64,000 nt of DNA from a virus, in IMG/VR virus record IMGVR_UViG_3300033992_001502, positions 206,963-270,962 of that record, one strand, 5' to 3'. Under the pieces are notes generated by a model, which did no database searches, had not been told where the DNA came from, and saw nothing but the letters and a program-made list of their open reading frames with translations. The stretch's first letter is position 1; every line of letters begins with the position of its first letter. Below are positions 1 through 64,000 of the stretch, piece after piece. Both the position numbers and the translations under genes were made by a program.

Positions 1-1
1 A

Positions 2-202
2 ATCATATCAGAATACGACCGAATCAATGCAGGTTTATCTGAACTTGAAAAAATGACAAATCTTCTTCAGCTTAGAAAAACTGAGTTGGAGCATGCACTA
101 AATTCAAATAAGGAAAAGGAGAAGACTCTAATAGATAAAATAGTAAAGGAAACAGGCGAACAGCCTGATTACTACAAAATTATGCAAGAATTAAATGTTT
201 AA
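2..202 (+). CDS. C-terminal end of a truncated coiled-coil-like protein
   Basis: This reading frame is open from the left edge of the window and ends at TAA 200-202, giving the last 66 residues of a protein that begins outside. The visible part is highly charged and helical (rich in Glu, Lys, Leu), consistent with a coiled coil. It has no cysteines or recognisable catalytic motif. Its last codons overlap the ATG of the next gene at 195, the usual sign of translational coupling. Function is unknown; a virion or scaffold role is only a guess from the neighbours. Confidence 0.6.
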   Translation: MISEYDRINAGLSELEKMTNLLQLRKTELEHALNSNKEKEKTLIDKIVKETGEQPDYYKIMQELNV

Positions 203-824
203 ATCCCTTCTTAAACTAGACATTAAAACTCTATTGCTTATCGCATTAGTGATTATAATAGTCTTAATGAGATCGTGTGACGGTTCAGGAAAAAACCCCG
301 GAGAAATCATCAATATTGATGGTAAGAAATACGAAGTATTAAAACACACAATTGATACGGTAATTGTACCTCATGATACTATTGTATACCGAAAGGGTAA
401 AGATATTTACCATGAAGTCCCAGTGTATCAAGTAGTGCCAATTGATGTAGACACACTCGCTATACTTAAGGATTTTTATGCAAAGCACGTTTACATCGAT
501 ACTCTAAAATTAGCCGATTCACTAGGATACATTGTAGTAAATGATACAATCTCTGAGAATTCTCTTCTCGGTAGACTTTGGACCGCTCAAGTAAATAAAA
601 CAACGATCAAGGAACAAATAATCGTTAAGGAACTTCCTAAAAACCAAGTTTACATTGGAGTAGTTGGAGGATTTGACAAGGTAAATATCGTTAATTTTGC
701 AGGCCCTTCTCTATTATTAAAAACCAAAACCGACAAGATTTATAGTGTCGGAGTCGGTTATGCTGGAAGCGGAGCAGTTTCAATCCAAGGAGGAATCTAC
801 TGGAAAATTAAATTAAAGAAATAA
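195..824 (+). CDS. Membrane-anchored hypothetical protein
   Basis: 209-residue protein with a short basic N-terminus, one transmembrane helix at about residues 10-26 (LLLIALVIIIVLMRS), and a long polar region. The middle alternates D-T-I/V and V-P-type strands, and the C-terminus is glycine-rich and beta-like. The topology suggests an inner-membrane anchor with an exported domain. The ATG overlaps the end of the upstream frame. I do not recognise the family. A spanin-like or envelope role is possible but unsupported. Confidence 0.75.
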   Translation: MFKSLLKLDIKTLLLIALVIIIVLMRSCDGSGKNPGEIINIDGKKYEVLKHTIDTVIVPHDTIVYRKGKDIYHEVPVYQVVPIDVDTLAILKDFYAKHVYIDTLKLADSLGYIVVNDTISENSLLGRLWTAQVNKTTIKEQIIVKELPKNQVYIGVVGGFDKVNIVNFAGPSLLLKTKTDKIYSVGVGYAGSGAVSIQGGIYWKIKLKK

Positions 825-834
825 TTAAATACGC

Positions 835-2775
835 ATGACATCAAGGTTTGTAACTCTATCTGACTATTGTATATTGGAGTACATGTTGACTCCAGCGGGC
901 GATCCTGCACCAGAGATAATTAATACGAACTATTATTTTCTCGAAAATGCTCATGTTGATCTGTTTCAGATTTACAATACTGATGCCTATGCAGCAACGA
1001 CTAAAAACTCAAGAGGATTAAGTGTAGTACCGGTTGGAGGATCTAAGCTGATTAGAGTTGACTTAACTGATATTCCAATTTATACTGCATACGATCCAGC
1101 AATAAGTGAAACTGAATTATCTAATAGCTATAGTAATGCTCTAGTCATGGACACTATGCGATTCCATTTTGCATCAGGGTTCAATTTTACAGAAGTTGAA
1201 AATATTATATTAGGAGCTCGCCAAAAATTAAATGACTTAAAGCAGATCCAGCTAGTTAATATTTTAGTGACTTCAGTTACTGCACAAGACCTTTTAACCT
1301 TCAACAATAAACCGCTTTTCTTAGCAAATACAATTTACGATAAGTACATTGATATTAAAGTCCCAGCATGTTCGTATCTAGATGAAGACTTTACGCAATT
1401 CGGGTCAGCTTCCTTTGAACATGCGATTACGAACGGTACTGGTTTTATTAAAAACTCACCAATCACCGTATCTTTAAGTGAAGCTGAATATGAAGACCTA
1501 TTTGCAGATAACGGCGAGCAGTATGAAGCCTACCGCGTTGTTAATTATTACGAAGGTTCAGTTGCGCAAGTAAATGAATTTGATAGTTTAGGAGCAGTTA
1601 TTCAAGAAGCAATAGATGGAGACTATATTGAATTCTTTGCAACATGGAACGGCGCATTCCCAGAAGACTTAATATCTACTCTTAATGCAAAAGGCGTAGA
1701 TAATGACTGGATCTTAATTCATAACTTACAAGTATACGAACAGGTTGGAAGTATTATAACTCCTTCTGGAAATTTTCTAGTCTATCAAGAAGACAATTTT
1801 GATGTTCCATTATCATACAGACCAATTCTAAAGGATGCAGGTTTTGCAGTTTCAATGTCAATCGACTATATCGTACGGTTACTTAACAAAAAGACCGGAG
1901 ATCAAGTAATCAGAACCGGGTCAATGTCTCTGTTTAATCCAAATAAGTATGGAAAGCACTTAGCTAAATTGGAACTGGCAGATAAGCCTCAATCTATGAA
2001 AGTTTATAATAAAATTGTTCAAAAGAATTTAGAGATAAGTAACTTATTTACTGGTAAAAAAATACCAACAACAGCTACGCCAACTGCATCAATTGTGTAT
2101 GTAGACAAACCAGTTAACGTAGCAGTTCCGACTTTTTATAAACAGGCAAATATTCGAATCAGCCAAAAGAACGCTCTACTAAAAGCTACTAACGGAACGT
2201 CTGAAGTAATTTTTGGACAAGGCGACATGGTTTTACCAATTGACCCAACTGACAATTACATTAAGTTTTCAGTGTATGAGGCTAACCCAGCTAAACCTAG
2301 CGAGCAGACTCCAGCTAATTTGAATCCCACTTCAACTTTCACCCTTAACTTCGGTAAAGACTCGAAGTATACATATAATTCACTAAGTGATCCGGCTGTC
2401 TCGGAACCAGCTAGTGGAAAACTGGCCTTTCGTATACCTAAGGATCAAGCGAAACAGATTCTTGAATCGACTGACTCGCTAATGTTTATTTCATTAATTG
2501 GAGTAGACGGAAGCGAAACTTTATTATACACAGGAAAATGGATGGCTTCTTCTGACTACGGCGCAATTTTAAGAGCAAATGATGCTGCTAAAAATGCACT
2601 ACTAAATGACCCGTATGAAACAATTGCAACTTTAAACAAGTCAATTGCGGATCTTACGACCGAGAATGAAAAACTTAAAACCAAGATAGTTAGTTCAAAG
2701 AGCGTAAGATACTCAAGGGTTGACGAAACCTCTAAATCAATCAACCCGATGGCTGGATTTAGGAATGCAACATAA
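835..2775 (+). CDS. Large probable virion structural protein
   Basis: 646 residues with no membrane segment, signal peptide or enzyme motif. The composition (many Asn, Thr, Ser, Tyr, aromatic-rich beta-like stretches) is typical of tail or baseplate proteins. The last 60 residues form a likely coiled coil (SIADLTTENEKLKTKI region) followed by a basic tail. It starts 10 bases after the preceding gene. Three late-promoter boxes follow it, so it belongs to the late block. The structural assignment is inferred from composition and context; I cannot match it to a named T4 gene. Confidence 0.7.
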   Translation: MTSRFVTLSDYCILEYMLTPAGDPAPEIINTNYYFLENAHVDLFQIYNTDAYAATTKNSRGLSVVPVGGSKLIRVDLTDIPIYTAYDPAISETELSNSYSNALVMDTMRFHFASGFNFTEVENIILGARQKLNDLKQIQLVNILVTSVTAQDLLTFNNKPLFLANTIYDKYIDIKVPACSYLDEDFTQFGSASFEHAITNGTGFIKNSPITVSLSEAEYEDLFADNGEQYEAYRVVNYYEGSVAQVNEFDSLGAVIQEAIDGDYIEFFATWNGAFPEDLISTLNAKGVDNDWILIHNLQVYEQVGSIITPSGNFLVYQEDNFDVPLSYRPILKDAGFAVSMSIDYIVRLLNKKTGDQVIRTGSMSLFNPNKYGKHLAKLELADKPQSMKVYNKIVQKNLEISNLFTGKKIPTTATPTASIVYVDKPVNVAVPTFYKQANIRISQKNALLKATNGTSEVIFGQGDMVLPIDPTDNYIKFSVYEANPAKPSEQTPANLNPTSTFTLNFGKDSKYTYNSLSDPAVSEPASGKLAFRIPKDQAKQILESTDSLMFISLIGVDGSETLLYTGKWMASSDYGAILRANDAAKNALLNDPYETIATLNKSIADLTTENEKLKTKIVSSKSVRYSRVDETSKSINPMAGFRNAT

Positions 2776-2795
2776 CGTAAGTAATTAGGCTATCC

Positions 2796-2850
2796 TATAA
2801 ATAATATAGACGATAGCAGATAAATAAACTTATCAAAAACGGATAAATAA
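2796..2850 (+). promoter_or_regulatory. Cluster of three late-promoter boxes
   Basis: The 95-base gap holds three copies of the late box: TATAAATAAT at 2796-2805, GATAAATAA at 2819-2827 and GATAAATAA at 2842-2850. The first contains the exact T4 late consensus TATAAATA. The last lies about 20 bases before the ATG at 2871, the usual spacing seen throughout this window. Confidence 0.6.
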
Positions 2851-2870
2851 TAAAAAAGACAAGCGTTTCA

Positions 2871-4409
2871 ATGAACGGTCTCATACAAGAACTAACTAAC
2901 GAGCTCAAAAATAATTCGAGCGTAAATTCTAGCATTGCTGCTAAAGTAGTATTAGAATCAATTAACAACTCACTAATGTTGGGGGTTGCAAATGATCAGA
3001 TTTTAGAAAACTCTCTAAATACACTAGATCAATTCGCTACTGAATTGGTAAACGAGAATATTAAAGAAGTGGTAGCTAAATTCAAAAAAATGGCAGAAAA
3101 ACCAACAAGCCGTCTTCAAAACATGGCTAAAGAAGCAGGTCTTTCTATCAAGATTCAAGCTATCAAAGAGGCACAAATTTACAAAGATCCAGTAGTTAAG
3201 CATACAGTTGCTAGACTAGAGGAAGCTGTTAAATCTATGCCTGAATTTAGAGCAATCCATTTCTTCTTTGAAGGTCTATCTAAGTTTAACTACGATACGA
3301 CTGTTTCTGAAGTTTTAGAATCATTATCAACTTACGTTAATGAGAATCGTATTAAACTTGAAATCTTAAATTCAATTTTCGAAATGAGAGTAACTGGTGC
3401 AGTTCTTTATAAAGATGCATGTTCTCTATTGGAACAAGCTCTATTGGAAAATGTACAGACAGCTGATTCATTAAAAATGAAATTACGTTCTCATTCTAAT
3501 TTGCCAGTAGTTAACCAATTGATTAATAAAATTAGCATGCTAGAATCTAAAGAAACTGGTTCGTTTAATTTAGGTATTGGTAACGGCGATGCATTCGTAA
3601 AACCTATTATTGCTCCTTTTTATAAAGTTAGCGAAAACTCAGCACTAATCTTTGTAGATAATAAATTTATCAAAGTATCGGAAGATGCGGATCCTACTCA
3701 AGTATCAGCAGACGATGCAAAAGACTTTCCAGATTTCTTTGAAACTTGCGAAGCCTTCAGTGCCCTAAACTTCAAAGAGAAGAGCACAGAATTAGTATCA
3801 GCTAGTAGAAATTTAACAGTTGCTTTTGGAATTAACGAAAACGGCTCATTGAACCTAAAAATCAATGGTTCAGTAATTGATAATATCGATTCAGTTAAAT
3901 TTTCAGAAATCGTATTAATGGAGACCATTGATACTCGTAATGCTCTTACTAAAATCTTCAAAAACTTAGACCTAATCGTTAATTTAGAGTTTGGAAAAAC
4001 AATCGTTAATGAAAGACTTGGTAAAGAATCGATCGTTTTAAATTTCGGAGAAGATATTTACGTATTCGAGAAATTAGCTGAGACTAGAATTCTTAAGAAA
4101 ATGAAAGGTTTAACTTTCCATAATTATGTTATGGAAAACTTCAAATACGATGTTAGCGAAATGTACTCTATTCAATTGGAGGAAAGAGAAGCCAACCTTA
4201 AATCACTTGATGCTGAAAAAGTTACGATTGAGCAAAATCTTGCTAAATTAGAAACTTCAATCTCTCAAATTCAAGAGGCCTTAACTGATACATCTCTTAC
4301 GGCAGACTATCGTGAGAAACTTAATGAACTTAAGATGTCAATCGAGAAGAACGTTAATGCTCTTAAGAATCAATACATTTTAGTAGACCAGTCCAAAAAA
4401 AAAGCCTAA
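2871..4409 (+). CDS. Probable virion or scaffold protein with C-terminal coiled coil
   Basis: 512 residues. The first half is mostly helical (many Leu, Asn, Glu, Lys), the middle (about 230-400) looks beta-rich with a GIGNGDAF turn, and residues about 430-505 form a long predicted coiled coil (EEREANLKSLDAEKV onward) before a Lys-rich end. There are no catalytic motifs. Three late-promoter boxes precede it, so high late expression is expected. This fits a head scaffold or tail protein, but the family is not recognised. Confidence 0.7.
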   Translation: MNGLIQELTNELKNNSSVNSSIAAKVVLESINNSLMLGVANDQILENSLNTLDQFATELVNENIKEVVAKFKKMAEKPTSRLQNMAKEAGLSIKIQAIKEAQIYKDPVVKHTVARLEEAVKSMPEFRAIHFFFEGLSKFNYDTTVSEVLESLSTYVNENRIKLEILNSIFEMRVTGAVLYKDACSLLEQALLENVQTADSLKMKLRSHSNLPVVNQLINKISMLESKETGSFNLGIGNGDAFVKPIIAPFYKVSENSALIFVDNKFIKVSEDADPTQVSADDAKDFPDFFETCEAFSALNFKEKSTELVSASRNLTVAFGINENGSLNLKINGSVIDNIDSVKFSEIVLMETIDTRNALTKIFKNLDLIVNLEFGKTIVNERLGKESIVLNFGEDIYVFEKLAETRILKKMKGLTFHNYVMENFKYDVSEMYSIQLEEREANLKSLDAEKVTIEQNLAKLETSISQIQEALTDTSLTADYREKLNELKMSIEKNVNALKNQYILVDQSKKKA

Positions 4410-4432
4410 CTGAGTCTGAGGACATTACTATA

Positions 4433-4696
4433 GTGTCCGCGACCGCAGCTAAGTACGTAACTGGCCAAAAGGTCATGTTAAAGTCTGGGCAAAGTGCTAC
4501 AATTGTTGGAATCGATCCAGTAGGTCAAACCTATAAAGTAATGGGAGCAGACAATCAATATAAATCAGTAAAACCTGATGAGATTGATAAACTCGATACT
4601 GGTAAATTTACCGATTATCAAGCTTCAGGACCTGATCCAAAGAATCCAGACGAACTCTCAATTAAAACAAAGGACGTTGCCGTAGACCAAAAGTAA
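4433..4696 (+). CDS. Small hypothetical protein with KOW/SH3-like fold
   Basis: 87 residues starting at GTG 4433, 23 bases after the previous stop. The N-terminal half reads V-T-G-Q-K-V-M-L-K-S-G-Q-S-A-T-I-V-G-I-D, a pattern common in small SH3-like barrels that hold a linear motif or nucleic acid. The C-terminus is polar and acidic. There is no ATG in frame before it. It probably forms one transcription unit with the preceding gene. Function unknown. Confidence 0.6.
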   Translation: MSATAAKYVTGQKVMLKSGQSATIVGIDPVGQTYKVMGADNQYKSVKPDEIDKLDTGKFTDYQASGPDPKNPDELSIKTKDVAVDQK

Positions 4697-4731
4697 GTAT
4701 CTGTAGTATAATTACTAAAAGAAACTTACAA

Positions 4732-5544
4732 ATGGCTGACGTATTATGCTCAATTGAAGAGGCTCGCGAAAATGGCACCCTTCAGGTTTTCGAAAAGAAG
4801 ACCAAATATCACGATTATCAATTCTTAGTTAGATCTTCTGAAGAGATTAAATTTAACGTGTCTCAGAATATCTCTACTAAACCTACTGGTGGAGAATACT
4901 TCAAACCTCTGTTCATACCGCATTATGCACAAAACGGCGGCCCTATGCTCTTAGAAGACTTGGACCACGAAGACGTTTGGTTGGATGCAGGCGGCCACAT
5001 TGGCATATTTGCAACTCGTTTACTAACGCAATTTCCAAAAGTAAAGAAAGTATACTCATACGAACCTTTCCATAATAACGTGGAGTTCCTAGAACAAAAC
5101 CTTCAAATGAATAGTGTTGAAGATCGTTGTGAAATTATCGAAAAAGCAATTGTCGCGGACGATTCAACTGAAGTTGAATTCTACTTATCACAAGATTCAG
5201 GTAAGCATAGCGTCCATCACATTAGAGGTCGTCAGGTCACCACCGTACCTGCTGAGAATATTAACACTATAATCAAAGAAAAGGGTATCACTGCGATCAA
5301 GATGGATATTGAAGGTCTTGAATACGATATGATTAAAGCTTTAAATCAAGAAAGTTTAGATCAAATCAGGTTATTCATAGTTGAATACCATTTTCACTAC
5401 AGCTGGTTATTGGAAAATCGCTCAGCGAAATTTACAGAGATCCTAGATATTTTTAGAGCTAACTTTGGAGAACTCTTCGTTAACCCTAAAACAATAAACG
5501 GCAAACACTTTATTACTCACTTCGCAGGATTTAAAGGACGTTAA
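4732..5544 (+). CDS. FkbM-family SAM-dependent methyltransferase
   Basis: 270 residues. A Rossmann-fold motif I is visible as DAGGHIG at residues 85-91, followed by the motif II acidic residue in YSYEPFHNN and the FkbM hallmark IKMDIEGLEYDMIKAL near residue 190. FkbM enzymes transfer a methyl group from S-adenosylmethionine to hydroxyls of sugars or small molecules. The gene ends in a one-base overlap with the glycosylase gene, so the two are co-translated. A glycosyltransferase follows, suggesting glycan tailoring of virion, host surface or DNA; the substrate cannot be read from sequence. Confidence 0.8.
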   Translation: MADVLCSIEEARENGTLQVFEKKTKYHDYQFLVRSSEEIKFNVSQNISTKPTGGEYFKPLFIPHYAQNGGPMLLEDLDHEDVWLDAGGHIGIFATRLLTQFPKVKKVYSYEPFHNNVEFLEQNLQMNSVEDRCEIIEKAIVADDSTEVEFYLSQDSGKHSVHHIRGRQVTTVPAENINTIIKEKGITAIKMDIEGLEYDMIKALNQESLDQIRLFIVEYHFHYSWLLENRSAKFTEILDIFRANFGELFVNPKTINGKHFITHFAGFKGR

Positions 5545-5963
5545 TGAGCCCATACGAACTTTTACAGGAAATTTATCATGATGACCCGTGGAAGTCGCAA
5601 GTCTGCTGTATTCTATTGAATTGTACTCGTAGAAAACAGGTAGACCGAATAAGAGAAGAACTATTTAACACATATCGAGACGCGGCTGAGTTATCAAACG
5701 CTGATCCTATTCAATTGGCCGAAGTAATTCGGCCTCTTGGTTTTTATAATCGCAGGTCACGATCATTAATTAAGTTTAGTACTGAGTGGATTACAAAAGA
5801 GTGGGATCATCCTCGAGAACTTCATGGAATTGGGCAGTATGCAGCAGACTCATGGGATATTTTTTACAATAATAGACTTGACATAGAACCCAATGATGGA
5901 GTTCTAGTAAAATACTTAGAATGGAAAAGACAAAATCATTATACTGCTACTTTGGCGAACTAG
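5544..5963 (+). CDS. MBD4-like HhH-GPD DNA glycosylase
   Basis: 139 residues, about the size of the catalytic domain of MBD4. The order of motifs matches that family: DPWKSQVCCILLN near residue 14, RPLGFYNRRSRSLIKFS near 63, the helix-hairpin-helix ELHGIGQYAADSW at 92-104, and the catalytic aspartate in EPND (D118). MBD4 enzymes remove thymine or uracil paired with guanine. No iron-sulphur cysteine cluster is seen. It overlaps both neighbours, so it lies in a tight operon between the FkbM methyltransferase and the glycosyltransferase. In a phage it could repair deaminated bases or act on modified or host DNA; that role is inference. Confidence 0.8.
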   Translation: MSPYELLQEIYHDDPWKSQVCCILLNCTRRKQVDRIREELFNTYRDAAELSNADPIQLAEVIRPLGFYNRRSRSLIKFSTEWITKEWDHPRELHGIGQYAADSWDIFYNNRLDIEPNDGVLVKYLEWKRQNHYTATLAN

Positions 5964-6979
5964 GAATTTTTGAAGAAAATATCCCAGGCCATACTTTTTA
6001 TCAAATTGGATTACTTGATGCAATCTCTGAAAAATACGGAAACGAGAATTTCGATTTCTATAATTACATGGACACAGAACGTGCATTTGCCGTTAGGCCG
6101 ATATATCCAGACGGAATACTTGGACAGGTGTTTGAGGGTTTTACTCAACACTTAATCAAGGAGTATCGAATTGGCTATGAGGATGTTCTTCTGAATATGT
6201 CAAATAAAGAATACGATAAAATTTTCTTAAAGGCTAGATTCAGAAATCTTTCAACTCTCCAAAAGAAGTTAAAGGATGCTCAGAGATTTGAGACATTTAT
6301 AAAACATGCATTGGCTTGCGGATACGCTCCATCTGACATCGTTATTTTAGATACTGACTTATCTCTAAGTCCGGAATTCTTAGAAACGATTGAGAATCTT
6401 GGGATAACTAGAGAAATTGTCTCAGTAACTATTCCAGGAATAGGATCAAAATTCTTAGATTCGTGTTTGTCTGTGCATGAGAACTCAATAAAGCCGACTG
6501 TTAACAGCTTACTATATTACGGAAATCTGTCATTTGATAATTATAAAGAAGGTCACACAAAAAACCCAATAATAAATGATATTATTACTCAGGTGGAAAA
6601 TGTGAAAATGTTCAACGGTGATACTTTTCAATTAACTGTATCGGCTAAAGAAACTGAGGACTTAACTAATTGGATCAATTCATTAGATCGAGCGTACTTG
6701 ATTCCTAGACAGAATCGTGAAGCGATTTGGAATTCATTCACTAACTCGCTCGTATCAATTAATGTAAGTAAAGATCTTTATTTACAGGCAGGTTTTACTC
6801 CAGCTAGAGTGTACGAATCCATTATTTTTGGAGTAATTCCAGTTTCATATATGAAAGGCCACCATTCAGCAATGACATTTGAAACAGTAGATGACTTCTT
6901 TGAGATTTGCAAGTTCCTTTCCGAGTGCTCATCGGGTGACTATTTTAAAATACTTCGAGAAATCGCAAAGGCGCTTTAG
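5921..6979 (+). CDS. Putative GT-B glycosyltransferase
   Basis: 352 residues. The best evidence is the C-terminal motif PARVYESIIFGVIPVSY near residues 290-305, typical of the nucleotide-sugar-binding domain of GT-B and exostosin-like transferases. The N-terminal half contains a Rossmann-like DIVILDTDLS segment. The start at ATG 5921 lies inside the glycosylase gene (43-base overlap). Possible targets are virion proteins, the cell surface, or modified bases in phage DNA; the sequence does not decide. A short ORF at 5970 in another frame is a shadow. Confidence 0.55.
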   Translation: MEKTKSLYCYFGELGIFEENIPGHTFYQIGLLDAISEKYGNENFDFYNYMDTERAFAVRPIYPDGILGQVFEGFTQHLIKEYRIGYEDVLLNMSNKEYDKIFLKARFRNLSTLQKKLKDAQRFETFIKHALACGYAPSDIVILDTDLSLSPEFLETIENLGITREIVSVTIPGIGSKFLDSCLSVHENSIKPTVNSLLYYGNLSFDNYKEGHTKNPIINDIITQVENVKMFNGDTFQLTVSAKETEDLTNWINSLDRAYLIPRQNREAIWNSFTNSLVSINVSKDLYLQAGFTPARVYESIIFGVIPVSYMKGHHSAMTFETVDDFFEICKFLSECSSGDYFKILREIAKAL

Positions 6980-6992
6980 CATCAGGGCCCAC

Positions 6993-7002
6993 GAATAAAT
7001 AA
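6993..7002 (+). promoter_or_regulatory. Late-promoter box
   Basis: GAATAAATAA followed by TAAG lies 23 bases upstream of the ATG at 7025. It matches the recurrent ATAAATAA box. Confidence 0.55.
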
Positions 7003-7024
7003 TAAGAAATTACTATTTTTATAA

Positions 7025-9295
7025 ATGTCATACGTAGTTTCGTCCCAACAGTTTTTTGAATCGTTATCGACTTCAGGAAACTCTACTGATAAGCTGACCC
7101 AATACTTTAATCAAATACCTGCTGCCTTTTTTGAGGCTCTAGATAAAGTTGATTTTAGTATTTTGGCAACGCCAGTTACAATCAAAAGAAAACATTCTGA
7201 ATCAGAAGTTTTTGCTCACCAAGTATACTTATTTGAGAATTTTGAAGATATTCAAGATATTATTCGAAAGGAAGATTTTTTAGCTCGAGCTGGATATGAT
7301 ACGATTGAATTAAGAATCAATGAATCTTATTTAGAAACAATTGAAACTCTTAACGAGGGTCTATTAGGGTCTATTGGAGACTTCTTAGCTAGCCTAGTAA
7401 GTGATCCGGATCCAGTAGAAATGGGTCTTAATATCTTACGTCTTGTGCTGGATATTATTGGACTTGTGCCATTCACATGGGTAGGTTTTCCTATTGATAT
7501 TGTTGCAAACGTTCTATCTGCTCTAATTTCATTGTATAAAGGGGAGTACGTCTCAATGGTATTAAGCCTTCTTTCAGCAATTGATATTACTCAAGCCTCT
7601 GATGTATTGAAGATAGTACTAAAACCAGCAATGCCGTTATTGGAAAAAATTCTACCTCTCATATTTAGATCTGGGAAGGACGTTGTTGCTCTAGAAAAAG
7701 GAGTAATTGCACTAAAAGATGGAATTATCCGAATCGGCGGAAAGAGTTTATTAGACAATGTGATTAGCTTATTTAAAGGACTTGCTAAGTTTTTCCTAAA
7801 CACCGCAGTCTCAGTAGTTAGAATGATCGCCGGGTTTATGGATACTGCGATTAATCTTGCAACCTTTGGTATGGCTGGAAAATTTGGATTTAAAATTTCA
7901 AAATTAGTAGACTCTATTGTAGTGAACGTCTCGATGATTGGTAGAAATTTCGATACAGCTACTCAAATTCTTACAAAGCCTGGAGTAGGAAAAGAAATTG
8001 CTCAAAGTGCGGATGACTTGGCTAAAGCTGCTCGTAAAGAAGTTGCCCTAGGTGCTCAAGATCAAGCTCTTAAAGCTGGAAAAACTTCATCTGAAGTCGG
8101 AGCAGATATCAGTGCAGCACTTAAAGACTTTGATGCAACTCAAGCAGATAAGTACATTAGAGCTAGAGGAGGTTACTTAAGTGATCTAAAGCAGACAGTT
8201 ACTTCAAATACGAAATTCATGGATTCAATTAGCCAATTATCTTCCAAGCAGAAAGACATTGCGATCGCTGCAAAAATGGAAAATGAATTAATTGGACAAG
8301 CTAAACTGTCAGTTGATAGGATAATGAAAGATCCTGAGGCAGTTAAACTGTTAGGTGCAGCCGGCTGGAGACCAGGTGGAGATCACTTAATTAGATTAGC
8401 TAGAGGAGGAAACCCTCAAGAAGTTAAGAAATTCTTTGAAGTGTTCTTAACTAATCCAGCAATAGCTAAGAACTTATCTAAATCTGAAATTAGAGCATTT
8501 GCACCGTTTGTTGCTAAGCCGGAAGCATTCATCGAGGGAGTTGCTAAATTTAATGGTAGCGTTAAGACTCTTGAAATTCTCACAAAGAAAGGCGGCGCTA
8601 TTGGAATGAGAGCCGTACCTTTCAAGCGAGTTCTTAACCTGGTAGCTAGATTAGTTTGGCAAAAATACGGATCACTTGAATGTATTATCCAAGCCGGCGC
8701 AAATAAAGCAGGAGATGTAGCTCTTGGCGCAACTTCATCGTTAGTTAGAACAGGAATATCTGCATTGGAAGAAGCAGAAGAAAGTTCAAACCCACAAAGG
8801 ACTGTCGCAAAGGTAGATTGCGGATTACAGGCGGCGGCTGTTCAAGCAACAACCGGCTCATTCGTTGCAGATTTTCCAGGAAGTACTGCAAATTTAGGAG
8901 GAACTGCTAACATGGGAGAAGATCCTGCACAAGCAGCTGAATTCCAAAAGAAGAGCACAGACTACTCAAAACAGGTACTAGCTTCACTAGGATTAGATAC
9001 ATCAATTGATGTTCAACATGCTCTTGACTATAATGAGCCTGTCGTCCAAGCCTATTTCGCAGATGTTTACGATCCTGAATCTGGAGTAATTAATGTAAAT
9101 CTAGTCGATAAGTCTCGGTTAGACAGCACCATTCAAGAGATGGTTCGTATGGGAAAAATCCGACCGGAAGAGGCTGCTGGTATAAAAGCAGAAGCCTTGA
9201 AACTTATTCAATCGGGCGAAGAACCTGAAATTAAGTTACCTCCAGTAAACGAAGGGCTCTTCTCAGTTAAAGGCCTTTCATTCGGAAATAAATAA
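7025..9295 (+). CDS. Large hydrophobic-core virion-type protein
   Basis: 756 residues. The first 100 are charged, then residues about 110-280 hold several long hydrophobic segments (IGDFLASL, LRLVLDIIGLVPF, LISLYKGEYVSMVLSLL, FLNTAVSVVRMIAGF) able to insert in or cross a membrane. The rest is soluble and helical. Two Asn-Glu-Gly sequences, TLNEGLLGS near residue 112 and PVNEGLFSV near the end, resemble prohead-protease cleavage sites seen elsewhere in the window. A late box precedes it. A head-internal or membrane-penetrating virion protein would fit; this is inference. Confidence 0.65.
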   Translation: MSYVVSSQQFFESLSTSGNSTDKLTQYFNQIPAAFFEALDKVDFSILATPVTIKRKHSESEVFAHQVYLFENFEDIQDIIRKEDFLARAGYDTIELRINESYLETIETLNEGLLGSIGDFLASLVSDPDPVEMGLNILRLVLDIIGLVPFTWVGFPIDIVANVLSALISLYKGEYVSMVLSLLSAIDITQASDVLKIVLKPAMPLLEKILPLIFRSGKDVVALEKGVIALKDGIIRIGGKSLLDNVISLFKGLAKFFLNTAVSVVRMIAGFMDTAINLATFGMAGKFGFKISKLVDSIVVNVSMIGRNFDTATQILTKPGVGKEIAQSADDLAKAARKEVALGAQDQALKAGKTSSEVGADISAALKDFDATQADKYIRARGGYLSDLKQTVTSNTKFMDSISQLSSKQKDIAIAAKMENELIGQAKLSVDRIMKDPEAVKLLGAAGWRPGGDHLIRLARGGNPQEVKKFFEVFLTNPAIAKNLSKSEIRAFAPFVAKPEAFIEGVAKFNGSVKTLEILTKKGGAIGMRAVPFKRVLNLVARLVWQKYGSLECIIQAGANKAGDVALGATSSLVRTGISALEEAEESSNPQRTVAKVDCGLQAAAVQATTGSFVADFPGSTANLGGTANMGEDPAQAAEFQKKSTDYSKQVLASLGLDTSIDVQHALDYNEPVVQAYFADVYDPESGVINVNLVDKSRLDSTIQEMVRMGKIRPEEAAGIKAEALKLIQSGEEPEIKLPPVNEGLFSVKGLSFGNK

Positions 9296-9296
9296 T
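9286..9296 (+). promoter_or_regulatory. Late-promoter box
   Basis: AAATAAATAAT overlaps the stop codon of the upstream gene and lies 21 bases before the ATG at 9317. Confidence 0.55.
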
Positions 9297-9316
9297 TAAA
9301 ATAATAACAGAAACAA

Positions 9317-10321
9317 ATGACCTTTGTTAAAACATTTGAAAGCTTTAGAGCAACTTCGTTAACTGAAGCAGTCGATAAAGCAAACATAACTAAGATTTCA
9401 CCAGAAGCCGGCGAACTTGCTAGATGGAAAGTTGTACTAAAGAGTGGATCTGCTGATTCAATCAGCAATGCAACACCAATTCAGTCGATTATCGACAGTT
9501 TAGTAATGAACGGCGATTTTAAAAATTGGTGGACTACTACTAAATTTGAAGGAACTCCTGCGAGCATGACCCTTGGTATTGTGTACAGTGGAGTTATGAA
9601 CAAGACGAATTTAGTTGGAAAAGAGGTAGCTAAAGCTGAAATTGCCTTTGTTACGTATAGAAGACAACACACAGGCGAATCTGCTGGAGTTGACAAACCT
9701 GCAGCCGACGTATTCTATGATGTAACTAAAGCTGAACCAATCGCAACCGCGACCGTTTCAGGTTCAAAGATTCCGTTAGCTGTATGGCATCAAGAAAAAT
9801 TAATTGATATTAAGTTGGCGCAGCCAGTACCAGCAAGGGATAAATCGGGCAAGCTTATTGAAATCGATAAAGTTTATCCGTCTTACATGAAAAGCGAAGG
9901 CCAATCAGCTACTGATAAACCTACGACTACTGATACAACGACAGTTTCACCTACTACTTCTACACAAACGGTCGACTCGCCACAAGGCTCTCAATCGAAC
10001 TCAACTACCTTCGTTGATCTTAAGAAAGCCCCAGGATTTAATCAAAAGGTTCAAGATCTACAGAAGAAGATCAAGACACTAGGCGGAGACGCAGCAACGG
10101 CTCTTGGTAAATTCGGAGCAGACGGTAAATATGGAAGCGGTACAGCTAATGCAATTGGAAAACTTGTAAATAACGGTACTCCAGTTGACTCAATTAATGC
10201 AGAGATTTCTGCTAAATTAGATGCAGCCTTTGTGAACTTAACTCAAGCTCAAATCGATGCAGCTAATAAGAAAGTAGAAAAGCCAGTCGACCGTAAAGTT
10301 CAAAGGCCTAGTCCATTTTAA
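9317..10321 (+). CDS. CTS-bearing protein with peptidoglycan-binding-like C-terminus
   Basis: 334 residues. The N-terminus reads MTFVKTFESFRATSLTEAVD, a capsid-targeting-like peptide with a predicted cut in LTE|A at about residue 17. A polar domain follows, then a Thr/Ser-rich linker at about 200-230 (repeated T-T-D/S). The C-terminal segment (VQDLQKKIKTLGGD through FGADGKYGSGTANAI, about 245-285) resembles the PG_binding_1 fold. Late box upstream. Likely role: packaged or virion-associated protein that contacts cell wall; both parts are inferred from motifs. Confidence 0.65.
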   Translation: MTFVKTFESFRATSLTEAVDKANITKISPEAGELARWKVVLKSGSADSISNATPIQSIIDSLVMNGDFKNWWTTTKFEGTPASMTLGIVYSGVMNKTNLVGKEVAKAEIAFVTYRRQHTGESAGVDKPAADVFYDVTKAEPIATATVSGSKIPLAVWHQEKLIDIKLAQPVPARDKSGKLIEIDKVYPSYMKSEGQSATDKPTTTDTTTVSPTTSTQTVDSPQGSQSNSTTFVDLKKAPGFNQKVQDLQKKIKTLGGDAATALGKFGADGKYGSGTANAIGKLVNNGTPVDSINAEISAKLDAAFVNLTQAQIDAANKKVEKPVDRKVQRPSPF

Positions 10322-10327
10322 TAAAAA

Positions 10328-10335
10328 ATAAATAT
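10328..10335 (+). promoter_or_regulatory. Late-promoter box
   Basis: ATAAATAT lies 10 bases before the ATG at 10346. It is a one-base variant of the late box and closer to the start than usual. Confidence 0.4.
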
Positions 10336-10345
10336 ACTACAACAA

Positions 10346-11344
10346 ATGAATATTTCAAATTACGCGCTTATTTTAGAGAAAAAGTCTCATGGCTACTTAC
10401 TGGTCAATGAGGCCGCTGATATGCAAACAGCTGACGGTTTAACTAAACTATTATCTGGTCAAAATGGAGGACCTTATGCAAACCAATGGAACCAATTCAT
10501 GGATGAAGTTGAATCAAAGAAGGCAGCTGGTAACTATACGTTCATGGTTAAACACGATAACGGAAAAGACATGATTAACGTCGCTTATCAAATCGGAACA
10601 GACTTAAAGCCAGTAAAAGGAAGTCTTAAGCTAGCAGCGGCAACCTCGTCGTCTCCAGTTTCCGGCTCATCTATTGACATTAATAAGATTGCCGAATATG
10701 ACCCAAAGGGTAAAATGTATGAATTTATTGCTGCATTAATCACAATATCGATTCAAAAATTCGGAAAGGCATGGACTCCTGATCATATTAAATGGGTTAC
10801 TGCTCAAACCAATAAGGTTAAAGCATTAGGCGGCTCCTTCGCAGGAATCGAAAAAGCAGCAAATGCCAGCTTTTTACTAGGTGACGGTAATATCGCAGAC
10901 AATTGGATTAAGCTGACCGGTGGAGATTTACCTACACAAGTAACCACAATTACCTCAAAATACAAGAAAGCCGGCTCAGTTGAGTCAGATGCTGATATTA
11001 AGATGATCATGGACGCAGTTGATCTTAAGCTAAATGAGACAGTTACATCATTTGCTGATAGTGCAGCTATGCACGGTTTGTACATGCTAATTTCACCAAA
11101 ATTCTCCGCTGATCAACTTGCCAAGATGTGGACAGCGTCCGGTAAATCTGGCGGTTTTTTAACAGGTATTGCTGGGGAAATCGACGAGATTATGGGTACT
11201 ACCCAAAAATGGCCTGAAAAATTTGCGGCCTGGACAGTTGGAATAAGAGGTCTCACGCTTTGGTCCGGTTTTTACACAGCATACAGATTCGATACGGTCA
11301 CGTATACTGAGAGTATCGCAGCAATAAAGGCAGCTTTAGTATAA
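10346..11344 (+). CDS. CTS-like hypothetical protein
   Basis: 332 residues. The N-terminus (ISNYALILEKKSHGYLLVNEAADM) ends in LLVNE|A near residue 22, a possible prohead-protease site, though the spacing is longer than in the best examples. The rest is mixed alpha/beta with no cysteine clusters or known active site. A polar linker (AATSSSPVSGSS) near residue 100 separates two halves. It sits between two other CTS-type genes in the same direction, which supports shared late expression and packaging. Function unknown. Confidence 0.6.
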   Translation: MNISNYALILEKKSHGYLLVNEAADMQTADGLTKLLSGQNGGPYANQWNQFMDEVESKKAAGNYTFMVKHDNGKDMINVAYQIGTDLKPVKGSLKLAAATSSSPVSGSSIDINKIAEYDPKGKMYEFIAALITISIQKFGKAWTPDHIKWVTAQTNKVKALGGSFAGIEKAANASFLLGDGNIADNWIKLTGGDLPTQVTTITSKYKKAGSVESDADIKMIMDAVDLKLNETVTSFADSAAMHGLYMLISPKFSADQLAKMWTASGKSGGFLTGIAGEIDEIMGTTQKWPEKFAAWTVGIRGLTLWSGFYTAYRFDTVTYTESIAAIKAALV

Positions 11345-11351
11345 TAACTAA

Positions 11352-11822
11352 ATGAAGATTAAAGCATTCTCTGAATTCTTAGCTGAGTCATCAGCTGGCC
11401 ACGATACGGCCGGTGTAGCAATATTATACAATCAAAAAATTTTACTAGTTCATCCAACTAATGGAAGTTGGGTTAGACCAATCATGGGAATTCCAAAGGG
11501 CAAGGTCGAAGCTGGCGAAGACCTAATGAATGCTGCTCTACGAGAACTTAGCGAAGAGACAGGAATCTATCTTTCTCCAGATAAATTAGAATTGCCCGTG
11601 CAGACAGTTGAAGTTTACGATAAAGACGGCAAGTACAAGAATGCACTACACTATTTCGTTTTCCGAATTGAGGATCTATCTGAGATTGAGCTGGAGTCAT
11701 TAACTATTCCAAAGAGCCAACTTCAGGCAGAAGAGATTGACTGGGCCGGATTCATCGATATCAAAGAGGCTTACTCAAAAGTTTCGCGAGCCCAACTTAT
11801 AATTTTAGACAGACTTTCCTAA
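11352..11822 (+). CDS. Nudix hydrolase with N-terminal capsid-targeting-like peptide
   Basis: 156 residues. The Nudix box is perfect: G50, five residues, E56, seven residues, R64-E65-L66, E68-E69, G71-I72. Nudix enzymes hydrolyse nucleoside diphosphates linked to another group (dNTPs, NAD, ADP-ribose, capped RNA). Ahead of the domain is MKIKAFSEFLAESSAG, matching the CTS pattern with a predicted cut at LAE|S (residue 12). This peptide is not part of the Nudix fold. The gene follows two CTS genes by 8 bases. A packaged Nudix enzyme could act on host nucleotides right after DNA entry; substrate unknown. Confidence 0.85.
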   Translation: MKIKAFSEFLAESSAGHDTAGVAILYNQKILLVHPTNGSWVRPIMGIPKGKVEAGEDLMNAALRELSEETGIYLSPDKLELPVQTVEVYDKDGKYKNALHYFVFRIEDLSEIELESLTIPKSQLQAEEIDWAGFIDIKEAYSKVSRAQLIILDRLS

Positions 11823-11875
11823 AACTAGTTCAAGTTTCCTAGTAGAATAATAATCTAAACAATATCTTTATTCAA

Positions 11876-12442
11876 ATGGAAAACTCACAAGAACTAGCAA
11901 CCGACTTATTAGTTGAAGAAACTGTAATGGTCGAAGAAACTTCTCCAGAAATGGAACCAACACAAGAAGGCGGCGAAGAGCCTGTACAAGAAATGTCAGA
12001 ACTTGACATGCTTATCAATCGTCGTACTGGATACTTCCCAGTTAAATTAGAATTAGCTGATCTTAAATGGATCAAAAATGCATGCAATGGAGGTAAATTT
12101 ACTTTCACTGGCCCTAATGAAGCATTCATGGTAATGAATTGTTTCTTGGGATTCTCTTCTGCAATTGCGCGATTGGAGCAGGAACAGGACGAAAACACTG
12201 AATCGAGTGGAGCAGTTCAAATTCAGGCATCTGCCCTAGAAGCTGCAGCAATTCTACTTAACAAGTTCGAAGGATCTAGCCTTGAATCAGCACAACGTGT
12301 ATTTCGTATCGCAGTAGCTCTTAACACTTCAGTAATGGAAATGAAAGAGCTTGATCGTATTATCCAAACTATCAAAGTTGGAATGGCGAAACAAGACGAA
12401 CTTGATAACTTGGCTAACGAAGAGGTTGTAAACCCTAGCTAA
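11876..12442 (+). CDS. Acidic hypothetical protein
   Basis: 188 residues. The first 45 are strongly acidic and probably disordered (VEETSPEMEPTQEGGEEP). The remainder is helical and ordered (residues 50-175), with two cysteines but no metal-site pattern. It is followed by a strong terminator and then the ligase gene, so it ends its transcription unit. No family recognised. Confidence 0.7.
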   Translation: MENSQELATDLLVEETVMVEETSPEMEPTQEGGEEPVQEMSELDMLINRRTGYFPVKLELADLKWIKNACNGGKFTFTGPNEAFMVMNCFLGFSSAIARLEQEQDENTESSGAVQIQASALEAAAILLNKFEGSSLESAQRVFRIAVALNTSVMEMKELDRIIQTIKVGMAKQDELDNLANEEVVNPS

Positions 12443-12460
12443 TAATTTATAAATTTTATG

Positions 12461-12487
12461 AAAAAGCCGCGACAGCGGCTTTTTTTG
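12461..12487 (+). terminator. Rho-independent terminator
   Basis: Stem GCCGC-GACA-GCGGC followed by seven T residues, with A-run upstream. It closes the operon ending at 12442. Its presence inside a longer open frame rules out a ligase start before it. Confidence 0.9.
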
Positions 12488-12489
12488 TT

Positions 12490-12500
12490 TAGTATAATAA
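12490..12500 (+). promoter_or_regulatory. AGTATAATA middle-type promoter
   Basis: TAGTATAATAA lies directly after the T-run of the terminator and 5 bases before the ligase ATG at 12506. The same box recurs before many metabolic and repair genes in this window. Confidence 0.55.
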
Positions 12501-12505
12501 TCAAT

Positions 12506-13795
12506 ATGAAAACATCAGATTTTAAACAGGTTGCCGAGTTCATTGAAGAAATGAAGGCTACTTCTTCAACCAACGATAAAAAGGAGATACTTAAAAAGTA
12601 TGATACCTCGACCTTGCGTAAGTTATTTGAATACGTATACTCTCCGTTTAAGCAGTACTACGTTACCTCAGATAACTTGAAAAAGCGTCAAGATCTTACT
12701 GTCGATAGTTACGATAACTTGTTTCAATTACTTGACGATCTGAATGAACGTCGTGTCACTGGCCATAATGCTATACAGGTAGTTAATGGTTTTATTGCCA
12801 AGAATCAGGAGTTCGCAGATGTGATCTATGATGTGATAGATCGTAACTTAAAGACTAGAGCTACGGCTACTTTAATTAACTCAGTAATGCCCGGAACGGT
12901 TCCTACTTTTGATGTCGCTCTCGCTGAGAAGTTTGACGGAAATGAAAAGAAGGTAAATTTCGAATCTGGAGAATGGTGGGCAAGTCGTAAGCTTGATGGA
13001 GTTCGGTGTATTACAATAATTGACGAACACGGAGAACCTAAATTTTATTCACGAGCGGGCAATGAATTCTTAACTCTTTCAGTTTTAGCAGAGGACATTA
13101 AGAAACTTGGTCTCAGAAACAAAGTATTGGACGGAGAAGTTTGCGTTATGAAAGAAGGTGGACTTGAAGATTTCCAAGGAATTATCAAGGAGATCGGCAG
13201 AAAGAACCATACGATTCAGACTCCAAAGTATTACGTATTTGACTTCTTAGAAATGGCTGAATTTAATAATCAAGCAGGGGAAGTTTCTCTTTCAGCTCGA
13301 TTAATTATCTTAAATGCAATCGTAACTGACTTAACCTATGCAGAACCACTTCCACAATTTCAAATAAAATCGGTTGACGAATTTGAAAAGATTGTAGCTG
13401 ATGCAACTGAAATGGGTTACGAAGGAGTAATGATGCGTAAGGATATTGGTTACGAAGGCAAACGCTCAAAGAATCTGCTTAAAGTTAAAAAGATGCACGA
13501 TGCAGAATACGTCGTAATTGATCTTGAATCTGACGTAAATCGTATCATTGACATGGGAAAAGAGGTTGAGGAGGTCATGTTGAAAGCAGTAATCGTAGAG
13601 CATAAAGGCAATACAGTTAGAGTGGGTTCAGGTTTTAATATTGAACAGCGAAGATACTATCACAAAAACCCAAATGAAATTTTAGGTAAAACAATTACCG
13701 TTCAATTCTTTGAAGAAACTACTGATCAACACGGAGCTCATTCCCTAAGATTTCCAGTATTCAAAGCAATCCACGGTCAAAAGAGAGAATTTTAA
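12506..13795 (+). CDS. ATP-dependent DNA ligase
   Basis: 429 residues from ATG 12506. The nucleotidyl-transfer motif I is RKLDGVR with K162 as the adenylated lysine. Downstream are DGEVCVMKEGGLEDFQ (motif III region), YEGVMMRKDIGYEGKRSKNLLKVKK (motifs IV-V), and a C-terminal OB-fold ending with RFPVFKAIHG. The first 140 residues are a helical DNA-binding domain. It seals nicks in duplex DNA during replication and repair. It heads an operon with guanylate kinase, an SSB-like protein and an exonuclease. Confidence 0.9.
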   Translation: MKTSDFKQVAEFIEEMKATSSTNDKKEILKKYDTSTLRKLFEYVYSPFKQYYVTSDNLKKRQDLTVDSYDNLFQLLDDLNERRVTGHNAIQVVNGFIAKNQEFADVIYDVIDRNLKTRATATLINSVMPGTVPTFDVALAEKFDGNEKKVNFESGEWWASRKLDGVRCITIIDEHGEPKFYSRAGNEFLTLSVLAEDIKKLGLRNKVLDGEVCVMKEGGLEDFQGIIKEIGRKNHTIQTPKYYVFDFLEMAEFNNQAGEVSLSARLIILNAIVTDLTYAEPLPQFQIKSVDEFEKIVADATEMGYEGVMMRKDIGYEGKRSKNLLKVKKMHDAEYVVIDLESDVNRIIDMGKEVEEVMLKAVIVEHKGNTVRVGSGFNIEQRRYYHKNPNEILGKTITVQFFEETTDQHGAHSLRFPVFKAIHGQKREF

Positions 13796-13802
13796 TTTAT
13801 AT

Positions 13803-14282
13803 ATGAGCAAACGAATAATTGTAGTCGGCAGAGCCGCAAGCGGAAAAGATTTTCTTCGTAAAAAATTCGAAGATAGAGGTTTTAGGTACGCAGTAAGTTA
13901 CACAACACGCCCTCCACGCGAAGGGGAAGTTGAAGGAAGAGATTACTTCTTCTTAAGTCCAGAACAGGCAGCTGATCTAATTAAAAATGACGAGTTCTAT
14001 GAATACGTTGAGTTTAATGGCTGGATTTACGGAACTACTCGTGACCAATTCGATGAGGATGACGTATTCATCATGACACCTAGTGGCTTAGCTCACCTGT
14101 CTGATGATGCGCGTAAAGAGTCATTGGTAATATTCTTTGATATTGCTGAGGATGTTAGGCGTCAACGTATGATGGACCGAGACATGCCCGGTGATTCAGT
14201 AGACAGACGATTAGAGGCCGATCGTAAAGATTTTGAAGGCTTCACAAATTATGATATAAAAATAACTAACCACGATTTCTAA
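13803..14282 (+). CDS. gmk: Guanylate kinase-like nucleotide kinase
   Basis: 159 residues, slightly shorter than bacterial Gmk. P-loop GRAASGKD at residues 8-15, and the signature SYTTRPPREGEVEGRDYFF at about 32-50, which binds GMP. It converts (d)GMP to (d)GDP for phage DNA synthesis. The C-terminal lid helix is present (EDVRRQRMMDRD). It follows the ligase by 7 bases and precedes the SSB-like gene by one base, so it is clearly in an operon. Specificity for GMP is inferred from the signature. Confidence 0.85.
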   Translation: MSKRIIVVGRAASGKDFLRKKFEDRGFRYAVSYTTRPPREGEVEGRDYFFLSPEQAADLIKNDEFYEYVEFNGWIYGTTRDQFDEDDVFIMTPSGLAHLSDDARKESLVIFFDIAEDVRRQRMMDRDMPGDSVDRRLEADRKDFEGFTNYDIKITNHDF

Positions 14283-14283
14283 T

Positions 14284-14712
14284 ATGGCATTTGAACTAAA
14301 CGGAATAATCATTGAGATTTTCCCAGCACAGACTTTCAATAAAGGCTTTCGTAAGAGAGAATTTGTAATTGAATCGGGAGATAAGTACCCGCAAAAAATT
14401 GTATTTGGACTTGTACAGGACAAATGTGACATGATTGATTCTTATGGAATCGGAGATACTGTCTCAGTTGCGTTTGATGTAAAAGGCCGAGACTGGACAG
14501 ACAAGTCAGGTCAGACAAAATACTTTAATAGCCTTGAGGCTTACCGAATCAACGGACAGCAGAGAGCTAACGTAAGTAAACCTGCTTCTGATTTTAATGA
14601 TGAGGACGATGACGAAATCTTCCGTAGCCTTGGAATTGAGACCTCTGCACCAAAAAAATCAACATCGACTCAGTCTACTTTGACTGATGACGATTTACCA
14701 TTCGACTTTTAA
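14284..14712 (+). CDS. DUF3127-like single-stranded DNA-binding protein
   Basis: 142 residues. The N-terminal 95 residues have an OB-fold pattern like the DUF3127 proteins of Bacteroidota (KREFVIESGDKYPQKIVF, then FDVKGRDWTDKSGQTKYFNSLEAYRI). The C-terminus is acidic and ends TDDDLPFDF, resembling the protein-binding tip of bacterial SSB. It probably coats ssDNA and recruits partners through that tip. Position between nucleotide kinase and exonuclease supports a replication role. Confidence 0.8.
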   Translation: MAFELNGIIIEIFPAQTFNKGFRKREFVIESGDKYPQKIVFGLVQDKCDMIDSYGIGDTVSVAFDVKGRDWTDKSGQTKYFNSLEAYRINGQQRANVSKPASDFNDEDDDEIFRSLGIETSAPKKSTSTQSTLTDDDLPFDF

Positions 14713-14714
14713 TT

Positions 14715-15341
14715 ATGAAATACGTATCGATTGATATTGAAACGACGGGTCTTGATCCAGAGACCTGTCAAATTTTACAGATTGGAGCTGTCATTGAGGA
14801 CACCCTAAATCCAGCCTCATTGGAAGAACTACCTAAATTTCAGTGTATTGTGGAACACACTACGTATGTAGGAAGTCCATTTGCCCTATCTCTAAACTCT
14901 TGGATTCTAAAAATTCTTGGCGGTTTAGAGAATCTAACAAAGGACGAACGTCTCGCATACCGAAAGTATCATAACATTTTACCGGTTGGACTAGTAGCCC
15001 ACTCATTTCAAATGTGGCTAGCTTCAAATGGTATCCCAGCTGAGGCGACTGGTTGCGTAAAAATTAATGCAGCAGGTAAGAACTTTGCAAGTTTTGACAA
15101 AGTATTTCTGCAGAAACTTCCAAACTGGAGTTCAAACGTGCAGATTAGACAGAGAATCTTGGATCCAGCCATTCTGTTAATGAATTGGAAAACTGACGAG
15201 AGCTTACCTAATTTACAGACGTGCATGGATCGATGCCAATTATCTGGAGAAGTAACCCATGATGCTCTGCAAGATGCATTAGATGTAGTTAGAGTCATCC
15301 GAACTGTAACTAGTAATTATAACTTTGTTAATATTAATTAG
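14715..15341 (+). CDS. DEDDh 3'-5' exonuclease
   Basis: 208 residues. Exo I motif is SIDIETTGL at residues 4-12 (catalytic Asp and Glu), and the Exo III motif is HDALQDALDV near residue 186, giving the DEDDh set typical of DnaQ-like proofreading exonucleases. It starts 3 bases after the SSB-like gene. The middle region is longer than in minimal DnaQ domains. It may proofread for the phage polymerase or trim DNA ends in repair. Confidence 0.8.
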   Translation: MKYVSIDIETTGLDPETCQILQIGAVIEDTLNPASLEELPKFQCIVEHTTYVGSPFALSLNSWILKILGGLENLTKDERLAYRKYHNILPVGLVAHSFQMWLASNGIPAEATGCVKINAAGKNFASFDKVFLQKLPNWSSNVQIRQRILDPAILLMNWKTDESLPNLQTCMDRCQLSGEVTHDALQDALDVVRVIRTVTSNYNFVNIN

Positions 15342-15377
15342 GCTGAAATAGATAACATTATAAAAATATTACGTGTT

Positions 15378-15968
15378 ATGATTAAGACCTTTAAAACTTT
15401 TACAAATGAAGCACTTAGTCCAGCTATTTTAACTAGTTCAATTAATGAGTGTACAGCTAATCAACTTAAGAGTATTTCTGAATTTAAAAGTACTTATAAA
15501 ACTGAGTTAGATAAAGCAAATAAGATTGTTAACGTATACCAGGTAATTGATAAATTTAGTACCTGGCTAGTTGGTAAAACTCCAGCAATGGTCCAAGCTG
15601 CTCTATTAAATTCGCCAGGAACTGCTGATAAACTGGTAATTGAGGCATATACTTTCATTTATATGGAAATACAAAATCAATTAAAGTCAATTGGTACACT
15701 TAAAAAATCAGCACTTAAATTACTGGCTCCATCCGCTGCTGACTTTGATTCGCAAAAAACTGACTCAGACTTAGTGAATCAAATTATACAATTAGTGGAA
15801 TCGTTATTTGATGTAGGCTTTATGATTGGTTACAAATTTGACAGTAAGTCAATTGAGGCAAATAATGCTTCAAACTGGTCAGTTTCTTTTACCAAATCTC
15901 TTAATTCTAGGAAATCTTTAATATTCAAAAATATTAAACTATTAATTCGTAACTTTTTATATAACTAA
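15378..15968 (+). CDS. CTS-bearing hypothetical protein
   Basis: 196 residues. The N-terminus MIKTFKTFTNEALSPAIL matches the capsid-targeting pattern with a predicted cut at TNE|A (residue 11). The body is helical with many Ser, Lys and Asn and no catalytic motif. It lies between the replication genes and a membrane protein, and no clear late box is visible just upstream (the gap has AT-rich ATTATAAAAATATTACG). The C-terminus is basic. Function unknown; packaging is inferred from the N-terminus only. Confidence 0.65.
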   Translation: MIKTFKTFTNEALSPAILTSSINECTANQLKSISEFKSTYKTELDKANKIVNVYQVIDKFSTWLVGKTPAMVQAALLNSPGTADKLVIEAYTFIYMEIQNQLKSIGTLKKSALKLLAPSAADFDSQKTDSDLVNQIIQLVESLFDVGFMIGYKFDSKSIEANNASNWSVSFTKSLNSRKSLIFKNIKLLIRNFLYN

Positions 15969-15974
15969 TTGTCT

Positions 15975-16247
15975 ATGACAAAATTAAAAGAATGTTTATT
16001 ATTATTTGCAATTCAGCTTGTACTGTATGGAATTTTATGCATAAATTTTAGAGCAGTTGCTGAAACTCAATATCACTTAGCAGCAGTTAGTGATTTTACA
16101 ATAGCTTCACTAAATTTTTTCGTAATCCGAAAAATTGCAAAGAGCGAAGATTCACTACACCAATGGTTTGGTTATGTTACTGGCTCAGTAGCCGGGTCAT
16201 ATTTAGGAATTTGGTTATCGGTTCAACTAGCCAATACAATTTTGTAG
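15975..16247 (+). CDS. Small multi-pass membrane protein
   Basis: 90 residues from ATG 15975 (a TTG start six bases earlier is possible). At least two transmembrane helices are clear, residues about 6-24 (CLLLFAIQLVLYGILCINF) and about 65-85 (WFGYVTGSVAGSYLGIWLSV), with a probable third near 38-50. The C-terminus is followed within 10 bases by a middle-type promoter for the next gene. No family recognised. Confidence 0.7.
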   Translation: MTKLKECLLLFAIQLVLYGILCINFRAVAETQYHLAAVSDFTIASLNFFVIRKIAKSEDSLHQWFGYVTGSVAGSYLGIWLSVQLANTIL

Positions 16248-16255
16248 TATAATAA
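16245..16255 (+). promoter_or_regulatory. AGTATAATA middle-type promoter
   Basis: TAGTATAATAA overlaps the stop of the membrane-protein gene and lies 5 bases before the UvdE ATG at 16260. Confidence 0.55.
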
Positions 16256-16259
16256 CTAC

Positions 16260-17234
16260 ATGAAAGATACTAACGTCCGTTTGGGTTACTGTTGCATTAA
16301 CTTGTCTCTAGCCGACCAAAAAATTACAGCCAATCGAGGTATGATCCGTAAAACCTTTCAAGAAAAGGGCGTTTCATATTGTGCTGAGCTTGCGCATCAA
16401 AATATAAAAGATGTTCTAAAAATTCTACAATGGAATTTAGCTAATGGCATTTACGTATATCGAATGTCAAGCGATATTTTTCCATGGATGTCAGAGTACG
16501 AAATTACTCAGCTTCCAAACTTTATGGAAATCTTGCCAGACATGCAGGCAATCGGCAAGTTTGTAATTGCAAACGGCATGCGAATCTCAATGCATCCAGG
16601 CCAGTTCGATGTTCTGCCATCTCCCAATCCAGCGGTTGTCACAAAAACAGTCAAGGATCTGGACCAGCATGCGCAAATTATGACCTTAATGGGCTTGCCA
16701 ATTGACCATAATTATCCAATTAACATTCATGTCGGTGGGACCTATGGCGATAAGGAGTCCGCTGCTCAACGATTCTGTCAGAATTTTCAACGTCTCCACG
16801 AAAATACTAAGGCCAGGCTTGTTGTCGAAAACGACGATAAGGCTACACAGTACTCGGTACTCGATCTTTTTCAATTAGTCTATACGAATATTGGCACGCC
16901 AATTACATTTGATTTCCATCATCACCGTTTTAACACCAGCGATCTTACTGAGGAAGCTGCACTCGCCCTAGCTGCCACTACCTGGGGACGCGTGACTCCG
17001 CTCACTCATTACTCTAGTAGTAAAAAAACATTTGAAGATCCGTCAGTTATTGCCAGATCCCATGCTGATTACGTTTACGAACAGATAAATACTTATAATC
17101 GCAGTTTCGATATTGAGATAGAGGCCAAGGCAAAAGACCTAGCCGTACTTAAGTATCGTGACTCTTCTGTGAGTCTTCTTGAAAACTACTTGGAGTTCGA
17201 TGATAAAAGATACTTTGAAAAAATAGCAGACTAA
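16260..17234 (+). CDS. uvdE: UV-damage endonuclease (UvdE family)
   Basis: 324 residues, close to the usual UvdE length. Family motifs are LGYCCINLSL near residue 8, YRMSSDIFPW near 68, ISMHPGQFDVL near 112, NIHVGGTYGDK near 155, LVVENDDK near 190, and TFDFHHHRFN near 222. These supply the His, Glu and Asp ligands of the tri-metal TIM-barrel site. UvdE nicks DNA 5' of cyclobutane dimers, 6-4 products and other lesions. Own middle-type promoter. Together with Nei- and MBD4-like glycosylases it gives this phage a sizeable repair kit. Confidence 0.9.
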   Translation: MKDTNVRLGYCCINLSLADQKITANRGMIRKTFQEKGVSYCAELAHQNIKDVLKILQWNLANGIYVYRMSSDIFPWMSEYEITQLPNFMEILPDMQAIGKFVIANGMRISMHPGQFDVLPSPNPAVVTKTVKDLDQHAQIMTLMGLPIDHNYPINIHVGGTYGDKESAAQRFCQNFQRLHENTKARLVVENDDKATQYSVLDLFQLVYTNIGTPITFDFHHHRFNTSDLTEEAALALAATTWGRVTPLTHYSSSKKTFEDPSVIARSHADYVYEQINTYNRSFDIEIEAKAKDLAVLKYRDSSVSLLENYLEFDDKRYFEKIAD

Positions 17235-17495
17235 ATGACTGATCAAACTACTGAAGACTGCGGATGCGGTTCAACGCCAGCAACTCCAAAACCTACGGTA
17301 CTTAGCCGAATCATCGATAAAGTGTTTGTTAGTGAAGATCTAAAGAATCACCGAATGTCCATTTGCAAACAGTGTCCTCATTTTGGAGAGACCCTATCCC
17401 AATGTGGAATATGCGGCTGTTTTCTTGAAGCAAAGACTCGACTGGTAGGATTTCACTGCGCGCTAGATCAAATAGGCGAGCAACCTAAGTGGTAA
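17235..17495 (+). CDS. Cysteine-rich zinc-ribbon protein
   Basis: 86 residues, starting right at the stop of uvdE (TAA-ATG). It has an N-terminal CGCG and then CKQCPHFGETLSQCGICGCFLEAKTRL in residues 47-73, a C-x2-C ... C-x2-C-x-C zinc site, followed by a conserved-looking W at the end. Small zinc-ribbon proteins of this kind are frequent in phages, with unknown role. It is co-transcribed with uvdE. Confidence 0.75.
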   Translation: MTDQTTEDCGCGSTPATPKPTVLSRIIDKVFVSEDLKNHRMSICKQCPHFGETLSQCGICGCFLEAKTRLVGFHCALDQIGEQPKW

Positions 17496-17503
17496 TAAAT
17501 AAT
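17494..17503 (+). promoter_or_regulatory. Late-promoter box
   Basis: AATAAATAAT overlaps the stop codon of the zinc-ribbon gene. The nearest starts downstream are TTG 17505 and ATG 17602. Confidence 0.45.
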
Positions 17504-17504
17504 C

Positions 17505-17780
17505 TTGAAATTTACTTTTAATTTCCTAGAGTCAATCACTGACTCTTTGAAAAATGATAACCCTATGGACAGTGAGAGTCAAAACTTGGAGACAAACCTT
17601 AATGGCCAACCTGGCAACATGGTGCATGATGATCGCACTGTTCTTCAATCCGTTCGGTTTCGATATCGTACAGTATTGGCTAATGCAGGTAACTGGCAGT
17701 TTATGGAGAGCCAACTTCGTTTTGTACTGCATAGCGGCACTATTCTTTGGCTGCTCTTTCTACTTTCGTTGGCGATATAA
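17505..17780 (+). CDS. Possible overlapping gene, TTG start
   Basis: This 91-codon frame starts at TTG 17505 just after the late box. Its N-terminus (KFTFNFLESITDSL) faintly resembles the capsid-targeting peptide. From about residue 33 its sequence is out of frame with the better membrane protein at 17602 and ends in a hydrophobic run (LWLLFLLSLAI). Only one of the two frames may be real, or both may be translated. Confidence is low because of the non-ATG start and the overlap. Confidence 0.3.
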   Translation: MKFTFNFLESITDSLKNDNPMDSESQNLETNLNGQPGNMVHDDRTVLQSVRFRYRTVLANAGNWQFMESQLRFVLHSGTILWLLFLLSLAI

Positions 17781-17811
17781 AAAACTTGTTAAACAAAAAA
17801 GGACTCTTTAA
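17602..17811 (+). CDS. Small two-helix membrane protein
   Basis: 69 residues from ATG 17602 (the frame is open back to 17554). Two transmembrane helices are seen, about residues 4-24 and 37-55 (FVLYCIAALFFGCSFYF), with a basic C-terminus (RWRYKKLVKQKR). The clean topology and the terminator immediately after support it over the overlapping frame. It could be a holin-like or envelope protein; no direct evidence. Confidence 0.6.
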   Translation: MANLATWCMMIALFFNPFGFDIVQYWLMQVTGSLWRANFVLYCIAALFFGCSFYFRWRYKKLVKQKRTL

Positions 17812-17823
17812 GAGTCCTTTTTT
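17795..17823. terminator. Bidirectional terminator
   Basis: Perfect palindrome GGACTCTT/AAGAGTCC flanked by A-run and T-run. It serves the + strand membrane-protein gene and the convergent fibre-like gene. Confidence 0.85.
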
Positions 17824-17841
17824 GTTAGTTATATTAACCGA

Positions 17842-18984
17842 TTAAACTGTATACAGACTACTTACAATTGGATAATTAGCGGAATGTAAAAGTTGCTGTA
17901 AATCCCTATGGCCAGCAGCTGAATCATTAGCTAAGTGTATTTTAAAAGACTTAACGGTCTGTACTTGCTCACTATATGTTCCAGCATTTAAATGTGATCC
18001 AACTACCCATTTAGTAGTGTTTGTCCAGGTAATAGGCGTAATTACTGATAAATTGCGGCTCTCTCCGCCGTTCGCTCGAATGATCGGAGTTTCTCCAGCT
18101 TTATGAGCGAAGGTAATGTACGTGGACGGTTGAGTTAGAGCCAAGTCATAGTCGACTTGATAACAAATCGATCCACTGATATTCAACACCTGAATACCTG
18201 AATCAGCTGTTCGAACTTGGTAAATTGCTTTATTTGCGACAGTGTCATATAATTCAAAAAGTGTTTTGTCAGGTACAAGTTCTCCAAATACTCCCTCAAA
18301 TACAAAGCCATTCGAGTAAACGCTTGCAGCCGTTGCTGTGGTCTGTACAAGACCGCCTGCTCCTCCTAATACAAATCCGCCCTCCGAGCCAAGGCCGTTA
18401 CCATTTGGGGTGACTCCAGTCGCGCTAATTAAATTAAAATCTTTAACTTTGAATGCAGCTGGAGCGTGTGTTCCAAATCCAACGGATGTTGTGGGATTTG
18501 CTAAGTTAAACATTTCAGTGTCTCCTCCGCCGTAATAGCTTCCCAAGTAACCTGATTCAATATTCGCAACCGTTTGACAACCAGTCAGTGACTCTGCGAA
18601 CGTATATTCTGGGTAATCACAGTTAATTAGTGCATATTTGCCGCTGGCCTTTAACCAGGCAAGTGTCTCTGTGTAACTCATCAGTGCATAATTATTTGCA
18701 CTTCGGTCAGGTAGTCTACTTACTAATTCGGCGATTTTGTCAGTGTAGGTTCCAGTTCCATCGATCCACCAGATACGCGGTACTGCATTATCTTCGGTGT
18801 CTATTCCTCTACTAAAAGTATCTGAATACAGAACTATATTTGTGTTTGGAGAAATACCCGCTCTCCATTTTCGAGCAGTGTCCGCTCGGTAATCCTTAGG
18901 AGTAAGTCCCAAAGAAACGGTTCCTATATGAATCGCTGCCGGTGATTGGCTAAGGCGATTATAACATACTGGATTTGGTGTCAT
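17842..18984 (-). CDS. Fibre- or lectin-like virion protein
   Basis: 380 residues. No signal peptide. The N-terminal part (about 1-120) contains a segment IVLYSDTFSRGIDTEDNAVPR and a Gly/Asn-rich middle (GNGLGSEGGFVLGGAGG, about 195-215). The C-terminal half looks like a concanavalin-type beta sandwich: FVFEGVFGELVPDKTLFELYDT, ... TTKWVVGSHLNAGTYSEQVQTVKSFKIHL. This architecture suits an adhesin or tail-fibre tip. A late box lies upstream on the minus strand. Receptor binding is inference. Confidence 0.6.
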   Translation of the reverse strand: MTPNPVCYNRLSQSPAAIHIGTVSLGLTPKDYRADTARKWRAGISPNTNIVLYSDTFSRGIDTEDNAVPRIWWIDGTGTYTDKIAELVSRLPDRSANNYALMSYTETLAWLKASGKYALINCDYPEYTFAESLTGCQTVANIESGYLGSYYGGGDTEMFNLANPTTSVGFGTHAPAAFKVKDFNLISATGVTPNGNGLGSEGGFVLGGAGGLVQTTATAASVYSNGFVFEGVFGELVPDKTLFELYDTVANKAIYQVRTADSGIQVLNISGSICYQVDYDLALTQPSTYITFAHKAGETPIIRANGGESRNLSVITPITWTNTTKWVVGSHLNAGTYSEQVQTVKSFKIHLANDSAAGHRDLQQLLHSANYPIVSSLYTV

Positions 18985-19005
18985 AGTGTATAAAATTATT
19001 TGAAT

Positions 19006-19015
19006 TTATTTATTT
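19006..19015 (-). promoter_or_regulatory. Late-promoter box
   Basis: On the minus strand this reads AATAAATAAA, about 22 bases before the fibre-like gene start at 18984. Confidence 0.5.
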
Positions 19016-19060
19016 GCGAAAGTTTAGCAAGTCTTCGATGTAACCTTTTATTCTCTACTG

Positions 19061-19070
19061 TAGTATAATA
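19061..19070 (+). promoter_or_regulatory. AGTATAATA middle-type promoter
   Basis: TAGTATAATA sits 6 bases before ATG 19076 and drives three overlapping small genes. Confidence 0.55.
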
Positions 19071-19075
19071 ATAGC

Positions 19076-19315
19076 ATGAGCTTTAATAAATATTTTATTC
19101 CAGAACCAGAAGTGGTTGCTGATCTAGTAAAGAAGAAAGGGCCAAAGGCTTTTATCTCCAGAAAAATAGATGCAGTGATCGGAAATCCAGTCAGCATAGA
19201 TATACTAGATCACATCTATGAAGAGGTGACCTTAGGTAAAGATGATGCAACTGTGATGCAGAGCTTGCGTAAAAAATTTCCAACCTATTTCAATGGCGAG
19301 TCCGTTAAGAGCTAA
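19076..19315 (+). CDS. Small hypothetical protein
   Basis: 79 residues, mixed charge, with a KKKGPKAFISRKI basic stretch near residue 19 and an all-helix pattern. First gene of a three-gene set (19076-19834) whose members overlap by 4-23 bases. No family recognised. It may bind nucleic acid through the basic stretch, but that is speculative. Confidence 0.65.
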   Translation: MSFNKYFIPEPEVVADLVKKKGPKAFISRKIDAVIGNPVSIDILDHIYEEVTLGKDDATVMQSLRKKFPTYFNGESVKS

Positions 19316-19580
19316 TGATGTCTGTTTAGTAACACTAAGAGTTGGTGAAACTGAAGTACATAGCGGAGTTTCAAGCACATTCCGGTCAGCCTATAAACTT
19401 GCACTATTTGAGCAGGGCATCTCATTCCCAAATCTGCCAGAGCGTGCAGCCCTAACTGTAATGAACCGAAACGGTCAAGTATTTCTTTGGGATACTGGGA
19501 AATTTCAATACGAGGAGGAGGCCAGATGGTCGCCAGTCGGTAAAATGGCAATAATTCAAAAAATAAAAGTAAAGAGATGA
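19293..19580 (+). CDS. Small hypothetical protein
   Basis: 95 residues. Starts inside the previous gene (23-base overlap). Beta-rich pattern (VCLVTLRVGETEVHSGV, LTVMNRNGQVFLWDTG) suggests a compact domain. No cysteine or catalytic motif. The C-terminus is basic (IQKIKVKR). Function unknown. Confidence 0.6.
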   Translation: MASPLRANDVCLVTLRVGETEVHSGVSSTFRSAYKLALFEQGISFPNLPERAALTVMNRNGQVFLWDTGKFQYEEEARWSPVGKMAIIQKIKVKR

Positions 19581-19834
19581 ATTTAGAAAAACACGTAGTT
19601 ATTTGTGACTGTCACTGTCCAGAACACCAGTTTATCCTAATCAAGGACACCACTGATCAAGAGGTTTGGTTGGAGGTCCACCTATGTCCAACTCCAGGCT
19701 TCTTTCGGAGATTATGGGCAGGCTTAAGGTATGCATTTGGCTACCGGTCCAGGTATGGACACTTTGATAATATCCTGGTAACGCCAGAAGATCAGGCAAA
19801 AATAGTTGACTTGTTACAAACTAAACCACAATAA
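19577..19834 (+). CDS. Small hypothetical protein
   Basis: 85 residues, overlapping the previous stop by 4 bases. It has CDCHCPEHQFIL near the N-terminus (Cys/His cluster that could bind zinc) and an amphipathic FFRRLWAGLRYAFGYRSRYG segment in the middle. It is the last gene before a strong terminator. The layout suggests a small membrane-surface or metal-binding protein; not recognised. Confidence 0.6.
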   Translation: MNLEKHVVICDCHCPEHQFILIKDTTDQEVWLEVHLCPTPGFFRRLWAGLRYAFGYRSRYGHFDNILVTPEDQAKIVDLLQTKPQ

Positions 19835-19861
19835 AAAAGGGAGCAAGTGCTCCCTTTTTTC
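19834..19861. terminator. Bidirectional terminator
   Basis: AAAAAAGGGAGCA-AG-TGCTCCCTTTTTT, a strong symmetrical stem between convergent gene sets. Confidence 0.9.
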
Positions 19862-19879
19862 TTTTTAATATCTGTAAAC

Positions 19880-20077
19880 TTATTCAATAAGTCCCAATAT
19901 TCTTGATTCCTGAACTGCCTCTAACTGACATGGGGAAATTCCTTCTCCAAATCTGTCAAGTAATTTCTGTTCAGCTTCTCCTACTGAGCTTGCCTCAACT
20001 AAGTACTGTTCACGAATCTTTTTTGTTTTGCCGTTGTCGTCTTCCGACTCGAATCTTAATTTTGCTAAGTAATACAT
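19880..20077 (-). CDS. DUF4494-like protein
   Basis: 65 residues: MYYLAKLRFESEDDNGKTKKIREQ at the start followed by YLVEASSVGEAEQKLLDRFG. This pattern (YYLAKVRF ... EQYLVDA-S-xEAE) is that of the small DUF4494 proteins found across Bacteroidota and their phages; function of the family is unknown. It lies downstream of the CTS protein gene on the same strand. Confidence 0.7.
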   Translation of the reverse strand: MYYLAKLRFESEDDNGKTKKIREQYLVEASSVGEAEQKLLDRFGEGISPCQLEAVQESRILGLIE

Positions 20078-20122
20078 AATTTATAAATTTATAGAGTGTT
20101 ATACTGAGAATCTGGATTAGGT

Positions 20123-20599
20123 TTACTGTTTAGCAGCTGCTTGATTAGATCTCATCGATAACCTTTTACCAGGAGACTCAAAACTAGATTTTACAGGATT
20201 GGCTTGCATAATTTTATTATCCTTTACCTCTTTGTCCTTCTTGAATACTTTATCGCCATTCATTTTCTTGGTCTTCTTCTTTTCGTTAAGATCAGAACCT
20301 TCTGCATACTGAGCCAATAGAGTATCAGCTTCATCTGCGAATTCTTCAGCAATTGCCTCTCCCATTTCGTCATTAATCATAACAATTAAGTCATTCTCAA
20401 GGTCTGTTAATCGGGTAGCAGTGCCGTATTTTTCAGAGTAAGGGTCAATATCAATGCCTGCTGAGCTGTATTGATTCGCCAATTCAATTAATTCTCTAGC
20501 CGTTTCGTGATAGAATCGGTCTGACTTCATATCCGCTTTTTGGTGAAAATCGTCAAAGCTTTCTTCGAAACTTTCAAATAGTGCAACGTATCGTTTCAT
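20123..20599 (-). CDS. CTS-bearing hypothetical protein with basic C-terminus
   Basis: 158 residues. N-terminus MKRYVALFESFEESFDD fits the capsid-targeting pattern with a possible cut at FEE|S. The core is acidic and helical, and the last 50 residues are Lys-rich and likely disordered (KKKTKKMNGDKVFKKDKEVKD), as expected for a protein packed against DNA. A late box on the minus strand precedes it. Role inferred as packaged internal protein. Confidence 0.65.
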   Translation of the reverse strand: MKRYVALFESFEESFDDFHQKADMKSDRFYHETARELIELANQYSSAGIDIDPYSEKYGTATRLTDLENDLIVMINDEMGEAIAEEFADEADTLLAQYAEGSDLNEKKKTKKMNGDKVFKKDKEVKDNKIMQANPVKSSFESPGKRLSMRSNQAAAKQ

Positions 20600-20626
20600 T
20601 ATGTTTTTGGTATAATTTTAATAAAT

Positions 20627-20636
20627 TTATTTATCC
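20627..20636 (-). promoter_or_regulatory. Late-promoter box overlapping a divergent start
   Basis: Minus strand reads GGATAAATAA, 28 bases before the CTS gene start at 20599. It abuts the ATG (20637) of the divergent Nei gene, whose own box may be GGTATAATTTTA at 20609-20620. Confidence 0.55.
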
Positions 20637-21443
20637 ATGCCAGAAGGACCTGAATGTAGAAGAGTGTACGAAGGAATTGCCGAATTTTCCAAAGGAAAGA
20701 CGGTTACTCAATTTGAAGTATTAGGCGGCCGCTTCCTAAAGAGAGCACCGGACCTAGTCGTTAGCCCCAGTTTACCCACCAGAGTAGTGGGCGGTGGAGT
20801 TAAAGGCAAATTCATTTGGCTTGAATTAAGTGACGAGACCTGCCTCTGGATAACACTGGGAATGAGCGGGTTCTGGTCAACTGACTTGAGACCACACAGC
20901 CATTTCCGTATAGGCTTCGATGATGGCACTTCGTTATATTTCGTTGATCAACGCAGATTCGGTACACTAAAGTTCATGCAAACTTCAGATCTTGCAAAAA
21001 AACTGGCCGGCTTGGGGCTTGATATGCTAAACGATCAGACCTCAAGCATGTACGATTTTGTTAGAAAAGTTGAGTTACCTAAGGCTCAGAAGAAAACTGT
21101 AGCTGAAGCTTTAATGGACCAGTCGCTATTTGCCGGGGTCGGTAACTATATCAAATGTGAAATGCTTTACCGGTGCAGAATATCCCCATATCGACTGGTC
21201 AGCGACCTAACTCAGGAAGATATTTGTGGATTATGGAATTGGGGAAAATTAATCATGCGATCTTCCTATACACAAGGCGGCGCCAGTATCCGAAATTATC
21301 GACAGGTAACTGGTGAGTCAGGTGGATTTACCTTTGACTTTGAAGTGTATGCACAAAAGACCGATCTATTGGGCAATCTGGTGGTTAGGGAAGAAACCTT
21401 AGACGGAAGAACCACTCATTGGGTTCCAAGTCTACAATTATAG
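20637..21443 (+). CDS. Nei/Fpg-family DNA glycosylase, zincless type
   Basis: 268 residues. Starts MPEGPE, giving the catalytic Pro2 and Glu3 of the Nei/Fpg family; GVKGKFIWL near residue 54 carries the conserved Lys; the H2TH region is LMDQSLFAGVGNYIKCEMLY near 162-181. The C-terminal finger ends DGRTTHWVPSLQ; the usual zinc cysteines are replaced (V and L), so this is a zincless finger as in NEIL1 or mimivirus Nei. The conserved finger Arg is kept. It excises oxidised bases and cuts the strand. Middle-type promoter likely. Confidence 0.9.
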   Translation: MPEGPECRRVYEGIAEFSKGKTVTQFEVLGGRFLKRAPDLVVSPSLPTRVVGGGVKGKFIWLELSDETCLWITLGMSGFWSTDLRPHSHFRIGFDDGTSLYFVDQRRFGTLKFMQTSDLAKKLAGLGLDMLNDQTSSMYDFVRKVELPKAQKKTVAEALMDQSLFAGVGNYIKCEMLYRCRISPYRLVSDLTQEDICGLWNWGKLIMRSSYTQGGASIRNYRQVTGESGGFTFDFEVYAQKTDLLGNLVVREETLDGRTTHWVPSLQL

Positions 21444-21450
21444 TATAATA
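21440..21450 (+). promoter_or_regulatory. AGTATAATA middle-type promoter
   Basis: ATAGTATAATA overlaps the stop of the glycosylase gene and lies 5 bases before ATG 21456. Confidence 0.55.
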
Positions 21451-21455
21451 GTAGC

Positions 21456-21815
21456 ATGAAAGATATTATCGACCTCGGAAATGAGGTATTTAGTCATCTA
21501 ATAAAACAACACAGGGAACTTGAAGAGTCTCGTACGCTATTCCTGTATGGAATTACAATGGGAAATACGTGGTTTGTAATTGATTCAGCTAATTGGATTA
21601 TAGTAGAAGAAGCAGGTTTAACCTATAATTTTGAGGATCCTGAAATTGCCAAATTAGATGCAGCCTGGAAGGACTCTAAATTTCAAAAAGAGTTAATCGC
21701 GGCTCAACGGATAATGAAGGAGATTAGCCCTCAATCCAGAAACGTTAATCCACAGGACGGAGATACTTTTGAATTTTGGAATAATGAAACTCCTTGGCGA
21801 GAAATAAACTTATAG
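21456..21815 (+). CDS. Hypothetical protein
   Basis: 119 residues, acidic, with aromatic-rich segments (FLYGITMGNTWFVIDSANW). No membrane segment or catalytic motif. It lies between the glycosylase and the oxygenase and starts its own transcription unit from a middle-type promoter. Not recognised. Confidence 0.65.
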   Translation: MKDIIDLGNEVFSHLIKQHRELEESRTLFLYGITMGNTWFVIDSANWIIVEEAGLTYNFEDPEIAKLDAAWKDSKFQKELIAAQRIMKEISPQSRNVNPQDGDTFEFWNNETPWREINL

Positions 21816-21817
21816 CA

Positions 21818-22507
21818 ATGGCAATAAACCTTTTTAATGTAGAAAAGATACGTCAGCAATGGATCGAAAAAAACTTCATTTCTTTTGAGGATTTTTTGGT
21901 GGATGCTGATGCTGAGCAAATTCAACAATATTACTTTAATAAGCCTGCTGATTATTGGGATTTGGCAATTTATCCAGACCAATATAACTTGTCAGCAGCC
22001 TATCCAATTTATAGATGCAAGCCTGGAGATCCTTCCATTCCAGAAAGATTAGCATACATTAGGGAATTAAATGATCAAAACCAATTCTCCTACACGTATA
22101 GAAGAACAGAAGATCATCATTATAACTTGGAAGTTTTTAAATCAGCTGAATTCATTGAAGCTCTTGAGTACATTACTGGATATTCTGGAATTACGCTTGA
22201 TCCTAATTACACGTTTATGAATTGCTATGAGGAAGGCCATTACAATGGACCTCATACTGATGGAGTAAATGGCCGAATTGCGTTTGTGTATCACCTTTCC
22301 AAAAATTGGAAACCGTGGAACGGTGGACTTTTTGTTAGAATGGATTGGGATTGGAAAAACGCGGATGCAATAGTGGTTCCTAAATTTAATAACTTGGTTA
22401 TGTTTAATGTATTTGGAAATGCAGCTAGTGGAGCTCCGCATTTCGTTACTGAAATTGCTCAAGGTTGCAAAAATAAAAGAATCAGCTTTACTGGCTGGTA
22501 CAAATAA
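21818..22507 (+). CDS. 2-oxoglutarate/Fe(II)-dependent oxygenase
   Basis: 229 residues from ATG 21818. The C-terminal half carries the prolyl-4-hydroxylase-like facial triad: His and Asp in GPHTDG near residue 145, the distal His in GAPHFVTEI near 210, and the 2-oxoglutarate-binding Arg in KRISFTGWY at the end. The order and spacing match that superfamily. It likely hydroxylates a protein or nucleic acid side group using oxygen and 2-oxoglutarate. The substrate is unknown; an adjacent thymidylate-synthase family gene makes a nucleotide or DNA target worth considering. Confidence 0.75.
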   Translation: MAINLFNVEKIRQQWIEKNFISFEDFLVDADAEQIQQYYFNKPADYWDLAIYPDQYNLSAAYPIYRCKPGDPSIPERLAYIRELNDQNQFSYTYRRTEDHHYNLEVFKSAEFIEALEYITGYSGITLDPNYTFMNCYEEGHYNGPHTDGVNGRIAFVYHLSKNWKPWNGGLFVRMDWDWKNADAIVVPKFNNLVMFNVFGNAASGAPHFVTEIAQGCKNKRISFTGWYK

Positions 22508-22515
22508 TTATAATT

Positions 22516-22749
22516 ATGGCAGACTTAGATACTCAAATAGAACAATTTGAAAACGTTAGCTACCGAATGAGAGCTGAAGGTATGCACTATTGCTTTGAGC
22601 ACTATTCAAGTTTCGAAGAGGTAAAGGATCCTAAATTCCATGAACTTAGAGAGGCTTACTTAAAAGCGGCTAGCGAATTAAAGAGTTACGTAGATACTCG
22701 AATTGAAGAATTAAACCAAGAGTCCAATGGATTGGACGATTTATTATAA
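22516..22749 (+). CDS. Small acidic helical protein
   Basis: 77 residues, mostly helical, with one internal Cys and a C-terminal LNQESNGLDDLL. It is part of the run 21818-24549 of close or overlapping + strand genes. Not recognised. Confidence 0.6.
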   Translation: MADLDTQIEQFENVSYRMRAEGMHYCFEHYSSFEEVKDPKFHELREAYLKAASELKSYVDTRIEELNQESNGLDDLL

Positions 22750-22769
22750 ACCTAAAAAATAGAAAAAGT

Positions 22770-22919
22770 ATGACACCAGATCAAGCAAAGGATGCACTAA
22801 TCGAGGTATTGATGGACCAAGTTGCAGACCTAACAATAATGTCTAAAATTGAATTAGGCGATGATGTAATTGCAGAAATTAAAAGATTAAGAGAAATTAT
22901 CAATGAACCGACTCGATAA
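22770..22919 (+). CDS. 49-residue acidic protein
   Basis: Starts at ATG 22770 and stops at TAA 22917-22919, overlapping the next gene's ATG (22903). The peptide is helical (MTPDQAKDALIEVLMDQVAD ... IAEIKRLREII). It precedes the thymidylate-synthase family gene and is translationally coupled to it. Too short for confident family assignment. Confidence 0.5.
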   Translation: MTPDQAKDALIEVLMDQVADLTIMSKIELGDDVIAEIKRLREIINEPTR

Positions 22920-24069
22920 ACAATACACCGATCTTCTTCAATCGATTTTAGATTATGGAGTGGAGAAGAGTGACCGAACCGGTACTGGAACAATTTCAGT
23001 ATTCGGTAGACAGATCCGTCATAAAATGAGTGAAGGGTTTCCTTTACTTACAACTAAGAAGATGCCATTCAAAACAATTGTAACTGAATTATTGTGGTTC
23101 TTGCGTGGTGATACAAATATTAAGTATTTGGTTGACAATAATTGTCATATTTGGGATGGTGATGCTTATAAGAAATACAAAAGTACAGCAGACCATACAT
23201 TATCAATAATGGAGTTTATTGATACAATAAAAAATGATTCGTTAAGAGCAAAGACCTGGGGTGAATTAGGTCCAATTTATGGTAGACAATGGAGAAATTG
23301 GGGCGCTATATTTGATGGAGGAGTAGACCAAATCCAAAACCTAATCAACGACCTTAAAACAAATCCAGACTCAAGACGATTAATGGTAAATGCATGGAAT
23401 GTAGGTGAATTAGACCAAATGACACTTCCACCTTGTCATTATGGATTTCAATGTTATACAAGAGAATTAAGTTTAGAAGAAAGAAGATCCTTAGTCAGTC
23501 AAGAAATGTTTAATCAAATCTATAATGGAGGTGGGCCGGATACCTTATCCCATTCTGAAATCAATCAATGGAATGTTCCAACCAGAGCAATCTCCCTTAT
23601 GTGGAATCAACGTTCAGTAGATACATTCTTAGGCCTTCCGTTCAATATTGCAAGTTACGGACTTCTTCTAGAAATCATTGCAAAAGAAGTTAATATGATT
23701 CCTGATGAATTGATTGGAAACTTAGGAGATACTCATTTATATTTGAACCACATTGAACAAGCAAAGGAACAAATTGGTAGAAAGTATACACCAGAAGAAA
23801 GGGAGACCATGTTAAAGGATGCTATGAGCTTGCGTTTATATAACAAAGCAGTTAATGAACTGATGCCATTCGGTGGAGGTATGTCTGAGTACTACGATGC
23901 TTATAAAATTCCGTACCGTACAAGAGAACCATTTGAGTTACCTAAGTGCAATATCAAATTGCATTTTAAAAACGAACCATCATTCACGCCAGAACATTGG
24001 TTAATTGATGATTTTGAATTAGTCGATTATCAATCACACCCATCAATTAAAGCACCACTAAGTAACTAA
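22903..24069 (+). CDS. thyA: Thymidylate synthase family enzyme with insertion
   Basis: 388 residues versus about 264 in bacterial ThyA. Family motifs: DRTGTGT near 25, ELLWFLRGDTNI near 62, catalytic Cys178 in PPCH, QRSVDTFLGLPFNIASYG near 236-253, and the C-terminal DPHP/IKAP-like HPSIKAP. Asn248 (FNIAS) is kept, which favours dUMP over dCMP. About 40 extra residues follow the catalytic Cys (186-228), and another insert lies at about 90-118. It uses methylenetetrahydrofolate to make dTMP, or possibly hydroxymethyl-dUMP; the two cannot be told apart here. Confidence 0.85.
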   Translation: MNRLDKQYTDLLQSILDYGVEKSDRTGTGTISVFGRQIRHKMSEGFPLLTTKKMPFKTIVTELLWFLRGDTNIKYLVDNNCHIWDGDAYKKYKSTADHTLSIMEFIDTIKNDSLRAKTWGELGPIYGRQWRNWGAIFDGGVDQIQNLINDLKTNPDSRRLMVNAWNVGELDQMTLPPCHYGFQCYTRELSLEERRSLVSQEMFNQIYNGGGPDTLSHSEINQWNVPTRAISLMWNQRSVDTFLGLPFNIASYGLLLEIIAKEVNMIPDELIGNLGDTHLYLNHIEQAKEQIGRKYTPEERETMLKDAMSLRLYNKAVNELMPFGGGMSEYYDAYKIPYRTREPFELPKCNIKLHFKNEPSFTPEHWLIDDFELVDYQSHPSIKAPLSN

Positions 24070-24070
24070 C

Positions 24071-24202
24071 ATGAAAACTGAAACTTTATCCAGGATCAAA
24101 AGACTTGAACAGTTTTGGGATTTGTACATTGGCTGGTTTTTCGTAAACGGTCGTAAGCAGGATCAGTACTTTATTAAAATTAAAAACAAATGGAATCTAT
24201 GA
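24071..24202 (+). CDS. 43-residue aromatic-rich protein
   Basis: ATG 24071 is immediately after the thyA stop; TGA 24200-24202 overlaps the next start at 24190. The peptide has RLEQFWDLYIGWFFVNGRK in its centre and a basic end. It is probably real because of spacing on both sides, but no family is recognised. Confidence 0.5.
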   Translation: MKTETLSRIKRLEQFWDLYIGWFFVNGRKQDQYFIKIKNKWNL

Positions 24203-24549
24203 TACTAGTAAAATTTAGAGACATTGACCCAGATACTGGATCAATTAGTCAAGAAGGAACCGTTGCAACGTGTGCGGATGAACAATTAGCTAACTGGGTT
24301 AAGTCTGCTCTTGGGAGAGATAACGCTGAGAACGGCGATCCTAATCGTGAATTCTATTTAGACGATCAAGCGAATCGCGAAGCTACATACGAAGAGAGAG
24401 TTGCATGGTTCGTTGCAAACTATTACGAAACTGGAATGGAGTATGATGCTCTGCTTGAATCAATGAAAGAGGTTAACCTTGACTCATTCGAATGGTATGA
24501 TGAAACGATAAGTATTCCAACTCACTTTAAGAATTACCGCTTAAATTAA
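24190..24549 (+). CDS. Hypothetical acidic protein
   Basis: 119 residues; an alternative ATG nine bases later (24199) gives MILVKFRDIDPDTG. Acidic, aromatic-rich. It overlaps the previous small gene by 13 bases and its stop overlaps the end of the convergent lysin gene by 4 bases. Last gene of the thyA run. Not recognised. Confidence 0.6.
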   Translation: MESMILVKFRDIDPDTGSISQEGTVATCADEQLANWVKSALGRDNAENGDPNREFYLDDQANREATYEERVAWFVANYYETGMEYDALLESMKEVNLDSFEWYDETISIPTHFKNYRLN

Positions 24550-25799
24550 GCAACTTCTGCATCTAGGCTCTTAGCGAAGGCGCTTGCTTTCGCTATAGCT
24601 TCTCTACCGACAGTTGATCCCAATGAAGAGCCCCATCCGGCATTTGCCTGAACGTAGTCTTGTACTGCACTGTCTAAGTCAGTATATGCATTTGGATCTT
24701 TTCCTTTGCGATCAAACGAATCAATGAAATAAATTACTGCGAATTCTGCTGCAACTTCAGGTTTTTCCAATTCTTCAGGATTCTCAACAATATTAACTTT
24801 TCCAAGTTTAGCTCCCATTTGGTCGTATATTCTTTGAAGATTTTCGTAATTTCCTTTAAACGTTATTCCATTAAATCCACGGCCTCTATACTTAGCTCCG
24901 TCTCCTGGAGAAACGTTTCCGTATTTTCCACCGTATACTGCTTCCCAAAATAGGCTATCGAATAATTCTTGGCCTTGGGTCCTCCAACCCTCAATTTGTT
25001 CATCGGTGTATTGGGATAATTTGCTTGGAAATACCTCACGTATTCTTGAAATAGGGGTACCGAAATAAGAAATTTCACTAGTTAAATTAGGAGACTCTTT
25101 TGAAATAACTCCAAGTACTGCCTTTCTAGCAAATTCATTAGTTATTCCGTTTTGATCCATCGCCTTTAGTAAGGCATCCATATTTTCTTCAGGGAATTTT
25201 GAGGTAGATTTAAAATTCTGCCCTTTTCCTGGGGTAAGAGTTGTGTGTTTATCTAGATCAGCTTGTGAAAAGTTTTTATCTTTAAGGGCTGTGATTAGTC
25301 GGTTAATAAGATTTGCATCAATTAAAACAGAGTCAGTAGTTCGACCGGCTCCCTCTTTACCAGTCTTTGCAAATTCAACGCTGCCTTTGTGTTCCCAATG
25401 CCAAGACTCTCTTGGAATATTTGTGAATCCATAAGTTGCAGCATTGTCCTTCAACCACTGAAGAGCTTCAGCACTAAGGTCTAAGTCAAGAGCGCTTCCC
25501 CATCCGTGATTGGAAGTTCCAGGAACTGCCGCAAGTCCTCCATTTTTATAGAGACCTTTACGTGCAGCGACATCAACTTGCGAATCGTAATCTCTGTACG
25601 AGTCAGTAATTCCCCAAGTTATTCCGTCTGCTTCGGCAGCAGCTCTCATTTCTTCGTATGCTTTCGCTGCAATTGAATTTAATTTATGACCTTTAGTCGG
25701 TTGTCCTGCACCAGCGATAGGTTCTAATCCAGTAGTATCAAGTCGGCCATTTGCGGCTTCAGTTAAAAACTGTTTGAAATTTAATATCTTATTTTCCAT
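24546..25799 (-). CDS. Two-domain cell-wall lysin (VanY peptidase + GH19-like) with CTS
   Basis: 417 residues from ATG at 25799. N-terminus MENKILNFKQFLTEAANG matches the capsid-targeting pattern (cut LTE|A at residue 14). Residues about 20-155 form a VanY-type D,D-carboxypeptidase: SYRDYDSQ, SNHGWGSALDLDL and SWHWEH supply the His, Asp and His zinc ligands. Residues about 215-400 resemble GH19 chitinase/lysozyme (EISYFGTPISRIREVFPSK, GKYGNVSPGDGAKYRGRGF, then NYENL). It would cut both peptide and glycan parts of the wall. It overlaps the upstream peptidoglycan-binding gene by 11 bases. Confidence 0.85.
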   Translation of the reverse strand: MENKILNFKQFLTEAANGRLDTTGLEPIAGAGQPTKGHKLNSIAAKAYEEMRAAAEADGITWGITDSYRDYDSQVDVAARKGLYKNGGLAAVPGTSNHGWGSALDLDLSAEALQWLKDNAATYGFTNIPRESWHWEHKGSVEFAKTGKEGAGRTTDSVLIDANLINRLITALKDKNFSQADLDKHTTLTPGKGQNFKSTSKFPEENMDALLKAMDQNGITNEFARKAVLGVISKESPNLTSEISYFGTPISRIREVFPSKLSQYTDEQIEGWRTQGQELFDSLFWEAVYGGKYGNVSPGDGAKYRGRGFNGITFKGNYENLQRIYDQMGAKLGKVNIVENPEELEKPEVAAEFAVIYFIDSFDRKGKDPNAYTDLDSAVQDYVQANAGWGSSLGSTVGREAIAKASAFAKSLDAEVA

Positions 25800-26154
25800 T
25801 ATCTGAAGTGCTGATTTTTGTAGTATCCTCATTGAATTTCTGAATAGCTATTGCTGTTTCTGGTCCAAAATAACCATCAACTCCGTGTTCAGGTAATTCG
25901 TAACCTAAGAACTCTAGCGCTGCTTGAATGTCTTCTACTAATTTAGAATAGGTATAGGTTCCGCCGTTTTGGACAGCTACTGATTTTCCAGAATTTGCAA
26001 AATCCTCCAATGTAGCATAGAACGCTTCGACCTTATCGTCTAGGAGTGTGCCGTCTTCTTTTTTCTGAGCAGAGGTCTCTTCCTTCTTGCCGGTAAGCCA
26101 GTCCCAAAAACCCTCATTTGTTTTTTCTGTGAATTGATTAAAATTATGAATCAT
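25789..26154 (-). CDS. CTS-bearing peptidoglycan-binding protein
   Basis: 121 residues. N-terminus MIHNFNQFTEKTNEGFWDWL resembles the targeting peptide (possible cut TNE|G, residue 14). The C-terminal half is a PG_binding_1 domain: LVEDIQAALEFLGYEL, GVDGYFGPETAIAIQKFNE (about 75-108). It is the first gene of a two-gene operon with the VanY/GH19 lysin, with a late box upstream. It may supply the wall-binding partner of the lysin. Confidence 0.75.
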   Translation of the reverse strand: MIHNFNQFTEKTNEGFWDWLTGKKEETSAQKKEDGTLLDDKVEAFYATLEDFANSGKSVAVQNGGTYTYSKLVEDIQAALEFLGYELPEHGVDGYFGPETAIAIQKFNEDTTKISTSDNGK

Positions 26155-26192
26155 GTTAAACTTTACCTGTTTATTTTGTAATAGATACTAAA

Positions 26193-26202
26193 TTATTTAT
26201 CC
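26193..26202 (-). promoter_or_regulatory. Late-promoter box
   Basis: Minus strand GGATAAATAA, 39 bases upstream of the start at 26154; it abuts the divergent ATG 26206. Confidence 0.55.
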
Positions 26203-26205
26203 TTA

Positions 26206-26961
26206 ATGAGTGAGAAAATAAAGAGAGTAGAGTTAAACGGATTTAGGTATTACGAAGTATCTGACTCATCTGGGATAATTGGCACATTCCCAAGCGTCAC
26301 TTCAGTTCTTGGAGAAACCTCCGATAAGACAGGTCTTGATGCTTGGCGAAACCGGGTAGGACATGAGGCAGCTGATCGAATAGGTCGAGATGCCGCCAAT
26401 CGCGGAACGGTCATGCACAGGTTGTGTGAACTCTATTTAAGTTTGCCCGCGTCTATGAAACCCAAGGATCGATTAGAAGAGTGTCTTTTGCTATCTAGGT
26501 TAGACGATGAAATTGACGAGTTTGACAGTAGAGCCAAAATTGTGGGTGGAATGTTATTCTACAACTTCGTTAAGTCAAACTCATTCGATGAAATAAAGAG
26601 AGTAATTGCACAAGAAAGATTTCTATGGACTCCAAGAGACGGCGGTTATGCTGGCACAGTCGATAATGTTTCTGAGTTAATAACTAATGACGTTGCAATA
26701 GTTGATTTTAAAACAGCGCGTAAACCCAAGGAAGAGAAATGGATTGAGGATTACAAGCATCAGGTCGCTGCGTATTCAGTTGCCGTTTGGGATAGAATGC
26801 AGATCAAAGCTGTTACTTGCCGAATTTGGATCTCAAACGAAATGCACCTTCAACCCCAGTACTTTAGAATGGACCAGGTCGAAATGCGTGAGTACTATTA
26901 TAAATTCAGAGAAAGATTAGCTGACTTTTATAAAAAGAATCCTCCTATTACAATTCAATAG
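26206..26961 (+). CDS. PD-(D/E)XK nuclease (RecB/Cas4-like exonuclease)
   Basis: 251 residues. The nuclease core is GGYAGTVDNVSELITND followed by VAIVDFKTARKPK and YKHQVAAYSVAVW (about 150-195): the Asp, Asp-x-Lys and downstream Gln-x3-Tyr pattern of RecB-like PD-(D/E)XK enzymes. N-terminal AANRGTVMHRLCELYL (about 63) supplies the family His. It probably degrades or processes DNA ends. Convergent 14-base overlap with the next minus-strand gene. Confidence 0.8.
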   Translation: MSEKIKRVELNGFRYYEVSDSSGIIGTFPSVTSVLGETSDKTGLDAWRNRVGHEAADRIGRDAANRGTVMHRLCELYLSLPASMKPKDRLEECLLLSRLDDEIDEFDSRAKIVGGMLFYNFVKSNSFDEIKRVIAQERFLWTPRDGGYAGTVDNVSELITNDVAIVDFKTARKPKEEKWIEDYKHQVAAYSVAVWDRMQIKAVTCRIWISNEMHLQPQYFRMDQVEMREYYYKFRERLADFYKKNPPITIQ

Positions 26962-28918
26962 GCTGACCTGATACTTTACGTAAAAGATCTAATCTAACTG
27001 GTGTAGGTCGAGTAGCTCCACCGAATGTATTTAAGTAGATAAATGGCTGATTTGCTGTATTTCGGGTAGTGTAATCGCAACTAGCAAAGATTCCCCAATT
27101 ATTCATGTGATTAGCGATATAGTAACGGTCTCCTGCTCTAGCTCTTAATTTATCTTCCTCAGTTACTGTTTCCAATTCGTATGCCATCAGTCCAAGACCA
27201 GCAAATGGTCTTTCGATAATATGGCCAGTTACAACGTTTATTAATTTAGCATCGTAACCAGTGCGGTTCAATAGGTCGTCAACTGAATCTACTGGACGAA
27301 TTGATCTTCCTGCTCTACTGAATGCTACATAAACTGGGATACCAAAAGATGATCTAAACGCTTCTCTCTCTTGAGGACCTAGTACAATGAACTTAGCAAA
27401 GTCGCCGGTTCTAATCTTTTTCAATAAGTCAAGTTCCGGTAAGAGTCCACGTGCTTCAACTCGACGTTTAAGATCAGATCCGCTCTGTGGCATTTCCGCA
27501 AATACTCCAGGTCGAGTAGCTCGTTCTGCATTTTGAGTACGTTCAGCTTCTCTTCTAGTAATAGCAGCCTGTCTTTCAGTTTCTCGACGTCTTTCAATTT
27601 CCTCAGGATCAATGAATGATCTCATGTACTCTTGTTCAACTGTTGATAAATTAACACGACTAAGATCCGGAATTGCTTCTGGGATTACTTTAATCCATTG
27701 TGATTTATCGGTAGTCGTTCTAGTATCTCCAGCATTTCCTGGCTCAAGGTTACCATTGTCAATCTGTATAGCATTAGAAATTGAGGCAGCGACATACGAA
27801 CCATTTCTATCTAAAATAACTCGTCGAATTGGTAGAGACGAATATGATGCATCGTATAAGTAGCTCTTAACTACGATAAAGTCTCCAACGTTCCATTCAG
27901 CATCAGGATCTGCTCCGTATTGTGTAATTCGGTCAGCTAGTCTTTGACGAGTTGCTGCCTCTTCACGAGTTCTACGTTCAGCTGCTTCAACTCTTTCACG
28001 TTCTCTTTGTTCTTCTTCTCTTCGTTGAGCCTCAGTTCGTGCAGCCAAGATAGCCTGAACTCTTTCAGGTGTTAATCGATTATCCGTAACTAATGAATTA
28101 AGATAATCTCTATTTAATAGAACTAGTGATTCATCGGGTAAAATTGCAAGTAATTCATCGTCCATATCAAAACGATCAGGCTTTGTTTTATCTCTACCAA
28201 TTACTCTTTCAATAAATCTGTTAGCCACATCAATTTTTGCAGCGGTTGACATGGATTTATCCATTGCCATCCAGTTGCCTGCGCCGATAATTGCGTGAGC
28301 ATCATCTTCTGATGGAGAGCCATCTGGGTTGGATTTGTAAGTCAACATTGATCCCCATGCTTTATCCTTCTCAGTAGTACCAGATGGATTAGACGAAATA
28401 TAGTCTGCGTATTTTAATAGAGTTCGGTACATTTTATAACCCAAACCAGCTCCTCTTAATCCGCTTGGAATACCTCCATTTGGAAAGTGGCTTCGTTGAA
28501 AATCCGAAGGTCCTTCAGTACGAAAGTGAATTGCATTATCGTCTCCTGGGTAAACGTCTCTCCATCTTCCGAATTCATTAGCGAATCGGCTAGCGTCAAC
28601 ATTTTTAAGTTCAGCCATTAAGTCAACGATAGGTTGTGGAAATTTAGGGTAATAATCTCTGGAGTTTGAAGGTTTTTCCATTGTAATATCCAATCGTCGA
28701 ACTCCCTTAAGGGCTCTAACTAGATCTACTGAAATTTCCGCAAACGATCGGGTCTCTGGCCTGTTTGCTAATTGTTGATTTCTGTCAATTGTTGATTGTC
28801 TAACTCTACCCATGTGACTTTGAGCAAGTCTCTCTGGTCGTTTAACTCCCATTTCGCCAACCAGGCCGTCTTGATTAAAAGCGGACTCGTTAACTATGTC
28901 TCTTAAGGAATTTATCAT
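26948..28918 (-). CDS. Large CTS-bearing protein with GNAT-like region and charged coil
   Basis: 656 residues. N-terminus MINSLRDIVNESAFNQ fits the targeting pattern (cut VNE|S at residue 11). Residues about 155-200 (LRGAGLGYKMYRTLLKYADY, then KAWGSM) resemble the acetyl-CoA-binding motif A of GNAT acetyltransferases and the downstream W-x-x-L. Residues about 295-330 and 440-465 are extremely Arg/Glu-rich (REEEQRERERVEAAERR), likely long helices. The C-terminal domain (500-650) is unassigned. Late box upstream. Packaging and acetyltransferase activity are both inference; catalytic residues cannot be confirmed. Confidence 0.65.
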   Translation of the reverse strand: MINSLRDIVNESAFNQDGLVGEMGVKRPERLAQSHMGRVRQSTIDRNQQLANRPETRSFAEISVDLVRALKGVRRLDITMEKPSNSRDYYPKFPQPIVDLMAELKNVDASRFANEFGRWRDVYPGDDNAIHFRTEGPSDFQRSHFPNGGIPSGLRGAGLGYKMYRTLLKYADYISSNPSGTTEKDKAWGSMLTYKSNPDGSPSEDDAHAIIGAGNWMAMDKSMSTAAKIDVANRFIERVIGRDKTKPDRFDMDDELLAILPDESLVLLNRDYLNSLVTDNRLTPERVQAILAARTEAQRREEEQRERERVEAAERRTREEAATRQRLADRITQYGADPDAEWNVGDFIVVKSYLYDASYSSLPIRRVILDRNGSYVAASISNAIQIDNGNLEPGNAGDTRTTTDKSQWIKVIPEAIPDLSRVNLSTVEQEYMRSFIDPEEIERRRETERQAAITRREAERTQNAERATRPGVFAEMPQSGSDLKRRVEARGLLPELDLLKKIRTGDFAKFIVLGPQEREAFRSSFGIPVYVAFSRAGRSIRPVDSVDDLLNRTGYDAKLINVVTGHIIERPFAGLGLMAYELETVTEEDKLRARAGDRYYIANHMNNWGIFASCDYTTRNTANQPFIYLNTFGGATRPTPVRLDLLRKVSGQPIEL

Positions 28919-28940
28919 AATGTAATAAAAATTTCTTTGA

Positions 28941-28951
28941 GTTATTTATTC
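28941..28951 (-). promoter_or_regulatory. Late-promoter box
   Basis: Minus strand GAATAAATAAC, 22 bases before the start at 28918. Confidence 0.55.
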
Positions 28952-29000
28952 ATGAATCCGGTGGTACTAATGTAGTAAAATAGATAAACAAAACGAAATT

Positions 29001-29711
29001 ATGCAAAAGATCACATTCCATAAGAAATCCATTCAAGTCTCCTTCTGGGATGAAACGGCAGAAGACTGGCAAGACCGAGATATTTCCAAATCTGAATTAC
29101 CTATTACTTGGTACTTACCGTACGAAGTATTCGTTGAGGAAGGTGTAACCATTCGGGAGGTACTTACTCTATTAAAACCTTACGCTGAACAAATTAATTT
29201 TGTTTTTATTAATTATCTAAAAACAGTTTCATTTGAGGGTCTACTAGATTCATTATTTGGAGCGGACCGTGAAGACTCAATTGAAGAGGTTGGTTTAATT
29301 TGTATGTTGTGGGTCGGCCAAGTTAAGCCACTCGACGAGGAAGATGCTGAACTTGACGCGTATCCTACTCTGATGGCACTAGATGAATCTGGCGATGAAG
29401 GCTCTGATGAAGATGAATTCATCAGCATCCACGAAATATCAATCACCCAGCTATTAGACAAGCCTCTGGTCATCGATGATCTTCTTGAGTACGTTGACGA
29501 ATCTATGGAATCGCAGTTCGGTGGAATTACGAGCTGGAGCCTTTTTGATTTTATCAGAACCCTAGCGAATGAGTTAACCACTTATTCATTTGTTACTGGC
29601 GTTTTTCCAAAATCTGACCTGGATAATTTACCTCCACTTAGTTCAACTGAACTATTCGAGCACATGGAAGACTTGGACGATTTTTTTAAAAATAAGAATA
29701 TTCGAAGCTAA
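29001..29711 (+). CDS. Acidic hypothetical protein
   Basis: 236 residues with a strongly acidic centre (DEEDAELDAY; SGDEGSDEDEF). The TAGTAAAATAGA sequence at about 28974-28985 may be a variant middle promoter. The strong negative charge could mimic DNA, but the protein also has ordered hydrophobic segments. A terminator follows. No family recognised. Confidence 0.65.
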   Translation: MQKITFHKKSIQVSFWDETAEDWQDRDISKSELPITWYLPYEVFVEEGVTIREVLTLLKPYAEQINFVFINYLKTVSFEGLLDSLFGADREDSIEEVGLICMLWVGQVKPLDEEDAELDAYPTLMALDESGDEGSDEDEFISIHEISITQLLDKPLVIDDLLEYVDESMESQFGGITSWSLFDFIRTLANELTTYSFVTGVFPKSDLDNLPPLSSTELFEHMEDLDDFFKNKNIRS

Positions 29712-29740
29712 TTCACGAAGTCTATTGGTAGAATACAGAA

Positions 29741-29766
29741 AGCCTGATATTAATCGGGCTTTTTTG
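29741..29766 (+). terminator. Terminator
   Basis: AGCCTGAT-ATT-AATCGGGCT stem followed by a T-run, closing the acidic-protein gene; a GGTATATTATA box for the next gene follows directly. Confidence 0.75.
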
Positions 29767-29795
29767 GTATATTATATTTAACAAAAGACCTAATT

Positions 29796-30791
29796 ATGCG
29801 ATCTACTAAAATAAAGACGTTTTATAATCCAAAGCAGGTTTTACAAAACGATAAAACTTCAAATTACAGCAAGTCTCCATTAAAGCCTAAGCTTTTATTG
29901 GAATACCTTGAAATGCACGGACTAATTGATAATTTTGAAATTACTTCAGAGTTTAATCCATATTCGAATGCTGATTTCAGAATTGCCCATGAAAAAAGTT
30001 ACGTGAAAGACTTTTTCAAAGGAAGGGGTCGATACTGTTCTAATGGATTGTCTTGGTCACCTCAATTCGCTGAATCAATAAGATACACAAACTCTTCGTT
30101 GTACTCAGCGATCAGAAATTCAATCGTAAATCCAGATCAAGTAAGCTTCAGCCCAACCAGTGGATTTCACCATGCTCGCCCAAGCGGAGGCAGCGGTTTC
30201 TGTACGTTTAGTGGACAGGTAATTGCATCACTTAAAATATACGAAGAGTTTGGATTAAGCGGAGCGTACTTTGATCTTGACGGTCATTTCGGAAATTCAA
30301 TTGAGGACAGCCGAACTTTTTGCAAAGACTTAAATAAGGCAGTTCCTAGAGATTTCAATATTAATCCAATAGGCCATGATGATCGATACTTAGAAGATTT
30401 GGCAATTTGGTTGGAACGAACAAAGGCGGCGATCCTTGCCGGTAAAATTGGCTATGTTGTTTGGTGTCACGGAGCGGATTCTCATGCAGATGACAACTTA
30501 GGAAGCCAATGCGAAACTGATTATTGGGTTGCTTGCTCTACTCTTTTTTGGAGATGGGTAAAAGAAATGGACGAATTATTGGGAAAACCTCTACCGGTTT
30601 CATGTGCTCTTTTTGGAGGTTATCGGGATGACCATTACGACTCTGTTCTAAGTCTACACACAGCGGATTTCGTTGAATGCATTACTGAATTACTTGGATC
30701 CAAGGTTAAATATACTATAGAGGTACAGCCTCGCCAAAAATTCGGGTACAGTCATGGCAATCGATATAGCAAACGAGAGAGAATGGACTAG
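29796..30791 (+). CDS. HDAC/arginase-fold deacetylase
   Basis: 331 residues. The histone-deacetylase superfamily site is intact: GFHHARP (His125-His126), GSGFC (134-136), DLDGHFGN with zinc ligands D162 and H164, CHGADSH with ligand D228, and GGY with Tyr276. The class includes acetoin-utilisation, acetylpolyamine and protein deacetylases. It removes acetyl groups from amines such as lysine or polyamines. A GGTATATTATATTTA box lies about 15 bases upstream. The 62-residue gene at 30754 overlaps its end. A phage enzyme of this class could reverse host acetylation or handle polyamines. Confidence 0.85.
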   Translation: MRSTKIKTFYNPKQVLQNDKTSNYSKSPLKPKLLLEYLEMHGLIDNFEITSEFNPYSNADFRIAHEKSYVKDFFKGRGRYCSNGLSWSPQFAESIRYTNSSLYSAIRNSIVNPDQVSFSPTSGFHHARPSGGSGFCTFSGQVIASLKIYEEFGLSGAYFDLDGHFGNSIEDSRTFCKDLNKAVPRDFNINPIGHDDRYLEDLAIWLERTKAAILAGKIGYVVWCHGADSHADDNLGSQCETDYWVACSTLFWRWVKEMDELLGKPLPVSCALFGGYRDDHYDSVLSLHTADFVECITELLGSKVKYTIEVQPRQKFGYSHGNRYSKRERMD

Positions 30792-30942
30792 AAAGTATAA
30801 AGATGTCGATAAAAAAGGAATCACATCCGCCTACTGGAATGAAGTCCTAGATATAATTAAGTACTTGGAAAGCAAGGAAGAATACGAAAAGTGCCAAGAG
30901 TTATGGGCGTATTACAAAGAGATTACTGGTCATATCAAATGA
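30754..30942 (+). CDS. Small UVR-motif-like helical protein
   Basis: 62 residues starting inside the deacetylase gene. The C-terminal half IIKYLESKEEYEKCQELWAYY resembles the UVR helical-hairpin motif of UvrB/UvrC and is closely similar to part of the protein at 50184. This suggests a small protein-interaction module. Terminator follows within 10 bases. Confidence 0.6.
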   Translation: MAIDIANEREWTRKYKDVDKKGITSAYWNEVLDIIKYLESKEEYEKCQELWAYYKEITGHIK

Positions 30943-30952
30943 CTTCACACAA

Positions 30953-30982
30953 CAATCGCCCCATTGGGGCGATTGCTTTTTA
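30953..30982. terminator. Strong bidirectional terminator
   Basis: Stem CAATCGCCCC-ATT-GGGGCGATTG with T-run, between convergent genes. Confidence 0.9.
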
Positions 30983-30984
30983 AA

Positions 30985-31293
30985 TTAAGAATTTAAAGGT
31001 TCAGGTGAAGTAGGTTCTTCTTTAGCCTTAACCTTTTTCCCATTAACTATGTTCTTAACTCCAAGTAGAGCTGCTCCAATTGTAGTGAACATTACTGATT
31101 GATTAATAATGTCAATAGACTTGTCTATAAACATTTTGTCAATGCAACCTAGAAAAAAACAGATTCCTCCAATAAAAATGATGTAAAGTCCAGCGCTTGA
31201 TGTTCCAGATGTTTTACCGCTGTCGTTTGATGTCATTTCACCGAATGAAAACTTCTTAATGTCTCCGAGATTTTGAATTTTCATATTAGCCAT
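30985..31293 (-). CDS. Two-helix membrane protein
   Basis: 102 residues (the frame extends further upstream, but the Met at 31293 follows directly after the metallopeptidase stop). Two transmembrane helices, about residues 36-52 (GLYIIFIGGICFFLGCI) and 66-84 (SVMFTTIGAALLGVKNIV), then a polar Lys/Glu/Pro tail. It overlaps nothing and is co-directional with the metallopeptidase gene, so probably co-transcribed. Not recognised. Confidence 0.6.
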   Translation of the reverse strand: MANMKIQNLGDIKKFSFGEMTSNDSGKTSGTSSAGLYIIFIGGICFFLGCIDKMFIDKSIDIINQSVMFTTIGAALLGVKNIVNGKKVKAKEEPTSPEPLNS

Positions 31294-31300
31294 GATTTTT

Positions 31301-32098
31301 TTAGTTGACGTAATCTTGAAGTGCCACTTCAAGTGTGTCTGTGTTCTCAAGTTCTGACGATTGCTCGTCATAGTATTCGTTATATCGTTTCTCTAAAATT
31401 GCAGAAGCTTCACCGTATCCTAAATTCTCTAGGATTCGGATAGCTAACCAGTCAGCTTCTCTCTCCTGTCTCTCGTCGTAAGCTGCCATTCCTCGGTCAG
31501 AGCCTCCGTGATTTAGTAGTGAATGCGAAATTTCATGTGCTTCGATTGCCAACAGATGGTCGTCTCCTAGATTCTGAGACTCAACTTCCTGTCCATCGAC
31601 GAATATTGTTTTTGAAACCATATCAGCGAAAGCAATTCCTAAGCTATCAAATATTTTTGCAACTTTTGCATAGAGCTCATCGTCCGAGAAAAGAACAATG
31701 ACTGTCCATTCGGGATCAATTTCGCTTTTCCAAACCGCATCCTCTGCGCTTTCAGATAAGTTATACTTCTTCATTTTTGAAGCACGTTGACCAGTTAAGT
31801 CTCTCCATAATTCTCTGACGTCTGGCTGGGCAAGTGTATCTGCCTGAACCATTGAGTAAAATTGATTATCTGAATTCTGCATCATTGCGAACCATTCTTC
31901 AAGGCTAGGTTTTTTAGACAGAGCCTCAATTCGAGGTTTTAGTCTTCTAAACATTGGAAATAGCTCAGTTTCGTACTTATCTCCAGTTTGTGGATTACGT
32001 CCGAATTTTCTGTTAATATCAAGTTCCGTTAACTTCCTTAGGGGTCTTGGATTATGATTTTCATTTAACCAATCGCTATATGTTGATAAAAGTTTCAT
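31301..32098 (-). CDS. CTS-bearing zinc metallopeptidase
   Basis: 265 residues. N-terminus MKLLSTYSDWLNENHNP is a clear targeting-type peptide (cut LNE|N at residue 13). The zincin motif HEISH is at 188-192 in IEAHEISHSLLNHGG; the third ligand is likely in READWLAIR near 213-221. The layout resembles small gluzincin/ImmA-type peptidases. If packaged, it could cleave host proteins early in infection. Late box 8 bases upstream of the coding start region (32106-32114, minus). Confidence 0.75.
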   Translation of the reverse strand: MKLLSTYSDWLNENHNPRPLRKLTELDINRKFGRNPQTGDKYETELFPMFRRLKPRIEALSKKPSLEEWFAMMQNSDNQFYSMVQADTLAQPDVRELWRDLTGQRASKMKKYNLSESAEDAVWKSEIDPEWTVIVLFSDDELYAKVAKIFDSLGIAFADMVSKTIFVDGQEVESQNLGDDHLLAIEAHEISHSLLNHGGSDRGMAAYDERQEREADWLAIRILENLGYGEASAILEKRYNEYYDEQSSELENTDTLEVALQDYVN

Positions 32099-32105
32099 TA
32101 CAGGT

Positions 32106-32133
32106 TTATTTATCCCAAGCGCAGATAAATAAC
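32106..32133. promoter_or_regulatory. Divergent late-promoter pair
   Basis: Two back-to-back boxes: minus-strand GATAAATAA at 32106-32114 for the metallopeptidase gene and plus-strand GATAAATAAC at 32124-32133 for the CTS gene at 32150. Confidence 0.65.
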
Positions 32134-32149
32134 AAGAAAATCATAAGTA

Positions 32150-32611
32150 ATGATTCATAAATATCAACAATGGCTTGATGAATCTGAGAAACTAGAGGCA
32201 GTTGATACGCCGGTAACACCAGACGCTCCAGTTGAAGCTCCAGCAGAAGTTCCAGCGGAACCGGTTGCAGAAGTTCCAGCTGAGACTCCAGTTGATGCCG
32301 GGATTCCAGCAGAGGCTCCGGTTGAAGACGACACAGCCGAATCAGAAATTGAAAAGTATCAAGAACTAGACACAGCTAGAAGAGATGCAATTAAAGCCTT
32401 TAAAAAGAAACAAGAAGAATTTTTAGAAATTCCTAATGAGATTCGTAAGAGTCCAGTCGAAGAGGCTGATAAAACAAAGGTCGAGACATTAAAGAGCGAA
32501 TTAGTTGAACTTAATAAGACAATGAAAGACTCTATTAAAGCTTGGGACAACTTTAATTCTGAAGCCTTAGGGTTAGCAGATGATGAGACCTCTGAAGAGT
32601 ACGAACCTTAA
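32150..32611 (+). CDS. CTS-bearing protein with Pro/Ala/Val/Glu repeats
   Basis: 153 residues. N-terminus MIHKYQQWLDESEKLEA (cut LDE|S at residue 11). Residues about 20-62 are an elongated low-complexity region with repeated PVEAPAEVPAEP-type units; residues 68-145 are a charged helix. The late box lies 17 bases upstream. Extended acidic packaged proteins of this kind are known in T4-like heads as core components; this is an analogy, not homology. Confidence 0.65.
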   Translation: MIHKYQQWLDESEKLEAVDTPVTPDAPVEAPAEVPAEPVAEVPAETPVDAGIPAEAPVEDDTAESEIEKYQELDTARRDAIKAFKKKQEEFLEIPNEIRKSPVEEADKTKVETLKSELVELNKTMKDSIKAWDNFNSEALGLADDETSEEYEP

Positions 32612-32631
32612 AAAATATCAACTCTGGTAAC

Positions 32632-32820
32632 ATGAAAAATTTAGTTAACAGTTTTACGAAATTCGTAAACGAGAGCTGGGATCCAAGTGATGCTTTCTCT
32701 GGTGAGACTTCAAACTGTTGCGGTGCTCCTATTATGATGGGCGATATTTGCTCTGATTGTAAAGAACATTGTGAAGCAGAAGAAGACGAAGAAGATTACG
32801 AAGACGATTATCAACACTAA
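32632..32820 (+). CDS. CTS-bearing small zinc-ribbon protein
   Basis: 62 residues. N-terminus MKNLVNSFTKFVNESWDPSD (cut VNE|S at residue 14). Then NCCGAPIMMGDICSDCKEHC, a four-plus cysteine zinc ribbon (about 28-46), and an acidic tail of Glu/Asp repeats. It follows the previous CTS gene by 20 bases and precedes a terminator. Function unknown. Confidence 0.65.
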   Translation: MKNLVNSFTKFVNESWDPSDAFSGETSNCCGAPIMMGDICSDCKEHCEAEEDEEDYEDDYQH

Positions 32821-32860
32821 TAACGGACTTAGGACCGTAAAGTTACGCAAGTAACACAAA

Positions 32861-32898
32861 ATCCGAGAAAAGTGTCGCTACCGATCTCGGATTTTTTT
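32861..32898 (+). terminator. Terminator
   Basis: ATCCGAGA ... TCTCGGAT stem with 16-base loop and seven T residues. Confidence 0.8.
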
Positions 32899-32981
32899 AT
32901 GTGATTAGAATATTATGGGAAAGGTTTGGGTGTGGCCAGTGTGATCTAGTGAGTGACTGTACTGGTTACAGTAACCAAATA

Positions 32982-33185
32982 TTAGCCGAATTTTGCAATG
33001 CTCTTGTACCGCTTCTTAATATCTTCGATCTCGGCCATTGCTGCGTTAAACTTGCCCTTGATCTCATCGTTTACTGTGAAGTCTAATATAACTTGACAGT
33101 TCGGGCAAACCGATACAGGATGTTGCATTATGAATTGTAGGTCGATACCTAATGGAGTTCTACATGCTGGACAAGGTAATGCCAT
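32982..33185 (-). CDS. Zinc-ribbon protein
   Basis: 67 residues: CPAC at residues 5-8 and CPNC near 27-30 form a zinc ribbon, then a helical tail (GKFNAAMAEIEDIKKRY). It starts 1 base after the stop of the DUF2589-like gene upstream on the same strand, so it is in the same operon. Nothing further recognised. Short + strand frames across this stretch are shadows. Confidence 0.65.
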   Translation of the reverse strand: MALPCPACRTPLGIDLQFIMQHPVSVCPNCQVILDFTVNDEIKGKFNAAMAEIEDIKKRYKSIAKFG

Positions 33186-33186
33186 A

Positions 33187-33900
33187 TTAAGAGGTTTTGT
33201 CAGTATGACCTACATCATCTAATTTTTGAATTAACATCTCAACCAGTCTGGAAACGGCTTCAGGTTTTTCGTCCTTTTTGAATTTAACTTTCACGGTTGC
33301 CATGCCAGCTTTGCTATCAGAGTTTGGTGCATTACTGTCAACTGAAATATTGGTTACAGTATGCGTGTAGTCAGACGCAGTTGAGACTCCAAGCAGTTTG
33401 CAAGTCTCGTCGTCTGCTTCACCAGTCTGCGGAATCCTGTTTTTTAATTGGTAACGCATTAGGGCTTCTCTACATTTTGGGCCAATAACTCCGTCAACTC
33501 CATTCTTCTTGGCGCCGGTTTTCCCAAGTAGAGTCTTATATGGCTCTCCTAATTTAACTAGAGCCTCTTGAACTCCACGAATAGTTTGATCCTCAATCTT
33601 CTTAAAAATCGGTAAAATATTCTCTTTAAGACTGGATGGTGTCTTATCGTCTGATGCAAGTAATCTGATATCAAAGTCTATTTCCAGTTCTTCTAGTCCC
33701 ATTGACGAATGGTCAGCTAAGATATAGAGAGGAATTTCCAAGGTCTTGTCTCCGAGCAAAAATGTTTTAGTCAGAGGTTCGCCTTCCGGTGTAAAGTACT
33801 TTGAAATAGTATTAATGTGTTGTCTTTCCTGAATACCGAGAACGATTAACGCTGCTTCTTGTAGACCGCCGAGTAATTCTTCTAGATTAATTTTAGCCAT
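33187..33900 (-). CDS. DUF2589-like and peptidoglycan-binding fusion
   Basis: 237 residues from ATG 33900. The first 80 residues (LEELLGGLQEAALIVLGIQ ... KTLEIPLYILADHSSMGLEELEIDF) follow the DUF2589 pattern also seen in the adjacent gene. Residues about 105-175 form a PG_binding_1 domain: IRGVQEALVKLG, GVDGVIGPKCREALMRYQ. The fusion suggests a virion or phage protein that contacts the cell wall. A TAGTATAATTA box on the minus strand lies just upstream (near 33930). No capsid-targeting peptide. Confidence 0.7.
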   Translation of the reverse strand: MAKINLEELLGGLQEAALIVLGIQERQHINTISKYFTPEGEPLTKTFLLGDKTLEIPLYILADHSSMGLEELEIDFDIRLLASDDKTPSSLKENILPIFKKIEDQTIRGVQEALVKLGEPYKTLLGKTGAKKNGVDGVIGPKCREALMRYQLKNRIPQTGEADDETCKLLGVSTASDYTHTVTNISVDSNAPNSDSKAGMATVKVKFKKDEKPEAVSRLVEMLIQKLDDVGHTDKTS

Positions 33901-33952
33901 AGTTGTGCGATTTGTATTAATAATTATACTACTCAAGCTGAATCGGTTTAAA

Positions 33953-33982
33953 CAAAAAAGAGACCAGATAAACTGGTCTCCT
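33953..33982 (-). terminator. Terminator
   Basis: GGAGACCAG-TTT-ATCTGGTCTC stem with T-run on the minus strand, closing the DUF2589 gene. Confidence 0.75.
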
Positions 33983-34007
33983 TAGGGGTTTATTGTCCGA
34001 TTACTGA

Positions 34008-34604
34008 TTACTTGTTTGGATCAGCCGTAAGAGGAATTAAAGTTGGCTCTAACATTTGAGTCAAATAGTCAGAAAGCTTTAACATACCTTCAGTTGCAGG
34101 TAATTGCTCAGCGTGTACTTTTACATTGTACTTTGCAGAGTTATCTGTGCTACGTGTGTTCTCTTTGTGAGTCGCAACTTTACCAGCCATGCTCACCGAG
34201 TACTTCATTCCCCAGAATCCGCCAGAAGCAGAAGCTTGAATTGAAGATTCAGTATCAGTGCTTGATTTGTCTACTTCAGAAGTTTTTACTTCCATTGAGA
34301 ATTCAATATCAGCTGATGTGATAGCTAATGAAGGAAGTGGAACTAAAGGTAACATAGGAACCTTTGAGTATAAAGTTTGAACTGTTTGTTCGCCGGTTGT
34401 ACCGTCAGTAACAACTCGGTTCATTTCTACATCCAAAGAACGAGCTTGAGTTTTGCCGTCTTTGTCTGTTACGAATGCAACTTCAGAAATATATTTCCAC
34501 GTTACATCGTTTAATTTTGCTTGCCCTTTTGCCATACCTACAATCGGAGACACAATAAGGTCTTCAATTGGTAATCCAGCAAATTGTTGTGCGATGTCTG
34601 CCAT
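34008..34604 (-). CDS. DUF2589-family protein
   Basis: 198 residues. MADIAQQFAGLPIEDLIVSPIVGMAKGQ then VPMLPLVPLPSLAITSADIEFSMEV: this order matches DUF2589 proteins, a family of unknown function found in bacteria and large phages. The C-terminus has a Ser/Thr-rich segment (about 115-150). A late box precedes it, indicating high late expression; a virion role is plausible. Confidence 0.75.
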   Translation of the reverse strand: MADIAQQFAGLPIEDLIVSPIVGMAKGQAKLNDVTWKYISEVAFVTDKDGKTQARSLDVEMNRVVTDGTTGEQTVQTLYSKVPMLPLVPLPSLAITSADIEFSMEVKTSEVDKSSTDTESSIQASASGGFWGMKYSVSMAGKVATHKENTRSTDNSAKYNVKVHAEQLPATEGMLKLSDYLTQMLEPTLIPLTADPNK

Positions 34605-34623
34605 TTGTAATCTGGTTTTTTTA

Positions 34624-34633
34624 TTATTTATCC
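34624..34633 (-). promoter_or_regulatory. Late-promoter box
   Basis: Minus strand GGATAAATAA, 20 bases before the start at 34604. Confidence 0.6.
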
Positions 34634-34649
34634 AAACACAGTTTCATTA

Positions 34650-35303
34650 TTACTTAACCTTGAACCTATATCCTGTCAATTTCTCTACATCAGCTGGTTT
34701 AACCTTCCATTTATCAAGACCCACCGGTTTGTCGGGTGTATTATTAAAAATATAAGCCTCAAACGTTTTTGTCCTCTTAATAAAAATAACTTTCCAACAT
34801 TTAGTCGGCACTGACGTCGTTCCAATTTTCTTGGCTGCTCCGACTGAACCGCACCATACCATAACTGAATCGTATTGGCTAGCAAGTTCTCTGGTTCGGA
34901 CCTCTAATCTTTTCCAGTCTCCAGCATTTAAGGAATGGTATTGAGGAGCCATGTTTGAAAAGTAGAAGCACTCTTCTTGTAGAACTGGGCTGCACTGGTT
35001 ATCTGCAGCCGGGCACATGTGACCTCTATCGGTTCCTGAACCTACATAATCTTCCATAAGATCAGTTTCAGCTGGAAGTAATGGATCTGGCGCGAATCTG
35101 TCCTTGCGTGCAACCTTTGAGCCTGGACATTCAAGACGGGCTTTTGTGTCCCACCATTCAACCTTAAGAGAATAGTGTAACTGCTTACTATAATAAGCAG
35201 TATAGCCTTTGTGTTCTAATTTAACAGTAGTTGGCTCTGGAACAAAGCCAGTAGCCGTAATTAATAAAATTAGTGATACTATGAATAATTTAACGGTTTT
35301 CAT
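34650..35303 (-). CDS. Secreted DNA/RNA non-specific endonuclease
   Basis: 217 residues with a signal peptide (MKTVKLFIVSLILLITATGF, residues 1-20). The betabetaalpha-Me catalytic motif is DRGHMCPAADN at 92-102, with ENMAPQ-like NMAPQYHSLN near 118 supplying the metal Asn. Members cut DNA and RNA and are usually exported. In a phage it could degrade extracellular or periplasmic DNA (for example from competitors). It overlaps nothing and follows the patatin gene by 5 bases, suggesting one operon. Confidence 0.85.
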   Translation of the reverse strand: MKTVKLFIVSLILLITATGFVPEPTTVKLEHKGYTAYYSKQLHYSLKVEWWDTKARLECPGSKVARKDRFAPDPLLPAETDLMEDYVGSGTDRGHMCPAADNQCSPVLQEECFYFSNMAPQYHSLNAGDWKRLEVRTRELASQYDSVMVWCGSVGAAKKIGTTSVPTKCWKVIFIKRTKTFEAYIFNNTPDKPVGLDKWKVKPADVEKLTGYRFKVK

Positions 35304-35308
35304 ATTCT

Positions 35309-36271
35309 TTATTTAAGGAAATTTTTAATATTAGTCATTGTTTTTTTATTACTAATAATATCTTTATTTACTTTATCAACAATGTATTGAGTAGTAGCCG
35401 GTCTTGAATCTGACATGTCGCTTTTCTTTTCATCATCAATCTCTAATTGAACTCTTAAATACTTTTCTAATATTTGTTGACATTCGTAAACAACTGATTT
35501 AGAAGAGGCTTGCATCATAACTGTTGTTATAGGTTGTGCCCAATTAGCTATACCCCAACTTTCAGTTTTAATACCTAACGATTCTGAATGATTTCCGGTG
35601 CCTAACGATAAGCATTCAATATCTTCTATCTTAATACCCGGTCTTGTTTTAAGAACTTCAGCAACTGCTGCCATTGCTGGATTGTTAATGTAAACACCAC
35701 CATCCACTAAGATCCGGTCTTTGCCATCAAACACCATTTCGTATGACGGTAAGTAGGTCGGCGCGGCTGACGTAGCCCGACAAACATCTTTTAATCTAAC
35801 ATCAAATCGTTCTTTAGACCATTTAGCAGTTCTAGTTTTAAACATAATAACTTCATTGTTCTTTAGGTCATACGAACTAACGATGATAGGCTTTAGTGAT
35901 TGCGATATCATCATATCACCAAAATAATTTTCCAATAAACCGTCTAAACCTTTTGGAGAGAATTTAGGATTAAATACTGAATTAACTCCTCTAATTACTT
36001 TAGCTAATATATTTTTACTATAAGGGAAAATAACATTACCTTTAGTTGTGTAAAGTTCTATTAGCTGGTCGATTGTTAAATAAGGATTAACTCCGTCTTT
36101 CGTACAAGTTAATCCGCATGCAATAATACCGCCAGTTGAGGTACCTACTATGACATCAAATAATTCGTGTATTTTTTTACCTTGCTGATTTTCAATTTCT
36201 TTAAGGATAAGTAATGGAACGATTCCTCTTAATCCACCACCGTCTATTGATAATATTCTAACTTTACTCAT
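35309..36271 (-). CDS. Patatin-like phospholipase
   Basis: 320 residues, AT-rich relative to neighbours. Oxyanion motif GGGLRG at 11-16, nucleophile Ser45 in GTSTGG, catalytic Asp in LVDGGVYINNP near 190. Patatins hydrolyse acyl chains of phospholipids. The compact cytosolic architecture resembles CapV-like bacterial effectors as well as ordinary patatins. It lies with a secreted nuclease in one operon, with a late box about 31 bases upstream. The role (membrane damage at lysis, competitor exclusion) is inferred. The lower GC suggests recent acquisition. Confidence 0.85.
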   Translation of the reverse strand: MSKVRILSIDGGGLRGIVPLLILKEIENQQGKKIHELFDVIVGTSTGGIIACGLTCTKDGVNPYLTIDQLIELYTTKGNVIFPYSKNILAKVIRGVNSVFNPKFSPKGLDGLLENYFGDMMISQSLKPIIVSSYDLKNNEVIMFKTRTAKWSKERFDVRLKDVCRATSAAPTYLPSYEMVFDGKDRILVDGGVYINNPAMAAVAEVLKTRPGIKIEDIECLSLGTGNHSESLGIKTESWGIANWAQPITTVMMQASSKSVVYECQQILEKYLRVQLEIDDEKKSDMSDSRPATTQYIVDKVNKDIISNKKTMTNIKNFLK

Positions 36272-36301
36272 ACGTGTATTTTTATTTTTATTTTTTACTA
36301 G

Positions 36302-36330
36302 GTTATTTATCCGGATTTTAAGTATAATAA
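36302..36330. promoter_or_regulatory. Divergent late and middle-type promoters
   Basis: Minus-strand GGATAAATAAC at 36302-36312 faces the patatin gene. Plus-strand AGTATAATAA at 36321-36330 faces the CAP-domain gene at 36335. Confidence 0.6.
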
Positions 36331-36334
36331 CTAT

Positions 36335-36880
36335 ATGAAAAAGCTAATACATATCATACTTTTTAGTTTTGCGATTAGCGCAACTGCTCAAGATTCTGAA
36401 AATAAAATCTTTTTAGAATTGGTGAATGCTCACAGAGCAAGTCACGGGCTTAGTCCAGTAGAATACTCAGCTACTCTCGACTCTGCTGTAACTCTTCATG
36501 TCAATTGGATGATACGTGCTGACACATTGGAGCACTACGAATATCCATTAACTCCAGATGGAATTTACTACACCGGCCCTCTTACCCGAATTGAAAAATT
36601 TGATCAGGACTGGAAGAAACACTTTTCACGATATAGTTTCAGAGAAAATGTCGGTGCTCATTATAAAATCAGCAGTAATTATAACTCACTAAAATCGGTT
36701 AACGTTGATAAATCAACCGTTATTATAATATTCAACGAATGGGTTAAATCAGCTAGTCATAATGCAGCGCTGCTCGACCCAAAAGTAACAGTAGCAGCAT
36801 TCGATATAAACGGCGGCTATGATACTCAAAAGAACCGATTCTCAGCATACGCAAACTGTCTGTTTGCGGTTAAGCTATAA
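36335..36880 (+). CDS. Secreted CAP-domain protein
   Basis: 181 residues with a signal peptide (MKKLIHIILFSFAISATAQ). The mature part has CAP/SCP features: LVNAHRASHGLSPVEYS, AVTLHVNWMI, and the late WVKSASHNAALLDPKVTVAAF. CAP proteins are secreted and poorly understood in bacteria. Own middle-type promoter; strong terminator behind. A second, divergent CAP-like gene is at 38632. Confidence 0.75.
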   Translation: MKKLIHIILFSFAISATAQDSENKIFLELVNAHRASHGLSPVEYSATLDSAVTLHVNWMIRADTLEHYEYPLTPDGIYYTGPLTRIEKFDQDWKKHFSRYSFRENVGAHYKISSNYNSLKSVNVDKSTVIIIFNEWVKSASHNAALLDPKVTVAAFDINGGYDTQKNRFSAYANCLFAVKL

Positions 36881-36881
36881 C

Positions 36882-36911
36882 AAAAAAGCCGAACTAGGTT
36901 CGGCTTTTTTC
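36882..36911. terminator. Bidirectional terminator
   Basis: AGCCGAAC-TAG-GTTCGGCT with A- and T-runs, between convergent genes. Confidence 0.9.
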
Positions 36912-36926
36912 TGGTGTAAATTAGTA

Positions 36927-38546
36927 TTAAAATATCGGGCATGCAGTAGAGCTTCCACCTTTATACATTGGTACTTTAGGTAAAGCGGTTCCGAATTGAA
37001 TTCTAGGTAACTCAATTTGGAATGATTCATCAGACCATGTAATTACTGAGTTCCATTCTCCACTAGGAGTTGCAGTTGACTTAACTGGAGTAGGTTCGGT
37101 TGATGTGATTGTATACGTTAACTGGAAGAACGCAACTGCATATCTCCATGGTCCGTAAGTTGCTTGGTACTCTGGAGTTCTTGCTCCAGGTTTACCCCAC
37201 TTAGCATCAGTTTTATCTTTATCAGTCCAGTCAGGACCTCTATTCGGTTCAGCTAAATTTTTAGCATCAACGGTTGGTGCAATAGTTATTCCGTTTTCAG
37301 TAAGAGCGGCAGCTAGCGCGCTATTAATAGACGCAAGTCTATCGTTTGCTAACGCAACGTTATTTTCCTTCTTTGAGGTTTTATCAGCTGACTTGTAAGT
37401 CGTTCCTACTTGTGAAGTACTTGCATAACCCCAAGTTGAAACAGCTGTAATTGTACCGCCGGCTGCTTTAACTGCATCTACTGCAGATTTAACAGTTGCG
37501 GCTAATTCAGCTTGAGCAGTAGGTTGAATAGTCACTCCATCATCTGGAAATAACTGTAAACCCTTTTGGAAAGCTGGGCTCTTAGCGTTACCGTTTGCAC
37601 TTTCAGGATATGAAAAAGCCTGAACAACTGGGGCAGCTGGTGCAGCTGGTGTTCCAGCGACAACTGTAATTTTTTCGTTCTTTGGTGCAATGTATAAATT
37701 CGTAGCAACTAAAATTGCTTTATCGAAAGTTACATTAGGATCCTTTTTACGAGCAGCATACGCTTCAGCTTTTGCTTTAAAGTTATCTAGCATAGACTTC
37801 TTTTCAGTATCGCTTAACGACATTGAGGCTATCCAGTATTGACTGACTGTTGCTTTATTGGTTCTCTGTGCAATCAGGAATTTAGCAGAAGTTAAAGGAT
37901 CTACCATTAATTCCTTGCTTGCATTAGTATTTAATCGGTAAGCAGTTAGTGCTTTCTTAAGAGTATCCATGACCTGAGGCTTGGCTAGTTCAGCAATCAC
38001 ATCAATTTTTTTACCGCCAGTATCGAATACTCCATCAGTTAGAGCACCTGGTATAATTGAACCGAATAGAGCTGATGTTCTTAATTCGAAACCTTCAGTC
38101 TTTGCAGTCTTTAATAAGTCAACCGCTTGTTTAAGTTGAGCTAGCTTTTCTGGAGTTACCCCAGCCTTTGCACCGTTTGCAATAATTGAATCTGCTACTT
38201 TATAAAACATATCTGCTCTAGGAGCTGCACCCTTAACCGTACCGCCGCCTGTCCAGTAATATATCGATTTTAGGGAACGTAATCTGTCAGTTTTAGCAGA
38301 TGAACTCTTTTTAAGAAGCGATTTGAATAAGTTGAGGTCGCCCTCTCCGTTTTTCCACCATTGCATTACAGATTCGTAAGCTGGGTGAGCTTTTATTTCA
38401 GCAGAGTCTGCTGCCATTGCTGCATTTACTAAACCTGCACGATCGCCAGCTTTGTAAAGAGCACCAATATCAGTTCCTTCAGCTTCTGCGATTAACAAGT
38501 TTTCGTTTAACCAGCTAGAGTAGCCTTTAATAATTGAATGTTTCAT
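36927..38546 (-). CDS. CTS-bearing OmpA-like protein
   Basis: 539 residues. N-terminus MKHSIIKGYSSWLNENLLIAE contains LNE|N and then LIAE|A, two possible protease sites (residues 15 and 21). Residues about 305-460 resemble the OmpA C-terminal peptidoglycan-binding domain (QLFPDDGVTIQPTAQAELAAT ... TWGYASTSQ ... NVALANDRLASINSAL). The large middle is helical. A late box precedes it. It shares its opening (K-GYSxWLNENL) with the gene at 39207, indicating paralogy. Confidence 0.7.
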   Translation of the reverse strand: MKHSIIKGYSSWLNENLLIAEAEGTDIGALYKAGDRAGLVNAAMAADSAEIKAHPAYESVMQWWKNGEGDLNLFKSLLKKSSSAKTDRLRSLKSIYYWTGGGTVKGAAPRADMFYKVADSIIANGAKAGVTPEKLAQLKQAVDLLKTAKTEGFELRTSALFGSIIPGALTDGVFDTGGKKIDVIAELAKPQVMDTLKKALTAYRLNTNASKELMVDPLTSAKFLIAQRTNKATVSQYWIASMSLSDTEKKSMLDNFKAKAEAYAARKKDPNVTFDKAILVATNLYIAPKNEKITVVAGTPAAPAAPVVQAFSYPESANGNAKSPAFQKGLQLFPDDGVTIQPTAQAELAATVKSAVDAVKAAGGTITAVSTWGYASTSQVGTTYKSADKTSKKENNVALANDRLASINSALAAALTENGITIAPTVDAKNLAEPNRGPDWTDKDKTDAKWGKPGARTPEYQATYGPWRYAVAFFQLTYTITSTEPTPVKSTATPSGEWNSVITWSDESFQIELPRIQFGTALPKVPMYKGGSSTACPIF

Positions 38547-38575
38547 TAACTATGTCTATTTTTATTTTGTACTAG

Positions 38576-38604
38576 GTTATTTATTCGAGTTTTTAGGTAT
38601 AATA
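38576..38604. promoter_or_regulatory. Divergent late and middle-type promoters
   Basis: Minus-strand GAATAAATAAC at 38576-38586 for the OmpA-like gene; plus-strand AGGTATAATAA at about 38594-38604 for the CAP-like gene. Confidence 0.55.
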
Positions 38605-38631
38605 ACTATATAACCAAGTAATAAACAAGCC

Positions 38632-39135
38632 ATGAAAAAATTAGCAATCCTATTCGCAATCCTAATCTCAATCTCTGCCCAAGCGCAACAAGTTAGATCT
38701 AGTAGATTAGACTCTTTGATCTGGCAAGAAATTAACGTGTACCGTTTGGGCTTGGGTGGTTCACCAGTAACCAAATTCAATAATGGTGCTTTACGTAAAA
38801 GAAGTTATCAGTTAACTAATCTTAATGCAGGTAGACCTGAAATTGATCATACCCGTGGAGACAGTACTTTTGTTGGATATAATACTGAGTGTATCTACAT
38901 GTATAAGACTAGTGGGACAACTGTTTCTAAAAAATACAGTGTGAATGCTTTAACTGATGAGGTATTGCAGGAAATCGCAAAAATTGTGGTACAGGCTTGG
39001 ATCGATTCGCCTAATCATAATTTTAGAATTGCAAGTAAATTTGCAGCTGAGTCAACGATTACCACAGTTATGGAATTTGGCAAAGACTCATTTAGAGTAA
39101 CTGCATCTTACCATGCACTAGATAAAAAGTATTAA
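38632..39135 (+). CDS. Secreted CAP-like protein
   Basis: 167 residues with a signal peptide (MKKLAILFAILISISAQAQ). LIWQEINVYRLGLGGSPVTKF and VVQAWIDSPNHNFRIAS match the CAP-domain helices and WxxSPxH motif. It is more divergent than the CAP protein at 36335. Probably exported to the periplasm or outside; role unknown. Confidence 0.7.
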   Translation: MKKLAILFAILISISAQAQQVRSSRLDSLIWQEINVYRLGLGGSPVTKFNNGALRKRSYQLTNLNAGRPEIDHTRGDSTFVGYNTECIYMYKTSGTTVSKKYSVNALTDEVLQEIAKIVVQAWIDSPNHNFRIASKFAAESTITTVMEFGKDSFRVTASYHALDKKY

Positions 39136-39153
39136 GTAAAACACTAATCAAAT

Positions 39154-39186
39154 AAAAAAGGGACTGATATTTCTATCGGTCCCTTT
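39154..39186. terminator. Bidirectional terminator
   Basis: GGGACTGATA-TTTC-TATCGGTCCC stem with flanking A- and T-rich runs. Confidence 0.85.
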
Positions 39187-39206
39187 GTGTATTAAGTTTA
39201 AACTTA

Positions 39207-40460
39207 TTATTTAGCGGCTGCTGCAGTTAAAGTAAGTTTCAATTCAAAGAATTGAGCTTTTCCTCTAACGTTAGTAGTTGCATTTCCAGTTGAAACAGCA
39301 GTAGTCTTAGTAGTTTCTACAGCTTTAGGCTTAACTGCATTTTTTTCAATGTTTAGGTCAACGAAACGGTCAGCTGCATTTGCAGGTTGACCACTTGCAC
39401 CGATTGACCATGCAACTTCGTATGCATCAAAACCTGGATGTCCTTTTGCTTTAAGTCCAGAGTTAAGAGCATTCATGAAAGCAACACCACGACGGTAAGC
39501 AAGATCTTGATTTTTAGTTGCATCATCCTTTGGAGTTACTGCACCAGTTCCGTCAGCCTTAGGCATTTGTTTACCGTTCCATTCAGTACTTGCACCAGAA
39601 GTTAAAGTAAATTTATCAGGGCGTGATCCTGCTGGGAATTTAGCTAAACATAACTCTACTGCTTTTGCAACCTCAGCTTGAATAGCTGGAGTAACTTGGT
39701 CAGAACCAGCTGCGAATTCTGCAGCGAATTTGCCAGTAACTGCATCGGAACCTCCAGTTTGAGCAACGTCTACTTTAAGATCCTTACCTGCAGCAAGGTC
39801 GCCAAGTAATTGTTGAGTGTACAAATATAGATTGTCAGCGTCTACTACTGGAGTAGTTGTAATATCTAGGTAACCGTCTTCTCCCATTCTTTGGCTCAAG
39901 ATGAATTGACCTTGACCCATTTCAAATGCATTTTGGTTATATGCGTTAACAAATCCCAACAACATACCTGTACTAGAGGTTGCTTTACTCCAACGTGGAT
40001 CAGTATCAATTTCCAGTGAATTAATCCCAATTCGACCCTGAGTCATGATTCTACCTGTACCGTCAGCTCCAGGATTGTAGTCCACCGTTGTTTTGCTGTA
40101 GGCAATTTTTGATTGACCTGCAATCAAACTATCAAGAGTAGCGGTAACTACTTCGTCTAGGCTCTTACCGCCAAAGATTCCCAAGAAACCTTTTTTAGCC
40201 GTTTGGCCGTGTTTAGCAAGGCTTCCCAAAATTTCTTGATGAGCCTCTTTCTTTTTAATGTTTTGGATGTTAGACTTTGCAACCTCTTGCGTGAATAGTC
40301 TAAATTGTGCTCCAGCTTGACTTGCGATGTACTGATCGTATTTTGCCTCGTCAATGCTAAAGTCATCAGTACTGAGAGTAACTGAATCGATTGACCAGTT
40401 TTCGTTTATAGCGTTTAGGTTTTCGTTTAACCATTGGCTATAGCCTTTAATTAAGTTCAT
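39207..40460 (-). CDS. CTS-bearing OmpA-like paralogue
   Basis: 417 residues. N-terminus MNLIKGYSQWLNENLNAINE (cuts LNE|N and INE|N). Residues about 240-380 resemble OmpA_C: FAAGSDQVTPAIQAEVAKAV, TLTSGASTEW, DLAYRRGVAFMNALNSGL, ending DRFVDLNIEK. A late box is 21 bases upstream on the minus strand. Same architecture as 36927-38546, so a duplicated family of head-targeted, wall-binding proteins. Confidence 0.7.
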   Translation of the reverse strand: MNLIKGYSQWLNENLNAINENWSIDSVTLSTDDFSIDEAKYDQYIASQAGAQFRLFTQEVAKSNIQNIKKKEAHQEILGSLAKHGQTAKKGFLGIFGGKSLDEVVTATLDSLIAGQSKIAYSKTTVDYNPGADGTGRIMTQGRIGINSLEIDTDPRWSKATSSTGMLLGFVNAYNQNAFEMGQGQFILSQRMGEDGYLDITTTPVVDADNLYLYTQQLLGDLAAGKDLKVDVAQTGGSDAVTGKFAAEFAAGSDQVTPAIQAEVAKAVELCLAKFPAGSRPDKFTLTSGASTEWNGKQMPKADGTGAVTPKDDATKNQDLAYRRGVAFMNALNSGLKAKGHPGFDAYEVAWSIGASGQPANAADRFVDLNIEKNAVKPKAVETTKTTAVSTGNATTNVRGKAQFFELKLTLTAAAAK

Positions 40461-40480
40461 AGTATACTAAAATATTTTAA

Positions 40481-40490
40481 GTTATTTATC
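40481..40490 (-). promoter_or_regulatory. Late-promoter box
   Basis: Minus strand GATAAATAAC, 21 bases before the start at 40460. Confidence 0.6.
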
Positions 40491-40725
40491 TTGAGCAGGT
40501 TCCCATTTTTTTATTACCTGAACAGCTTTCCGACTGATTAGGCGACCGTCTCACCGGTACATAATAGTCACGGGTCTTCCGCAGCTTCACAGAGGTCTCC
40601 ACGTCGCGGCCCCGCCTAGGGGGTTTTTGCGGCGGTGCAGGCACGCCCAATCTTTTTCAGGCCGGGCGACCAATTGCCGGGATTCTTTGGTACCTTAACC
40701 TTAAATCAAAAATAATTTGTTTAAC
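40491..40725. other. GC-rich intergenic region, possible structured leader
   Basis: 235 bases without a convincing gene. From 40520 to 40700 it is far more GC-rich than the flanks and contains several G/C complementary runs (GCGGCCCCGCC; CCCCGCCTAGGGG followed by GTTTTT at about 40610-40630; GGCCGGGCGACC; CCGGGATTC). The CCCC...GGGG-T5 part could be a terminator. Whether this is the leader of the downstream basic protein or a separate RNA is unknown. Confidence 0.4.
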
Positions 40726-41106
40726 ATGAGAAAATCAAAAGCAACCGCAGCTACCAAGGTATCTGCACCAGCGGTAAAGGCCGCAACTCCTTCAACAACA
40801 AAGACCGCAAAAACTGCGAAGTCTAAAAAATCTACTGGGTCTACTGTTTCAGCGGTAACCGTAACAGCTACCGTTTCAACGGGTCGTAATGCTGGCCGTA
40901 AAGGTATGAGTTACGCAAAGTTAACTCCAGCTCAAAAGTTAGAGGTAATCTCTGCTCGCAAACGTCGTGGAGATAACTCAATGGTAGCTACGAAATTAGG
41001 GGTAGACTCTAAATTGGTAAGCGCTGTCGTAACTGGCCGTAAGTCAGACATGCGAGTTATGAATGCCCTATACAATACTGTACGTGGCCGTAAGGTAACT
41101 GCATAA
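40726..41106 (+). CDS. Basic DNA-binding protein with histone-like tail
   Basis: 126 residues from ATG 40726 (TTG three codons earlier possible). Residues 1-60 are an Ala/Lys/Thr/Ser-rich tail (TAKTAKSKKSTGST) like histone H1 or KTAK repeats. Residues 65-126 hold a compact basic domain with a helix-turn-helix pattern (NSMVATKLGVDSKLVSAVVTGRK). It probably binds DNA non-specifically or as a nucleoid or regulator protein. Confidence 0.7.
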   Translation: MRKSKATAATKVSAPAVKAATPSTTKTAKTAKSKKSTGSTVSAVTVTATVSTGRNAGRKGMSYAKLTPAQKLEVISARKRRGDNSMVATKLGVDSKLVSAVVTGRKSDMRVMNALYNTVRGRKVTA

Positions 41107-41132
41107 CACAACACTTAGCCCAAAACAAAGAA

Positions 41133-41160
41133 AGGGGATCCTCAGAAGGGATCCCTTTTT
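41133..41160 (+). terminator. Terminator
   Basis: GGGATCC-TCAGAA-GGGATCCC stem and T-run. The same loop (TCAGAA) recurs in the terminator at 54783. Confidence 0.85.
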
Positions 41161-41179
41161 GGGGTATATAGATAACTTC

Positions 41180-41272
41180 ATGAAAACGGTATATGTGTGG
41201 CTGGGGGTTACCCTGTGGTTCCTAGCTATTATAGTCTACTCCGGATTGAAGAGGATAGAACGTAGAGGTTAA
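41180..41272 (+). CDS. 30-residue membrane peptide
   Basis: ATG 41180 to TAA 41270-41272: MKTVYVWLGVTLWFLAIIVY then a basic end (GLKRIERRG). A single transmembrane helix followed by positive charge. Too short for a family, but the topology is clear. Confidence 0.45.
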   Translation: MKTVYVWLGVTLWFLAIIVYSGLKRIERRG

Positions 41273-41274
41273 GG

Positions 41275-41706
41275 TTATCTTAAGAGATCCAGTCGGGGTA
41301 CAGATCGCCCGCTGGGTACTTCCCGCCAGGTCTTGTCTCCCAATTCCCAAATAAGATCTACATCGTGTTCTTTAGCTAGATTCATGATAAACCCGTCAAC
41401 AAACTCAACATCTCCAGGCTCGTCGGCCTTGACCATGCGAATAAGTTCAGCCGGTGGATACTCGTACCAAGAGTCCTCACCGTCAGCATTGGGAGCCGGA
41501 TAGGCCTCCATGAACCAACACTTCATAAAGGTTTCTAGATTACCGGAAAAATCCTTTCGACCAATCTTTTCCCAGTCTACCCGGACTATCAGCACACGAA
41601 ACCCAGGAATGGGAATCCCCAGCCTATGGAGTTCCATCTGATCGGTGTAATTCTGAGCCGACTCAGTTAGCGCAAATCCATTGAAATCGGTAATATAATT
41701 CTGCAT
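41275..41706 (-). CDS. CTS-bearing hypothetical protein
   Basis: 143 residues. N-terminus MQNYITDFNGFALTESAQNY (cut LTE|S at residue 15). The body is mixed alpha/beta with several Trp and acidic patches (VRVDWEKIGRKDF; WELGDKTWREVPSG). It is GC-rich compared with other CTS genes, like the region to its right. Late box 4 bases upstream of the start on the minus strand (closer than usual). Confidence 0.6.
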   Translation of the reverse strand: MQNYITDFNGFALTESAQNYTDQMELHRLGIPIPGFRVLIVRVDWEKIGRKDFSGNLETFMKCWFMEAYPAPNADGEDSWYEYPPAELIRMVKADEPGDVEFVDGFIMNLAKEHDVDLIWELGDKTWREVPSGRSVPRLDLLR

Positions 41707-41709
41707 GTG

Positions 41710-41720
41710 GTTATTTATAC
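41710..41720 (-). promoter_or_regulatory. Late-promoter box
   Basis: Minus strand GTATAAATAAC, containing the T4-like TATAAATA, next to the start at 41706. Confidence 0.5.
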
Positions 41721-41929
41721 AGCCCCTACCCGGGGGAGAATTTGCTCCAGGCAGAGAGTCTAGCTCGGGGAGAATTTCTAAAAAGCTATTAGGTAGACGA
41801 GGTTTCCTCGGGTAGTTTAGACCGGGAATCCGCAGATACCAAGGACCTCGACGGAAATCGGCTGCATTGGCCAGAGCGCTATTCCCAGGCCGTGGAGAAA
41901 TCAGAAGAAAGTAAAGTGCAGCACACCGC

Positions 41930-42060
41930 CTCCTGGAGTACTTTTTTTATGTCAGCAAGGTCACTCCTGGAGCACTTATTCAGCTGCCCGGTACCACTCC
42001 TGGAGTCACCTGGGTACTGCTCCTGGAGTCACCTGGCCGGTGACCCTGGCCGGCTCCTGG
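41930..42060 (+). repeat. Phased CTCCTGGAG dyad array
   Basis: Copies begin near 41930, 41964, 41997, 42020 and 42054, spaced about 34, 33, 23 and 34 bases, close to whole numbers of helix turns. Three keep the full CTCCTGGAG (near-palindrome), one is CTCCTGGAGC and the last is CTCCTGGGG. Two are followed by TCACCTGG. Confidence 0.7.
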
Positions 42061-42190
42061 GGGCTGTCCTGGCCGGTACTATTCAGCCGGTACTGGACCG
42101 GTCCGGCTACTGATCTGGTCCGGACTCCGGCAGATCTTAGCTAGTTCGGATCCAGCTGGCCGGGTCTAGAGCAGGCTAGTCGTTATTCCG

Positions 42191-42246
42191 CCCGGCCAAA
42201 AGTTGTTAGACCCCGCCGAAAGTTGTTAAGCCCCGCCGAAAATTAG
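42191..42246 (+). repeat. Three tandem 20-base repeats
   Basis: Units beginning at 42191, 42211 and 42231 share the core CCGAAAGTTGTTAAG or close variants (CCGGCCAAAAGTTGTTAGA; CCGCCGAAAGTTGTTAAG; CCGCCGAAAATTAG). The exact 20-base period suggests iterons. Confidence 0.75.
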
Positions 42247-42324
42247 CAACTACCCGTCTTTCTGCTCTAGAGCTTAGAACTTTGGTCTACCGCTGTGTAT
42301 AAGAAATATAATTACAGATTAGAG

Positions 42325-42636
42325 ATGAGTCAAGTTACAGAGTATTTAGTTGCGGAATTCCTAAGAATTCTAGACCGCAGCGGCCGGGACTGGCACCGTA
42401 TCCAATGGGCAATACGCGGATTGGAAGCAGAGGTCCGGGCGTCAATCGCCCAGGACGATCCTTGGTCCGAGGAGTTAGAAGAGTATTTAGAGTCCAGAAT
42501 CGTGGAAGCCCTGGTCCTCGCAAGAACCGAGGCAATAGGCTTAGAGGAGTTTGAATGGGCGCATGAAATAACGGCCAGGCTGGTAGAGCTTGGAATAGAA
42601 CCTAAAAAAACCGAATCTGAATATGTACAATGCTAA
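42325..42636 (+). CDS. Acidic helical protein with UVR-like motif
   Basis: 103 residues from ATG 42325 (GTG at 42295 also possible). All-helical; LEEFEWAHEITARLVELG near residues 74-91 resembles the UVR motif also seen in two other small proteins here. The gene is GC-rich like the adjacent non-coding region. Overlaps the next gene by 14 bases. Confidence 0.55.
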   Translation: MSQVTEYLVAEFLRILDRSGRDWHRIQWAIRGLEAEVRASIAQDDPWSEELEEYLESRIVEALVLARTEAIGLEEFEWAHEITARLVELGIEPKKTESEYVQC

Positions 42637-42820
42637 CCGACCGGATGTTATAGACCAAGAGATAATTCTCGAGCTTAACGGGCCGGGTCTAATTGACTGG
42701 ACCGGAATACAGGCCAGACTCCTGGACAAGAAGATAAATGTAGAACGCGGACTTCTGCATAGACGTTGCAAAGAGCTGTTACGCTCTAGAGCCAGGGAAC
42801 CTTGGCTATGGAGAGAGTAA
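42623..42820 (+). CDS. Small hypothetical protein
   Basis: 65 residues starting inside the previous gene. Helical with LDKKINVERGLLHRRCKELLRSRAREPWLW at the C-terminus, strongly basic and possibly DNA-binding. Operon with the gene before. Not recognised. Confidence 0.5.
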   Translation: MYNANRPDVIDQEIILELNGPGLIDWTGIQARLLDKKINVERGLLHRRCKELLRSRAREPWLWRE

Positions 42821-42857
42821 GATATAATATTATTAAACAAAAATAACCCATAGGATT

Positions 42858-43076
42858 ATGAATTCAAAAAGAACAGAACAGATTGCAACTATACTTGGAG
42901 CTCTAGCGATTGGCTTGCTGGCTTCTATCGTTGTTGCTTTTCCAGTAAAATGGTTGTGGAACTGGTTGGTACCCGAAATTTTTGGTGCTAAACCAATTAG
43001 CGCAGTGCAGGCTTGGGGTCTAGTATTCCTTGCCCATCTTATTTTTCCAAAGACCAAGTTAGAGTCTAAGAAATAA
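42858..43076 (+). CDS. Two-helix membrane protein
   Basis: 72 residues. Two transmembrane segments, about residues 9-27 (ATILGALAIGLLASIVVAF) and 45-60 (SAVQAWGLVFLAHLIF), basic end (KTKLESKK). A GATATAATATT box about 25 bases upstream is likely its promoter. Function unknown. Confidence 0.65.
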   Translation: MNSKRTEQIATILGALAIGLLASIVVAFPVKWLWNWLVPEIFGAKPISAVQAWGLVFLAHLIFPKTKLESKK

Positions 43077-43101
43077 GAGTAAATCTTTTTAAAAAATAAT
43101 A

Positions 43102-43132
43102 GACCCTGGATTTTTTAGATTCAGGGTTTTTT
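43102..43132. terminator. Terminator with TTTTTTAG loop
   Basis: ACCCTGGA-TTTTTTAG-ATTCAGGG then a T-run. The loop sequence is the one that doubles as a promoter element in three other places, but no TATATTTG follows here. Confidence 0.8.
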
Positions 43133-43732
43133 ATTTAGGGTCTGCTCGCTTGAAGCCTGCACAGTTAAGCATTTACCCAATGTATTAGATGTTATTGGAC
43201 CGTAGTGCATAATGCCAATCGCTAGCGCTGAAGTCGAAGACGGCTTGGCCGGAACCAGATAAGCAATCACTCCGCCGGTAGTCATTTCCCAAGTAAAACC
43301 AAAATTAGAGTTTGGGTTCCATGCGGTTGAGGTTGAAATCCTAAAAATTCCAACCTCTACTCCAGCTCCAGCCGGTATGGTGGGCGCGGTCTCGTTGGTA
43401 AAGATATTAGTTGCGGAAGAGAAATTTAACTTTCGCTGGCCTGAAATATAGGGCAAGTTAGCAGTTACTCTAGGCCAGCCCAACCAGGACCGGTCAATAT
43501 TATTATTCAGTGCTTTCCATGTTATAGTTCCAGTTGTTATCTTTGGGGAATGAACTCCTCGAATAATCAACGCGTTAAATTTAACGGTTGTCGTATTGGT
43601 ATTTGTTAATCTAATCAGGAAGTCTGCCGTGTTTTCAGTTGAGGCTAACCATTCCATGTCTAGTCTGATTGAGACGGTTGGCGCGATGCTAGTTAACTCT
43701 TGTAATCTTTGGGTCTTTTTGTCTATACTCAT
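43121..43732 (-). CDS. Beta-rich hypothetical protein, possible fibre or adhesin
   Basis: 203 residues, Thr/Asn/Ser-rich with many beta-type strands (TITWKALNNNIDRSWLGWPR; STAWNPNSNFGFTWEMTTGG). No signal peptide or targeting peptide. The composition suits a phage fibre or decoration protein, or a Bacteroidota adhesin-like domain. Not recognised. Confidence 0.5.
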   Translation of the reverse strand: MSIDKKTQRLQELTSIAPTVSIRLDMEWLASTENTADFLIRLTNTNTTTVKFNALIIRGVHSPKITTGTITWKALNNNIDRSWLGWPRVTANLPYISGQRKLNFSSATNIFTNETAPTIPAGAGVEVGIFRISTSTAWNPNSNFGFTWEMTTGGVIAYLVPAKPSSTSALAIGIMHYGPITSNTLGKCLTVQASSEQTLNKKP

Positions 43733-43829
43733 TGTTTTTATTATTTTTTAAATTTGAGCTAGACGTTTCAACAACGGTTATACTTTTATATATTACCGGT
43801 TAATAACTCTACTGAAAATAATTCACAAA

Positions 43830-43866
43830 AAGTTTTTGGGTCTCAAAGATTAGTATTATATTTACA
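43830..43866 (+). promoter_or_regulatory. Early-type promoter (Bacteroidota -33/-7)
   Basis: AAGTTTTTGGGTCTC followed after about 17 bases by TATATTTAC (43857-43865). An upstream TAATAACT...AAAATAATTCACAAAA element is present. Drives the gene at 43892. Confidence 0.65.
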
Positions 43867-43891
43867 GTATAACCAATTAAACTACAGTACT

Positions 43892-44119
43892 ATGGGCAAT
43901 GAAGTAATCGCAAAAGACAAGCAGGACTGGTGGAGACTTGTAAGACAGGATCTAGCCCAGTGGAATCTAAAAAACCACAATGAAGATAACCTAAGTATTC
44001 AAGATTGGATAGGCGAGGTGGGTCCGAAGATCCACGGAGGTATTGCGTTTAGAGACAGATACGGAGATTGGGATGTATCCCTTTCGGACCATGATGAAGA
44101 TGAAGAAGACTCTTGGTAA
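43892..44119 (+). CDS. Small acidic early protein
   Basis: 75 residues, Trp- and Asp-rich (DKQDWWRLVRQDLAQWN; GDWDVSLSDHDEDEEDSW), with strongly acidic C-terminus. First of a series of very small genes each with its own early-type promoter. Such genes in T4-like phages often make host-takeover proteins; no function is visible here. Confidence 0.6.
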   Translation: MGNEVIAKDKQDWWRLVRQDLAQWNLKNHNEDNLSIQDWIGEVGPKIHGGIAFRDRYGDWDVSLSDHDEDEEDSW

Positions 44120-44152
44120 TTGTTAATAACTTCTGAAAAATAAATCACAAAA

Positions 44153-44188
44153 AGTTTTTTAGTCTCAAAAGTTCTTGTTATATTTACT
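44153..44188 (+). promoter_or_regulatory. Early-type promoter
   Basis: GTTTTTTAGTCTCAAAAG plus TATATTTAC (44179-44187), preceded by TTGTTAATAACTTCTG. Drives the genes at 44221 and 44380. Confidence 0.7.
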
Positions 44189-44220
44189 TTATAAATCAAA
44201 CCAATTAAAAACAAAACATT

Positions 44221-44361
44221 ATGAAAAAGGGAATTATCTTAGAAGGAGTTATGATGGTATGGGCGTTCACGCTAATGGCAATGGTCGTAGTAGGAATTGG
44301 ATACGCAGCATTTAATGTCTTAACTGGAAACGTACACGGAACTGCAAGTTTTGAATTTTAA
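44221..44361 (+). CDS. 46-residue membrane protein
   Basis: ATG 44221, stop 44359-44361. One transmembrane helix (MMVWAFTLMAMVVVGIGYAAF, about 11-31) and a short polar tail. Placed 30 bases after an early-type promoter. Function unknown. Confidence 0.55.
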   Translation: MKKGIILEGVMMVWAFTLMAMVVVGIGYAAFNVLTGNVHGTASFEF

Positions 44362-44379
44362 CCCGTAAAATCTAGCGAC

Positions 44380-44556
44380 ATGACAGACAGACAAAAAGCA
44401 GTAGCCAGCCTTGAAAATCTTAGAGCACAAGGAATTCAAGAATCAGCGATACTCGATTTCATTATTAACGATTACCTAACCGGTTCAGAAGCAAGAGCCA
44501 CGTTAGTAGCAGCAGAGTTAGAGTTACTTCCATTTACTGGATTCGAAGAAGATTAA
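44380..44556 (+). CDS. 58-residue acidic protein
   Basis: ATG 44380 to TAA 44554-44556. Helical, ends PFTGFEED. It is 18 bases after the membrane protein gene and precedes a terminator, so both share a transcript. Not recognised. Confidence 0.5.
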   Translation: MTDRQKAVASLENLRAQGIQESAILDFIINDYLTGSEARATLVAAELELLPFTGFEED

Positions 44557-44578
44557 CCATTACTGAAGAACTGATGTA

Positions 44579-44610
44579 CTGGGCCGAGAGATCGGCCCTT
44601 TCTTTTTTTG
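44579..44610 (+). terminator. Terminator
   Basis: GGGCCGA-GAGA-TCGGCCC stem and a long T-run; a GTAAGATATACTTT box for the sigma gene follows. Confidence 0.85.
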
Positions 44611-44624
44611 GTAAGATATACTTT

Positions 44625-45572
44625 ATGAAGAAGATAGATTCAAAGAATATAGTTAGAACAGTTGCTGATAACCGCGAAAGCTTTAACCGGTATTTGCAGG
44701 AAATCCGCCGGACTCCGGTTCTCTCGAGCGAGGAAGAGATAGCATTGTTTAGGCGGTTTAAAGCTGGAGACCCGACCGCGGAACAGCGGATTATAAAAGC
44801 GAATCTGCTTTTTGTAATTACGGTTGCCAAACAGTATTCAAGCCTAGTCAACAAGACCAGCCTAACACTGGAAGATCTGGTTTCTGAAGGTAATCTTGGT
44901 CTGGTCAAGGCGGTTCACAGGTTCGAGCCGGACCGTGGGTTTAAGTTTATATCATACGCGGTTTTTTGGATTAAACAAGCAATACTAGATTGTCTTCAAC
45001 ATAATGTCAAGACGGTTCGTGTTCCAAACTCTGCCCAACTAATTGTAACTCGGGCTCTAAAAGCGGCGGAGCAGGTTGAGCACAAGACCGAGCGTAGCGC
45101 AACGTTTGAAGAAATAGCAGATATCGTAGCGGCGGATCCAGCAATGTCAGATACCAAGGTAACTGCGTCTAGAATAGCTGAGGTCTTAACCGCAACAAGT
45201 TGGGAAAAGAGTCTTAATCAAAAGATAGACCCGGACTCGAACGAAGAATTTATAGACAGCCTTGCTTCAAGTATATCAACTGATTCAGATCTGCTTGGTC
45301 TCGAGAAAGAGTCTGTGGTTGAAGCAATGCTCAAAACCTTGAAAGGAGATAATCGCTTGTTTATAGTAAAGCATTACGGTCTCGATGGATACCAACCGAC
45401 TCCAATAAAGACAATAGCGGAAGAATTCGATTGCAGTGTCGAGACGGTTAGACAACGGATTAAATTATCTTTTAAATTATTAAAGAAGAATCAAAAAGAT
45501 AAGTTAAGATATTTTAATCCTAATTTCCGAGAGTCAGCCATTGCATATACCCCGTTTGGCAGCGGTTGGTAA
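44625..45572 (+). CDS. RpoD-like sigma-70 factor
   Basis: 315 residues from ATG 44625. Region 1.2 is ESFNRYLQEIRRTPVLSSEE; region 2 is LTLEDLVSEGNLGLVKAVHRFEPDRGFKFISYAVFWIKQAI (core-binding and -10 recognition); region 3 near 160-205; region 4 is YQPTPIKTIAEEFDCSVETVRQRIKLSFKLL (-35 helix-turn-helix). It is close in layout to Bacteroidota primary sigma but divergent, with a longer C-terminus. It should direct host RNA polymerase to a subset of phage promoters. Confidence 0.9.
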   Translation: MKKIDSKNIVRTVADNRESFNRYLQEIRRTPVLSSEEEIALFRRFKAGDPTAEQRIIKANLLFVITVAKQYSSLVNKTSLTLEDLVSEGNLGLVKAVHRFEPDRGFKFISYAVFWIKQAILDCLQHNVKTVRVPNSAQLIVTRALKAAEQVEHKTERSATFEEIADIVAADPAMSDTKVTASRIAEVLTATSWEKSLNQKIDPDSNEEFIDSLASSISTDSDLLGLEKESVVEAMLKTLKGDNRLFIVKHYGLDGYQPTPIKTIAEEFDCSVETVRQRIKLSFKLLKKNQKDKLRYFNPNFRESAIAYTPFGSGW

Positions 45573-45596
45573 ATTGTTAATAACTCTAGGATAAAA

Positions 45597-45631
45597 TATT
45601 TTCTAGTATCAAAGATTATTATTATATTTGT
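45597..45631 (+). promoter_or_regulatory. Early-type promoter
   Basis: ATATTTTCTAGTATC... then TATATTTG (45623-45630), with upstream TTGTTAATAACTC. Drives the gene at 45657. Confidence 0.65.
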
Positions 45632-45656
45632 ATTATAACAACTAAAACCAGAAACC

Positions 45657-45827
45657 ATGCAAAAATTCTTAGCTAAATTATTCTTTGGAGAACCACAAGG
45701 AGAAACAATTGATTTAACGTACGGAACTCTACGCGTTGCGCGCACAGTCGAGCCGGACGAGAAATTAGGATTCAACGAGTTTTGGACCAGCGTCTATGCG
45801 GAAAACAAAAGATTAAACGGATACTAA
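45657..45827 (+). CDS. 56-residue early protein
   Basis: ATG 45657, TAA 45825-45827. MQKFLAKLFFGEPQGETIDL then a mixed polar region ending KRLNGY. Immediately downstream of an early-type promoter and upstream of a terminator. Not recognised. Confidence 0.5.
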   Translation: MQKFLAKLFFGEPQGETIDLTYGTLRVARTVEPDEKLGFNEFWTSVYAENKRLNGY

Positions 45828-45851
45828 GCTATCCGAATCTCTTTCTCTAGA

Positions 45852-45878
45852 AGCCGGGTCCAATGGGTCCGGCTTTTT
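45852..45878 (+). terminator. Terminator
   Basis: AGCCGGGTCC-AAT-GGGTCCGGCT with T-run, directly fused to the AGTATAATAA box that follows. Confidence 0.8.
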
Positions 45879-45888
45879 AGTATAATAA
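45879..45888 (+). promoter_or_regulatory. AGTATAATA middle-type promoter
   Basis: AGTATAATAA immediately after the terminator T-run. It drives 45919-46197 and probably the tRNA-like gene. Confidence 0.55.
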
Positions 45889-45918
45889 TTATATAACAAA
45901 CGGAAGGAGAAACAGACC

Positions 45919-46197
45919 ATGCAAAATATAAGCTCAGATAAAACAAAGATCTTATTGGATTTAACCGATCTAGCACAGAGCTTGATTATCGGCGGTCTAA
46001 AAAAACAAGAACCTGAATTATTGGTAATCGGCAAGACTCTACTCGCAGCAATTGGTGCAGTAGAAACGGAAGAAGGAATTCAGCTTTTGGAATCTATGAT
46101 TAAAGAATATTCTGCTCGAGCAAACGAGCCGGTGCAGAAGAAAGAAGAAGACTCGTTAAGCTCAATGCTTGCTGGTCTTGGAATAAGTCTTAACTAA
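45919..46197 (+). CDS. Small helical protein
   Basis: 92 residues, helical, with a hydrophobic mid section (LLVIGKTLLAAIGAVE) and acidic tail. A GGAAGGAGAAAC stretch precedes the ATG, unusually close to a Shine-Dalgarno sequence for this genome. Directly followed by the tRNA-like gene. Not recognised. Confidence 0.6.
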   Translation: MQNISSDKTKILLDLTDLAQSLIIGGLKKQEPELLVIGKTLLAAIGAVETEEGIQLLESMIKEYSARANEPVQKKEEDSLSSMLAGLGISLN

Positions 46198-46202
46198 GAC
46201 AA

Positions 46203-46310
46203 GGAGAGAATCCTCGTTGGAACGAGGTATTTGACAAAAGTGAGGACGAAACGCTGTACGTCAAACAGTTGCTTGAGTTCGTCCATCCGGTTCGAATCCG
46301 GATCTCTCCA
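46203..46310 (+). tRNA. Odd, oversized tRNA-like gene 1
   Basis: The acceptor stem GGAGAGA (46203-46209) pairs with TCTCTCC (46303-46309), and the T arm is ATCCGGTTCGAATCCGGAT (46285-46302). The region between is about 75 bases, much longer than usual. It can form a D-like hairpin CCTCG/CGAGG, a CTGT-ACGTCAA-ACAG hairpin that would read GTC with C at position 33, and a 7-bp pairing of GGACGAA with TTCGTCC. It is 108 bases in all. The ends are tRNA-like; the body is unusual. Confidence 0.5.
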
Positions 46311-46345
46311 CAACAACTATTGGTTTGGTTGATTGATACCTCATT

Positions 46346-46369
46346 GGAATCTTAAGATAAGATTCCTTT
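46346..46369 (+). terminator. Terminator
   Basis: GGAATCTTA-AGA-TAAGATTCC followed by TTT, after the tRNA-like gene. Confidence 0.65.
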
Positions 46370-46400
46370 GTGGGTTAAAGAGAAAATATTTAAAAATAAA

Positions 46401-46432
46401 TTTTTTAGTGTCAAGTATTCTTTTTATATTTG
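46401..46432 (+). promoter_or_regulatory. Early-type promoter
   Basis: TTTTTTAGTGTCAAG then TATATTTG (46425-46432). Drives the gene at 46475. Confidence 0.7.
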
Positions 46433-46474
46433 TACTGTATAATAATATTAATTAACTTTAAAACCAAAAAAGAA

Positions 46475-46852
46475 ATGGAAATTAAATTAAATCAAAAAGA
46501 AGCAGAAGAATTTTTTCATACTGCTCTTTGCAACGGGCTAGGCTATATGTCAGGCTATGGATTAGATCTTACTTTCGAGAAGGCGGATTACGAAGAAGCG
46601 CGCAAGAAATTGGAATCTCCTTGTTACGAAGATGTCTTGTTACAGATTTTACGAGACGGAAAAGGTCTAACTATGGTAGACGAAGAATGCGAAGGAGAAT
46701 ATACGCGAACGATTACGTTAGCTGATGTCCATGCTCGAGTGGATAAAACTCCATTGAGATTCTTGTTGCAAATGGTTGAAGAAAACGACGATGCGGAAAC
46801 GGCGGACGTAATTATTCAAACCGTATTTTACGAAGACATTATCTTTGGATAA
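46475..46852 (+). CDS. Acidic early hypothetical protein
   Basis: 125 residues from ATG 46475. Acidic and helical (QKEAEEFFHTALCNGLGYMSG; YEDVLLQILRDGKGLTMVDEE; TRTITLADVHARVDKTPLRFLLQMVEE). Similar-looking proteins occur in large phages, with no known function. Its terminator forms part of the next promoter. Confidence 0.65.
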   Translation: MEIKLNQKEAEEFFHTALCNGLGYMSGYGLDLTFEKADYEEARKKLESPCYEDVLLQILRDGKGLTMVDEECEGEYTRTITLADVHARVDKTPLRFLLQMVEENDDAETADVIIQTVFYEDIIFG

Positions 46853-46873
46853 AACTTTTTTGAAAATAAATGA

Positions 46874-46912
46874 GCCGAGATTTTTTAGTCTCGGCTTTTT
46901 TTGTTATATTTG
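46874..46912 (+). promoter_or_regulatory. Combined terminator and early promoter
   Basis: GCCGAGA-TTTTTTAG-TCTCGGC (46874-46895) with T-run is a terminator hairpin, and its loop is the -33-type element of a promoter whose -7 box TATATTTG is at 46905-46912. It ends the upstream gene and starts the gene at 46938. Confidence 0.75.
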
Positions 46913-46937
46913 TATTAACCAATTAAAACAAGAAAAT

Positions 46938-47099
46938 ATGTACAGTTTAAAATGTAATTACTACACCAAAGAATTTCGCTCAATCTCCGAATTACTGGAC
47001 GACGTGCTCTCGAGCGGCATGGACCCAAACTATGAAATTACCTGCGACGGCCGCGGAACCGGCGAAACCGCATGGGACCTCATCGGCGACGAAGCCTAA
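46938..47099 (+). CDS. 53-residue early protein
   Basis: ATG 46938 follows the combined terminator-promoter by 25 bases. MYSLKCNYYTKEFRSISELL then acidic end GRGTGETAWDLIGDEA. The longer open frame starting at 46845 runs through the terminator and is rejected. Not recognised. Confidence 0.5.
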   Translation: MYSLKCNYYTKEFRSISELLDDVLSSGMDPNYEITCDGRGTGETAWDLIGDEA

Positions 47100-47120
47100 A
47101 ATTATTTTAAAAATAAATGA

Positions 47121-47159
47121 GCCGGGATTTTTTAGTCTCGGCTTTTTTAGTTATATTTG
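47121..47159 (+). promoter_or_regulatory. Combined terminator and early promoter
   Basis: GCCGGGA-TTTTTTAG-TCTCGGC hairpin with T-run, then TATATTTG at 47152-47159, only 4 bases before the ATG of the next gene. Confidence 0.75.
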
Positions 47160-47163
47160 TATT

Positions 47164-47286
47164 ATGAAAAATCAAGAACAGAAACCAGCTTGCCAACACG
47201 TAAATACCTACGTTGCGGTTCGTCATGCTTCAGGAATGAAGCTCGTAAAATGCAGAGACTGCGGTAAATCAGTATACTGCGGATAA
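47164..47286 (+). CDS. 40-residue zinc-knuckle protein, probably leaderless
   Basis: ATG 47164 lies 5 bases after the -7 box, so transcription probably starts at or next to the start codon. The peptide MKNQEQKPACQHVNTYVAVR ends KCRDCGKSVYCG, a small Cys/His metal site. Function unknown. Confidence 0.5.
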   Translation: MKNQEQKPACQHVNTYVAVRHASGMKLVKCRDCGKSVYCG

Positions 47287-47313
47287 TTATTAATCTTTTA
47301 AAATCTAGAAACT

Positions 47314-47550
47314 ATGGCGTCTAACATAACATTTACAGTTGAATACACGGATTCACGATCTCAAACCGGTAGAATTTCCGCAAGTGTTGATATTCCAATG
47401 GAGCTTCATGAGAGCTTAAATCGAGACATGCAGTTCGGTGGTCAAACATTTTCCCGATGGATAGAGAATAATTTGATTCCTAACATTATATCCGTGATCG
47501 ATCCCTCGAGACCGTGGAGAGTTGTCGATCCATCCATCCAACGAGTTTAA
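47314..47550 (+). CDS. Small early hypothetical protein
   Basis: 78 residues. Beta pattern in the first half (TFTVEYTDSRSQTGRISASV), with GGQTFSRWIENNLIPNII in the second. Downstream of the zinc-knuckle gene by 27 bases, likely on the same transcript. Not recognised. Confidence 0.55.
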   Translation: MASNITFTVEYTDSRSQTGRISASVDIPMELHESLNRDMQFGGQTFSRWIENNLIPNIISVIDPSRPWRVVDPSIQRV

Positions 47551-47566
47551 AAATAATTCACAAAAA

Positions 47567-47599
47567 GTTTTTTACTGTCAAGTATTCTGCTTATATTAG
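47567..47599 (+). promoter_or_regulatory. Early-type promoter driving RNA element
   Basis: AGTTTTTTACTGTCAAG then TATATTAG (47592-47599). The conserved 50-base RNA element begins 4 bases later; no coding gene follows before the next promoter. Confidence 0.65.
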
Positions 47600-47602
47600 C
47601 TT

Positions 47603-47652
47603 TATAATTAAACGGTTCGCCTAACAAGCGCAGAGGGTATACTCCGACCTAC
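47603..47652 (+). ncRNA. Duplicated small RNA element, copy 1
   Basis: A 50-base block, 49/50 identical to 51764-51813, starts at the expected transcription start of an early-type promoter. Key parts: ACGGTTCGCCTAACAAGCGC (hairpin CGC-CUAACAA-GCG), GAGGGTATACTC (hairpin), and closing GGT/ACC in a possible three-way junction. The coding track shows no gene across it. Likely a short regulatory or structural RNA of unknown role. Confidence 0.6.
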
Positions 47653-47701
47653 AATAAACTTTTTAGATTGTTAATAACTTTTCTGAAAATAATTAGCCAA
47701 A

Positions 47702-47736
47702 AATTTTTTATTGTCAAAAGTTCTTGTTATATTTAC
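47702..47736 (+). promoter_or_regulatory. Early-type promoter
   Basis: AATTTTTTATTGTCAAAAG then TATATTTAC (47728-47736), with upstream TTGTTAATAACTTTTC. Drives the gene at 47760. Confidence 0.65.
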
Positions 47737-47759
47737 TTAATCAATTAATTATTACCAAT

Positions 47760-48203
47760 ATGATAAATCCTAATCACTTCGCTATCGCTGCCCTTGCTGG
47801 AAAAGCACAGTTGACTATTACTAATCCAACTACAGGCCAATGGATAAAAATCAAGATGAAACGCCGCAAGGACCGTACAACTGGCCAGCTAAGCAACTGT
47901 TACTTCATGAGTCTTGCTCTATTGGGCGACGGCGAAATCGGCTACCGCTACGTTGGAGCCTTCTTCTCGGATACTCGTCGCTTCAAGCGAGCAGCGAATA
48001 TTTCGGATAGAGAAATCCAAATCACGGACTGGTTGGTGAGAGTGCTATCGAATCCAGCTAGCCTACGCAACACAGAAATCCAGCATGCTGGTGCCTGTTG
48101 CAAGTGCGGCCGCAAGTTAACCCACCCGGAAGTATCGAGTCTGGTTTTGGATTGGACCGGAATGTTTTCAATCGACTTACGGACCTGGAACTTTTGGGTC
48201 TAA
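47760..48203 (+). pseudogene. Zinc-finger protein with frameshifted C-terminus
   Basis: 147 codons from ATG 47760. The first 125 residues read well and enter a DUF6011-like zinc finger (HAGACCKCGRKLTHPE). Then the expected sequence continues only in other frames: SIESGFG in one, GPECF in another. This pattern fits a missing A near 48131 and a 5-base insertion (TTGGA) near 48152. The frame used gives an unrelated end and stop at 48201-48203. The finger is therefore probably broken, unless the indels are sequencing errors. Earlier part helical and basic. Confidence 0.6.
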
Positions 48204-48273
48204 GAGTTCTATCCCAATTCGGATTCCTGCCTACCGCATAGTCGGACTCCCTAGTAAAATAAGTCATAATAAA

Positions 48274-48305
48274 TTTTTTAGTGTCAATTATTCTTTTTAT
48301 ATTTG
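48274..48305 (+). promoter_or_regulatory. Early-type promoter
   Basis: TTTTTTAGTGTCAATT then TATATTTG (48298-48305). Drives the gene at 48337. Confidence 0.7.
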
Positions 48306-48336
48306 CTATATCAATTAACTCTTAAATCAAACCAAC

Positions 48337-48777
48337 ATGAAAAATCAAATCATTAACTCAGAAAGAATCGGCCAAGTAGACTTTATAACAGGTCAAGCAG
48401 GCGAATACCGCGCAATCGTTAAAGTTCAGGCCGGATTCATGACGGTAGTAAACGACCATGGAATCCAGTCTAAATGGTCTAGCGGCGCAAGCTGGAAGAC
48501 AGCAATGGATGTTTTCCGCGGATTCAAGAAGGGAGCTTTACAAACCATCGAGTTCAGAGCGGAAGGCTTTAATACATGGTTAACTGTCTTCGCCCGCAAA
48601 GGTAACACGATAATCCTAATGGATACTGCAATGTTTCTTGAAATGGAGGTAGGCGATATCAATCAGGACTGGTCTAATAGTAATCTATACAGTCAAACTA
48701 ATTACAGACTGTGTAACGCTAAGACTTGGGCAGACAAAGCGTTCGTCCGAAACAGCCAAGAGGAAGTAGCTGCTTAA
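48337..48777 (+). CDS. Early hypothetical protein
   Basis: 146 residues. Compact alpha/beta pattern (GEYRAIVKVQAGFMTVVND; FNTWLTVFARKGNTIILMDT), one Cys. 32 bases after its promoter. ACTCCCTAGT follows its stop (48777-48786). Not recognised. Confidence 0.6.
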   Translation: MKNQIINSERIGQVDFITGQAGEYRAIVKVQAGFMTVVNDHGIQSKWSSGASWKTAMDVFRGFKKGALQTIEFRAEGFNTWLTVFARKGNTIILMDTAMFLEMEVGDINQDWSNSNLYSQTNYRLCNAKTWADKAFVRNSQEEVAA

Positions 48778-48814
48778 CTCCCTAGTAAAACTTTTTAAAA
48801 ATAAGTCATAAAAT

Positions 48815-48847
48815 ATTTTTTTATATCAATTATTCTTTTTATATTTG
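48815..48847 (+). promoter_or_regulatory. Early-type promoter
   Basis: TATTTTTTTATATC then TATATTTG (48840-48847). Drives the sigma gene at 48878. Confidence 0.65.
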
Positions 48848-48877
48848 TATCATATTAATCAATTAAAAAATCAAACC

Positions 48878-49606
48878 ATGAAAAATACAAGATTCGAAAC
48901 AAGTGCGGGACTACCCCAATACTTTAAAAGCCTGGACGGATTGGCTAGACCGTTAAGTAAATGCGAAGAAGGAGCGTTAGCTGACAGAATCCAGTTAGGA
49001 GATGACGAAGCGCTTAACTCCCTAGTCACCGCGAACCTTAAGTTCGTTGTAACCTTAGCCAACAAGTTTATTGGTATGGGTCTGCCAATCGATGACCTCA
49101 TCCAAGAAGGAAACGCTGGTCTAATCGAAGCCGCTCGCAAGTTTACGTCAGACAAAGATGTTAAGTTTATTACTTACGCTCAGTTCTGGATTCGCAAGCG
49201 TCTTAACCTTGCTCTTTGCGACTTGGGAAGAACCGTTAGAATTCCAGTAAATCAGGAATACGATCTTTACAAACGTAAAATGAAAGGCGAAGAAATCAAT
49301 CTTACTAACGTTGCGATTGACAAACCAGTCGGGGACGAGGACAGTGCAACAACAATCGGCGACTTGATTCTTAAGACCGATTTCGCTGATCCATTCGAGA
49401 ACCAAGAGAGAGACATGATTCTTGCCCGATTACTTGGCAAATTAAAAGCAAGCGATCGCCAAATCGTAGAGTTATTTTATGGATTGGTTGGCGATGGATT
49501 ATCAACAAAAGAAATTGCAGAGTTAATTGGTAAGACTCCATCAGAAGTAAATCGTTCTCTTAAAGTTGCTAGAGCGCAAATGAGAAAGGAGGTAGTATCA
49601 TGCTAA
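48878..49606 (+). CDS. Second RpoD-like sigma-70 factor
   Basis: 242 residues from ATG 48878. Region 1.2 LPQYFKSLDGLARPLSKCEE; region 2 GLPIDDLIQEGNAGLIEAARKFTSDKDVKFITYAQFWIRKRL; region 4 VGDGLSTKEIAELIGKTPSEVNRSLKVARAQMRK. It is shorter than the sigma at 44625 and diverges from it, so they probably recognise different promoters. Expressed from an early-type promoter, it is a good candidate for driving the AGTATAATA class. Four-base-plus overlap (49600-49606) with the next gene. Confidence 0.9.
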   Translation: MKNTRFETSAGLPQYFKSLDGLARPLSKCEEGALADRIQLGDDEALNSLVTANLKFVVTLANKFIGMGLPIDDLIQEGNAGLIEAARKFTSDKDVKFITYAQFWIRKRLNLALCDLGRTVRIPVNQEYDLYKRKMKGEEINLTNVAIDKPVGDEDSATTIGDLILKTDFADPFENQERDMILARLLGKLKASDRQIVELFYGLVGDGLSTKEIAELIGKTPSEVNRSLKVARAQMRKEVVSC

Positions 49607-49815
49607 CAATGGAACACGCAAGTACCATGGCCGAGATGGCGGTAGATATACTCTTTGCAGAAGGAGATCTATTTAAAGGTAAGGTAGATAAGGACTCCCT
49701 AGTAAAAGAGATCCAGGCAGCAACCTTAAAGAAGCTGGTTATAGAAGATTCAGACTTCTTAACCGAAGAAGAGTTCCAAGCCTGTCTGGAAAATGCCAAG
49801 AAAAACAGTAACTAA
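49600..49815 (+). CDS. Small acidic protein coupled to sigma factor
   Basis: 71 residues starting inside the sigma gene (ATG 49600). Helical, acidic (MEHASTMAEMAVDILFAEG ... LTEEEFQACLENAKK). Coupled translation suggests a functional link, such as an anti-sigma or co-activator, but that is only suggested by position. Confidence 0.6.
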   Translation: MLTMEHASTMAEMAVDILFAEGDLFKGKVDKDSLVKEIQAATLKKLVIEDSDFLTEEEFQACLENAKKNSN

Positions 49816-49833
49816 TATTTAAAATCTAAAACC

Positions 49834-50094
49834 ATGTATAAATTAGGAAACAAATGGTCGCACAACTTCGACTACGACGGAATGCTAAAGGCTGGCTCGG
49901 AAGTAACAGTGGATACTTCTCTAGAAGACTTGGAAAAATTGCACGATTCTTTTGAAGATGTCAATTACCATACGGAATCCGAACCGCTTTGGAACGCAAT
50001 CATTGCCAAGCGAAACGGATTCGACGGACCGTACTTTACACAGAGTATTAACGAGTTCTCGAGTCTATGCAAAGAGTGTTTAACTGAACAATAA
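49834..50094 (+). CDS. Small early hypothetical protein
   Basis: 86 residues with a Tyr/Asp-rich N-terminus (YKLGNKWSHNFDYDGMLKAG) and a single Cys near the end. Same transcript as the sigma gene, closed by the terminator at 50113. Not recognised. Confidence 0.55.
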   Translation: MYKLGNKWSHNFDYDGMLKAGSEVTVDTSLEDLEKLHDSFEDVNYHTESEPLWNAIIAKRNGFDGPYFTQSINEFSSLCKECLTEQ

Positions 50095-50112
50095 TAATCC
50101 ATCTTTTAACTA

Positions 50113-50148
50113 AAGGGGTCAAGGCGAGAATCTTTGACCCCTTTTTTA
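50113..50148 (+). terminator. Terminator
   Basis: GGGGTCAA ... TTTGACCCC stem with T-run, fused to the AGTATAATAG box that follows. Confidence 0.85.
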
Positions 50149-50158
50149 GTATAATAGA
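50149..50158 (+). promoter_or_regulatory. AGTATAATA middle-type promoter
   Basis: AGTATAATAG right after the terminator T-run; drives 50184-50531. Confidence 0.55.
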
Positions 50159-50183
50159 TATAGCCAAAATAAATAAAAAGGTT

Positions 50184-50453
50184 ATGTCAGACTTAAATAA
50201 TTATACAAAGATTCTATTGGACCTCATCCATCTAAGACAGACGGATTACTCGGCCTTTATGAATCGCTTGTACGAAGCCTTGACTGGAGAATTTAAAGAT
50301 GTAATACATGATAAGAGTCCAGTTGAAGATAAGACTCAAGCAATATGGACTATGATAAAACATTTTGAGAAGAACGAAGAGTTCGAGAAATGCGCTGACT
50401 TGAAGAAGTTAGCTGACGAATTAGATCCAACCTATAAACCCGTAAACCACTAA
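50184..50453 (+). CDS. UVR-motif-like small protein
   Basis: 89 residues. The C-terminal MIKHFEKNEEFEKCADLKKLAD is closely similar to IIKYLESKEEYEKCQELWAYY at 30754, both resembling the UVR helical motif. The N-terminal half is helical with LIHLRQTDYSAFMNRLYEALTG. Likely a small adaptor protein. Confidence 0.6.
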   Translation: MSDLNNYTKILLDLIHLRQTDYSAFMNRLYEALTGEFKDVIHDKSPVEDKTQAIWTMIKHFEKNEEFEKCADLKKLADELDPTYKPVNH

Positions 50454-50456
50454 CCT

Positions 50457-50531
50457 ATGCCAATGTGTATCCTAGCAGGAATCCTAGTTATAGTAGCTAT
50501 CCTGTACAATTTCAAGAAAGAAGAATATTAA
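50457..50531 (+). CDS. 24-residue membrane peptide
   Basis: ATG 50457 to TAA 50529-50531: MPMCILAGILVIVAILYNFK then KEEY. One transmembrane helix. It is 3 bases after the previous stop. Very short, so low confidence. Confidence 0.4.
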   Translation: MPMCILAGILVIVAILYNFKKEEY

Positions 50532-50563
50532 TAATTGATTATTGGTTTGATCAGTTGATAAAG

Positions 50564-50590
50564 AAAGGGTTCTCGAAAGGAGCCCTTTTC
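50564..50590 (+). terminator. Terminator
   Basis: AAAGGGTTCT-CGAA-AGGAGCCCTTTT, closing the 50184-50531 unit; TAGTATAAGATATA at about 50599-50612 follows as a promoter for the next gene. Confidence 0.7.
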
Positions 50591-50632
50591 TGGTTTCTTA
50601 GTATAAGATATAAAAGATAATACTTATTACAA

Positions 50633-50941
50633 ATGGCAGTTGCATTAATTAAACTTACAATGGGTACCCGAATTCTAGAGTTTACCCCAGCCCAGGTTCA
50701 GGTAATTGAATATAATTCTGGAGAAAACAATATCCGTATTGCTCTTGTCGGCGGATACACAATAGACTTCGTAACGCCCAGCCCGGCCGACGCGTTGGCC
50801 AAGCTGACCTTGCTCGAGACAGCTATGAACAGTGGAACCGGTATTGCGTCTATCAACGATCTCAACACGGCGGCTACGACAACAACTACGACCGCTGCTC
50901 CTCCTACTACGACCTCTTCTCCTGGCGGACCGTCCGCTTAA
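50633..50941 (+). CDS. Thr-rich-tailed hypothetical protein
   Basis: 102 residues. The first 75 are an ordered beta-type domain (ILEFTPAQVQVIEYNSGENN). The end is a Thr/Ala/Pro/Ser tail (TTTTTTAAPPTTTSSPGG), typical of glycosylated linkers or surface proteins. Not recognised; a virion surface role is possible. Confidence 0.55.
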   Translation: MAVALIKLTMGTRILEFTPAQVQVIEYNSGENNIRIALVGGYTIDFVTPSPADALAKLTLLETAMNSGTGIASINDLNTAATTTTTTAAPPTTTSSPGGPSA

Positions 50942-50984
50942 CTTCAAATTGTTAATAACTTTAGTTGAAAATAATTGTGAAAAA

Positions 50985-51018
50985 GTTTTTTAGTCTCAAA
51001 GATTCTTTTTATATTTAC
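50985..51018 (+). promoter_or_regulatory. Early-type promoter
   Basis: AGTTTTTTAGTCTCAAAG then TATATTTAC (51010-51018), upstream TTGTTAATAACTTTAG. Drives the gene at 51047. Confidence 0.7.
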
Positions 51019-51046
51019 TCTATATTAATCAATTAAAAAACAAACC

Positions 51047-51436
51047 ATGGAAAAATTAGTTTTAGTTAGATTCGGACAAGCACCAAGTCCAGTAGTATCA
51101 AGAGCATTAGCACCACACATCGTTGGTCAAGCAGTTGCCGTTCCTGTCCCAGGCGCGATCCTTTCAGTATTCAATACAGATTCTAATTTGGATCGGGTAT
51201 GCGATGACATCAAGGAGACCGGAGCGTTCTTCATCTTAGCTCGATTCAACGATATCAATATCGAGTTACCGGAAGAACTTATACAAGTAATCCACAAAGC
51301 AATGGGGACCTCAACTCCAACTCCTCACGAGACCGAAAGAGTCTATACAATGGACGAGTTGTTAGACCTCATCTCGAAAAACGGAATTGATTCTTTAACC
51401 CAAGATCAACGTCAACAATTAGAGAACCTCGGATAG
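51047..51436 (+). CDS. Early hypothetical protein
   Basis: 129 residues. Hydrophobic N-terminal region (KLVLVRFGQAPSPVVSRALA), a beta segment (AVAVPVPGAILSVFNT), and a helical end (MDELLDLISKNGIDSLTQDQR). Not recognised. Confidence 0.55.
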   Translation: MEKLVLVRFGQAPSPVVSRALAPHIVGQAVAVPVPGAILSVFNTDSNLDRVCDDIKETGAFFILARFNDINIELPEELIQVIHKAMGTSTPTPHETERVYTMDELLDLISKNGIDSLTQDQRQQLENLG

Positions 51437-51446
51437 GGGTTCTTTT
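51422..51446 (+). terminator. Terminator
   Basis: AGAACCTC-GGATA-GGGGTTCT followed by TTTC; the stem overlaps the end of the coding sequence. Confidence 0.65.
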
Positions 51447-51478
51447 CTCGGTTAAATATAATCAAATAATTAATTCTT

Positions 51479-51691
51479 ATGAAAGAGATTCTAAGGTTAT
51501 ACATCGAAACAAAAGGTCAAGAGACCTGCGTTAAAGACCCAAAGGAAATGATAAAGATTCTTTCCAAATCCAAAGCAGACATAGACCTAGACTTCGAGTA
51601 CGGCGGTCGTGTAAAGATGGGTTCAAGTCGAGAGTTCATAGGCCAAACAGTAAAGGTCGGAGACCACGAACTTGAAATACCAGCCCACTAA
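51479..51691 (+). CDS. Small early hypothetical protein
   Basis: 70 residues, charged (KEILRLYIETKGQETCVKDP; KIPSKSKADIDLD-type helices), ends VGDHELEIPAH. A weak AT-rich GTTAAATATAAT near 51450 may drive it. Not recognised. Confidence 0.5.
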   Translation: MKEILRLYIETKGQETCVKDPKEMIKILSKSKADIDLDFEYGGRVKMGSSREFIGQTVKVGDHELEIPAH

Positions 51692-51720
51692 TTGTTAATA
51701 ACTTTCCCGAAAATAATTAA

Positions 51721-51760
51721 CCCCGGATTTTTTAGATTCGGGGTTTTTTTTGTATATTTA
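51721..51760 (+). promoter_or_regulatory. Combined terminator and early promoter
   Basis: CCCCGGA-TTTTTTAG-ATTCGGGG hairpin with T-run, then TATATTTAC at 51752-51760. Upstream TTGTTAATAACTTTCC. Drives RNA element copy 2. Confidence 0.75.
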
Positions 51761-51763
51761 CTC

Positions 51764-51813
51764 TATAATTAAACGGTTCGCCTAACAAGCGCAGAGGGTA
51801 GACTCCGACCTAC
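51764..51813 (+). ncRNA. Duplicated small RNA element, copy 2
   Basis: Same 50-base block as 47603-47652 with one difference (GGGTAGACTCC versus GGGTATACTCC, in the second hairpin loop or stem edge). It again starts at the expected transcription start of a promoter with no coding gene before the next promoter at 51878. Confidence 0.6.
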
Positions 51814-51877
51814 GTGGTACCCAGAAGTTATGAACACTCAATTGTTAATAACTTTTTTTAAAAATAATTCACAAATA

Positions 51878-51910
51878 ATTTTTTAGTGTCAAAGTTTCTG
51901 CTTATATTTG
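51878..51910 (+). promoter_or_regulatory. Early-type promoter
   Basis: AATTTTTTAGTGTCAAAG then TATATTTG (51903-51910), upstream TTGTTAATAACTTTTT. Drives 51942-52380. Confidence 0.7.
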
Positions 51911-51941
51911 TACTATATTAATCAATTAAAAACAAACCAAT

Positions 51942-52199
51942 ATGCAGACATCATTTCAGCCAATCACACCGGAAGTTTTAAAACAAAGACTCCACGTAGC
52001 AATCACGAAGTTCTTCTTCGTAAAGAAAGATGGATCCCTAAGAGAAGTAATGGGAACCACTAATTTGAACCACATCCCCGCGGATAAACACCCACAGGGC
52101 GTACGAGAAACGCCACCATCTGTAATCGTGTTCTGGGATCTCTTAGCGGGAGATTGGAGAAGCGCTAAAGTAGAAACTCAATTCTTTATTAACCACTAA
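51942..52199 (+). CDS. Small early hypothetical protein
   Basis: 85 residues, mixed alpha/beta with a Phe-rich KFFFVKKDGSLREVMGTTNL and a FWDLLAGDWRSAKVETQFFINH end. The ...REVMGTTNLNHIP... pattern looks like a compact binding domain. Not recognised. Confidence 0.55.
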   Translation: MQTSFQPITPEVLKQRLHVAITKFFFVKKDGSLREVMGTTNLNHIPADKHPQGVRETPPSVIVFWDLLAGDWRSAKVETQFFINH

Positions 52200-52212
52200 A
52201 ACCAAAAGGATC

Positions 52213-52380
52213 ATGGCAACACAAGAAGCAATAGACGAAGCAAAGGAATTATTCGGCGAGGACGTCGTATTCCAAGTAATGGAGGTAGTCGCAATGTCTG
52301 ACGCAGACGGAGCCTACACAATGTTCGAAGATCAAGGAATGTTTGAATTCGCTGAGGCTGTAGAGTTCCTCTATTTTTAG
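52213..52380 (+). CDS. 55-residue acidic protein
   Basis: ATG 52213 to TAG 52378-52380. Acidic helical peptide (QEAIDEAKELFGEDVVFQVM) ending AVEFLYF. 13 bases after the previous gene. Not recognised. Confidence 0.45.
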   Translation: MATQEAIDEAKELFGEDVVFQVMEVVAMSDADGAYTMFEDQGMFEFAEAVEFLYF

Positions 52381-52446
52381 AGAAAACTGTAGCCCAAATA
52401 GATAAAACTGTAGTACATTAGTATAAACAATCAAACCAAAATAATT

Positions 52447-53580
52447 ATGCAAGAACTTAAAATCGGAAAAAAAGAGTTAACTGTTAGAAACTTCTTCGAG
52501 CGCCACCACAACGGCCGAGTTCCTAACCTAACCGTACAGCAACTGTACACGCAGTTCATGACGCAAGAAGCTGACTGCACAGGAATATCATACGGATTAT
52601 TTAACGGCGTAATTAAGAAACTACGCTTCGAGACGGGAGACTCCCTAGTCCCCGGTCCAGGCCAAAGCACTGTCGCACGTCCAACCGCCGAAGCCCAAGC
52701 AGACGCAGACGTTGAGATCAGCGACGAGCCAGAGATCTTCGAGATTGGAGCAATGGATTTTCCAGACTTCAAGAAGTTCTTAACTGGATCTGTGTTCGAC
52801 AAGTTAATGTCTGACCATGACGAAGAAGGAGGAGTATTCGCTGGTACTGCCAATATTGTTATCGGAGAGTCGGGAGTTGGTAAGTCAACTATTACATTAG
52901 ACCTCTTAGCTAAGATTAAACAGAAGCAACCGGATGCGAAGGTCCTCTACATCTCAAGTGAAATGACACGTAACGATCTTTACTTCTATTACAGAAAGAT
53001 GCCGATCATCGAGACAATCCCAACCCTCTTGATTATGGATTATCTAATGGGTCGTTTCGACAAGACCTTGGAGAAGGCAATCAACGGAGACTACGACGTA
53101 ATCCTAATCGACTCGCACCAAGACATTATTGTAAAGCTGAAAGATGTTCTAGGCTGGAAGAGTACCAAAGCCGAGACATGGTTAACTAACCTCATCATCG
53201 AAGCTGCGGACAAGAAAGGAAAAGCAATCTTTGCAATCCAACACATGACTAAAGGCGGACAGTACGTAGGCTCGACCTACCTCAAACACGCAACCACAAG
53301 CATGATGGAAATCCGCAAGGACGAAGCCGGCCGCCGCTACGCTGAATTTACAAAGAACCGCCGTGGAGGTAGCCTAGTCGGCAAGCGATTGTACTACTCC
53401 CTAGTAGACGGAGAGGTTAAATGGGACGAGAACGCATGGAGACAGGAGAATGTTGTAGCAGATCTTGCGGAACAAGAGTCTGACCGCCGTCAACGATTGG
53501 AAGGAGAGTTCAACAATCTTTTCCTAAGCGTAAAACGCCCAGCAACTGACGAGACCCCGACCGCAACTGAAGTAGAATAG
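52447..53580 (+). CDS. RadA/DnaB-like RecA-fold ATPase
   Basis: 377 residues. Walker A GESGVGKST at 140-148, Walker B DVILIDSHQDII near 218, and a RadA-like QHMTKGGQYVGSTYLKHATTSMMEI near 265-290. The N-terminal 60 residues form a helix-turn-helix-like domain (RNFFERHHNGRVPNLTVQQL). A polar acidic linker (80-100) separates them. It likely acts on DNA in replication or recombination, as helicase loader, strand exchange or RadA-type branch remodelling. ACTCCCTAGT is within the gene at 52640 and 53396. Confidence 0.75.
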   Translation: MQELKIGKKELTVRNFFERHHNGRVPNLTVQQLYTQFMTQEADCTGISYGLFNGVIKKLRFETGDSLVPGPGQSTVARPTAEAQADADVEISDEPEIFEIGAMDFPDFKKFLTGSVFDKLMSDHDEEGGVFAGTANIVIGESGVGKSTITLDLLAKIKQKQPDAKVLYISSEMTRNDLYFYYRKMPIIETIPTLLIMDYLMGRFDKTLEKAINGDYDVILIDSHQDIIVKLKDVLGWKSTKAETWLTNLIIEAADKKGKAIFAIQHMTKGGQYVGSTYLKHATTSMMEIRKDEAGRRYAEFTKNRRGGSLVGKRLYYSLVDGEVKWDENAWRQENVVADLAEQESDRRQRLEGEFNNLFLSVKRPATDETPTATEVE

Positions 53581-53635
53581 TCGGAAACTGTTGAAGAAAA
53601 TTTAGTATATTAATCTTATAAAAAACAAATAGAAA

Positions 53636-54754
53636 ATGATAAGTCAATCGCAATTCGATCAAGCCAAAGCGGACCTAGCAGGAAACAATCCACTAGTGAA
53701 ACGCGTAAAATTATCTGATATTGTCCTTAACGACAATTCAATCAAACACAACTCTATCGAGATAGAGGGTTCACGTGTCCCTGTGTCCAACAAGTTCTTT
53801 AATAGACTAGGTCAAATGGTTAACCTTAACGCCGGCCTAATCAATAAGATGAACAAGAACGAGGACAAGGATATTGAGACCAAGTTGTTGCAGACTATAA
53901 AGTCTTATTCAGAAACCAGAGACGGAGCAAAAGAGTTCCTTCTTATCGGAGACGCTGGAAGCCATCAGGTAACCAATATTGTCCGAGCTGATAAGTACAA
54001 TAGATTGTCTAATGAGACTCTATTCGCGACAGCCGAGACCATGATGAATGAAATCCCGGACATGCATATCGAGTCAATCGACAACAACGGGCCAGGCGGA
54101 GTAAGTATAAACCTTATCCACGGCAGCCAAGTTGGCTACGAGAGAATCGGTAAGGACGAGGTCTTCAGATTCGGAGTATCCTTGGTAAATACCGGAACCG
54201 CAAGTCGAGTGGACGATTTCTTCTACCGTCTGTCATGCGCAAACGGTGCAGTCGCTAGAAACCTAAACACTGCGTTCGAGTTTGGAAACGGCGACGATGC
54301 TTTCCGCAAGTTGCTAGACCAAATGAATGGTTGGGCCAAGACCGGGTTCGTACCTAAAACTTTCCAAGACAGATTGGAGCGAGCAATGGTAACCAAAGCA
54401 AGCTACGCCGAAGTTGAGCGAGCTCTACACTCGGTAACTGGAGCTATCGATAATAAAAATTTCGATATGCACGCTAAATTAGTACGTGGAGCTGAGGAAC
54501 AATTCTTTCCAGAGTACGATGCGGCAACCAAACGAATCTTCCGTGCAGGCTTTAACTCTATGCAGTTGACCGATGCTCAAAAGAAGTTCATCAAGACTGA
54601 TGCAACTATCTGGGACGTTGTTAACGAGTTGACATGGATTGGAAGTCACGATACAATCTTCGACCTGAAGAACAATAAAAACTTCAAGGTAGCGGGTGGA
54701 AGCCTCTTCACTAAAACATGGGACCTTGAGCACGCAGGATTAGCTCAAATCTAA
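53636..54754 (+). CDS. DUF932-like phage/plasmid protein
   Basis: 372 residues. The centre holds the DUF932-type signature FRFGVSLVNTGTASRVDDFFYRLSCANGAVARN (about 178-210), seen in phage and plasmid proteins of unknown function. The C-terminus has a helical TKRIFRAGFNSMQLTDAQKKFIKTDATIWDV. TTAGTATATTAAT at about 53602-53614 may be its promoter. Terminator right behind. Confidence 0.7.
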   Translation: MISQSQFDQAKADLAGNNPLVKRVKLSDIVLNDNSIKHNSIEIEGSRVPVSNKFFNRLGQMVNLNAGLINKMNKNEDKDIETKLLQTIKSYSETRDGAKEFLLIGDAGSHQVTNIVRADKYNRLSNETLFATAETMMNEIPDMHIESIDNNGPGGVSINLIHGSQVGYERIGKDEVFRFGVSLVNTGTASRVDDFFYRLSCANGAVARNLNTAFEFGNGDDAFRKLLDQMNGWAKTGFVPKTFQDRLERAMVTKASYAEVERALHSVTGAIDNKNFDMHAKLVRGAEEQFFPEYDAATKRIFRAGFNSMQLTDAQKKFIKTDATIWDVVNELTWIGSHDTIFDLKNNKNFKVAGGSLFTKTWDLEHAGLAQI

Positions 54755-54782
54755 ACACTAAATACAACTATGACTACCCTAA

Positions 54783-54812
54783 AAGGGGTCCTCAGAAGGG
54801 ACCCCTTTTTTG
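54783..54812 (+). terminator. Terminator
   Basis: GGGGTCC-TCAGAA-GGGACCCC stem and T-run; same loop as at 41133. Confidence 0.9.
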
Positions 54813-54840
54813 TGTGAATAGGGATCACTCCCTAGTCCCA

Positions 54841-54984
54841 TTACCCCTGACCAACTGATCTCTTAAGGTAGTTCTTAGCCGCCTTGCTGCGAGAGCTCTT
54901 GCTCTTTGCATGCACGCCCGGACGTTTACGTTTAGAGCTCGGTCTGTGTACAGAACCGGTAGCTCCCGCTTTTGCTTTAGCCAT
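54841..54984 (-). CDS. 47-residue basic protein
   Basis: Reads MAKAKAGATGSVHRPSSKRK then RPGVHAKSKSSRSKAAKNYL and ends KRSVGQG, with TAA at 54841-54843 and ATG at 54982-54984. Very basic, with the RPGVHAKxKSS...KNYxKR pattern that I recall from small proteins of Bacteroidota phages. Probably binds nucleic acid. Opposite-strand frames in this stretch are shadows. Confidence 0.6.
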   Translation of the reverse strand: MAKAKAGATGSVHRPSSKRKRPGVHAKSKSSRSKAAKNYLKRSVGQG

Positions 54985-55100
54985 CAGTGATATTATATTT
55001 TCTTATTATTTAATCCCAAAATCCGTGCAGTCCCGGCATGGGTTCTGGACCCTACCCCAGCTCGAGGGGTTTTCGCGCACAGTAACCTTCAACCGCCGGA

Positions 55101-55110
55101 AATAAATAAC
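55101..55110 (+). promoter_or_regulatory. Late-promoter box
   Basis: AATAAATAAC, 4 bases before ATG 55114, closer than the usual spacing. Confidence 0.5.
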
Positions 55111-55113
55111 CTT

Positions 55114-55623
55114 ATGAAAAAGGAATTAGCAGCAGAGGATCTTGATTTTATCAGATTCTGTATAGAAGAACTGGAGATCGAGACCAGCCCCAATATCAGC
55201 ATAGGCGACGACCATAACAAGGCCAAGCAGGTCCGAGCTATGGGTTACTATACACCAGTGGATAACCAGATCTGGGTACTACGCGGACTCCGGGTAGCAG
55301 CTGACTGGTACCGGACCCTAGCCCATGAATTGGTACATTGGCGCCAGCGCGAGTTGGGCCAGCAGATGGATGGTTCGGATGGGTCAGACCTGGAGAATGA
55401 AGCTAATTCTAAAGCTGCAGTCCTACTACGTGAATGGGGCAGAAGGGATGAAGCAATCTATAGCGAACCAGTGGTGGAGACTCAGGATGAAATGAGTAGT
55501 CCACGGACGCAATACTACCTGGAGTACTATGGTAACCTTAGCCCATCAGGCTTCAGTCTCTCTACTGTAGGCGAAGAGGTCCGGATTACAATTCCCCCAT
55601 CAGATTCCTGGCCTCAAGTATAA
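55114..55623 (+). CDS. HExxH metallopeptidase-like protein
   Basis: 169 residues. HELVH at 71-75 in LAHELVHWRQRELG, then DGSDLENEANSKAAVLLREWG with the likely third zinc ligand Glu. Small proteins of this kind occur in T4-like phages as putative metallopeptidases. GC-rich gene. No capsid-targeting peptide. Its 3' end overlaps the convergent recombinase gene by 38 bases. Confidence 0.75.
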   Translation: MKKELAAEDLDFIRFCIEELEIETSPNISIGDDHNKAKQVRAMGYYTPVDNQIWVLRGLRVAADWYRTLAHELVHWRQRELGQQMDGSDGSDLENEANSKAAVLLREWGRRDEAIYSEPVVETQDEMSSPRTQYYLEYYGNLSPSGFSLSTVGEEVRITIPPSDSWPQV

Positions 55624-56224
55624 GGTTAGTAAGGTCGTCTTTAATCTCGTCCCTGTACTCTTGTCTGTGCAGGGTTTTTTGTATAACATGTAATTCAACA
55701 CCGTGCCAGGTTAGGAATCTCTCGAATAGATCTGCACCAGCAAAACGAGCCATCCGGTCCGGGGTTTCCATAACAACCATCGAGACCCGCTTGCGCAGGA
55801 CAGACTCCATAATCTTGTCGAATCCGCCCCTACCTTCTAGGCTACCGGCCTTACCGATATCCCCTATAACCTGGTCTACCCTGATCCCGGCCCGGGTACA
55901 GTACTCTAGGACCCTGTCCTGCTGAGCCTGCAGCCGCTTCTGGCTAGAGACACCGGCCTTGCCCTGGTCCGGGATTCCAGCCGCCCGGCAGTATACTATC
56001 ACCTCTCGAGTTTGAGGTAGTCTACTCCCTAGTAGGTAGAGTAGCTGCTGCTTGTCGTAGTAGGTCCGCCCGTTTATAGAGTTCTTCCACTTATCCACCC
56101 GGCCCTGGGCTACGTAACCTTCTAGAGTCTTCAACGAAACCCCTAGGAATTCCGCGGCCTGCTTCTTGTACATGAGTTCCCCGCTAGGGAAGGGTCTTAG
56201 TTCTTGTGTTTGTTCCTGTTCCAT
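55586..56224 (-). CDS. IS607-type serine recombinase
   Basis: 212 residues. N-terminal MerR-like helix-turn-helix (KKQAAEFLGVSLKTLEGYVAQGRV, about 20-43), then a serine recombinase: VIVYCR ... GVSSQKRLQAQQDRVLEYC and METPDRMARFAGADLFERFL, close to the VEHKDRLARFG motif of IS607 TnpA. The usual YARVSS motif is split by 11 extra residues (AAGIPDQGKAG) between YCR and VSSQ. No TnpB-type partner is seen nearby. GC-rich, with a late box upstream. Could be a domesticated recombinase or a remnant. Confidence 0.7.
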   Translation of the reverse strand: MEQEQTQELRPFPSGELMYKKQAAEFLGVSLKTLEGYVAQGRVDKWKNSINGRTYYDKQQLLYLLGSRLPQTREVIVYCRAAGIPDQGKAGVSSQKRLQAQQDRVLEYCTRAGIRVDQVIGDIGKAGSLEGRGGFDKIMESVLRKRVSMVVMETPDRMARFAGADLFERFLTWHGVELHVIQKTLHRQEYRDEIKDDLTNLILEARNLMGEL

Positions 56225-56228
56225 GGGG

Positions 56229-56239
56229 TTATTTATCCG
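56229..56239 (-). promoter_or_regulatory. Late-promoter box
   Basis: Minus strand GGATAAATAAC, 5 bases before the start at 56224. Confidence 0.5.
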
Positions 56240-56739
56240 GGTACCCAGCTGCTGGTCGAGAAGTCCACGGGCCCGGGTTCCCGCGGTTTCCGGCTAGACC
56301 CCGCCTACTCGGGCCCCTCTAGACTCTGGGGCTTCCGGTCGGGCCGCGGAGCCGAGGCAGGGGTTACTCCCTAGTCCCCATAAATGCACAGTCTGTATCC
56401 TTTGGGCGCTGCCAGCTGCCTGTACTCCCTAGTCCCGAGTAGGCCGGTGGTTGGCTGGGCAGGCTGGGGTCCGGGTCCTGGCCTAGGTAAGAGTCCGGTA
56501 CCTTGGTCTTGGCTAGTCTAGGTCTGGGTCTATAGGATAGGGTTCTGAATAGGGTTGGGTATAGGGTCTGGTATACCCGTTATTTTTCTTTTTATGTATA
56601 TAAGTAGACAGAGTCTTGCCTATAGAGTTTCTTCTTAGAGTAGTATAATTTCTTAGAGTAGTAGGGCGCGCCTCTAAGCTTTGGGACGCAAACGTACCCA
56701 TGGCCCGGGCCTGGACCCATTGGGTATAATAGACTCTAT
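56240..56739. other. GC-rich non-coding region with short repeats
   Basis: 500 bases without a convincing gene; the minus-strand 62-codon frame at 56513 has no clear start signal and a low-complexity tail. It holds two ACTCCCTAGT copies (56366, 56424), telomere-like (A)TAGGGTT runs at about 56535-56570, and two TTCTTAGAGTAGTA copies near 56630-56660. The function could be regulatory or origin-related. The GGTATAATAG box at 56723 belongs to the tRNA-like gene that follows. Confidence 0.5.
56723..56732 (+). promoter_or_regulatory. TATAATA middle-type promoter
   Basis: GGTATAATAG, 8 bases before tRNA-like gene 2. Confidence 0.5.
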
Positions 56740-56830
56740 AGTCAGGTGGCTTAAAGTTGGTTCGACTCCAAAAATAGGATATGGTATCGTTGCGATCGGA
56801 AACTTACAGGTTCGAATCCTGTCCTGACTA
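56740..56830 (+). tRNA. Odd tRNA-like gene 2
   Basis: Acceptor AGTCAGG (56740-56746) pairs with CCTGACT (56823-56829); T arm ACAGGTTCGAATCCTGT (56806-56822). The 59-base body has no standard D arm, but contains a second T-arm-like hairpin TTGG-TTCGACT-CCAA and an ATCG-TTG-CGAT hairpin. Total 90 bases. It shares 24 bases of its 3' half exactly with two other elements. Confidence 0.5.
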
Positions 56831-56840
56831 CAAAAGAATG

Positions 56841-56899
56841 AGTTCACAATTTACCGATGCACTCCATTATGGATTCACAATAGGTTAATGCACCTCATT
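56841..56899 (+). repeat. Imperfect direct repeat between tRNA-like genes
   Basis: TTCACAAT-6-ATGCAC-2-CATT occurs twice (from about 56841 and 56873), and GAATGAG/CTCATTC pair across the pair of repeats. The arrangement could form a stem around both. Confidence 0.55.
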
Positions 56900-56904
56900 C
56901 ATTT

Positions 56905-57030
56905 AGTCAGGTGGCGGAATTGGTTAGACGCATGAATAAAGGTTAATAGTAAGGATAACGTGAGTAACCTCGAAAGACCCGTTAAGACTGCTCATAAGTT
57001 ATCATACAGGTTCGAATCCTGTCCTGACTA
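56905..57030 (+). tRNA. Odd, oversized tRNA-like gene 3 (leucine-like D arm)
   Basis: Acceptor AGTCAGG/CCTGACT, T arm ACAGGTTCGAATCCTGT, and a normal class II D arm GTGGCGGAATTGGTTAGACGC. But about 72 bases lie between D and T arms. They hold several alternative helices (AGGTTA/TAACCT, TAACG/CGTTA, GATAAC/GTTATC). Total 126 bases, so an inserted sequence or a non-standard RNA is likely. Confidence 0.5.
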
Positions 57031-57093
57031 CGCAAAAAACAGGTAGACGGAGTTTCCCTACCCTGCAAAGGCCGGGTTTTACAAGTCTTTTTT

Positions 57094-57127
57094 AGGTATA
57101 ATAGAAAAACATAAAAGTATAATAATT
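57094..57127 (+). promoter_or_regulatory. Two tandem TATAATA middle-type promoters
   Basis: AGGTATAATAG at 57094-57104 and AGTATAATAATT at 57116-57127, upstream of the small membrane-protein operon starting at 57165. Confidence 0.6.
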
Positions 57128-57164
57128 GTGCATCATAAAAATATAACTTTTAAAAACAGGAACA

Positions 57165-57425
57165 ATGAAAACTGTCTATAAATACGAGGTACCTTCAATG
57201 GACTGTACCGTAAGATTACCTAAAGGTGCAAAGCTCCTAACCCTAAAATTACAGAGGGGTACCCTAAACCTTTGGGCTCTGGTCGATCCAGCCTGTGCTG
57301 AATTGGAAGATCGCCATATCCTTATTGTTGGTACCGGCTGGGATGTTGAAGACACCATGCGCTACATCACGACCTACTTTGACGAGTATTTCGTGTGGCA
57401 CGCTTTTGAATTAATAAAAGAATAA
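57165..57425 (+). CDS. DUF7352-like small phage protein
   Basis: 86 residues. MKTVYKYEVPSMDCTVRLP then KGAKLLTLKLQRGTLNLWAL: this order (Y-K-Y-E-V-P ... KGAxxL ... LWALVDP) matches a small family common in phages; function unknown. First gene of an operon of five or six small genes (57165-58846). Confidence 0.65.
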   Translation: MKTVYKYEVPSMDCTVRLPKGAKLLTLKLQRGTLNLWALVDPACAELEDRHILIVGTGWDVEDTMRYITTYFDEYFVWHAFELIKE

Positions 57426-57435
57426 ACTTTAAACC

Positions 57436-57639
57436 ATGTTAGAACAAATCCTATTCTCAGCAACCTTTGTATTTGGAGTCTTGAGTCTCTTGACCCGTAC
57501 CAAGCTATTTGATACTACTCTTGGCGGACTGCTCGATACCCTGTACTGGCGTAAGCTACCTCCAGTCTTTCAGTGGATTGACGTGATCCTATTTCTACTG
57601 TGCCTTGGCTATCAGGCAAATTACTGGCTCTATAATTAA
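57436..57639 (+). CDS. Small membrane protein
   Basis: 67 residues, two hydrophobic helices (FSATFVFGVLSLLTRT near 7-22; WIDVILFLLCLGYQANYWL near 46-65). Part of the 57165 operon. Function unknown. Confidence 0.6.
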   Translation: MLEQILFSATFVFGVLSLLTRTKLFDTTLGGLLDTLYWRKLPPVFQWIDVILFLLCLGYQANYWLYN

Positions 57640-57653
57640 TAAAAGAATAAACT

Positions 57654-58004
57654 ATGGTAAATATTAGCGCACTACTTACTGGCATCATATTTGGATTCCT
57701 TGCCCAGTCCCTAACCTTCTTTCAGTTGCAAGGCTCGCTGAAGTTTGAGTGGTTCAAGAATCATTACTGGTTAACGGTCCTCATGGGGATTCCGGTCTCG
57801 ATGCTGTTCATGTACTCAGTAAAGAACATGGTGATCGCATTCAACGGGCAGTTGTGGCCGTCCAGACTAATAGGCTTCTCGATAGGAGCTATTGTGTTTA
57901 CGTGGTTAAGTTGGGCCATCTTTAGCGAGCCAGTAACCCCAAAGACCTGGGTCTGCCTGACTCTCGCAATGACAATCCTATTAATACAATTATTTTGGAA
58001 ATGA
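57654..58004 (+). CDS. Multi-pass membrane protein
   Basis: 116 residues with four likely transmembrane helices (about 5-23, 37-54, 69-88, 96-113). Resembles small integral proteins found in phage operons near lysis or envelope genes. No family recognised. Confidence 0.65.
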   Translation: MVNISALLTGIIFGFLAQSLTFFQLQGSLKFEWFKNHYWLTVLMGIPVSMLFMYSVKNMVIAFNGQLWPSRLIGFSIGAIVFTWLSWAIFSEPVTPKTWVCLTLAMTILLIQLFWK

Positions 58005-58045
58005 TAGAGCCCGGAGGAAGAGGACCCCAAAGAACCCAATAAATT

Positions 58046-58240
58046 ATGACACCGATATATTTTCAACCAAAAGGAATCAACCCTAAATACTGCGAAGTGG
58101 GTATGATTTCAGAAACGGATCCTAACTACATTTGGTACCTAGACGAACCGTGTAAAATTCTAGTTAGCGCAGTAAAAATTATAGACACAGCAAACGTATT
58201 TTATAATAAAAAAAGCAGGTCACACGAAGTAAAATTATGA
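58046..58240 (+). CDS. Small hypothetical protein
   Basis: 64 residues. Tyr- and Pro-rich start (MTPIYFQPKGINPKYCEVGM) and a beta segment (KILVSAVKIIDTANVFYNKK). Overlaps the next gene by 4 bases. Not recognised. Confidence 0.55.
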   Translation: MTPIYFQPKGINPKYCEVGMISETDPNYIWYLDEPCKILVSAVKIIDTANVFYNKKSRSHEVKL

Positions 58241-58692
58241 CACAGAAAAGATTAACCCGAGAACAGAAGCTGCAGCATGCTGTGGCTGACTTAATTAACC
58301 AGATGTTTACCATTGCCGGTCATTCAGTAACCTATGACGAGATCAAGGACCGCAAGGATGCCTGGTACCAGGAATGGACCATGACCTTTGCACAGGCAGA
58401 GGAATGGAAGGCATGGGGCGTCGCCTACCTGCGTAAGCACCTGAAAATGCGCAAGCCTCAGGCCGAGAAGGAAATGATGTGGGTCAATTTACAATGGGGT
58501 CTTAAGTACACGGACTGGCCGGGATCGGAAGAGTCTGCTGATAAAGAACAGATCATAAAGGCAATTACTCAACGAATCAAGGAGGAACAGAAGAAACACG
58601 AACGCAACATTCCTGACTGGCACGAGATTGCGGCACGAAAGATCTATGCAACCTTTGACATAACTACTAAACCTGAGTCAGATGAGAAGTAA
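58237..58692 (+). CDS. Helical hypothetical protein
   Basis: 151 residues, basic and helical with many Trp (DAWYQEWTMTFAQAEEWKAWG). Overlaps both neighbours (58237 and 58682), so translationally coupled. Not recognised. Confidence 0.6.
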   Translation: MTQKRLTREQKLQHAVADLINQMFTIAGHSVTYDEIKDRKDAWYQEWTMTFAQAEEWKAWGVAYLRKHLKMRKPQAEKEMMWVNLQWGLKYTDWPGSEESADKEQIIKAITQRIKEEQKKHERNIPDWHEIAARKIYATFDITTKPESDEK

Positions 58693-58846
58693 AGTAGTAG
58701 AGAGACTGCTTAAGGAAATGGAGAACGATCCATGGCCAGTCAAGCTCAAACGTTGGTGGAGAGTCAAGTTGTGGGTATGGACCTGTAGAACCCGATTTAT
58801 CTGGGACCTGAGCTATCAACACAACATTTTTAAGAAGCGAAAGTAG
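58682..58846 (+). CDS. 54-residue basic Trp-rich protein
   Basis: ATG 58682 to TAG 58844-58846. MRSKVVERLLKEMENDPWPV then KLKRWWRVKLWVWTCRTRFI. Strong basic and aromatic character suggests membrane or nucleic-acid surface binding. Not in the usual size range for a family match. Confidence 0.5.
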   Translation: MRSKVVERLLKEMENDPWPVKLKRWWRVKLWVWTCRTRFIWDLSYQHNIFKKRK

Positions 58847-58861
58847 CAGGCCCAGCTCTTG

Positions 58862-58871
58862 TATAAATAAT
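58862..58871 (+). promoter_or_regulatory. Late-promoter box
   Basis: TATAAATAAT, 4 bases before ATG 58875, exact T4 late core. Confidence 0.6.
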
Positions 58872-58874
58872 TCC

Positions 58875-59378
58875 ATGTTTAAGTACATTGCCGAAATATT
58901 AAAGAGCTTTACTCCAGCGCAGCGTATAACTGCCCTACTTATCCTGGTGTTTACGATTGTGATCGTGACGCTTGGACCTTCCACTATTGACCGCCACACG
59001 AACACGTGCGATGAACTTAATATTAGAATCGCAAGTCAGGAGAAACAAATCATTGCTCTTACCTCACAGGTCGAGCAGCTCAACTCAAATCTAATTTCCG
59101 GCCAGACCGAGTGTACGGCCAACCTGATTCAAAAGCAGCAAGAGATCATGAGTATCGTTAACCAAATGATTGATGAGACTCAGCGTAATATCAATTCTAA
59201 AAAGGTGCATGAAAGACGAATCATGCACGAAGAAATCGCACAGGACCCAAACGAGCCAAGGATGGCCTATTCAGTAGAGCCTGAACCTATACAAGTCCAG
59301 GTACCGGATGGCAAAGAGACCCTAATCAAACTTAAGCAGCTAAAGACCAAGCTTCAAAAGACAATCGAAAAACAGTAA
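58875..59378 (+). CDS. Membrane-anchored coiled-coil protein (spanin-like)
   Basis: 167 residues. One transmembrane helix about 18-34 (ITALLILVFTIVIVTLG), then a long coiled-coil-like region (about 45-165: IRIASQEKQIIALTSQVEQL, NRSAQRNINSKK-type repeats). Single-pass, N-in proteins with a long outside coil are typical of i-spanins and some tail proteins. The late promoter and position support a late role. Confidence 0.6.
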   Translation: MFKYIAEILKSFTPAQRITALLILVFTIVIVTLGPSTIDRHTNTCDELNIRIASQEKQIIALTSQVEQLNSNLISGQTECTANLIQKQQEIMSIVNQMIDETQRNINSKKVHERRIMHEEIAQDPNEPRMAYSVEPEPIQVQVPDGKETLIKLKQLKTKLQKTIEKQ

Positions 59379-59386
59379 CTCTTGCT

Positions 59387-59396
59387 AATAAATAAT
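59387..59396 (+). promoter_or_regulatory. Late-promoter box
   Basis: AATAAATAAT, 24 bases before ATG 59421. Confidence 0.6.
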
Positions 59397-59420
59397 CCTG
59401 TAAAAAAATACTAAATTACA

Positions 59421-59873
59421 ATGGATGAATTTTTAGCAATGATTAAATTATTTGCAGGCGGATACGAGCCAATCGGCTGGATGTACTGCGATGGTCGAGC
59501 GTTATCAATTAGAAACTACACTGCTCTGTATGCAGTAATCGGAACAAATTTCGGCGGAGACGGTGTCAATACCTTCTGTTTGCCTGACCTTAGAGGTCGA
59601 GTTGCAGTTGGTGCAGGTTCAGGTAACGGGCTGACTCCAGTTAATACTGGCGAAAAGGGTGGAACTGAAGCAAATGTTCTAACTCAACACCATGTTAACA
59701 TTAATACCTTAACTAAAAATTTCGATATCAAAGAAACTGGTAGAGATGGAGTTCCTAGTGTTGTAACAAGCGTAACTGCTTCAGAAGAATGGGCACCAAT
59801 TAATAATCGCCAACCTTACCTAGGTATAAACTACATTATTTGCGTAGAAGGAGTATTTCCATCTAGAAGCTAA
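59421..59873 (+). CDS. Tail-collar/MdpB-type short tail fibre
   Basis: 150 residues. The collar motif is FAGGYEPIGWMYCDGRALSI near 13, ALYAVIGTNFGGDGVNTFCLPDLRGRVAVG near 36-66, and an HHVNI near 92. This is the phage tail-collar domain (PF07484-type), used in short tail fibres and baseplate adhesins. No targeting peptide. Expected to be a virion surface protein. Confidence 0.8.
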   Translation: MDEFLAMIKLFAGGYEPIGWMYCDGRALSIRNYTALYAVIGTNFGGDGVNTFCLPDLRGRVAVGAGSGNGLTPVNTGEKGGTEANVLTQHHVNINTLTKNFDIKETGRDGVPSVVTSVTASEEWAPINNRQPYLGINYIICVEGVFPSRS

Positions 59874-59886
59874 TATAACTAGAGCA

Positions 59887-60189
59887 ATGAAGCACATTAA
59901 ACTATTTGAAGAGATTAACCGAGAAGACGAAGACGAATTATCTGCATTGGGCTTTGACACAGACGACCTTAAACTTAGACGATTTGCTCAACAAGTTTCG
60001 GACGAGATCCTTGACGAATACGATTATGCGGTAGACTCAGGCCGAATATCTGCTAGAGAATATTCCCCCGAAGAAATGTACAAGTACGTAAAGGAACTTT
60101 GTTCAGACAACGATATCACAGCAGACGAAGTAATTGCTGACTTTGAATGGCGCTCGATTACTTGGGAACTTGGGCTTGGAAACATATAA
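59887..60189 (+). CDS. CTS-like acidic protein
   Basis: 100 residues. MKHIKLFEEINREDEDEL resembles the targeting peptide (MKHIKLFE-type shared with 61652 and 62242), though the cut site (NRE|D) is weaker. The rest is acidic and helical (EEMYKYVKELCSDND). Late expression likely from the box at 59387. Confidence 0.6.
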   Translation: MKHIKLFEEINREDEDELSALGFDTDDLKLRRFAQQVSDEILDEYDYAVDSGRISAREYSPEEMYKYVKELCSDNDITADEVIADFEWRSITWELGLGNI

Positions 60190-60209
60190 ACCTTATAATT
60201 TAACAACTA

Positions 60210-60605
60210 ATGAAAATTGAAGTATCTACTGGCGAGATCTTAGATAAACTTTCTATCCTAGAAATTAAGCTTGAGCATATCTTAGACCCAGTTAAACGAA
60301 ATAACGTGTTACAGGAATATGTAATACTGGTAGCAGCCGCCGAAGAAATATATGATGCAACTCTTGAAACAGAAGAGCTTAGGGTTCTTTATTTAGATTT
60401 ACTAAATATTAATAAAACACTATGGAACATCGAAGATCAAATCAGAGAATGCGAACGAGATGAAAGTTTCGGGTCTGATTTTATTGAACTTGCAAGGTCT
60501 GTGTACTACACAAACGATGACAGAGCTGAGGTAAAGAAACAGATTAATGCGTTAACCGGTTCTAAATTAGTTGAAGAAAAATCTTACCAAGACTATCAGA
60601 ACTAA
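60210..60605 (+). CDS. DUF6165-like protein
   Basis: 131 residues. MKIEVSTGEILDKLSILEIK and the following LEHILDPVKRNNVLQEYVIL match the DUF6165-type pattern of small helical proteins sometimes found near glycosyltransferase genes. Function unknown. Terminator after it. Confidence 0.65.
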   Translation: MKIEVSTGEILDKLSILEIKLEHILDPVKRNNVLQEYVILVAAAEEIYDATLETEELRVLYLDLLNINKTLWNIEDQIRECERDESFGSDFIELARSVYYTNDDRAEVKKQINALTGSKLVEEKSYQDYQN

Positions 60606-60662
60606 CAAGCGTTTGTGATCGATTAAATCAACAGCAACCTTTACGATTTCATTCGTATTGCT

Positions 60663-60694
60663 AATGGGCCTCAGGAAACTGTAGCCCATTTTTT
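60663..60694 (+). terminator. Terminator
   Basis: ATGGGC ... GCCCAT stem with T-run, fused to AGTATAATAA at 60695. Confidence 0.8.
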
Positions 60695-60704
60695 AGTATA
60701 ATAA
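60695..60704 (+). promoter_or_regulatory. AGTATAATA middle-type promoter
   Basis: AGTATAATAA immediately follows the terminator and precedes the structured ncRNA. Confidence 0.6.
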
Positions 60705-60705
60705 T

Positions 60706-60877
60706 CCTAACAGCAAGCCCTCTGCTTAGCGCTGAGTAAGGATCGAAGACGGGGATAGCCTCTTGACCGTTAGGTTAGAGTACTTCGGTACTCTTTAGTC
60801 AATGCGCACTACGCCCACCGAATCGTGTGTCGGCACAGTTTGTACGTTCTGGGGGTAATACAAAAACGTACATTTTT
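60706..60877 (+). ncRNA. Structured non-coding RNA of about 170 bases
   Basis: Begins right after the promoter box and has no credible ORF. CCTAAC near 60707 pairs with GTTAGG near 60770. AGAGTAC-TTCG-GTACTCT is a perfect hairpin with a stable tetraloop near 60778-60796. CCGA...TCGG lies near 60824-60838. The end TGTACGTT ... AACGTACA with TTTTT (60841-60877) is an intrinsic terminator. A tRNA-like gene follows immediately. Novel family, as far as I can judge by eye. Confidence 0.65.
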
Positions 60878-60979
60878 AGTCAGGAGTCCATTGGTTGGAA
60901 GCACCTCCCCAAGGTTGAGTAGCGGTAAGGCCGACTCTTTATGGCAAAGCGGTAACAGGTTCGAATCCTGTCCTGACTT
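60878..60979 (+). tRNA. Odd, oversized tRNA-like gene 4
   Basis: Acceptor AGTCAGG/CCTGACT and T arm ACAGGTTCGAATCCTGT, as in genes 2 and 3. A D arm GTTG-AGTAGCGGTAAGGC-CGAC can form, but about 29 extra bases (AGTCCATTGGTTGGAAGCAC onward) sit before it. The anticodon arm (CTCTT/AAGCG-like) is weak. About 102 bases in all. Confidence 0.5.
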
Positions 60980-60999
60980 CTAAAATTAAAAAGTAGAGT

Positions 61000-61098
61000 A
61001 TGAATCGTAGACAGGCAATAGCAAAGCTTATTATTATTTTAGCTAGCGTTACTATATCCGTATGGGCAATCGCTCAGCTCTTAATTGCTGTACAATAA
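61000..61098 (+). CDS. 32-residue membrane peptide
   Basis: ATG 61000 to TAA 61096-61098, overlapping the RNase HI start by one base. MNRRQAIAKLIIILASVTIS then VWAIAQLLIAVQ: one transmembrane helix with a basic N-terminus. Real by spacing, function unknown. Confidence 0.5.
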   Translation: MNRRQAIAKLIIILASVTISVWAIAQLLIAVQ

Positions 61099-61529
61099 TG
61101 GAAACACTTCAAATATGGACGGACGGTAGTTCGTTAGGAAATCCTGGCCCAGGCGGTTGGGGCGTAGTCATGAAATTCCGAGGCAAGACCATGGAATTAT
61201 CTGGATCTACACCGGCCACGACAAACAATCGAATGGAACTCACTGCCGTGGTTGAGGCTCTTGAAACAATTCCCAAGACAAAGTATCCAGTCAAGATCGA
61301 GTCAGACTCTAAATACGTGGTTGACTCAATCTCTAAGGGTTGGGTTGACAATTGGGCAAGGAAGCCTGATTTCGCAGGTAAAAAGAACGAGGATCTTTGG
61401 AGAAGATACTTGATGGTTGCTCCTAACTTCGACTTGACTATCAGTTGGGTTAAGGGTCATAACGGCCATCCTGAAAACGAGCGTTGCGATTACTTAGCAA
61501 CGACCGCAGCAAAAAATCAGAAACTTTAA
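61098..61529 (+). CDS. rnhA: Ribonuclease HI
   Basis: 143 residues from ATG 61098. Catalytic residues are D9 (DGSSLGNPGPGGWG), E47 (MELTA), D70 (ESDSKYV) and D131 in HNGHPENERCD, plus the conserved His in that motif. It removes RNA primers and R-loops from phage replication intermediates. Length is typical. Translationally coupled to the small peptide before it. Confidence 0.9.
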   Translation: METLQIWTDGSSLGNPGPGGWGVVMKFRGKTMELSGSTPATTNNRMELTAVVEALETIPKTKYPVKIESDSKYVVDSISKGWVDNWARKPDFAGKKNEDLWRRYLMVAPNFDLTISWVKGHNGHPENERCDYLATTAAKNQKL

Positions 61530-61532
61530 ATT

Positions 61533-61643
61533 ATGTTAGATATGGAAAATTACCCAAAATGGTTGAATAACCTAATCTATTTCTTTGCAGGAATAGGCTT
61601 CTCTCAAATCTTGATCAGAGTATTAGATTGGTACGTAGGATAA
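61533..61643 (+). CDS. 36-residue membrane peptide
   Basis: ATG 61533 to TAA 61641-61643. MLDMENYPKWLNNLIYFFAG then IGFSQILIRVLDWYVG, one amphipathic membrane segment. Its stop codon overlaps the late box at 61639. Function unknown. Confidence 0.45.
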   Translation: MLDMENYPKWLNNLIYFFAGIGFSQILIRVLDWYVG

Positions 61644-61648
61644 ATAAT
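61639..61648 (+). promoter_or_regulatory. Late-promoter box
   Basis: GATAAATAAT, 4 bases before ATG 61652. Confidence 0.6.
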
Positions 61649-61651
61649 CCT

Positions 61652-62233
61652 ATGAAGCATATTAAACTTTTTGAGAACTGGTTTCAGGACGTAGAAGATA
61701 ACGTTGATCGTAAGAGATTTGCGCCTGAGCTAGAACCTGAAGAGACTAAACCTGCTGAGACTGAAGAAGACCCGGCTGAACCTGAAGAGGAGAAGCCCGA
61801 TACTCAGGAAGAACCTAAAGCAGAAGAGCCTACTGAGCCAGAGACATATTCCGGTTGGTTAAAGACCCAAGCTGGCGTAAGCGAAGTTGTTGAAGCTGAA
61901 GAAGGTACAGACAATTCAAATGGTTGGGTTCGCTTGTCAAATGGAGTATCCATTCAATGGGAAATCGATATGCGAGACTATCCGTTCCTTTCCGTAAGTT
62001 ATATGCTTGATAAAAAAGTAATTCAGTTAGCTGATAATCCAGCCGGCGATCTTGCTCGACAATTCTACAAAGAGGGCCGTGAATACATTCCTAGAGAATG
62101 GGAGTCTGTTGTAATTAAAATAGGTGCAGGTGTTCCAGCCTTGATAAAGGATGCAATTGCTTCAAACAAGCGACGAATGAAGGAGCAGGACGAGATCTTA
62201 TCAGGTCAAATCGTTGCAGCTTTTAGCAAATAA
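61652..62233 (+). CDS. CTS-like protein with acidic Pro/Glu repeats
   Basis: 193 residues from ATG 61652. MKHIKLFENWFQDVEDNV resembles the targeting peptide (possible cut DVE|D). Residues 25-75 are strongly acidic and Pro-rich (ETEEDPAEPEEEKPDTQEEP). The C-terminal half is ordered and basic (NKRRMKEQDEIL). Similar in outline to small T4 prohead core proteins. Late promoter. Confidence 0.6.
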   Translation: MKHIKLFENWFQDVEDNVDRKRFAPELEPEETKPAETEEDPAEPEEEKPDTQEEPKAEEPTEPETYSGWLKTQAGVSEVVEAEEGTDNSNGWVRLSNGVSIQWEIDMRDYPFLSVSYMLDKKVIQLADNPAGDLARQFYKEGREYIPREWESVVIKIGAGVPALIKDAIASNKRRMKEQDEILSGQIVAAFSK

Positions 62234-62237
62234 ATAA
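62228..62237 (+). promoter_or_regulatory. Late-promoter box
   Basis: AAATAAATAA overlaps the stop of the previous gene, 4 bases before ATG 62242. Confidence 0.55.
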
Positions 62238-62241
62238 CTCT

Positions 62242-62556
62242 ATGAAGCAGCACGTAAACCTATTCGAAGAATTCGATAACGACCAAGAAGAATTAAAATC
62301 CATGGGCTTCCGTAGCAAGCCAGACGGTTCACCTGACGAAAGATTCGACGAAGCTGTATCAGAGTGGTATCAAGATCCTGAAGTAACTGCAGCAATCGCT
62401 CTTCTTAAAAGAAAATCAACTGAAATCCTTGAAAAATGGATAGATTTTTCAGACGATGAGGATGAAACTGAATTTGACCAACGAGTATCATGGGTATACG
62501 ACAATGGAGTTGATGACGTAGGCTGGTTTGAATTCGTAACAATGCTTGATAATTAA
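62242..62556 (+). CDS. CTS-like acidic protein
   Basis: 104 residues. MKQHVNLFEEFDNDQEEL follows the MKHIKLFE-type opening of 59887 and 61652, with a weaker cut site. Acidic, with DDEDETEF in the middle. Late box upstream and terminator downstream. Role unknown; likely packaged or core protein. Confidence 0.55.
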   Translation: MKQHVNLFEEFDNDQEELKSMGFRSKPDGSPDERFDEAVSEWYQDPEVTAAIALLKRKSTEILEKWIDFSDDEDETEFDQRVSWVYDNGVDDVGWFEFVTMLDN

Positions 62557-62578
62557 TTACTACTATATAAAATTAAAG

Positions 62579-62604
62579 CAAAGGCTTCCACATGGAAGCC
62601 TTTG
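62579..62604 (+). terminator. Terminator
   Basis: AAAGGCTTCCA-CA-TGGAAGCCTTT stem, followed by a GTATAGTAGAATA box near 62608 for the sigma gene. Confidence 0.8.
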
Positions 62605-62620
62605 TTGGTATAGTAGAATA

Positions 62621-63145
62621 ATGGAATACGAACAACTCATTCAAGGCTGTATTGAAAACAATAGAGAATACCAAAAGACCCTGTTCGATAAGTTTGCTGG
62701 TAAATTCATGACTATCGCAAAGAGGTACATGAAAGACCCTATGTTAGCCGAAGACGTATTGATGGAAGGATTTTATAAAATATACAAGAATCTTGGGAAA
62801 TTCAAAGGAGAAGGTTCCTTTGAAGGGTGGATGAGACGAATCATCGTGAATACTGCGCTTACTAAACTCAAGCAGAACAAGCACGAGTTTAATGAGTGTA
62901 ACTTAGTAACAGCGGAGGCAGTCAGTATAGATCCAACTTACTATGAAACAGCATCAGCCGAAGAGTTAATGTCTCTGATTAGCACTCTTCCGATTGGATA
63001 TCGTACCGTTTTTAACATGTACGTAATTGACGGATTTTCCCATAGGGAAATTGCAAAGGAACTTAACATACAAGAAGCCTCAAGTAGATCACAGCTATTT
63101 AAGGCAAAGGATTTTTTACAAAAACGAATAAACCCAAATACATGA
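62621..63145 (+). CDS. ECF-type sigma factor
   Basis: 174 residues from ATG 62621. Region 2: NREYQKTLFDKFAGKFMTIAKRYMKDPMLAEDVLMEGFYKIYKNL (core-binding and -10 recognition). Region 4: LPIGYRTVFNMYVIDGFSHREIAKELNIQEASSRSQL (helix-turn-helix). The compact two-domain layout and lack of region 3 define extracytoplasmic-function sigmas, common in Bacteroidota. It lies among late-box genes, so it may read the ATAAATAA class, but this is untested. Confidence 0.9.
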   Translation: MEYEQLIQGCIENNREYQKTLFDKFAGKFMTIAKRYMKDPMLAEDVLMEGFYKIYKNLGKFKGEGSFEGWMRRIIVNTALTKLKQNKHEFNECNLVTAEAVSIDPTYYETASAEELMSLISTLPIGYRTVFNMYVIDGFSHREIAKELNIQEASSRSQLFKAKDFLQKRINPNT

Positions 63146-63234
63146 AAAATTGGAAATCAAATGATTGGCTCGGATTCTTGCTTGTTGCAGGATGGTTCGT
63201 CTTTATCGCTTGGATTGCTATCAAGTTCGGATAG
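63142..63234 (+). CDS. 30-residue membrane peptide
   Basis: ATG 63142 to TAG 63232-63234, overlapping the sigma stop. MKNWKSNDWLGFLLVAGWFV then FIAWIAIKFG: one hydrophobic segment rich in Trp. Function unknown. Confidence 0.45.
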   Translation: MKNWKSNDWLGFLLVAGWFVFIAWIAIKFG

Positions 63235-63240
63235 CCCACG

Positions 63241-63250
63241 GATAAATAAC
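63241..63250 (+). promoter_or_regulatory. Late-promoter box
   Basis: GATAAATAAC, 19 bases before ATG 63269. Confidence 0.6.
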
Positions 63251-63268
63251 CAAAAGAATTAATCTTTA

Positions 63269-63493
63269 ATGCAACATATTAAATTATTCGAACAATTTAT
63301 AGCAGAATTCACAATGACTGAGCCGATTGTTAAACCTGCGCCAGTTAAAGAGCCTAGCACTCGACCTGCAACTAGACCCAAACCTAGTCCAATTCCTAGC
63401 AAACAACCGTTTAAACAACCTGAGCCAGCTAAGGCTCAAGCTGAGGATGTAATTGCTCGCCTAAAAAGTCTAGAATCAAATGAAGAGCTTTAA
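63269..63493 (+). CDS. CTS-bearing Pro-rich protein
   Basis: 74 residues. MQHIKLFEQFIAEFTMTEPI is very close to the T4 internal-protein signal (MKTYQEFIAE|A), with a cut predicted at IAE|F. The middle is a Pro/Lys-rich extended region (RPKPSPIPSKQPFKQPEPAK), and the end is helical (DVIARLKSLESNEEL). It overlaps the next gene by 14 bases. Likely a head-internal or prohead-core protein. Confidence 0.65.
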   Translation: MQHIKLFEQFIAEFTMTEPIVKPAPVKEPSTRPATRPKPSPIPSKQPFKQPEPAKAQAEDVIARLKSLESNEEL

Positions 63494-64000
63494 AACATTC
63501 TTAAATGAAGCTGACATTCGTCAGAACCCAGCAATAACTCCAGAATACTTAGGATCTCTTGATAAACGAGCAGAACAGAGCGCTCGTGAAGTTGAACAGA
63601 GACACGGTCGAGATATGGGTAGCCTAATGAGAGCTGTCCGTGAAGTACAGATGTTACAACGCGGTAAAGAACGCCAGCTTGAAGAGTTAACTACTTCAGT
63701 AATCCTAAGCCAGTACGGTTCAATTCTTGGAGAAACTGAGTTAGACATTAAGATTCCAAACGATCCTCGTGAAATGAAAGCGAAGATGAAGGAGACTGAT
63801 GACGACGATCAAGAAGATCAGGACAAACCCAATTTCAAAGAGATTGAGGATGAGGATACTAAAACAGCAATCAATAAACGTAAGATCCTAAACATGATCG
63901 CTCAAGGCGAAGCCATTAATTCAAAGAAGATGTTAATGGGCGATGAGAACATGGAAGGTCTAACTCAATTATTTGGAGAGGCTAATGCCCGTAAAATGGT
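63480..64000 (+). CDS. CTS-bearing virion protein, truncated by window end
   Basis: ATG 63480 overlaps the previous gene; the frame is open to the right edge (at least 173 residues). N-terminus MKSFKTFLNEADIRQNPAIT is an almost ideal targeting peptide (cut LNE|A at residue 10). The rest is charged and helical (REVQMLQRGKERQLEELTTS; KRKILNMIAQGEAINSKKML). Probably a head or scaffold-related protein; the C-terminus lies outside. Confidence 0.7.
   Translation, partial: MKSFKTFLNEADIRQNPAITPEYLGSLDKRAEQSAREVEQRHGRDMGSLMRAVREVQMLQRGKERQLEELTTSVILSQYGSILGETELDIKIPNDPREMKAKMKETDDDDQEDQDKPNFKEIEDEDTKTAINKRKILNMIAQGEAINSKKMLMGDENMEGLTQLFGEANARKM

Follow-up and report, generated by a model that had tools for sequence, protein, structure and literature searches.

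A T4-type jumbo phage and its relatives appear to tag numerous unrelated proteins for entry into the head

The internal proteins (IPs) of phage T4 are diverse anti-defence proteins with only a capsid-targeting sequence (CTS) in common (PMC3012670), and CTS fusions target foreign proteins in T4, according to the account of Mullaney and Black 1996 given in PMC3012670. For SPN3US and phiKZ, a counterpart of gp22 had not been confirmed as of PMC5694885. Here, we analyzed a window (the whole stretch of 64,000 nucleotides under study) belonging to the 271-kb record of a T4-type jumbo phage, a large bacterial virus (whole record referred to as G000). G000 and relatives of up to 735 kb appear to tag about 20 to 60 unrelated proteins for head entry, packaging itself being unmeasured. 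We consider it very probable that the tag peptide belongs to the T4-type CTSs and is deployed on unusually many proteins. Docking, cleavage, packaging, injection and cargo functions are inferred in this reading, next to the observed motif, its enrichment and conservation, the protease, capsid and portal genes, a repeat array and a promoter-like element.

The N-terminal peptide in the window and genome-wide

The twelve ORFs named in the initial annotation are all present in the window. Minus-strand genes had been located there by their low coordinate (e.g. 31301, whose true start is 32098), so that their tag peptide lies at the high-coordinate end of the gene. The start of 24546-25832 is probably an internal ATG, giving MENKILNFKQFLTE↓A. 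PADLOC returned a single match, PDC-S07, which is uninformative. When the record was treated as circular and its last ORF joined to its first bases, the expected long protein was not obtained, and circularity is not claimed. The phage is metagenomic, and no virion proteomics or N-terminomics stands behind the packaging reading.

The strict tag was defined as [FY]xx[FW][LIVT]xE, sought in residues 2-25, with internal stretches of these proteins serving as the control for its expected count. It was found in 21 of the 347 genes of G000 versus 3.1 expected (binomial P=2e-11), while a PSSM with a cut-off score of at least 6 for a tagged gene gave 30 genes versus 0.9 expected. The first aromatic residue is concentrated at residues 4-9 (123 proteins, five genomes pooled), with 1-3 proteins per position thereafter. 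An unsupervised motif finder yielded only over-broad motifs. Adjacent genes 29698 and 30276 carry near-identical tags.

Ten window genes have the strict form (first ten rows of Table 1), the PSSM adds the next three, giving 13, and about five more are weak or shifted. The initial estimate of at least 16 is therefore reasonable if shifted or degenerate forms are counted. By PSSM alone, two of the genes it named, 26948 (LRDIVNE↓S) and 41275 (DFNGFALTE↓S), do not rise above background, but both are preceded by ATAAATA, an element also found before 25789 (FNQFTEKTNE↓G), 20123 and 10346. This T4-late-promoter-like element, sought 15-40 bp upstream of genes, precedes 16/29 tagged versus 42/316 other genes in G000 (P 7e-7), 9/14 versus 40/269 in G002 and 11/22 versus 44/275 in G003; it is not enriched before the tagged genes of LR756500 and LR756501. 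Genes for the tail sheath, tail tube and baseplate have ATAAATA upstream as well.

Table 1. Window genes with a predicted or possible CTS (↓, predicted cleavage)
Coordinates	Strand	Feature	N-terminus	Score or basis	ATAAATA upstream
11352..11822	+	CTS gene, Nudix hydrolase; domain from residue 18, PF00293 E 8.9e-15	MKIKAFSEFLAE↓S	PSSM 18.1	
15378..15968	+	CTS gene, 196 aa, no confident family	MIKTFKTFTNE↓A	PSSM 19.3	
24546..25832	-	CTS gene, VanY D,D-carboxypeptidase + endolysin-like domain	(MENK)ILNFKQFLTE↓A	PSSM 15.9	
31301..32098	-	CTS gene, M78/IrrE-like metalloprotease (match below Pfam cut-off)	MKLLSTYSDWLNE↓N		
32150..32611	+	CTS gene, acidic/proline-rich, 153 aa	MIHKYQQWLDE↓S		yes
32632..32820	+	CTS gene, 62 aa, Cys-rich	MKNLVNSFTKFVNE↓S	PSSM 11.9	
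36927..38546	-	CTS gene, 539 aa, no family	MKHSIIKGYSSWLNE↓N	PSSM 23.8	yes
39207..40460	-	CTS gene, 417 aa, no family	MNLIKGYSQWLNE↓N	PSSM 27.2	yes
63269..63493	+	CTS gene, 74 aa	MQHIKLFEQFIAE↓F	PSSM 20.1	yes
63480..64000	+	CTS gene, truncated by record end; G003 ortholog 562 aa	MKSFKTFLNE↓A		
9317..10321	+	CTS gene, shifted cleavage, 334 aa	MTFVKTFESFRATSLTE↓A	PSSM 10.2	yes
61652..62233	+	CTS-like, Asp replacing Glu	MKHIKLFENWFQD	PSSM 8.8	yes
62242..62556	+	CTS-like, degenerate	MKQHVNLFEEFDND	PSSM 7.1	yes
26948..28918	-	Weak CTS, 656 aa, no family	MINSLRDIVNE↓S	background score	yes
41275..41706	-	Shifted CTS, 143 aa	MQNYITDFNGFALTE↓S		yes
25789..26154	-	Shifted CTS + PG_binding_1, PF01471 E 1.2e-6	MIHNFNQFTEKTNE↓G		yes
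20123..20599	-	Possible degenerate CTS	MKRYVALFESFEES	sequence	yes
10346..11344	+	Possible shifted CTS	MNISNYALILEKKSHGYLLVNE↓A	sequence	yes
59887..60189	+	Possible degenerate CTS, 100 aa	MKHIKLFEEINRE	PSSM 3.0, not above chance alone	no

Cleavage sites, cargo domains and relatives

G000 encodes a gp21-type prohead protease (Peptidase_S77/gp21 at 100030-100365, PF03420 E 1.2e-10, over cut-off; PHROG head maturation protease, E 4e-33), whose absence would have refuted the initial proposal. This protease is fused to the scaffold and its gene adjoins that of a Gp23 capsid protein (PF07068 E 1.5e-41); the portal is also of the T4 type (PF07230 E 1.3e-67). Judged by sequence, the capsid propeptide ends in SINE↓S in G000 and is of the [IL]NE↓[SA] type across relatives, and the N-terminus of the protease itself reads EKINE↓A. 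The motif could be merely an extended recognition site of the protease, other signals in each protein being responsible for its targeting, since the T4 capsid cleavage region contains the same residues (FGSFLTE↓A) and some G000 proteins (106055, 64279, 83375) contain the motif at internal and C-terminal positions as well. However, FxxF is missing from the G000 capsid site NAGSINE↓S, indicating that it is not needed for cutting at this site, and shifted tags keep FxxF while the [LI]NE site moves, as in FDQFTGKINE↓A carried by orthologs of 24546..25832, which suggests two separable elements. T4 CTS fusions, as far as PMC3012670 relates them from Mullaney and Black 1996, also target foreign proteins. 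Altogether, a role as protease site only is unlikely, without being negligible.

Among the tagged proteins of G000 are a Nudix hydrolase, peptidoglycan hydrolases (VanY/endolysin, lysozyme), an M78-like metalloprotease, a HAD hydrolase, a nucleotidyltransferase-like protein and a 2H phosphodiesterase, and those of LR756501 include PPK2, DeoC, methyltransferase and radical SAM domains. Lysis-type enzymes and some of the large proteins are unusual as internal cargo. The 2H phosphodiesterase (G000 14961-15512, outside the window) presents the 2H phosphoesterase fold and both HxT motifs, with an AF2 mean pLDDT of 87.8 and only residues 1-19 below 50. Its best Foldseek matches are a poxvirus cGAMP PDE (2.4e-6) and phage Acb1 (1.5e-5); it falls just under the Pfam Acb1 cut-off (25.0/27), its homologs L283 and L287 lie above it, and homologs are also found inside polyvalent proteins, beside ART-PolyVal (L292). 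A PDB sequence search with this protein and with the protease-scaffold gave no match. The modelled protein resembles cGAMP PDEs and Acb1, and an anti-CBASS role is predicted, its activity being inferred.

Another explanation could be that the tagged proteins are only parts of the prohead core, like T4 gp67/gp68, which are cut into pieces that exit the head, so that hardly any, if any at all, would reach the host. Two small genes with a tag or a tag-like start (103709, 104095) directly follow the capsid gene, the motif is common to the scaffold, and small size, acidity or low complexity marks several of the tagged proteins. The recognisable enzyme domains of many tagged proteins in G000 and LR756501, the modelled cargo, well folded apart from its tag, and a tagged gene content that varies among relatives all argue against it, and we regard it as quite unlikely. 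Nonetheless, some tagged genes probably encode core or structural proteins, so that the initial description of an arsenal much larger than that of T4 holds for the number of tagged genes (about 30 in G000, 67 in LR756501) and probably not for all of them as weapons.

Tagging extends to the 735-kb phage LR756501 (67 genes versus 8 expected; P=8e-39 against internal controls) and to a 462-kb phage (30 versus 6), while the same method gave null-like strict-motif counts for G004 and PAU. In PAU, about 18 genes start in a different dialect, MK[ST][LI]xxL[YF]E, which in several of them runs on into (A/S)KLNE, with a predicted cut of the form MKTxxxLYEAKLNE↓A. As judged from these comparisons, the relatives share the tagging trait, each lineage with its own dialect. 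Among orthologs, the tag F, F and E of the HAD hydrolase are kept in 10/10 distinct sequences and the W and E of 31301..32098 in 7/9, most orthologs of 36927..38546 retain the tag at 31-52% identity, and that of the Nudix hydrolase 11352 is degenerate in G002 and G003 and absent in G004. The 2H-phosphodiesterase family was collected without use of the motif; one N-terminal Glu column is kept in at least 90% of its 13 sequences (26-53% identity), and the N-terminus around this Glu diverges.

Such conservation bears on the possibility that the peptide has no role in packaging and was spread by recombination or duplication, or is a signal for the membrane or a replication compartment. Short shared peptides can hitchhike, and the adjacent genes 29698/30276 have near-identical tags; yet the P1 Glu and the aromatics persist among diverged orthologs while neighbouring residues change, the tag agrees with the capsid cleavage site and is found together with the scaffold array, and the tags have no apparent hydrophobic signal or transmembrane stretch, which makes this possibility very remote. 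Finally, a chance likeness read into short N-termini is hardly credible, for although so short a motif carries little information, and 26948 and 41275 are at background alone, the P values of G000 (2e-11) and LR756501 (8e-39) against internal controls and the null-like counts of G004 and PAU oppose it.

Scaffold repeats and a proposed route into the head

The scaffold part of the protease fusion contains tandem repeats that resemble the tag (YSEYVAENVEKTIE type), with a period of exactly 14 residues, and the class-level motif occurs 9 times in the G000 scaffold versus 0.14 in shuffles. Two motifs 14 apart were found in seven proteins of six proteomes, namely five scaffold-proteases and two small proteins in which a pair of repeats occupies the CTS position. 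When the entire proteome was scanned with the residue-specific tag PSSM, the G000 scaffold did not stand out; it did so only with the class-level motif and in the period-14 test. At position 4 the repeat favours Y and at P2 A/G, compared with F/W and N in the G000 tag. Five sampled genomes (G000, G002, G003, LR756501, LR756504) possess both array and tags, and neither, in the strict type, was detected in G004, pT24, MA9V-1, PAU and part of Lak-A1, hence the proposal that cargo mimics one scaffold repeat. This co-occurrence spans related genomes and is not independent, and LR756500 has a full tag repertoire, yet only 3 degenerate repeats. T4 and PAU carry CTS-type tags without such repeats and, given the PAU dialect, a rule of no tag without repeats holds only for this tag type. 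Since AF2 confidence is low in the repeat region (pLDDT 30-45), the scaffold model was not used as evidence. The scaffold-mimic step is weaker than the rest of the explanation.

According to the T4-type CTS reading, each tagged protein would be made late in infection, in many cases from a T4-late-type promoter of its own (ATAAATA). The 10-20 N-terminal residues, centred on F/Y-x-x-F/W-[LIV], would dock the cargo onto the growing prohead scaffold core, as we propose by mimicking one 14-residue repeat of the protease-scaffold fusion. As the head matures, the gp21-type protease would cut after Glu ([LIV]xE↓S/A/N), as in the capsid propeptide and probably the scaffold repeats. The mature cargo, set free inside the head, would be expelled together with the DNA when the next cell is infected, and a ready-made toolkit could enter the host. 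More broadly, we suggest, with about even confidence for and against, that in Bacteroidota-type T4-like giant phages the repeat-array scaffold serves as a general addressing system, one N-terminal mimic repeat leading to co-assembly and release by cleavage, that tens of enzymes including anti-CBASS phosphodiesterases form an injected first-strike kit, and that tag and scaffold co-evolve as dialects. If true, a sequence rule would predict which unknown giant-phage proteins travel inside the virion and are the first to enter, so that in each phage dozens of hypothetical genes could be tested as injected effectors or anti-defence proteins; it would also suggest scaffold-repeat mimicry as the mode of CTS recognition and provide a set of exchangeable tags with which phage heads could be loaded with enzymes.

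Comparison with known systems

The short N-terminal F/Y-x-x-F/W-[LIV]-x-E↓A/S/N of G000, carried by otherwise unrelated proteins, is that of T4 IPI-IPIII and Alt, and the start MKTYQEFIAE initially quoted for the T4 internal proteins was recovered from the T4 record. The gp21-family protease, the gp23-type capsid with a matching propeptide site and the T4-late-type promoter element are further likenesses. In contrast to T4, about 30 (G000) to 67 (LR756501) genes are tagged, the cargo is not homologous to T4 IPs, the G000 protease is fused to the scaffold, the tandem tag-like repeats are absent from T4 gp22, and each lineage has its own dialect. BLASTP of the tagged genes against T4 ORFs matched no IP and only two ORFs, resembling the lysozymes gp5 and e; by sequence, the tagged proteins are putative functional counterparts of the IPs but non-homologs. 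In encapsulins, short terminal cargo-loading peptides put different proteins into an HK97-fold shell, bind the shell and stay uncut, whereas in G000 docking is inferred on the scaffold and removal of the tag is predicted.

The ejection proteins of SPN3US and phiKZ likewise combine many packaged proteins with a T4-related protease (gp245/gp175-type) in jumbo phages (PMC5694885, PMC7411985, PMC10052503), but their propeptides are mostly long, often >100 residues (PMC5694885), compared with about 10-20 predicted in G000, and about eight head proteins were found cut, without a large unrelated set bearing a common short tag. Polyvalent proteins, as PMC7824862 cites them from Iyer et al. 2017, also deliver many conflict-type enzyme domains with the DNA, strung there in one chain, whereas G000 has a separate gene with its own tag per domain. 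In the literature that we searched, subscription papers and preprints excluded, large CTS repertoires of huge phages are not described, and 'capsid targeting' is not among the terms used by the jumbo-phage survey PMC7824862. With packaging and cleavage inferred, the G000 system is a new, much enlarged variant of that of T4.

Tagged genes and the prohead machinery

The initial annotation proposed, from sequence alone, that many unrelated genes of the window begin with a T4-like capsid-targeting peptide cut after a Glu; all the ORFs it listed exist, and so does the peptide. The full virus record (G000) is 270,962 bp long, and the window spans its positions 206963-270962. Genome-wide, the strict form of this tag, [FY]xx[FW][LIVT]xE within residues 2-25, is found in 21 of 347 genes, where a control on internal segments predicts 3.1 (P=2e-11). 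A leave-one-out PSSM (score of at least 6) retrieves 30 genes against 0.9 expected, 13 of them inside the window, where about five further genes have shifted or degenerate tags backed by an upstream ATAAATA. The same scan of the T4 record recovered two internal proteins with MKTYQEFIAE. The tag is fused to Nudix, VanY/endolysin, M78-like metalloprotease and T4-type lysozyme domains and is also borne by a HAD hydrolase, a nucleotidyltransferase-like protein, a 2H phosphodiesterase and many unknowns, a putative targeting pattern independent of any single domain.

The proposal also called for a prohead-protease gene elsewhere in the genome, and a gp21-family domain was found, fused to the scaffold; an upstream GTG start would extend it by ...FIIEKINE↓AVTV (arrow, predicted cleavage point). 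Next comes the capsid gene, whose propeptide ends in NAGSINE↓S, with [IL]NE↓[SA] or [IL]FE↓[QN] at the equivalent position in relatives. A T4 portal was also found in G000, and T4's own capsid protein contains FGSFLTE↓A. Other loci observed, among them internal or C-terminal tag-like motifs that are possibly targeting or cleavage sites off the N-terminus, are listed in the table.

Coordinates of the features discussed
Feature	Sequence	Position	Remark
Protease-scaffold	G000	100066-101904	counted from first ATG
Tagged 2H phosphodiesterase	G000	14961-15512	outside window
Tagged, shuffled domain	G000	7603-8748
Tag-like motif	G000	83375-84931	FADFIKEQNNL (C-terminus); outside window
Tag-like motifs	G000	64279-65247	TFENFVNE, TYENYLNE; outside window
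Tag-like motif	G000	106055-106708	KRFEQFVNE; outside window
Sigma-factor-like ORFs	Window	48878-49606, 62621-63145	one RpoD-like, one ECF-like; by eye
Patatin-like phospholipase (IDGGGLRG), two secreted CAP/SCP-like proteins	Window	35309-36271, 36335-36880, 38632-39135	among tagged genes; by eye
Several untagged DNA-repair-type genes	Window	5544-24069	near thymidylate synthase; EndoIII-like, ligase, UV-damage endonuclease-like, Fpg/Nei-like; by eye
Small proteins, two scaffold-type repeats at tag position	LR756501; LR756504	716346; 145806
1,691-aa protein	LR756501	21458-26533	long repeats, FVKYLIEIEKKDIG-type segments each 58-61 residues
PAU peptide genes	JQ362498	9332, 101031, 112994, 113313	examples

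Conservation and upstream element of the tag

Five independent lines of evidence (conservation, the 2H family, AF2, ATAAATA and the relative G004) mark the tag as a functional module. F, F and E are unchanged across ten distinct HAD orthologs with varying intervening residues, and W and E are retained in 7 of 9 M78-like orthologs. Of 14 tagged genes compared between G000 and its relative G003 (reciprocal best hits), 9 preserve the motif in full, and other pairs have the [LI]NE site shifted away from FxxF (e.g. FDQFTGKINE↓A); the Glu value of 1.0 in this comparison arises by construction and was excluded as evidence. In the 2H-phosphodiesterase family, gathered without use of the tag motif, at least 90% of 13 sequences (identity 26-53%) share a Glu at one aligned N-terminal position, and the AF2 model of the tagged member is confident save residues 1-19. 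G004 (capsid 57% identical) has no scaffold repeats, tags at chance (2 versus 2.1 expected) and a Nudix homolog without the N-terminal extension.

ATAAATA lies upstream, mostly at 15-40 bp, of 16/29 tagged versus 42/316 other G000 genes (P 7e-7); the counts in G002 and G003 lean the same way. Since it is similar to the T4 late promoter (TATAAATA) and also precedes sheath, tube and baseplate genes, it suggests a putative gp55-like late sigma factor in a phage of likely Bacteroidota hosts. Genome-wide in G000, ATAAATA marks tail genes too (L007, L008, L009, L010, L012). A Bacteroidota host is likely, if not shown, because a segment of thymidylate synthase shares 84% identity with a Flavobacterium phage.

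Tag repertoires and scaffold repeats in relatives

By capsid protein, LR756500 (462 kb) and Lak phages are the nearest named phages, followed by LR756504, LR756502, LR745206, LR756501 and phages such as Tenacibaculum pT24 and Chryseobacterium MA9V; IMG/VR holds near copies of 270-271 kb (capsid identity 100%) and many relatives at 57-81%. Tagged genes number 67 versus 7.9 expected in LR756501 (P 8e-39; K-x-Y-xx-FINE↓A/S, YxxYIKE↓S), 30 versus 5.9 in LR756500 (MKYIxxYEEFLLE↓A/N), 25 versus 6.0 in the first 340 kb of LR756504, 16 versus 2.8 in G002 and 24 versus 3.1 in G003. LR756501 has a 735-kb genome, the size that PMC7162821 gives for the largest genome known at its time. Its cargo domains include PPK2, DeoC aldolase, methyltransferase, radical SAM and polbeta-type nucleotidyltransferase. 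One domain right behind the tag in G000 sits at the C-terminus of a larger tagged LR756501 protein (52% identity), thus a single apparent case of shuffling behind a constant tag. In the cultured Sphingomonas phage PAU, a different N-terminal peptide, MK[ST][LI]xxL[YF]E, is common to about 18 genes and runs on as (A/S)KLNE(A/S) in several of them; it resembles a capsid-targeting dialect distinct from the others.

Residues 242-395 of the G000 scaffold form a tandem array with a period of exactly 14 (YSNYLSAMLGKGIN, YTEHVAEKVNNVID, YSDYLGEKVEKNIQ, YSEYLGEKVNQNIN, YSEYVAENVEKTIE, then more). For the class-level motif [FYW]xx[FYWH][LIV]xE, the protease-scaffold tops all proteins in internal matches (G000 9, G002 8, G003 8, LR756501 15, LR756504 12); in the four cases tested by shuffling, the means were 0.10-0.17. 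All five of these genomes with the array have tag repertoires; in five without it (G004, pT24, MA9V-1, PAU, part of Lak-A1) this tag type is not above chance, and LR756500 is intermediate, with three degenerate repeats and its 30 tags. Two motifs exactly 14 apart occur in seven proteins of six proteomes, five being scaffold-proteases and two small proteins; other spacings of 10-18 give at most one protein each. From these sequence patterns we read the tag as a putative mimic of a single scaffold repeat. Alternatively, the repeats are merely built-in protease sites, and both may be true. AF2 prediction of the repeat region was too uncertain and was set aside as evidence.

Standing of the interpretation and a candidate anti-defence cargo

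The capsid-targeting interpretation is well supported, not proven; T4 biology is the basis for inferring cleavage, packaging and injection, and the tag analysis is limited by automatic ORF calls, related genomes and the lack of proteomics. To the initial annotation the analysis adds the prohead machinery, controls, the breadth across genomes, the promoter-like element, the repeat of the scaffold and a candidate anti-CBASS cargo. The latter, the tagged 2H protein (N-terminus MLKSFSQFVTGLFE↓KK...), has a 2H phosphoesterase fold whose closest solved structures are a cGAMP PDE from a poxvirus and Acb1, the anti-CBASS nuclease of phages. Several homologs pass the Pfam Acb1 cut-off; homologs are found as parts of large proteins too, in one case adjoining a polyvalent-type ADP-ribosyltransferase domain. 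The protein is predicted to be an anti-defence cargo, and cleavage of CBASS signals is an inference. T4 IPI* is injected and blocks a restriction enzyme (PMC3012670), an injected anti-defence protein that the predicted Acb1-like cargo would parallel.
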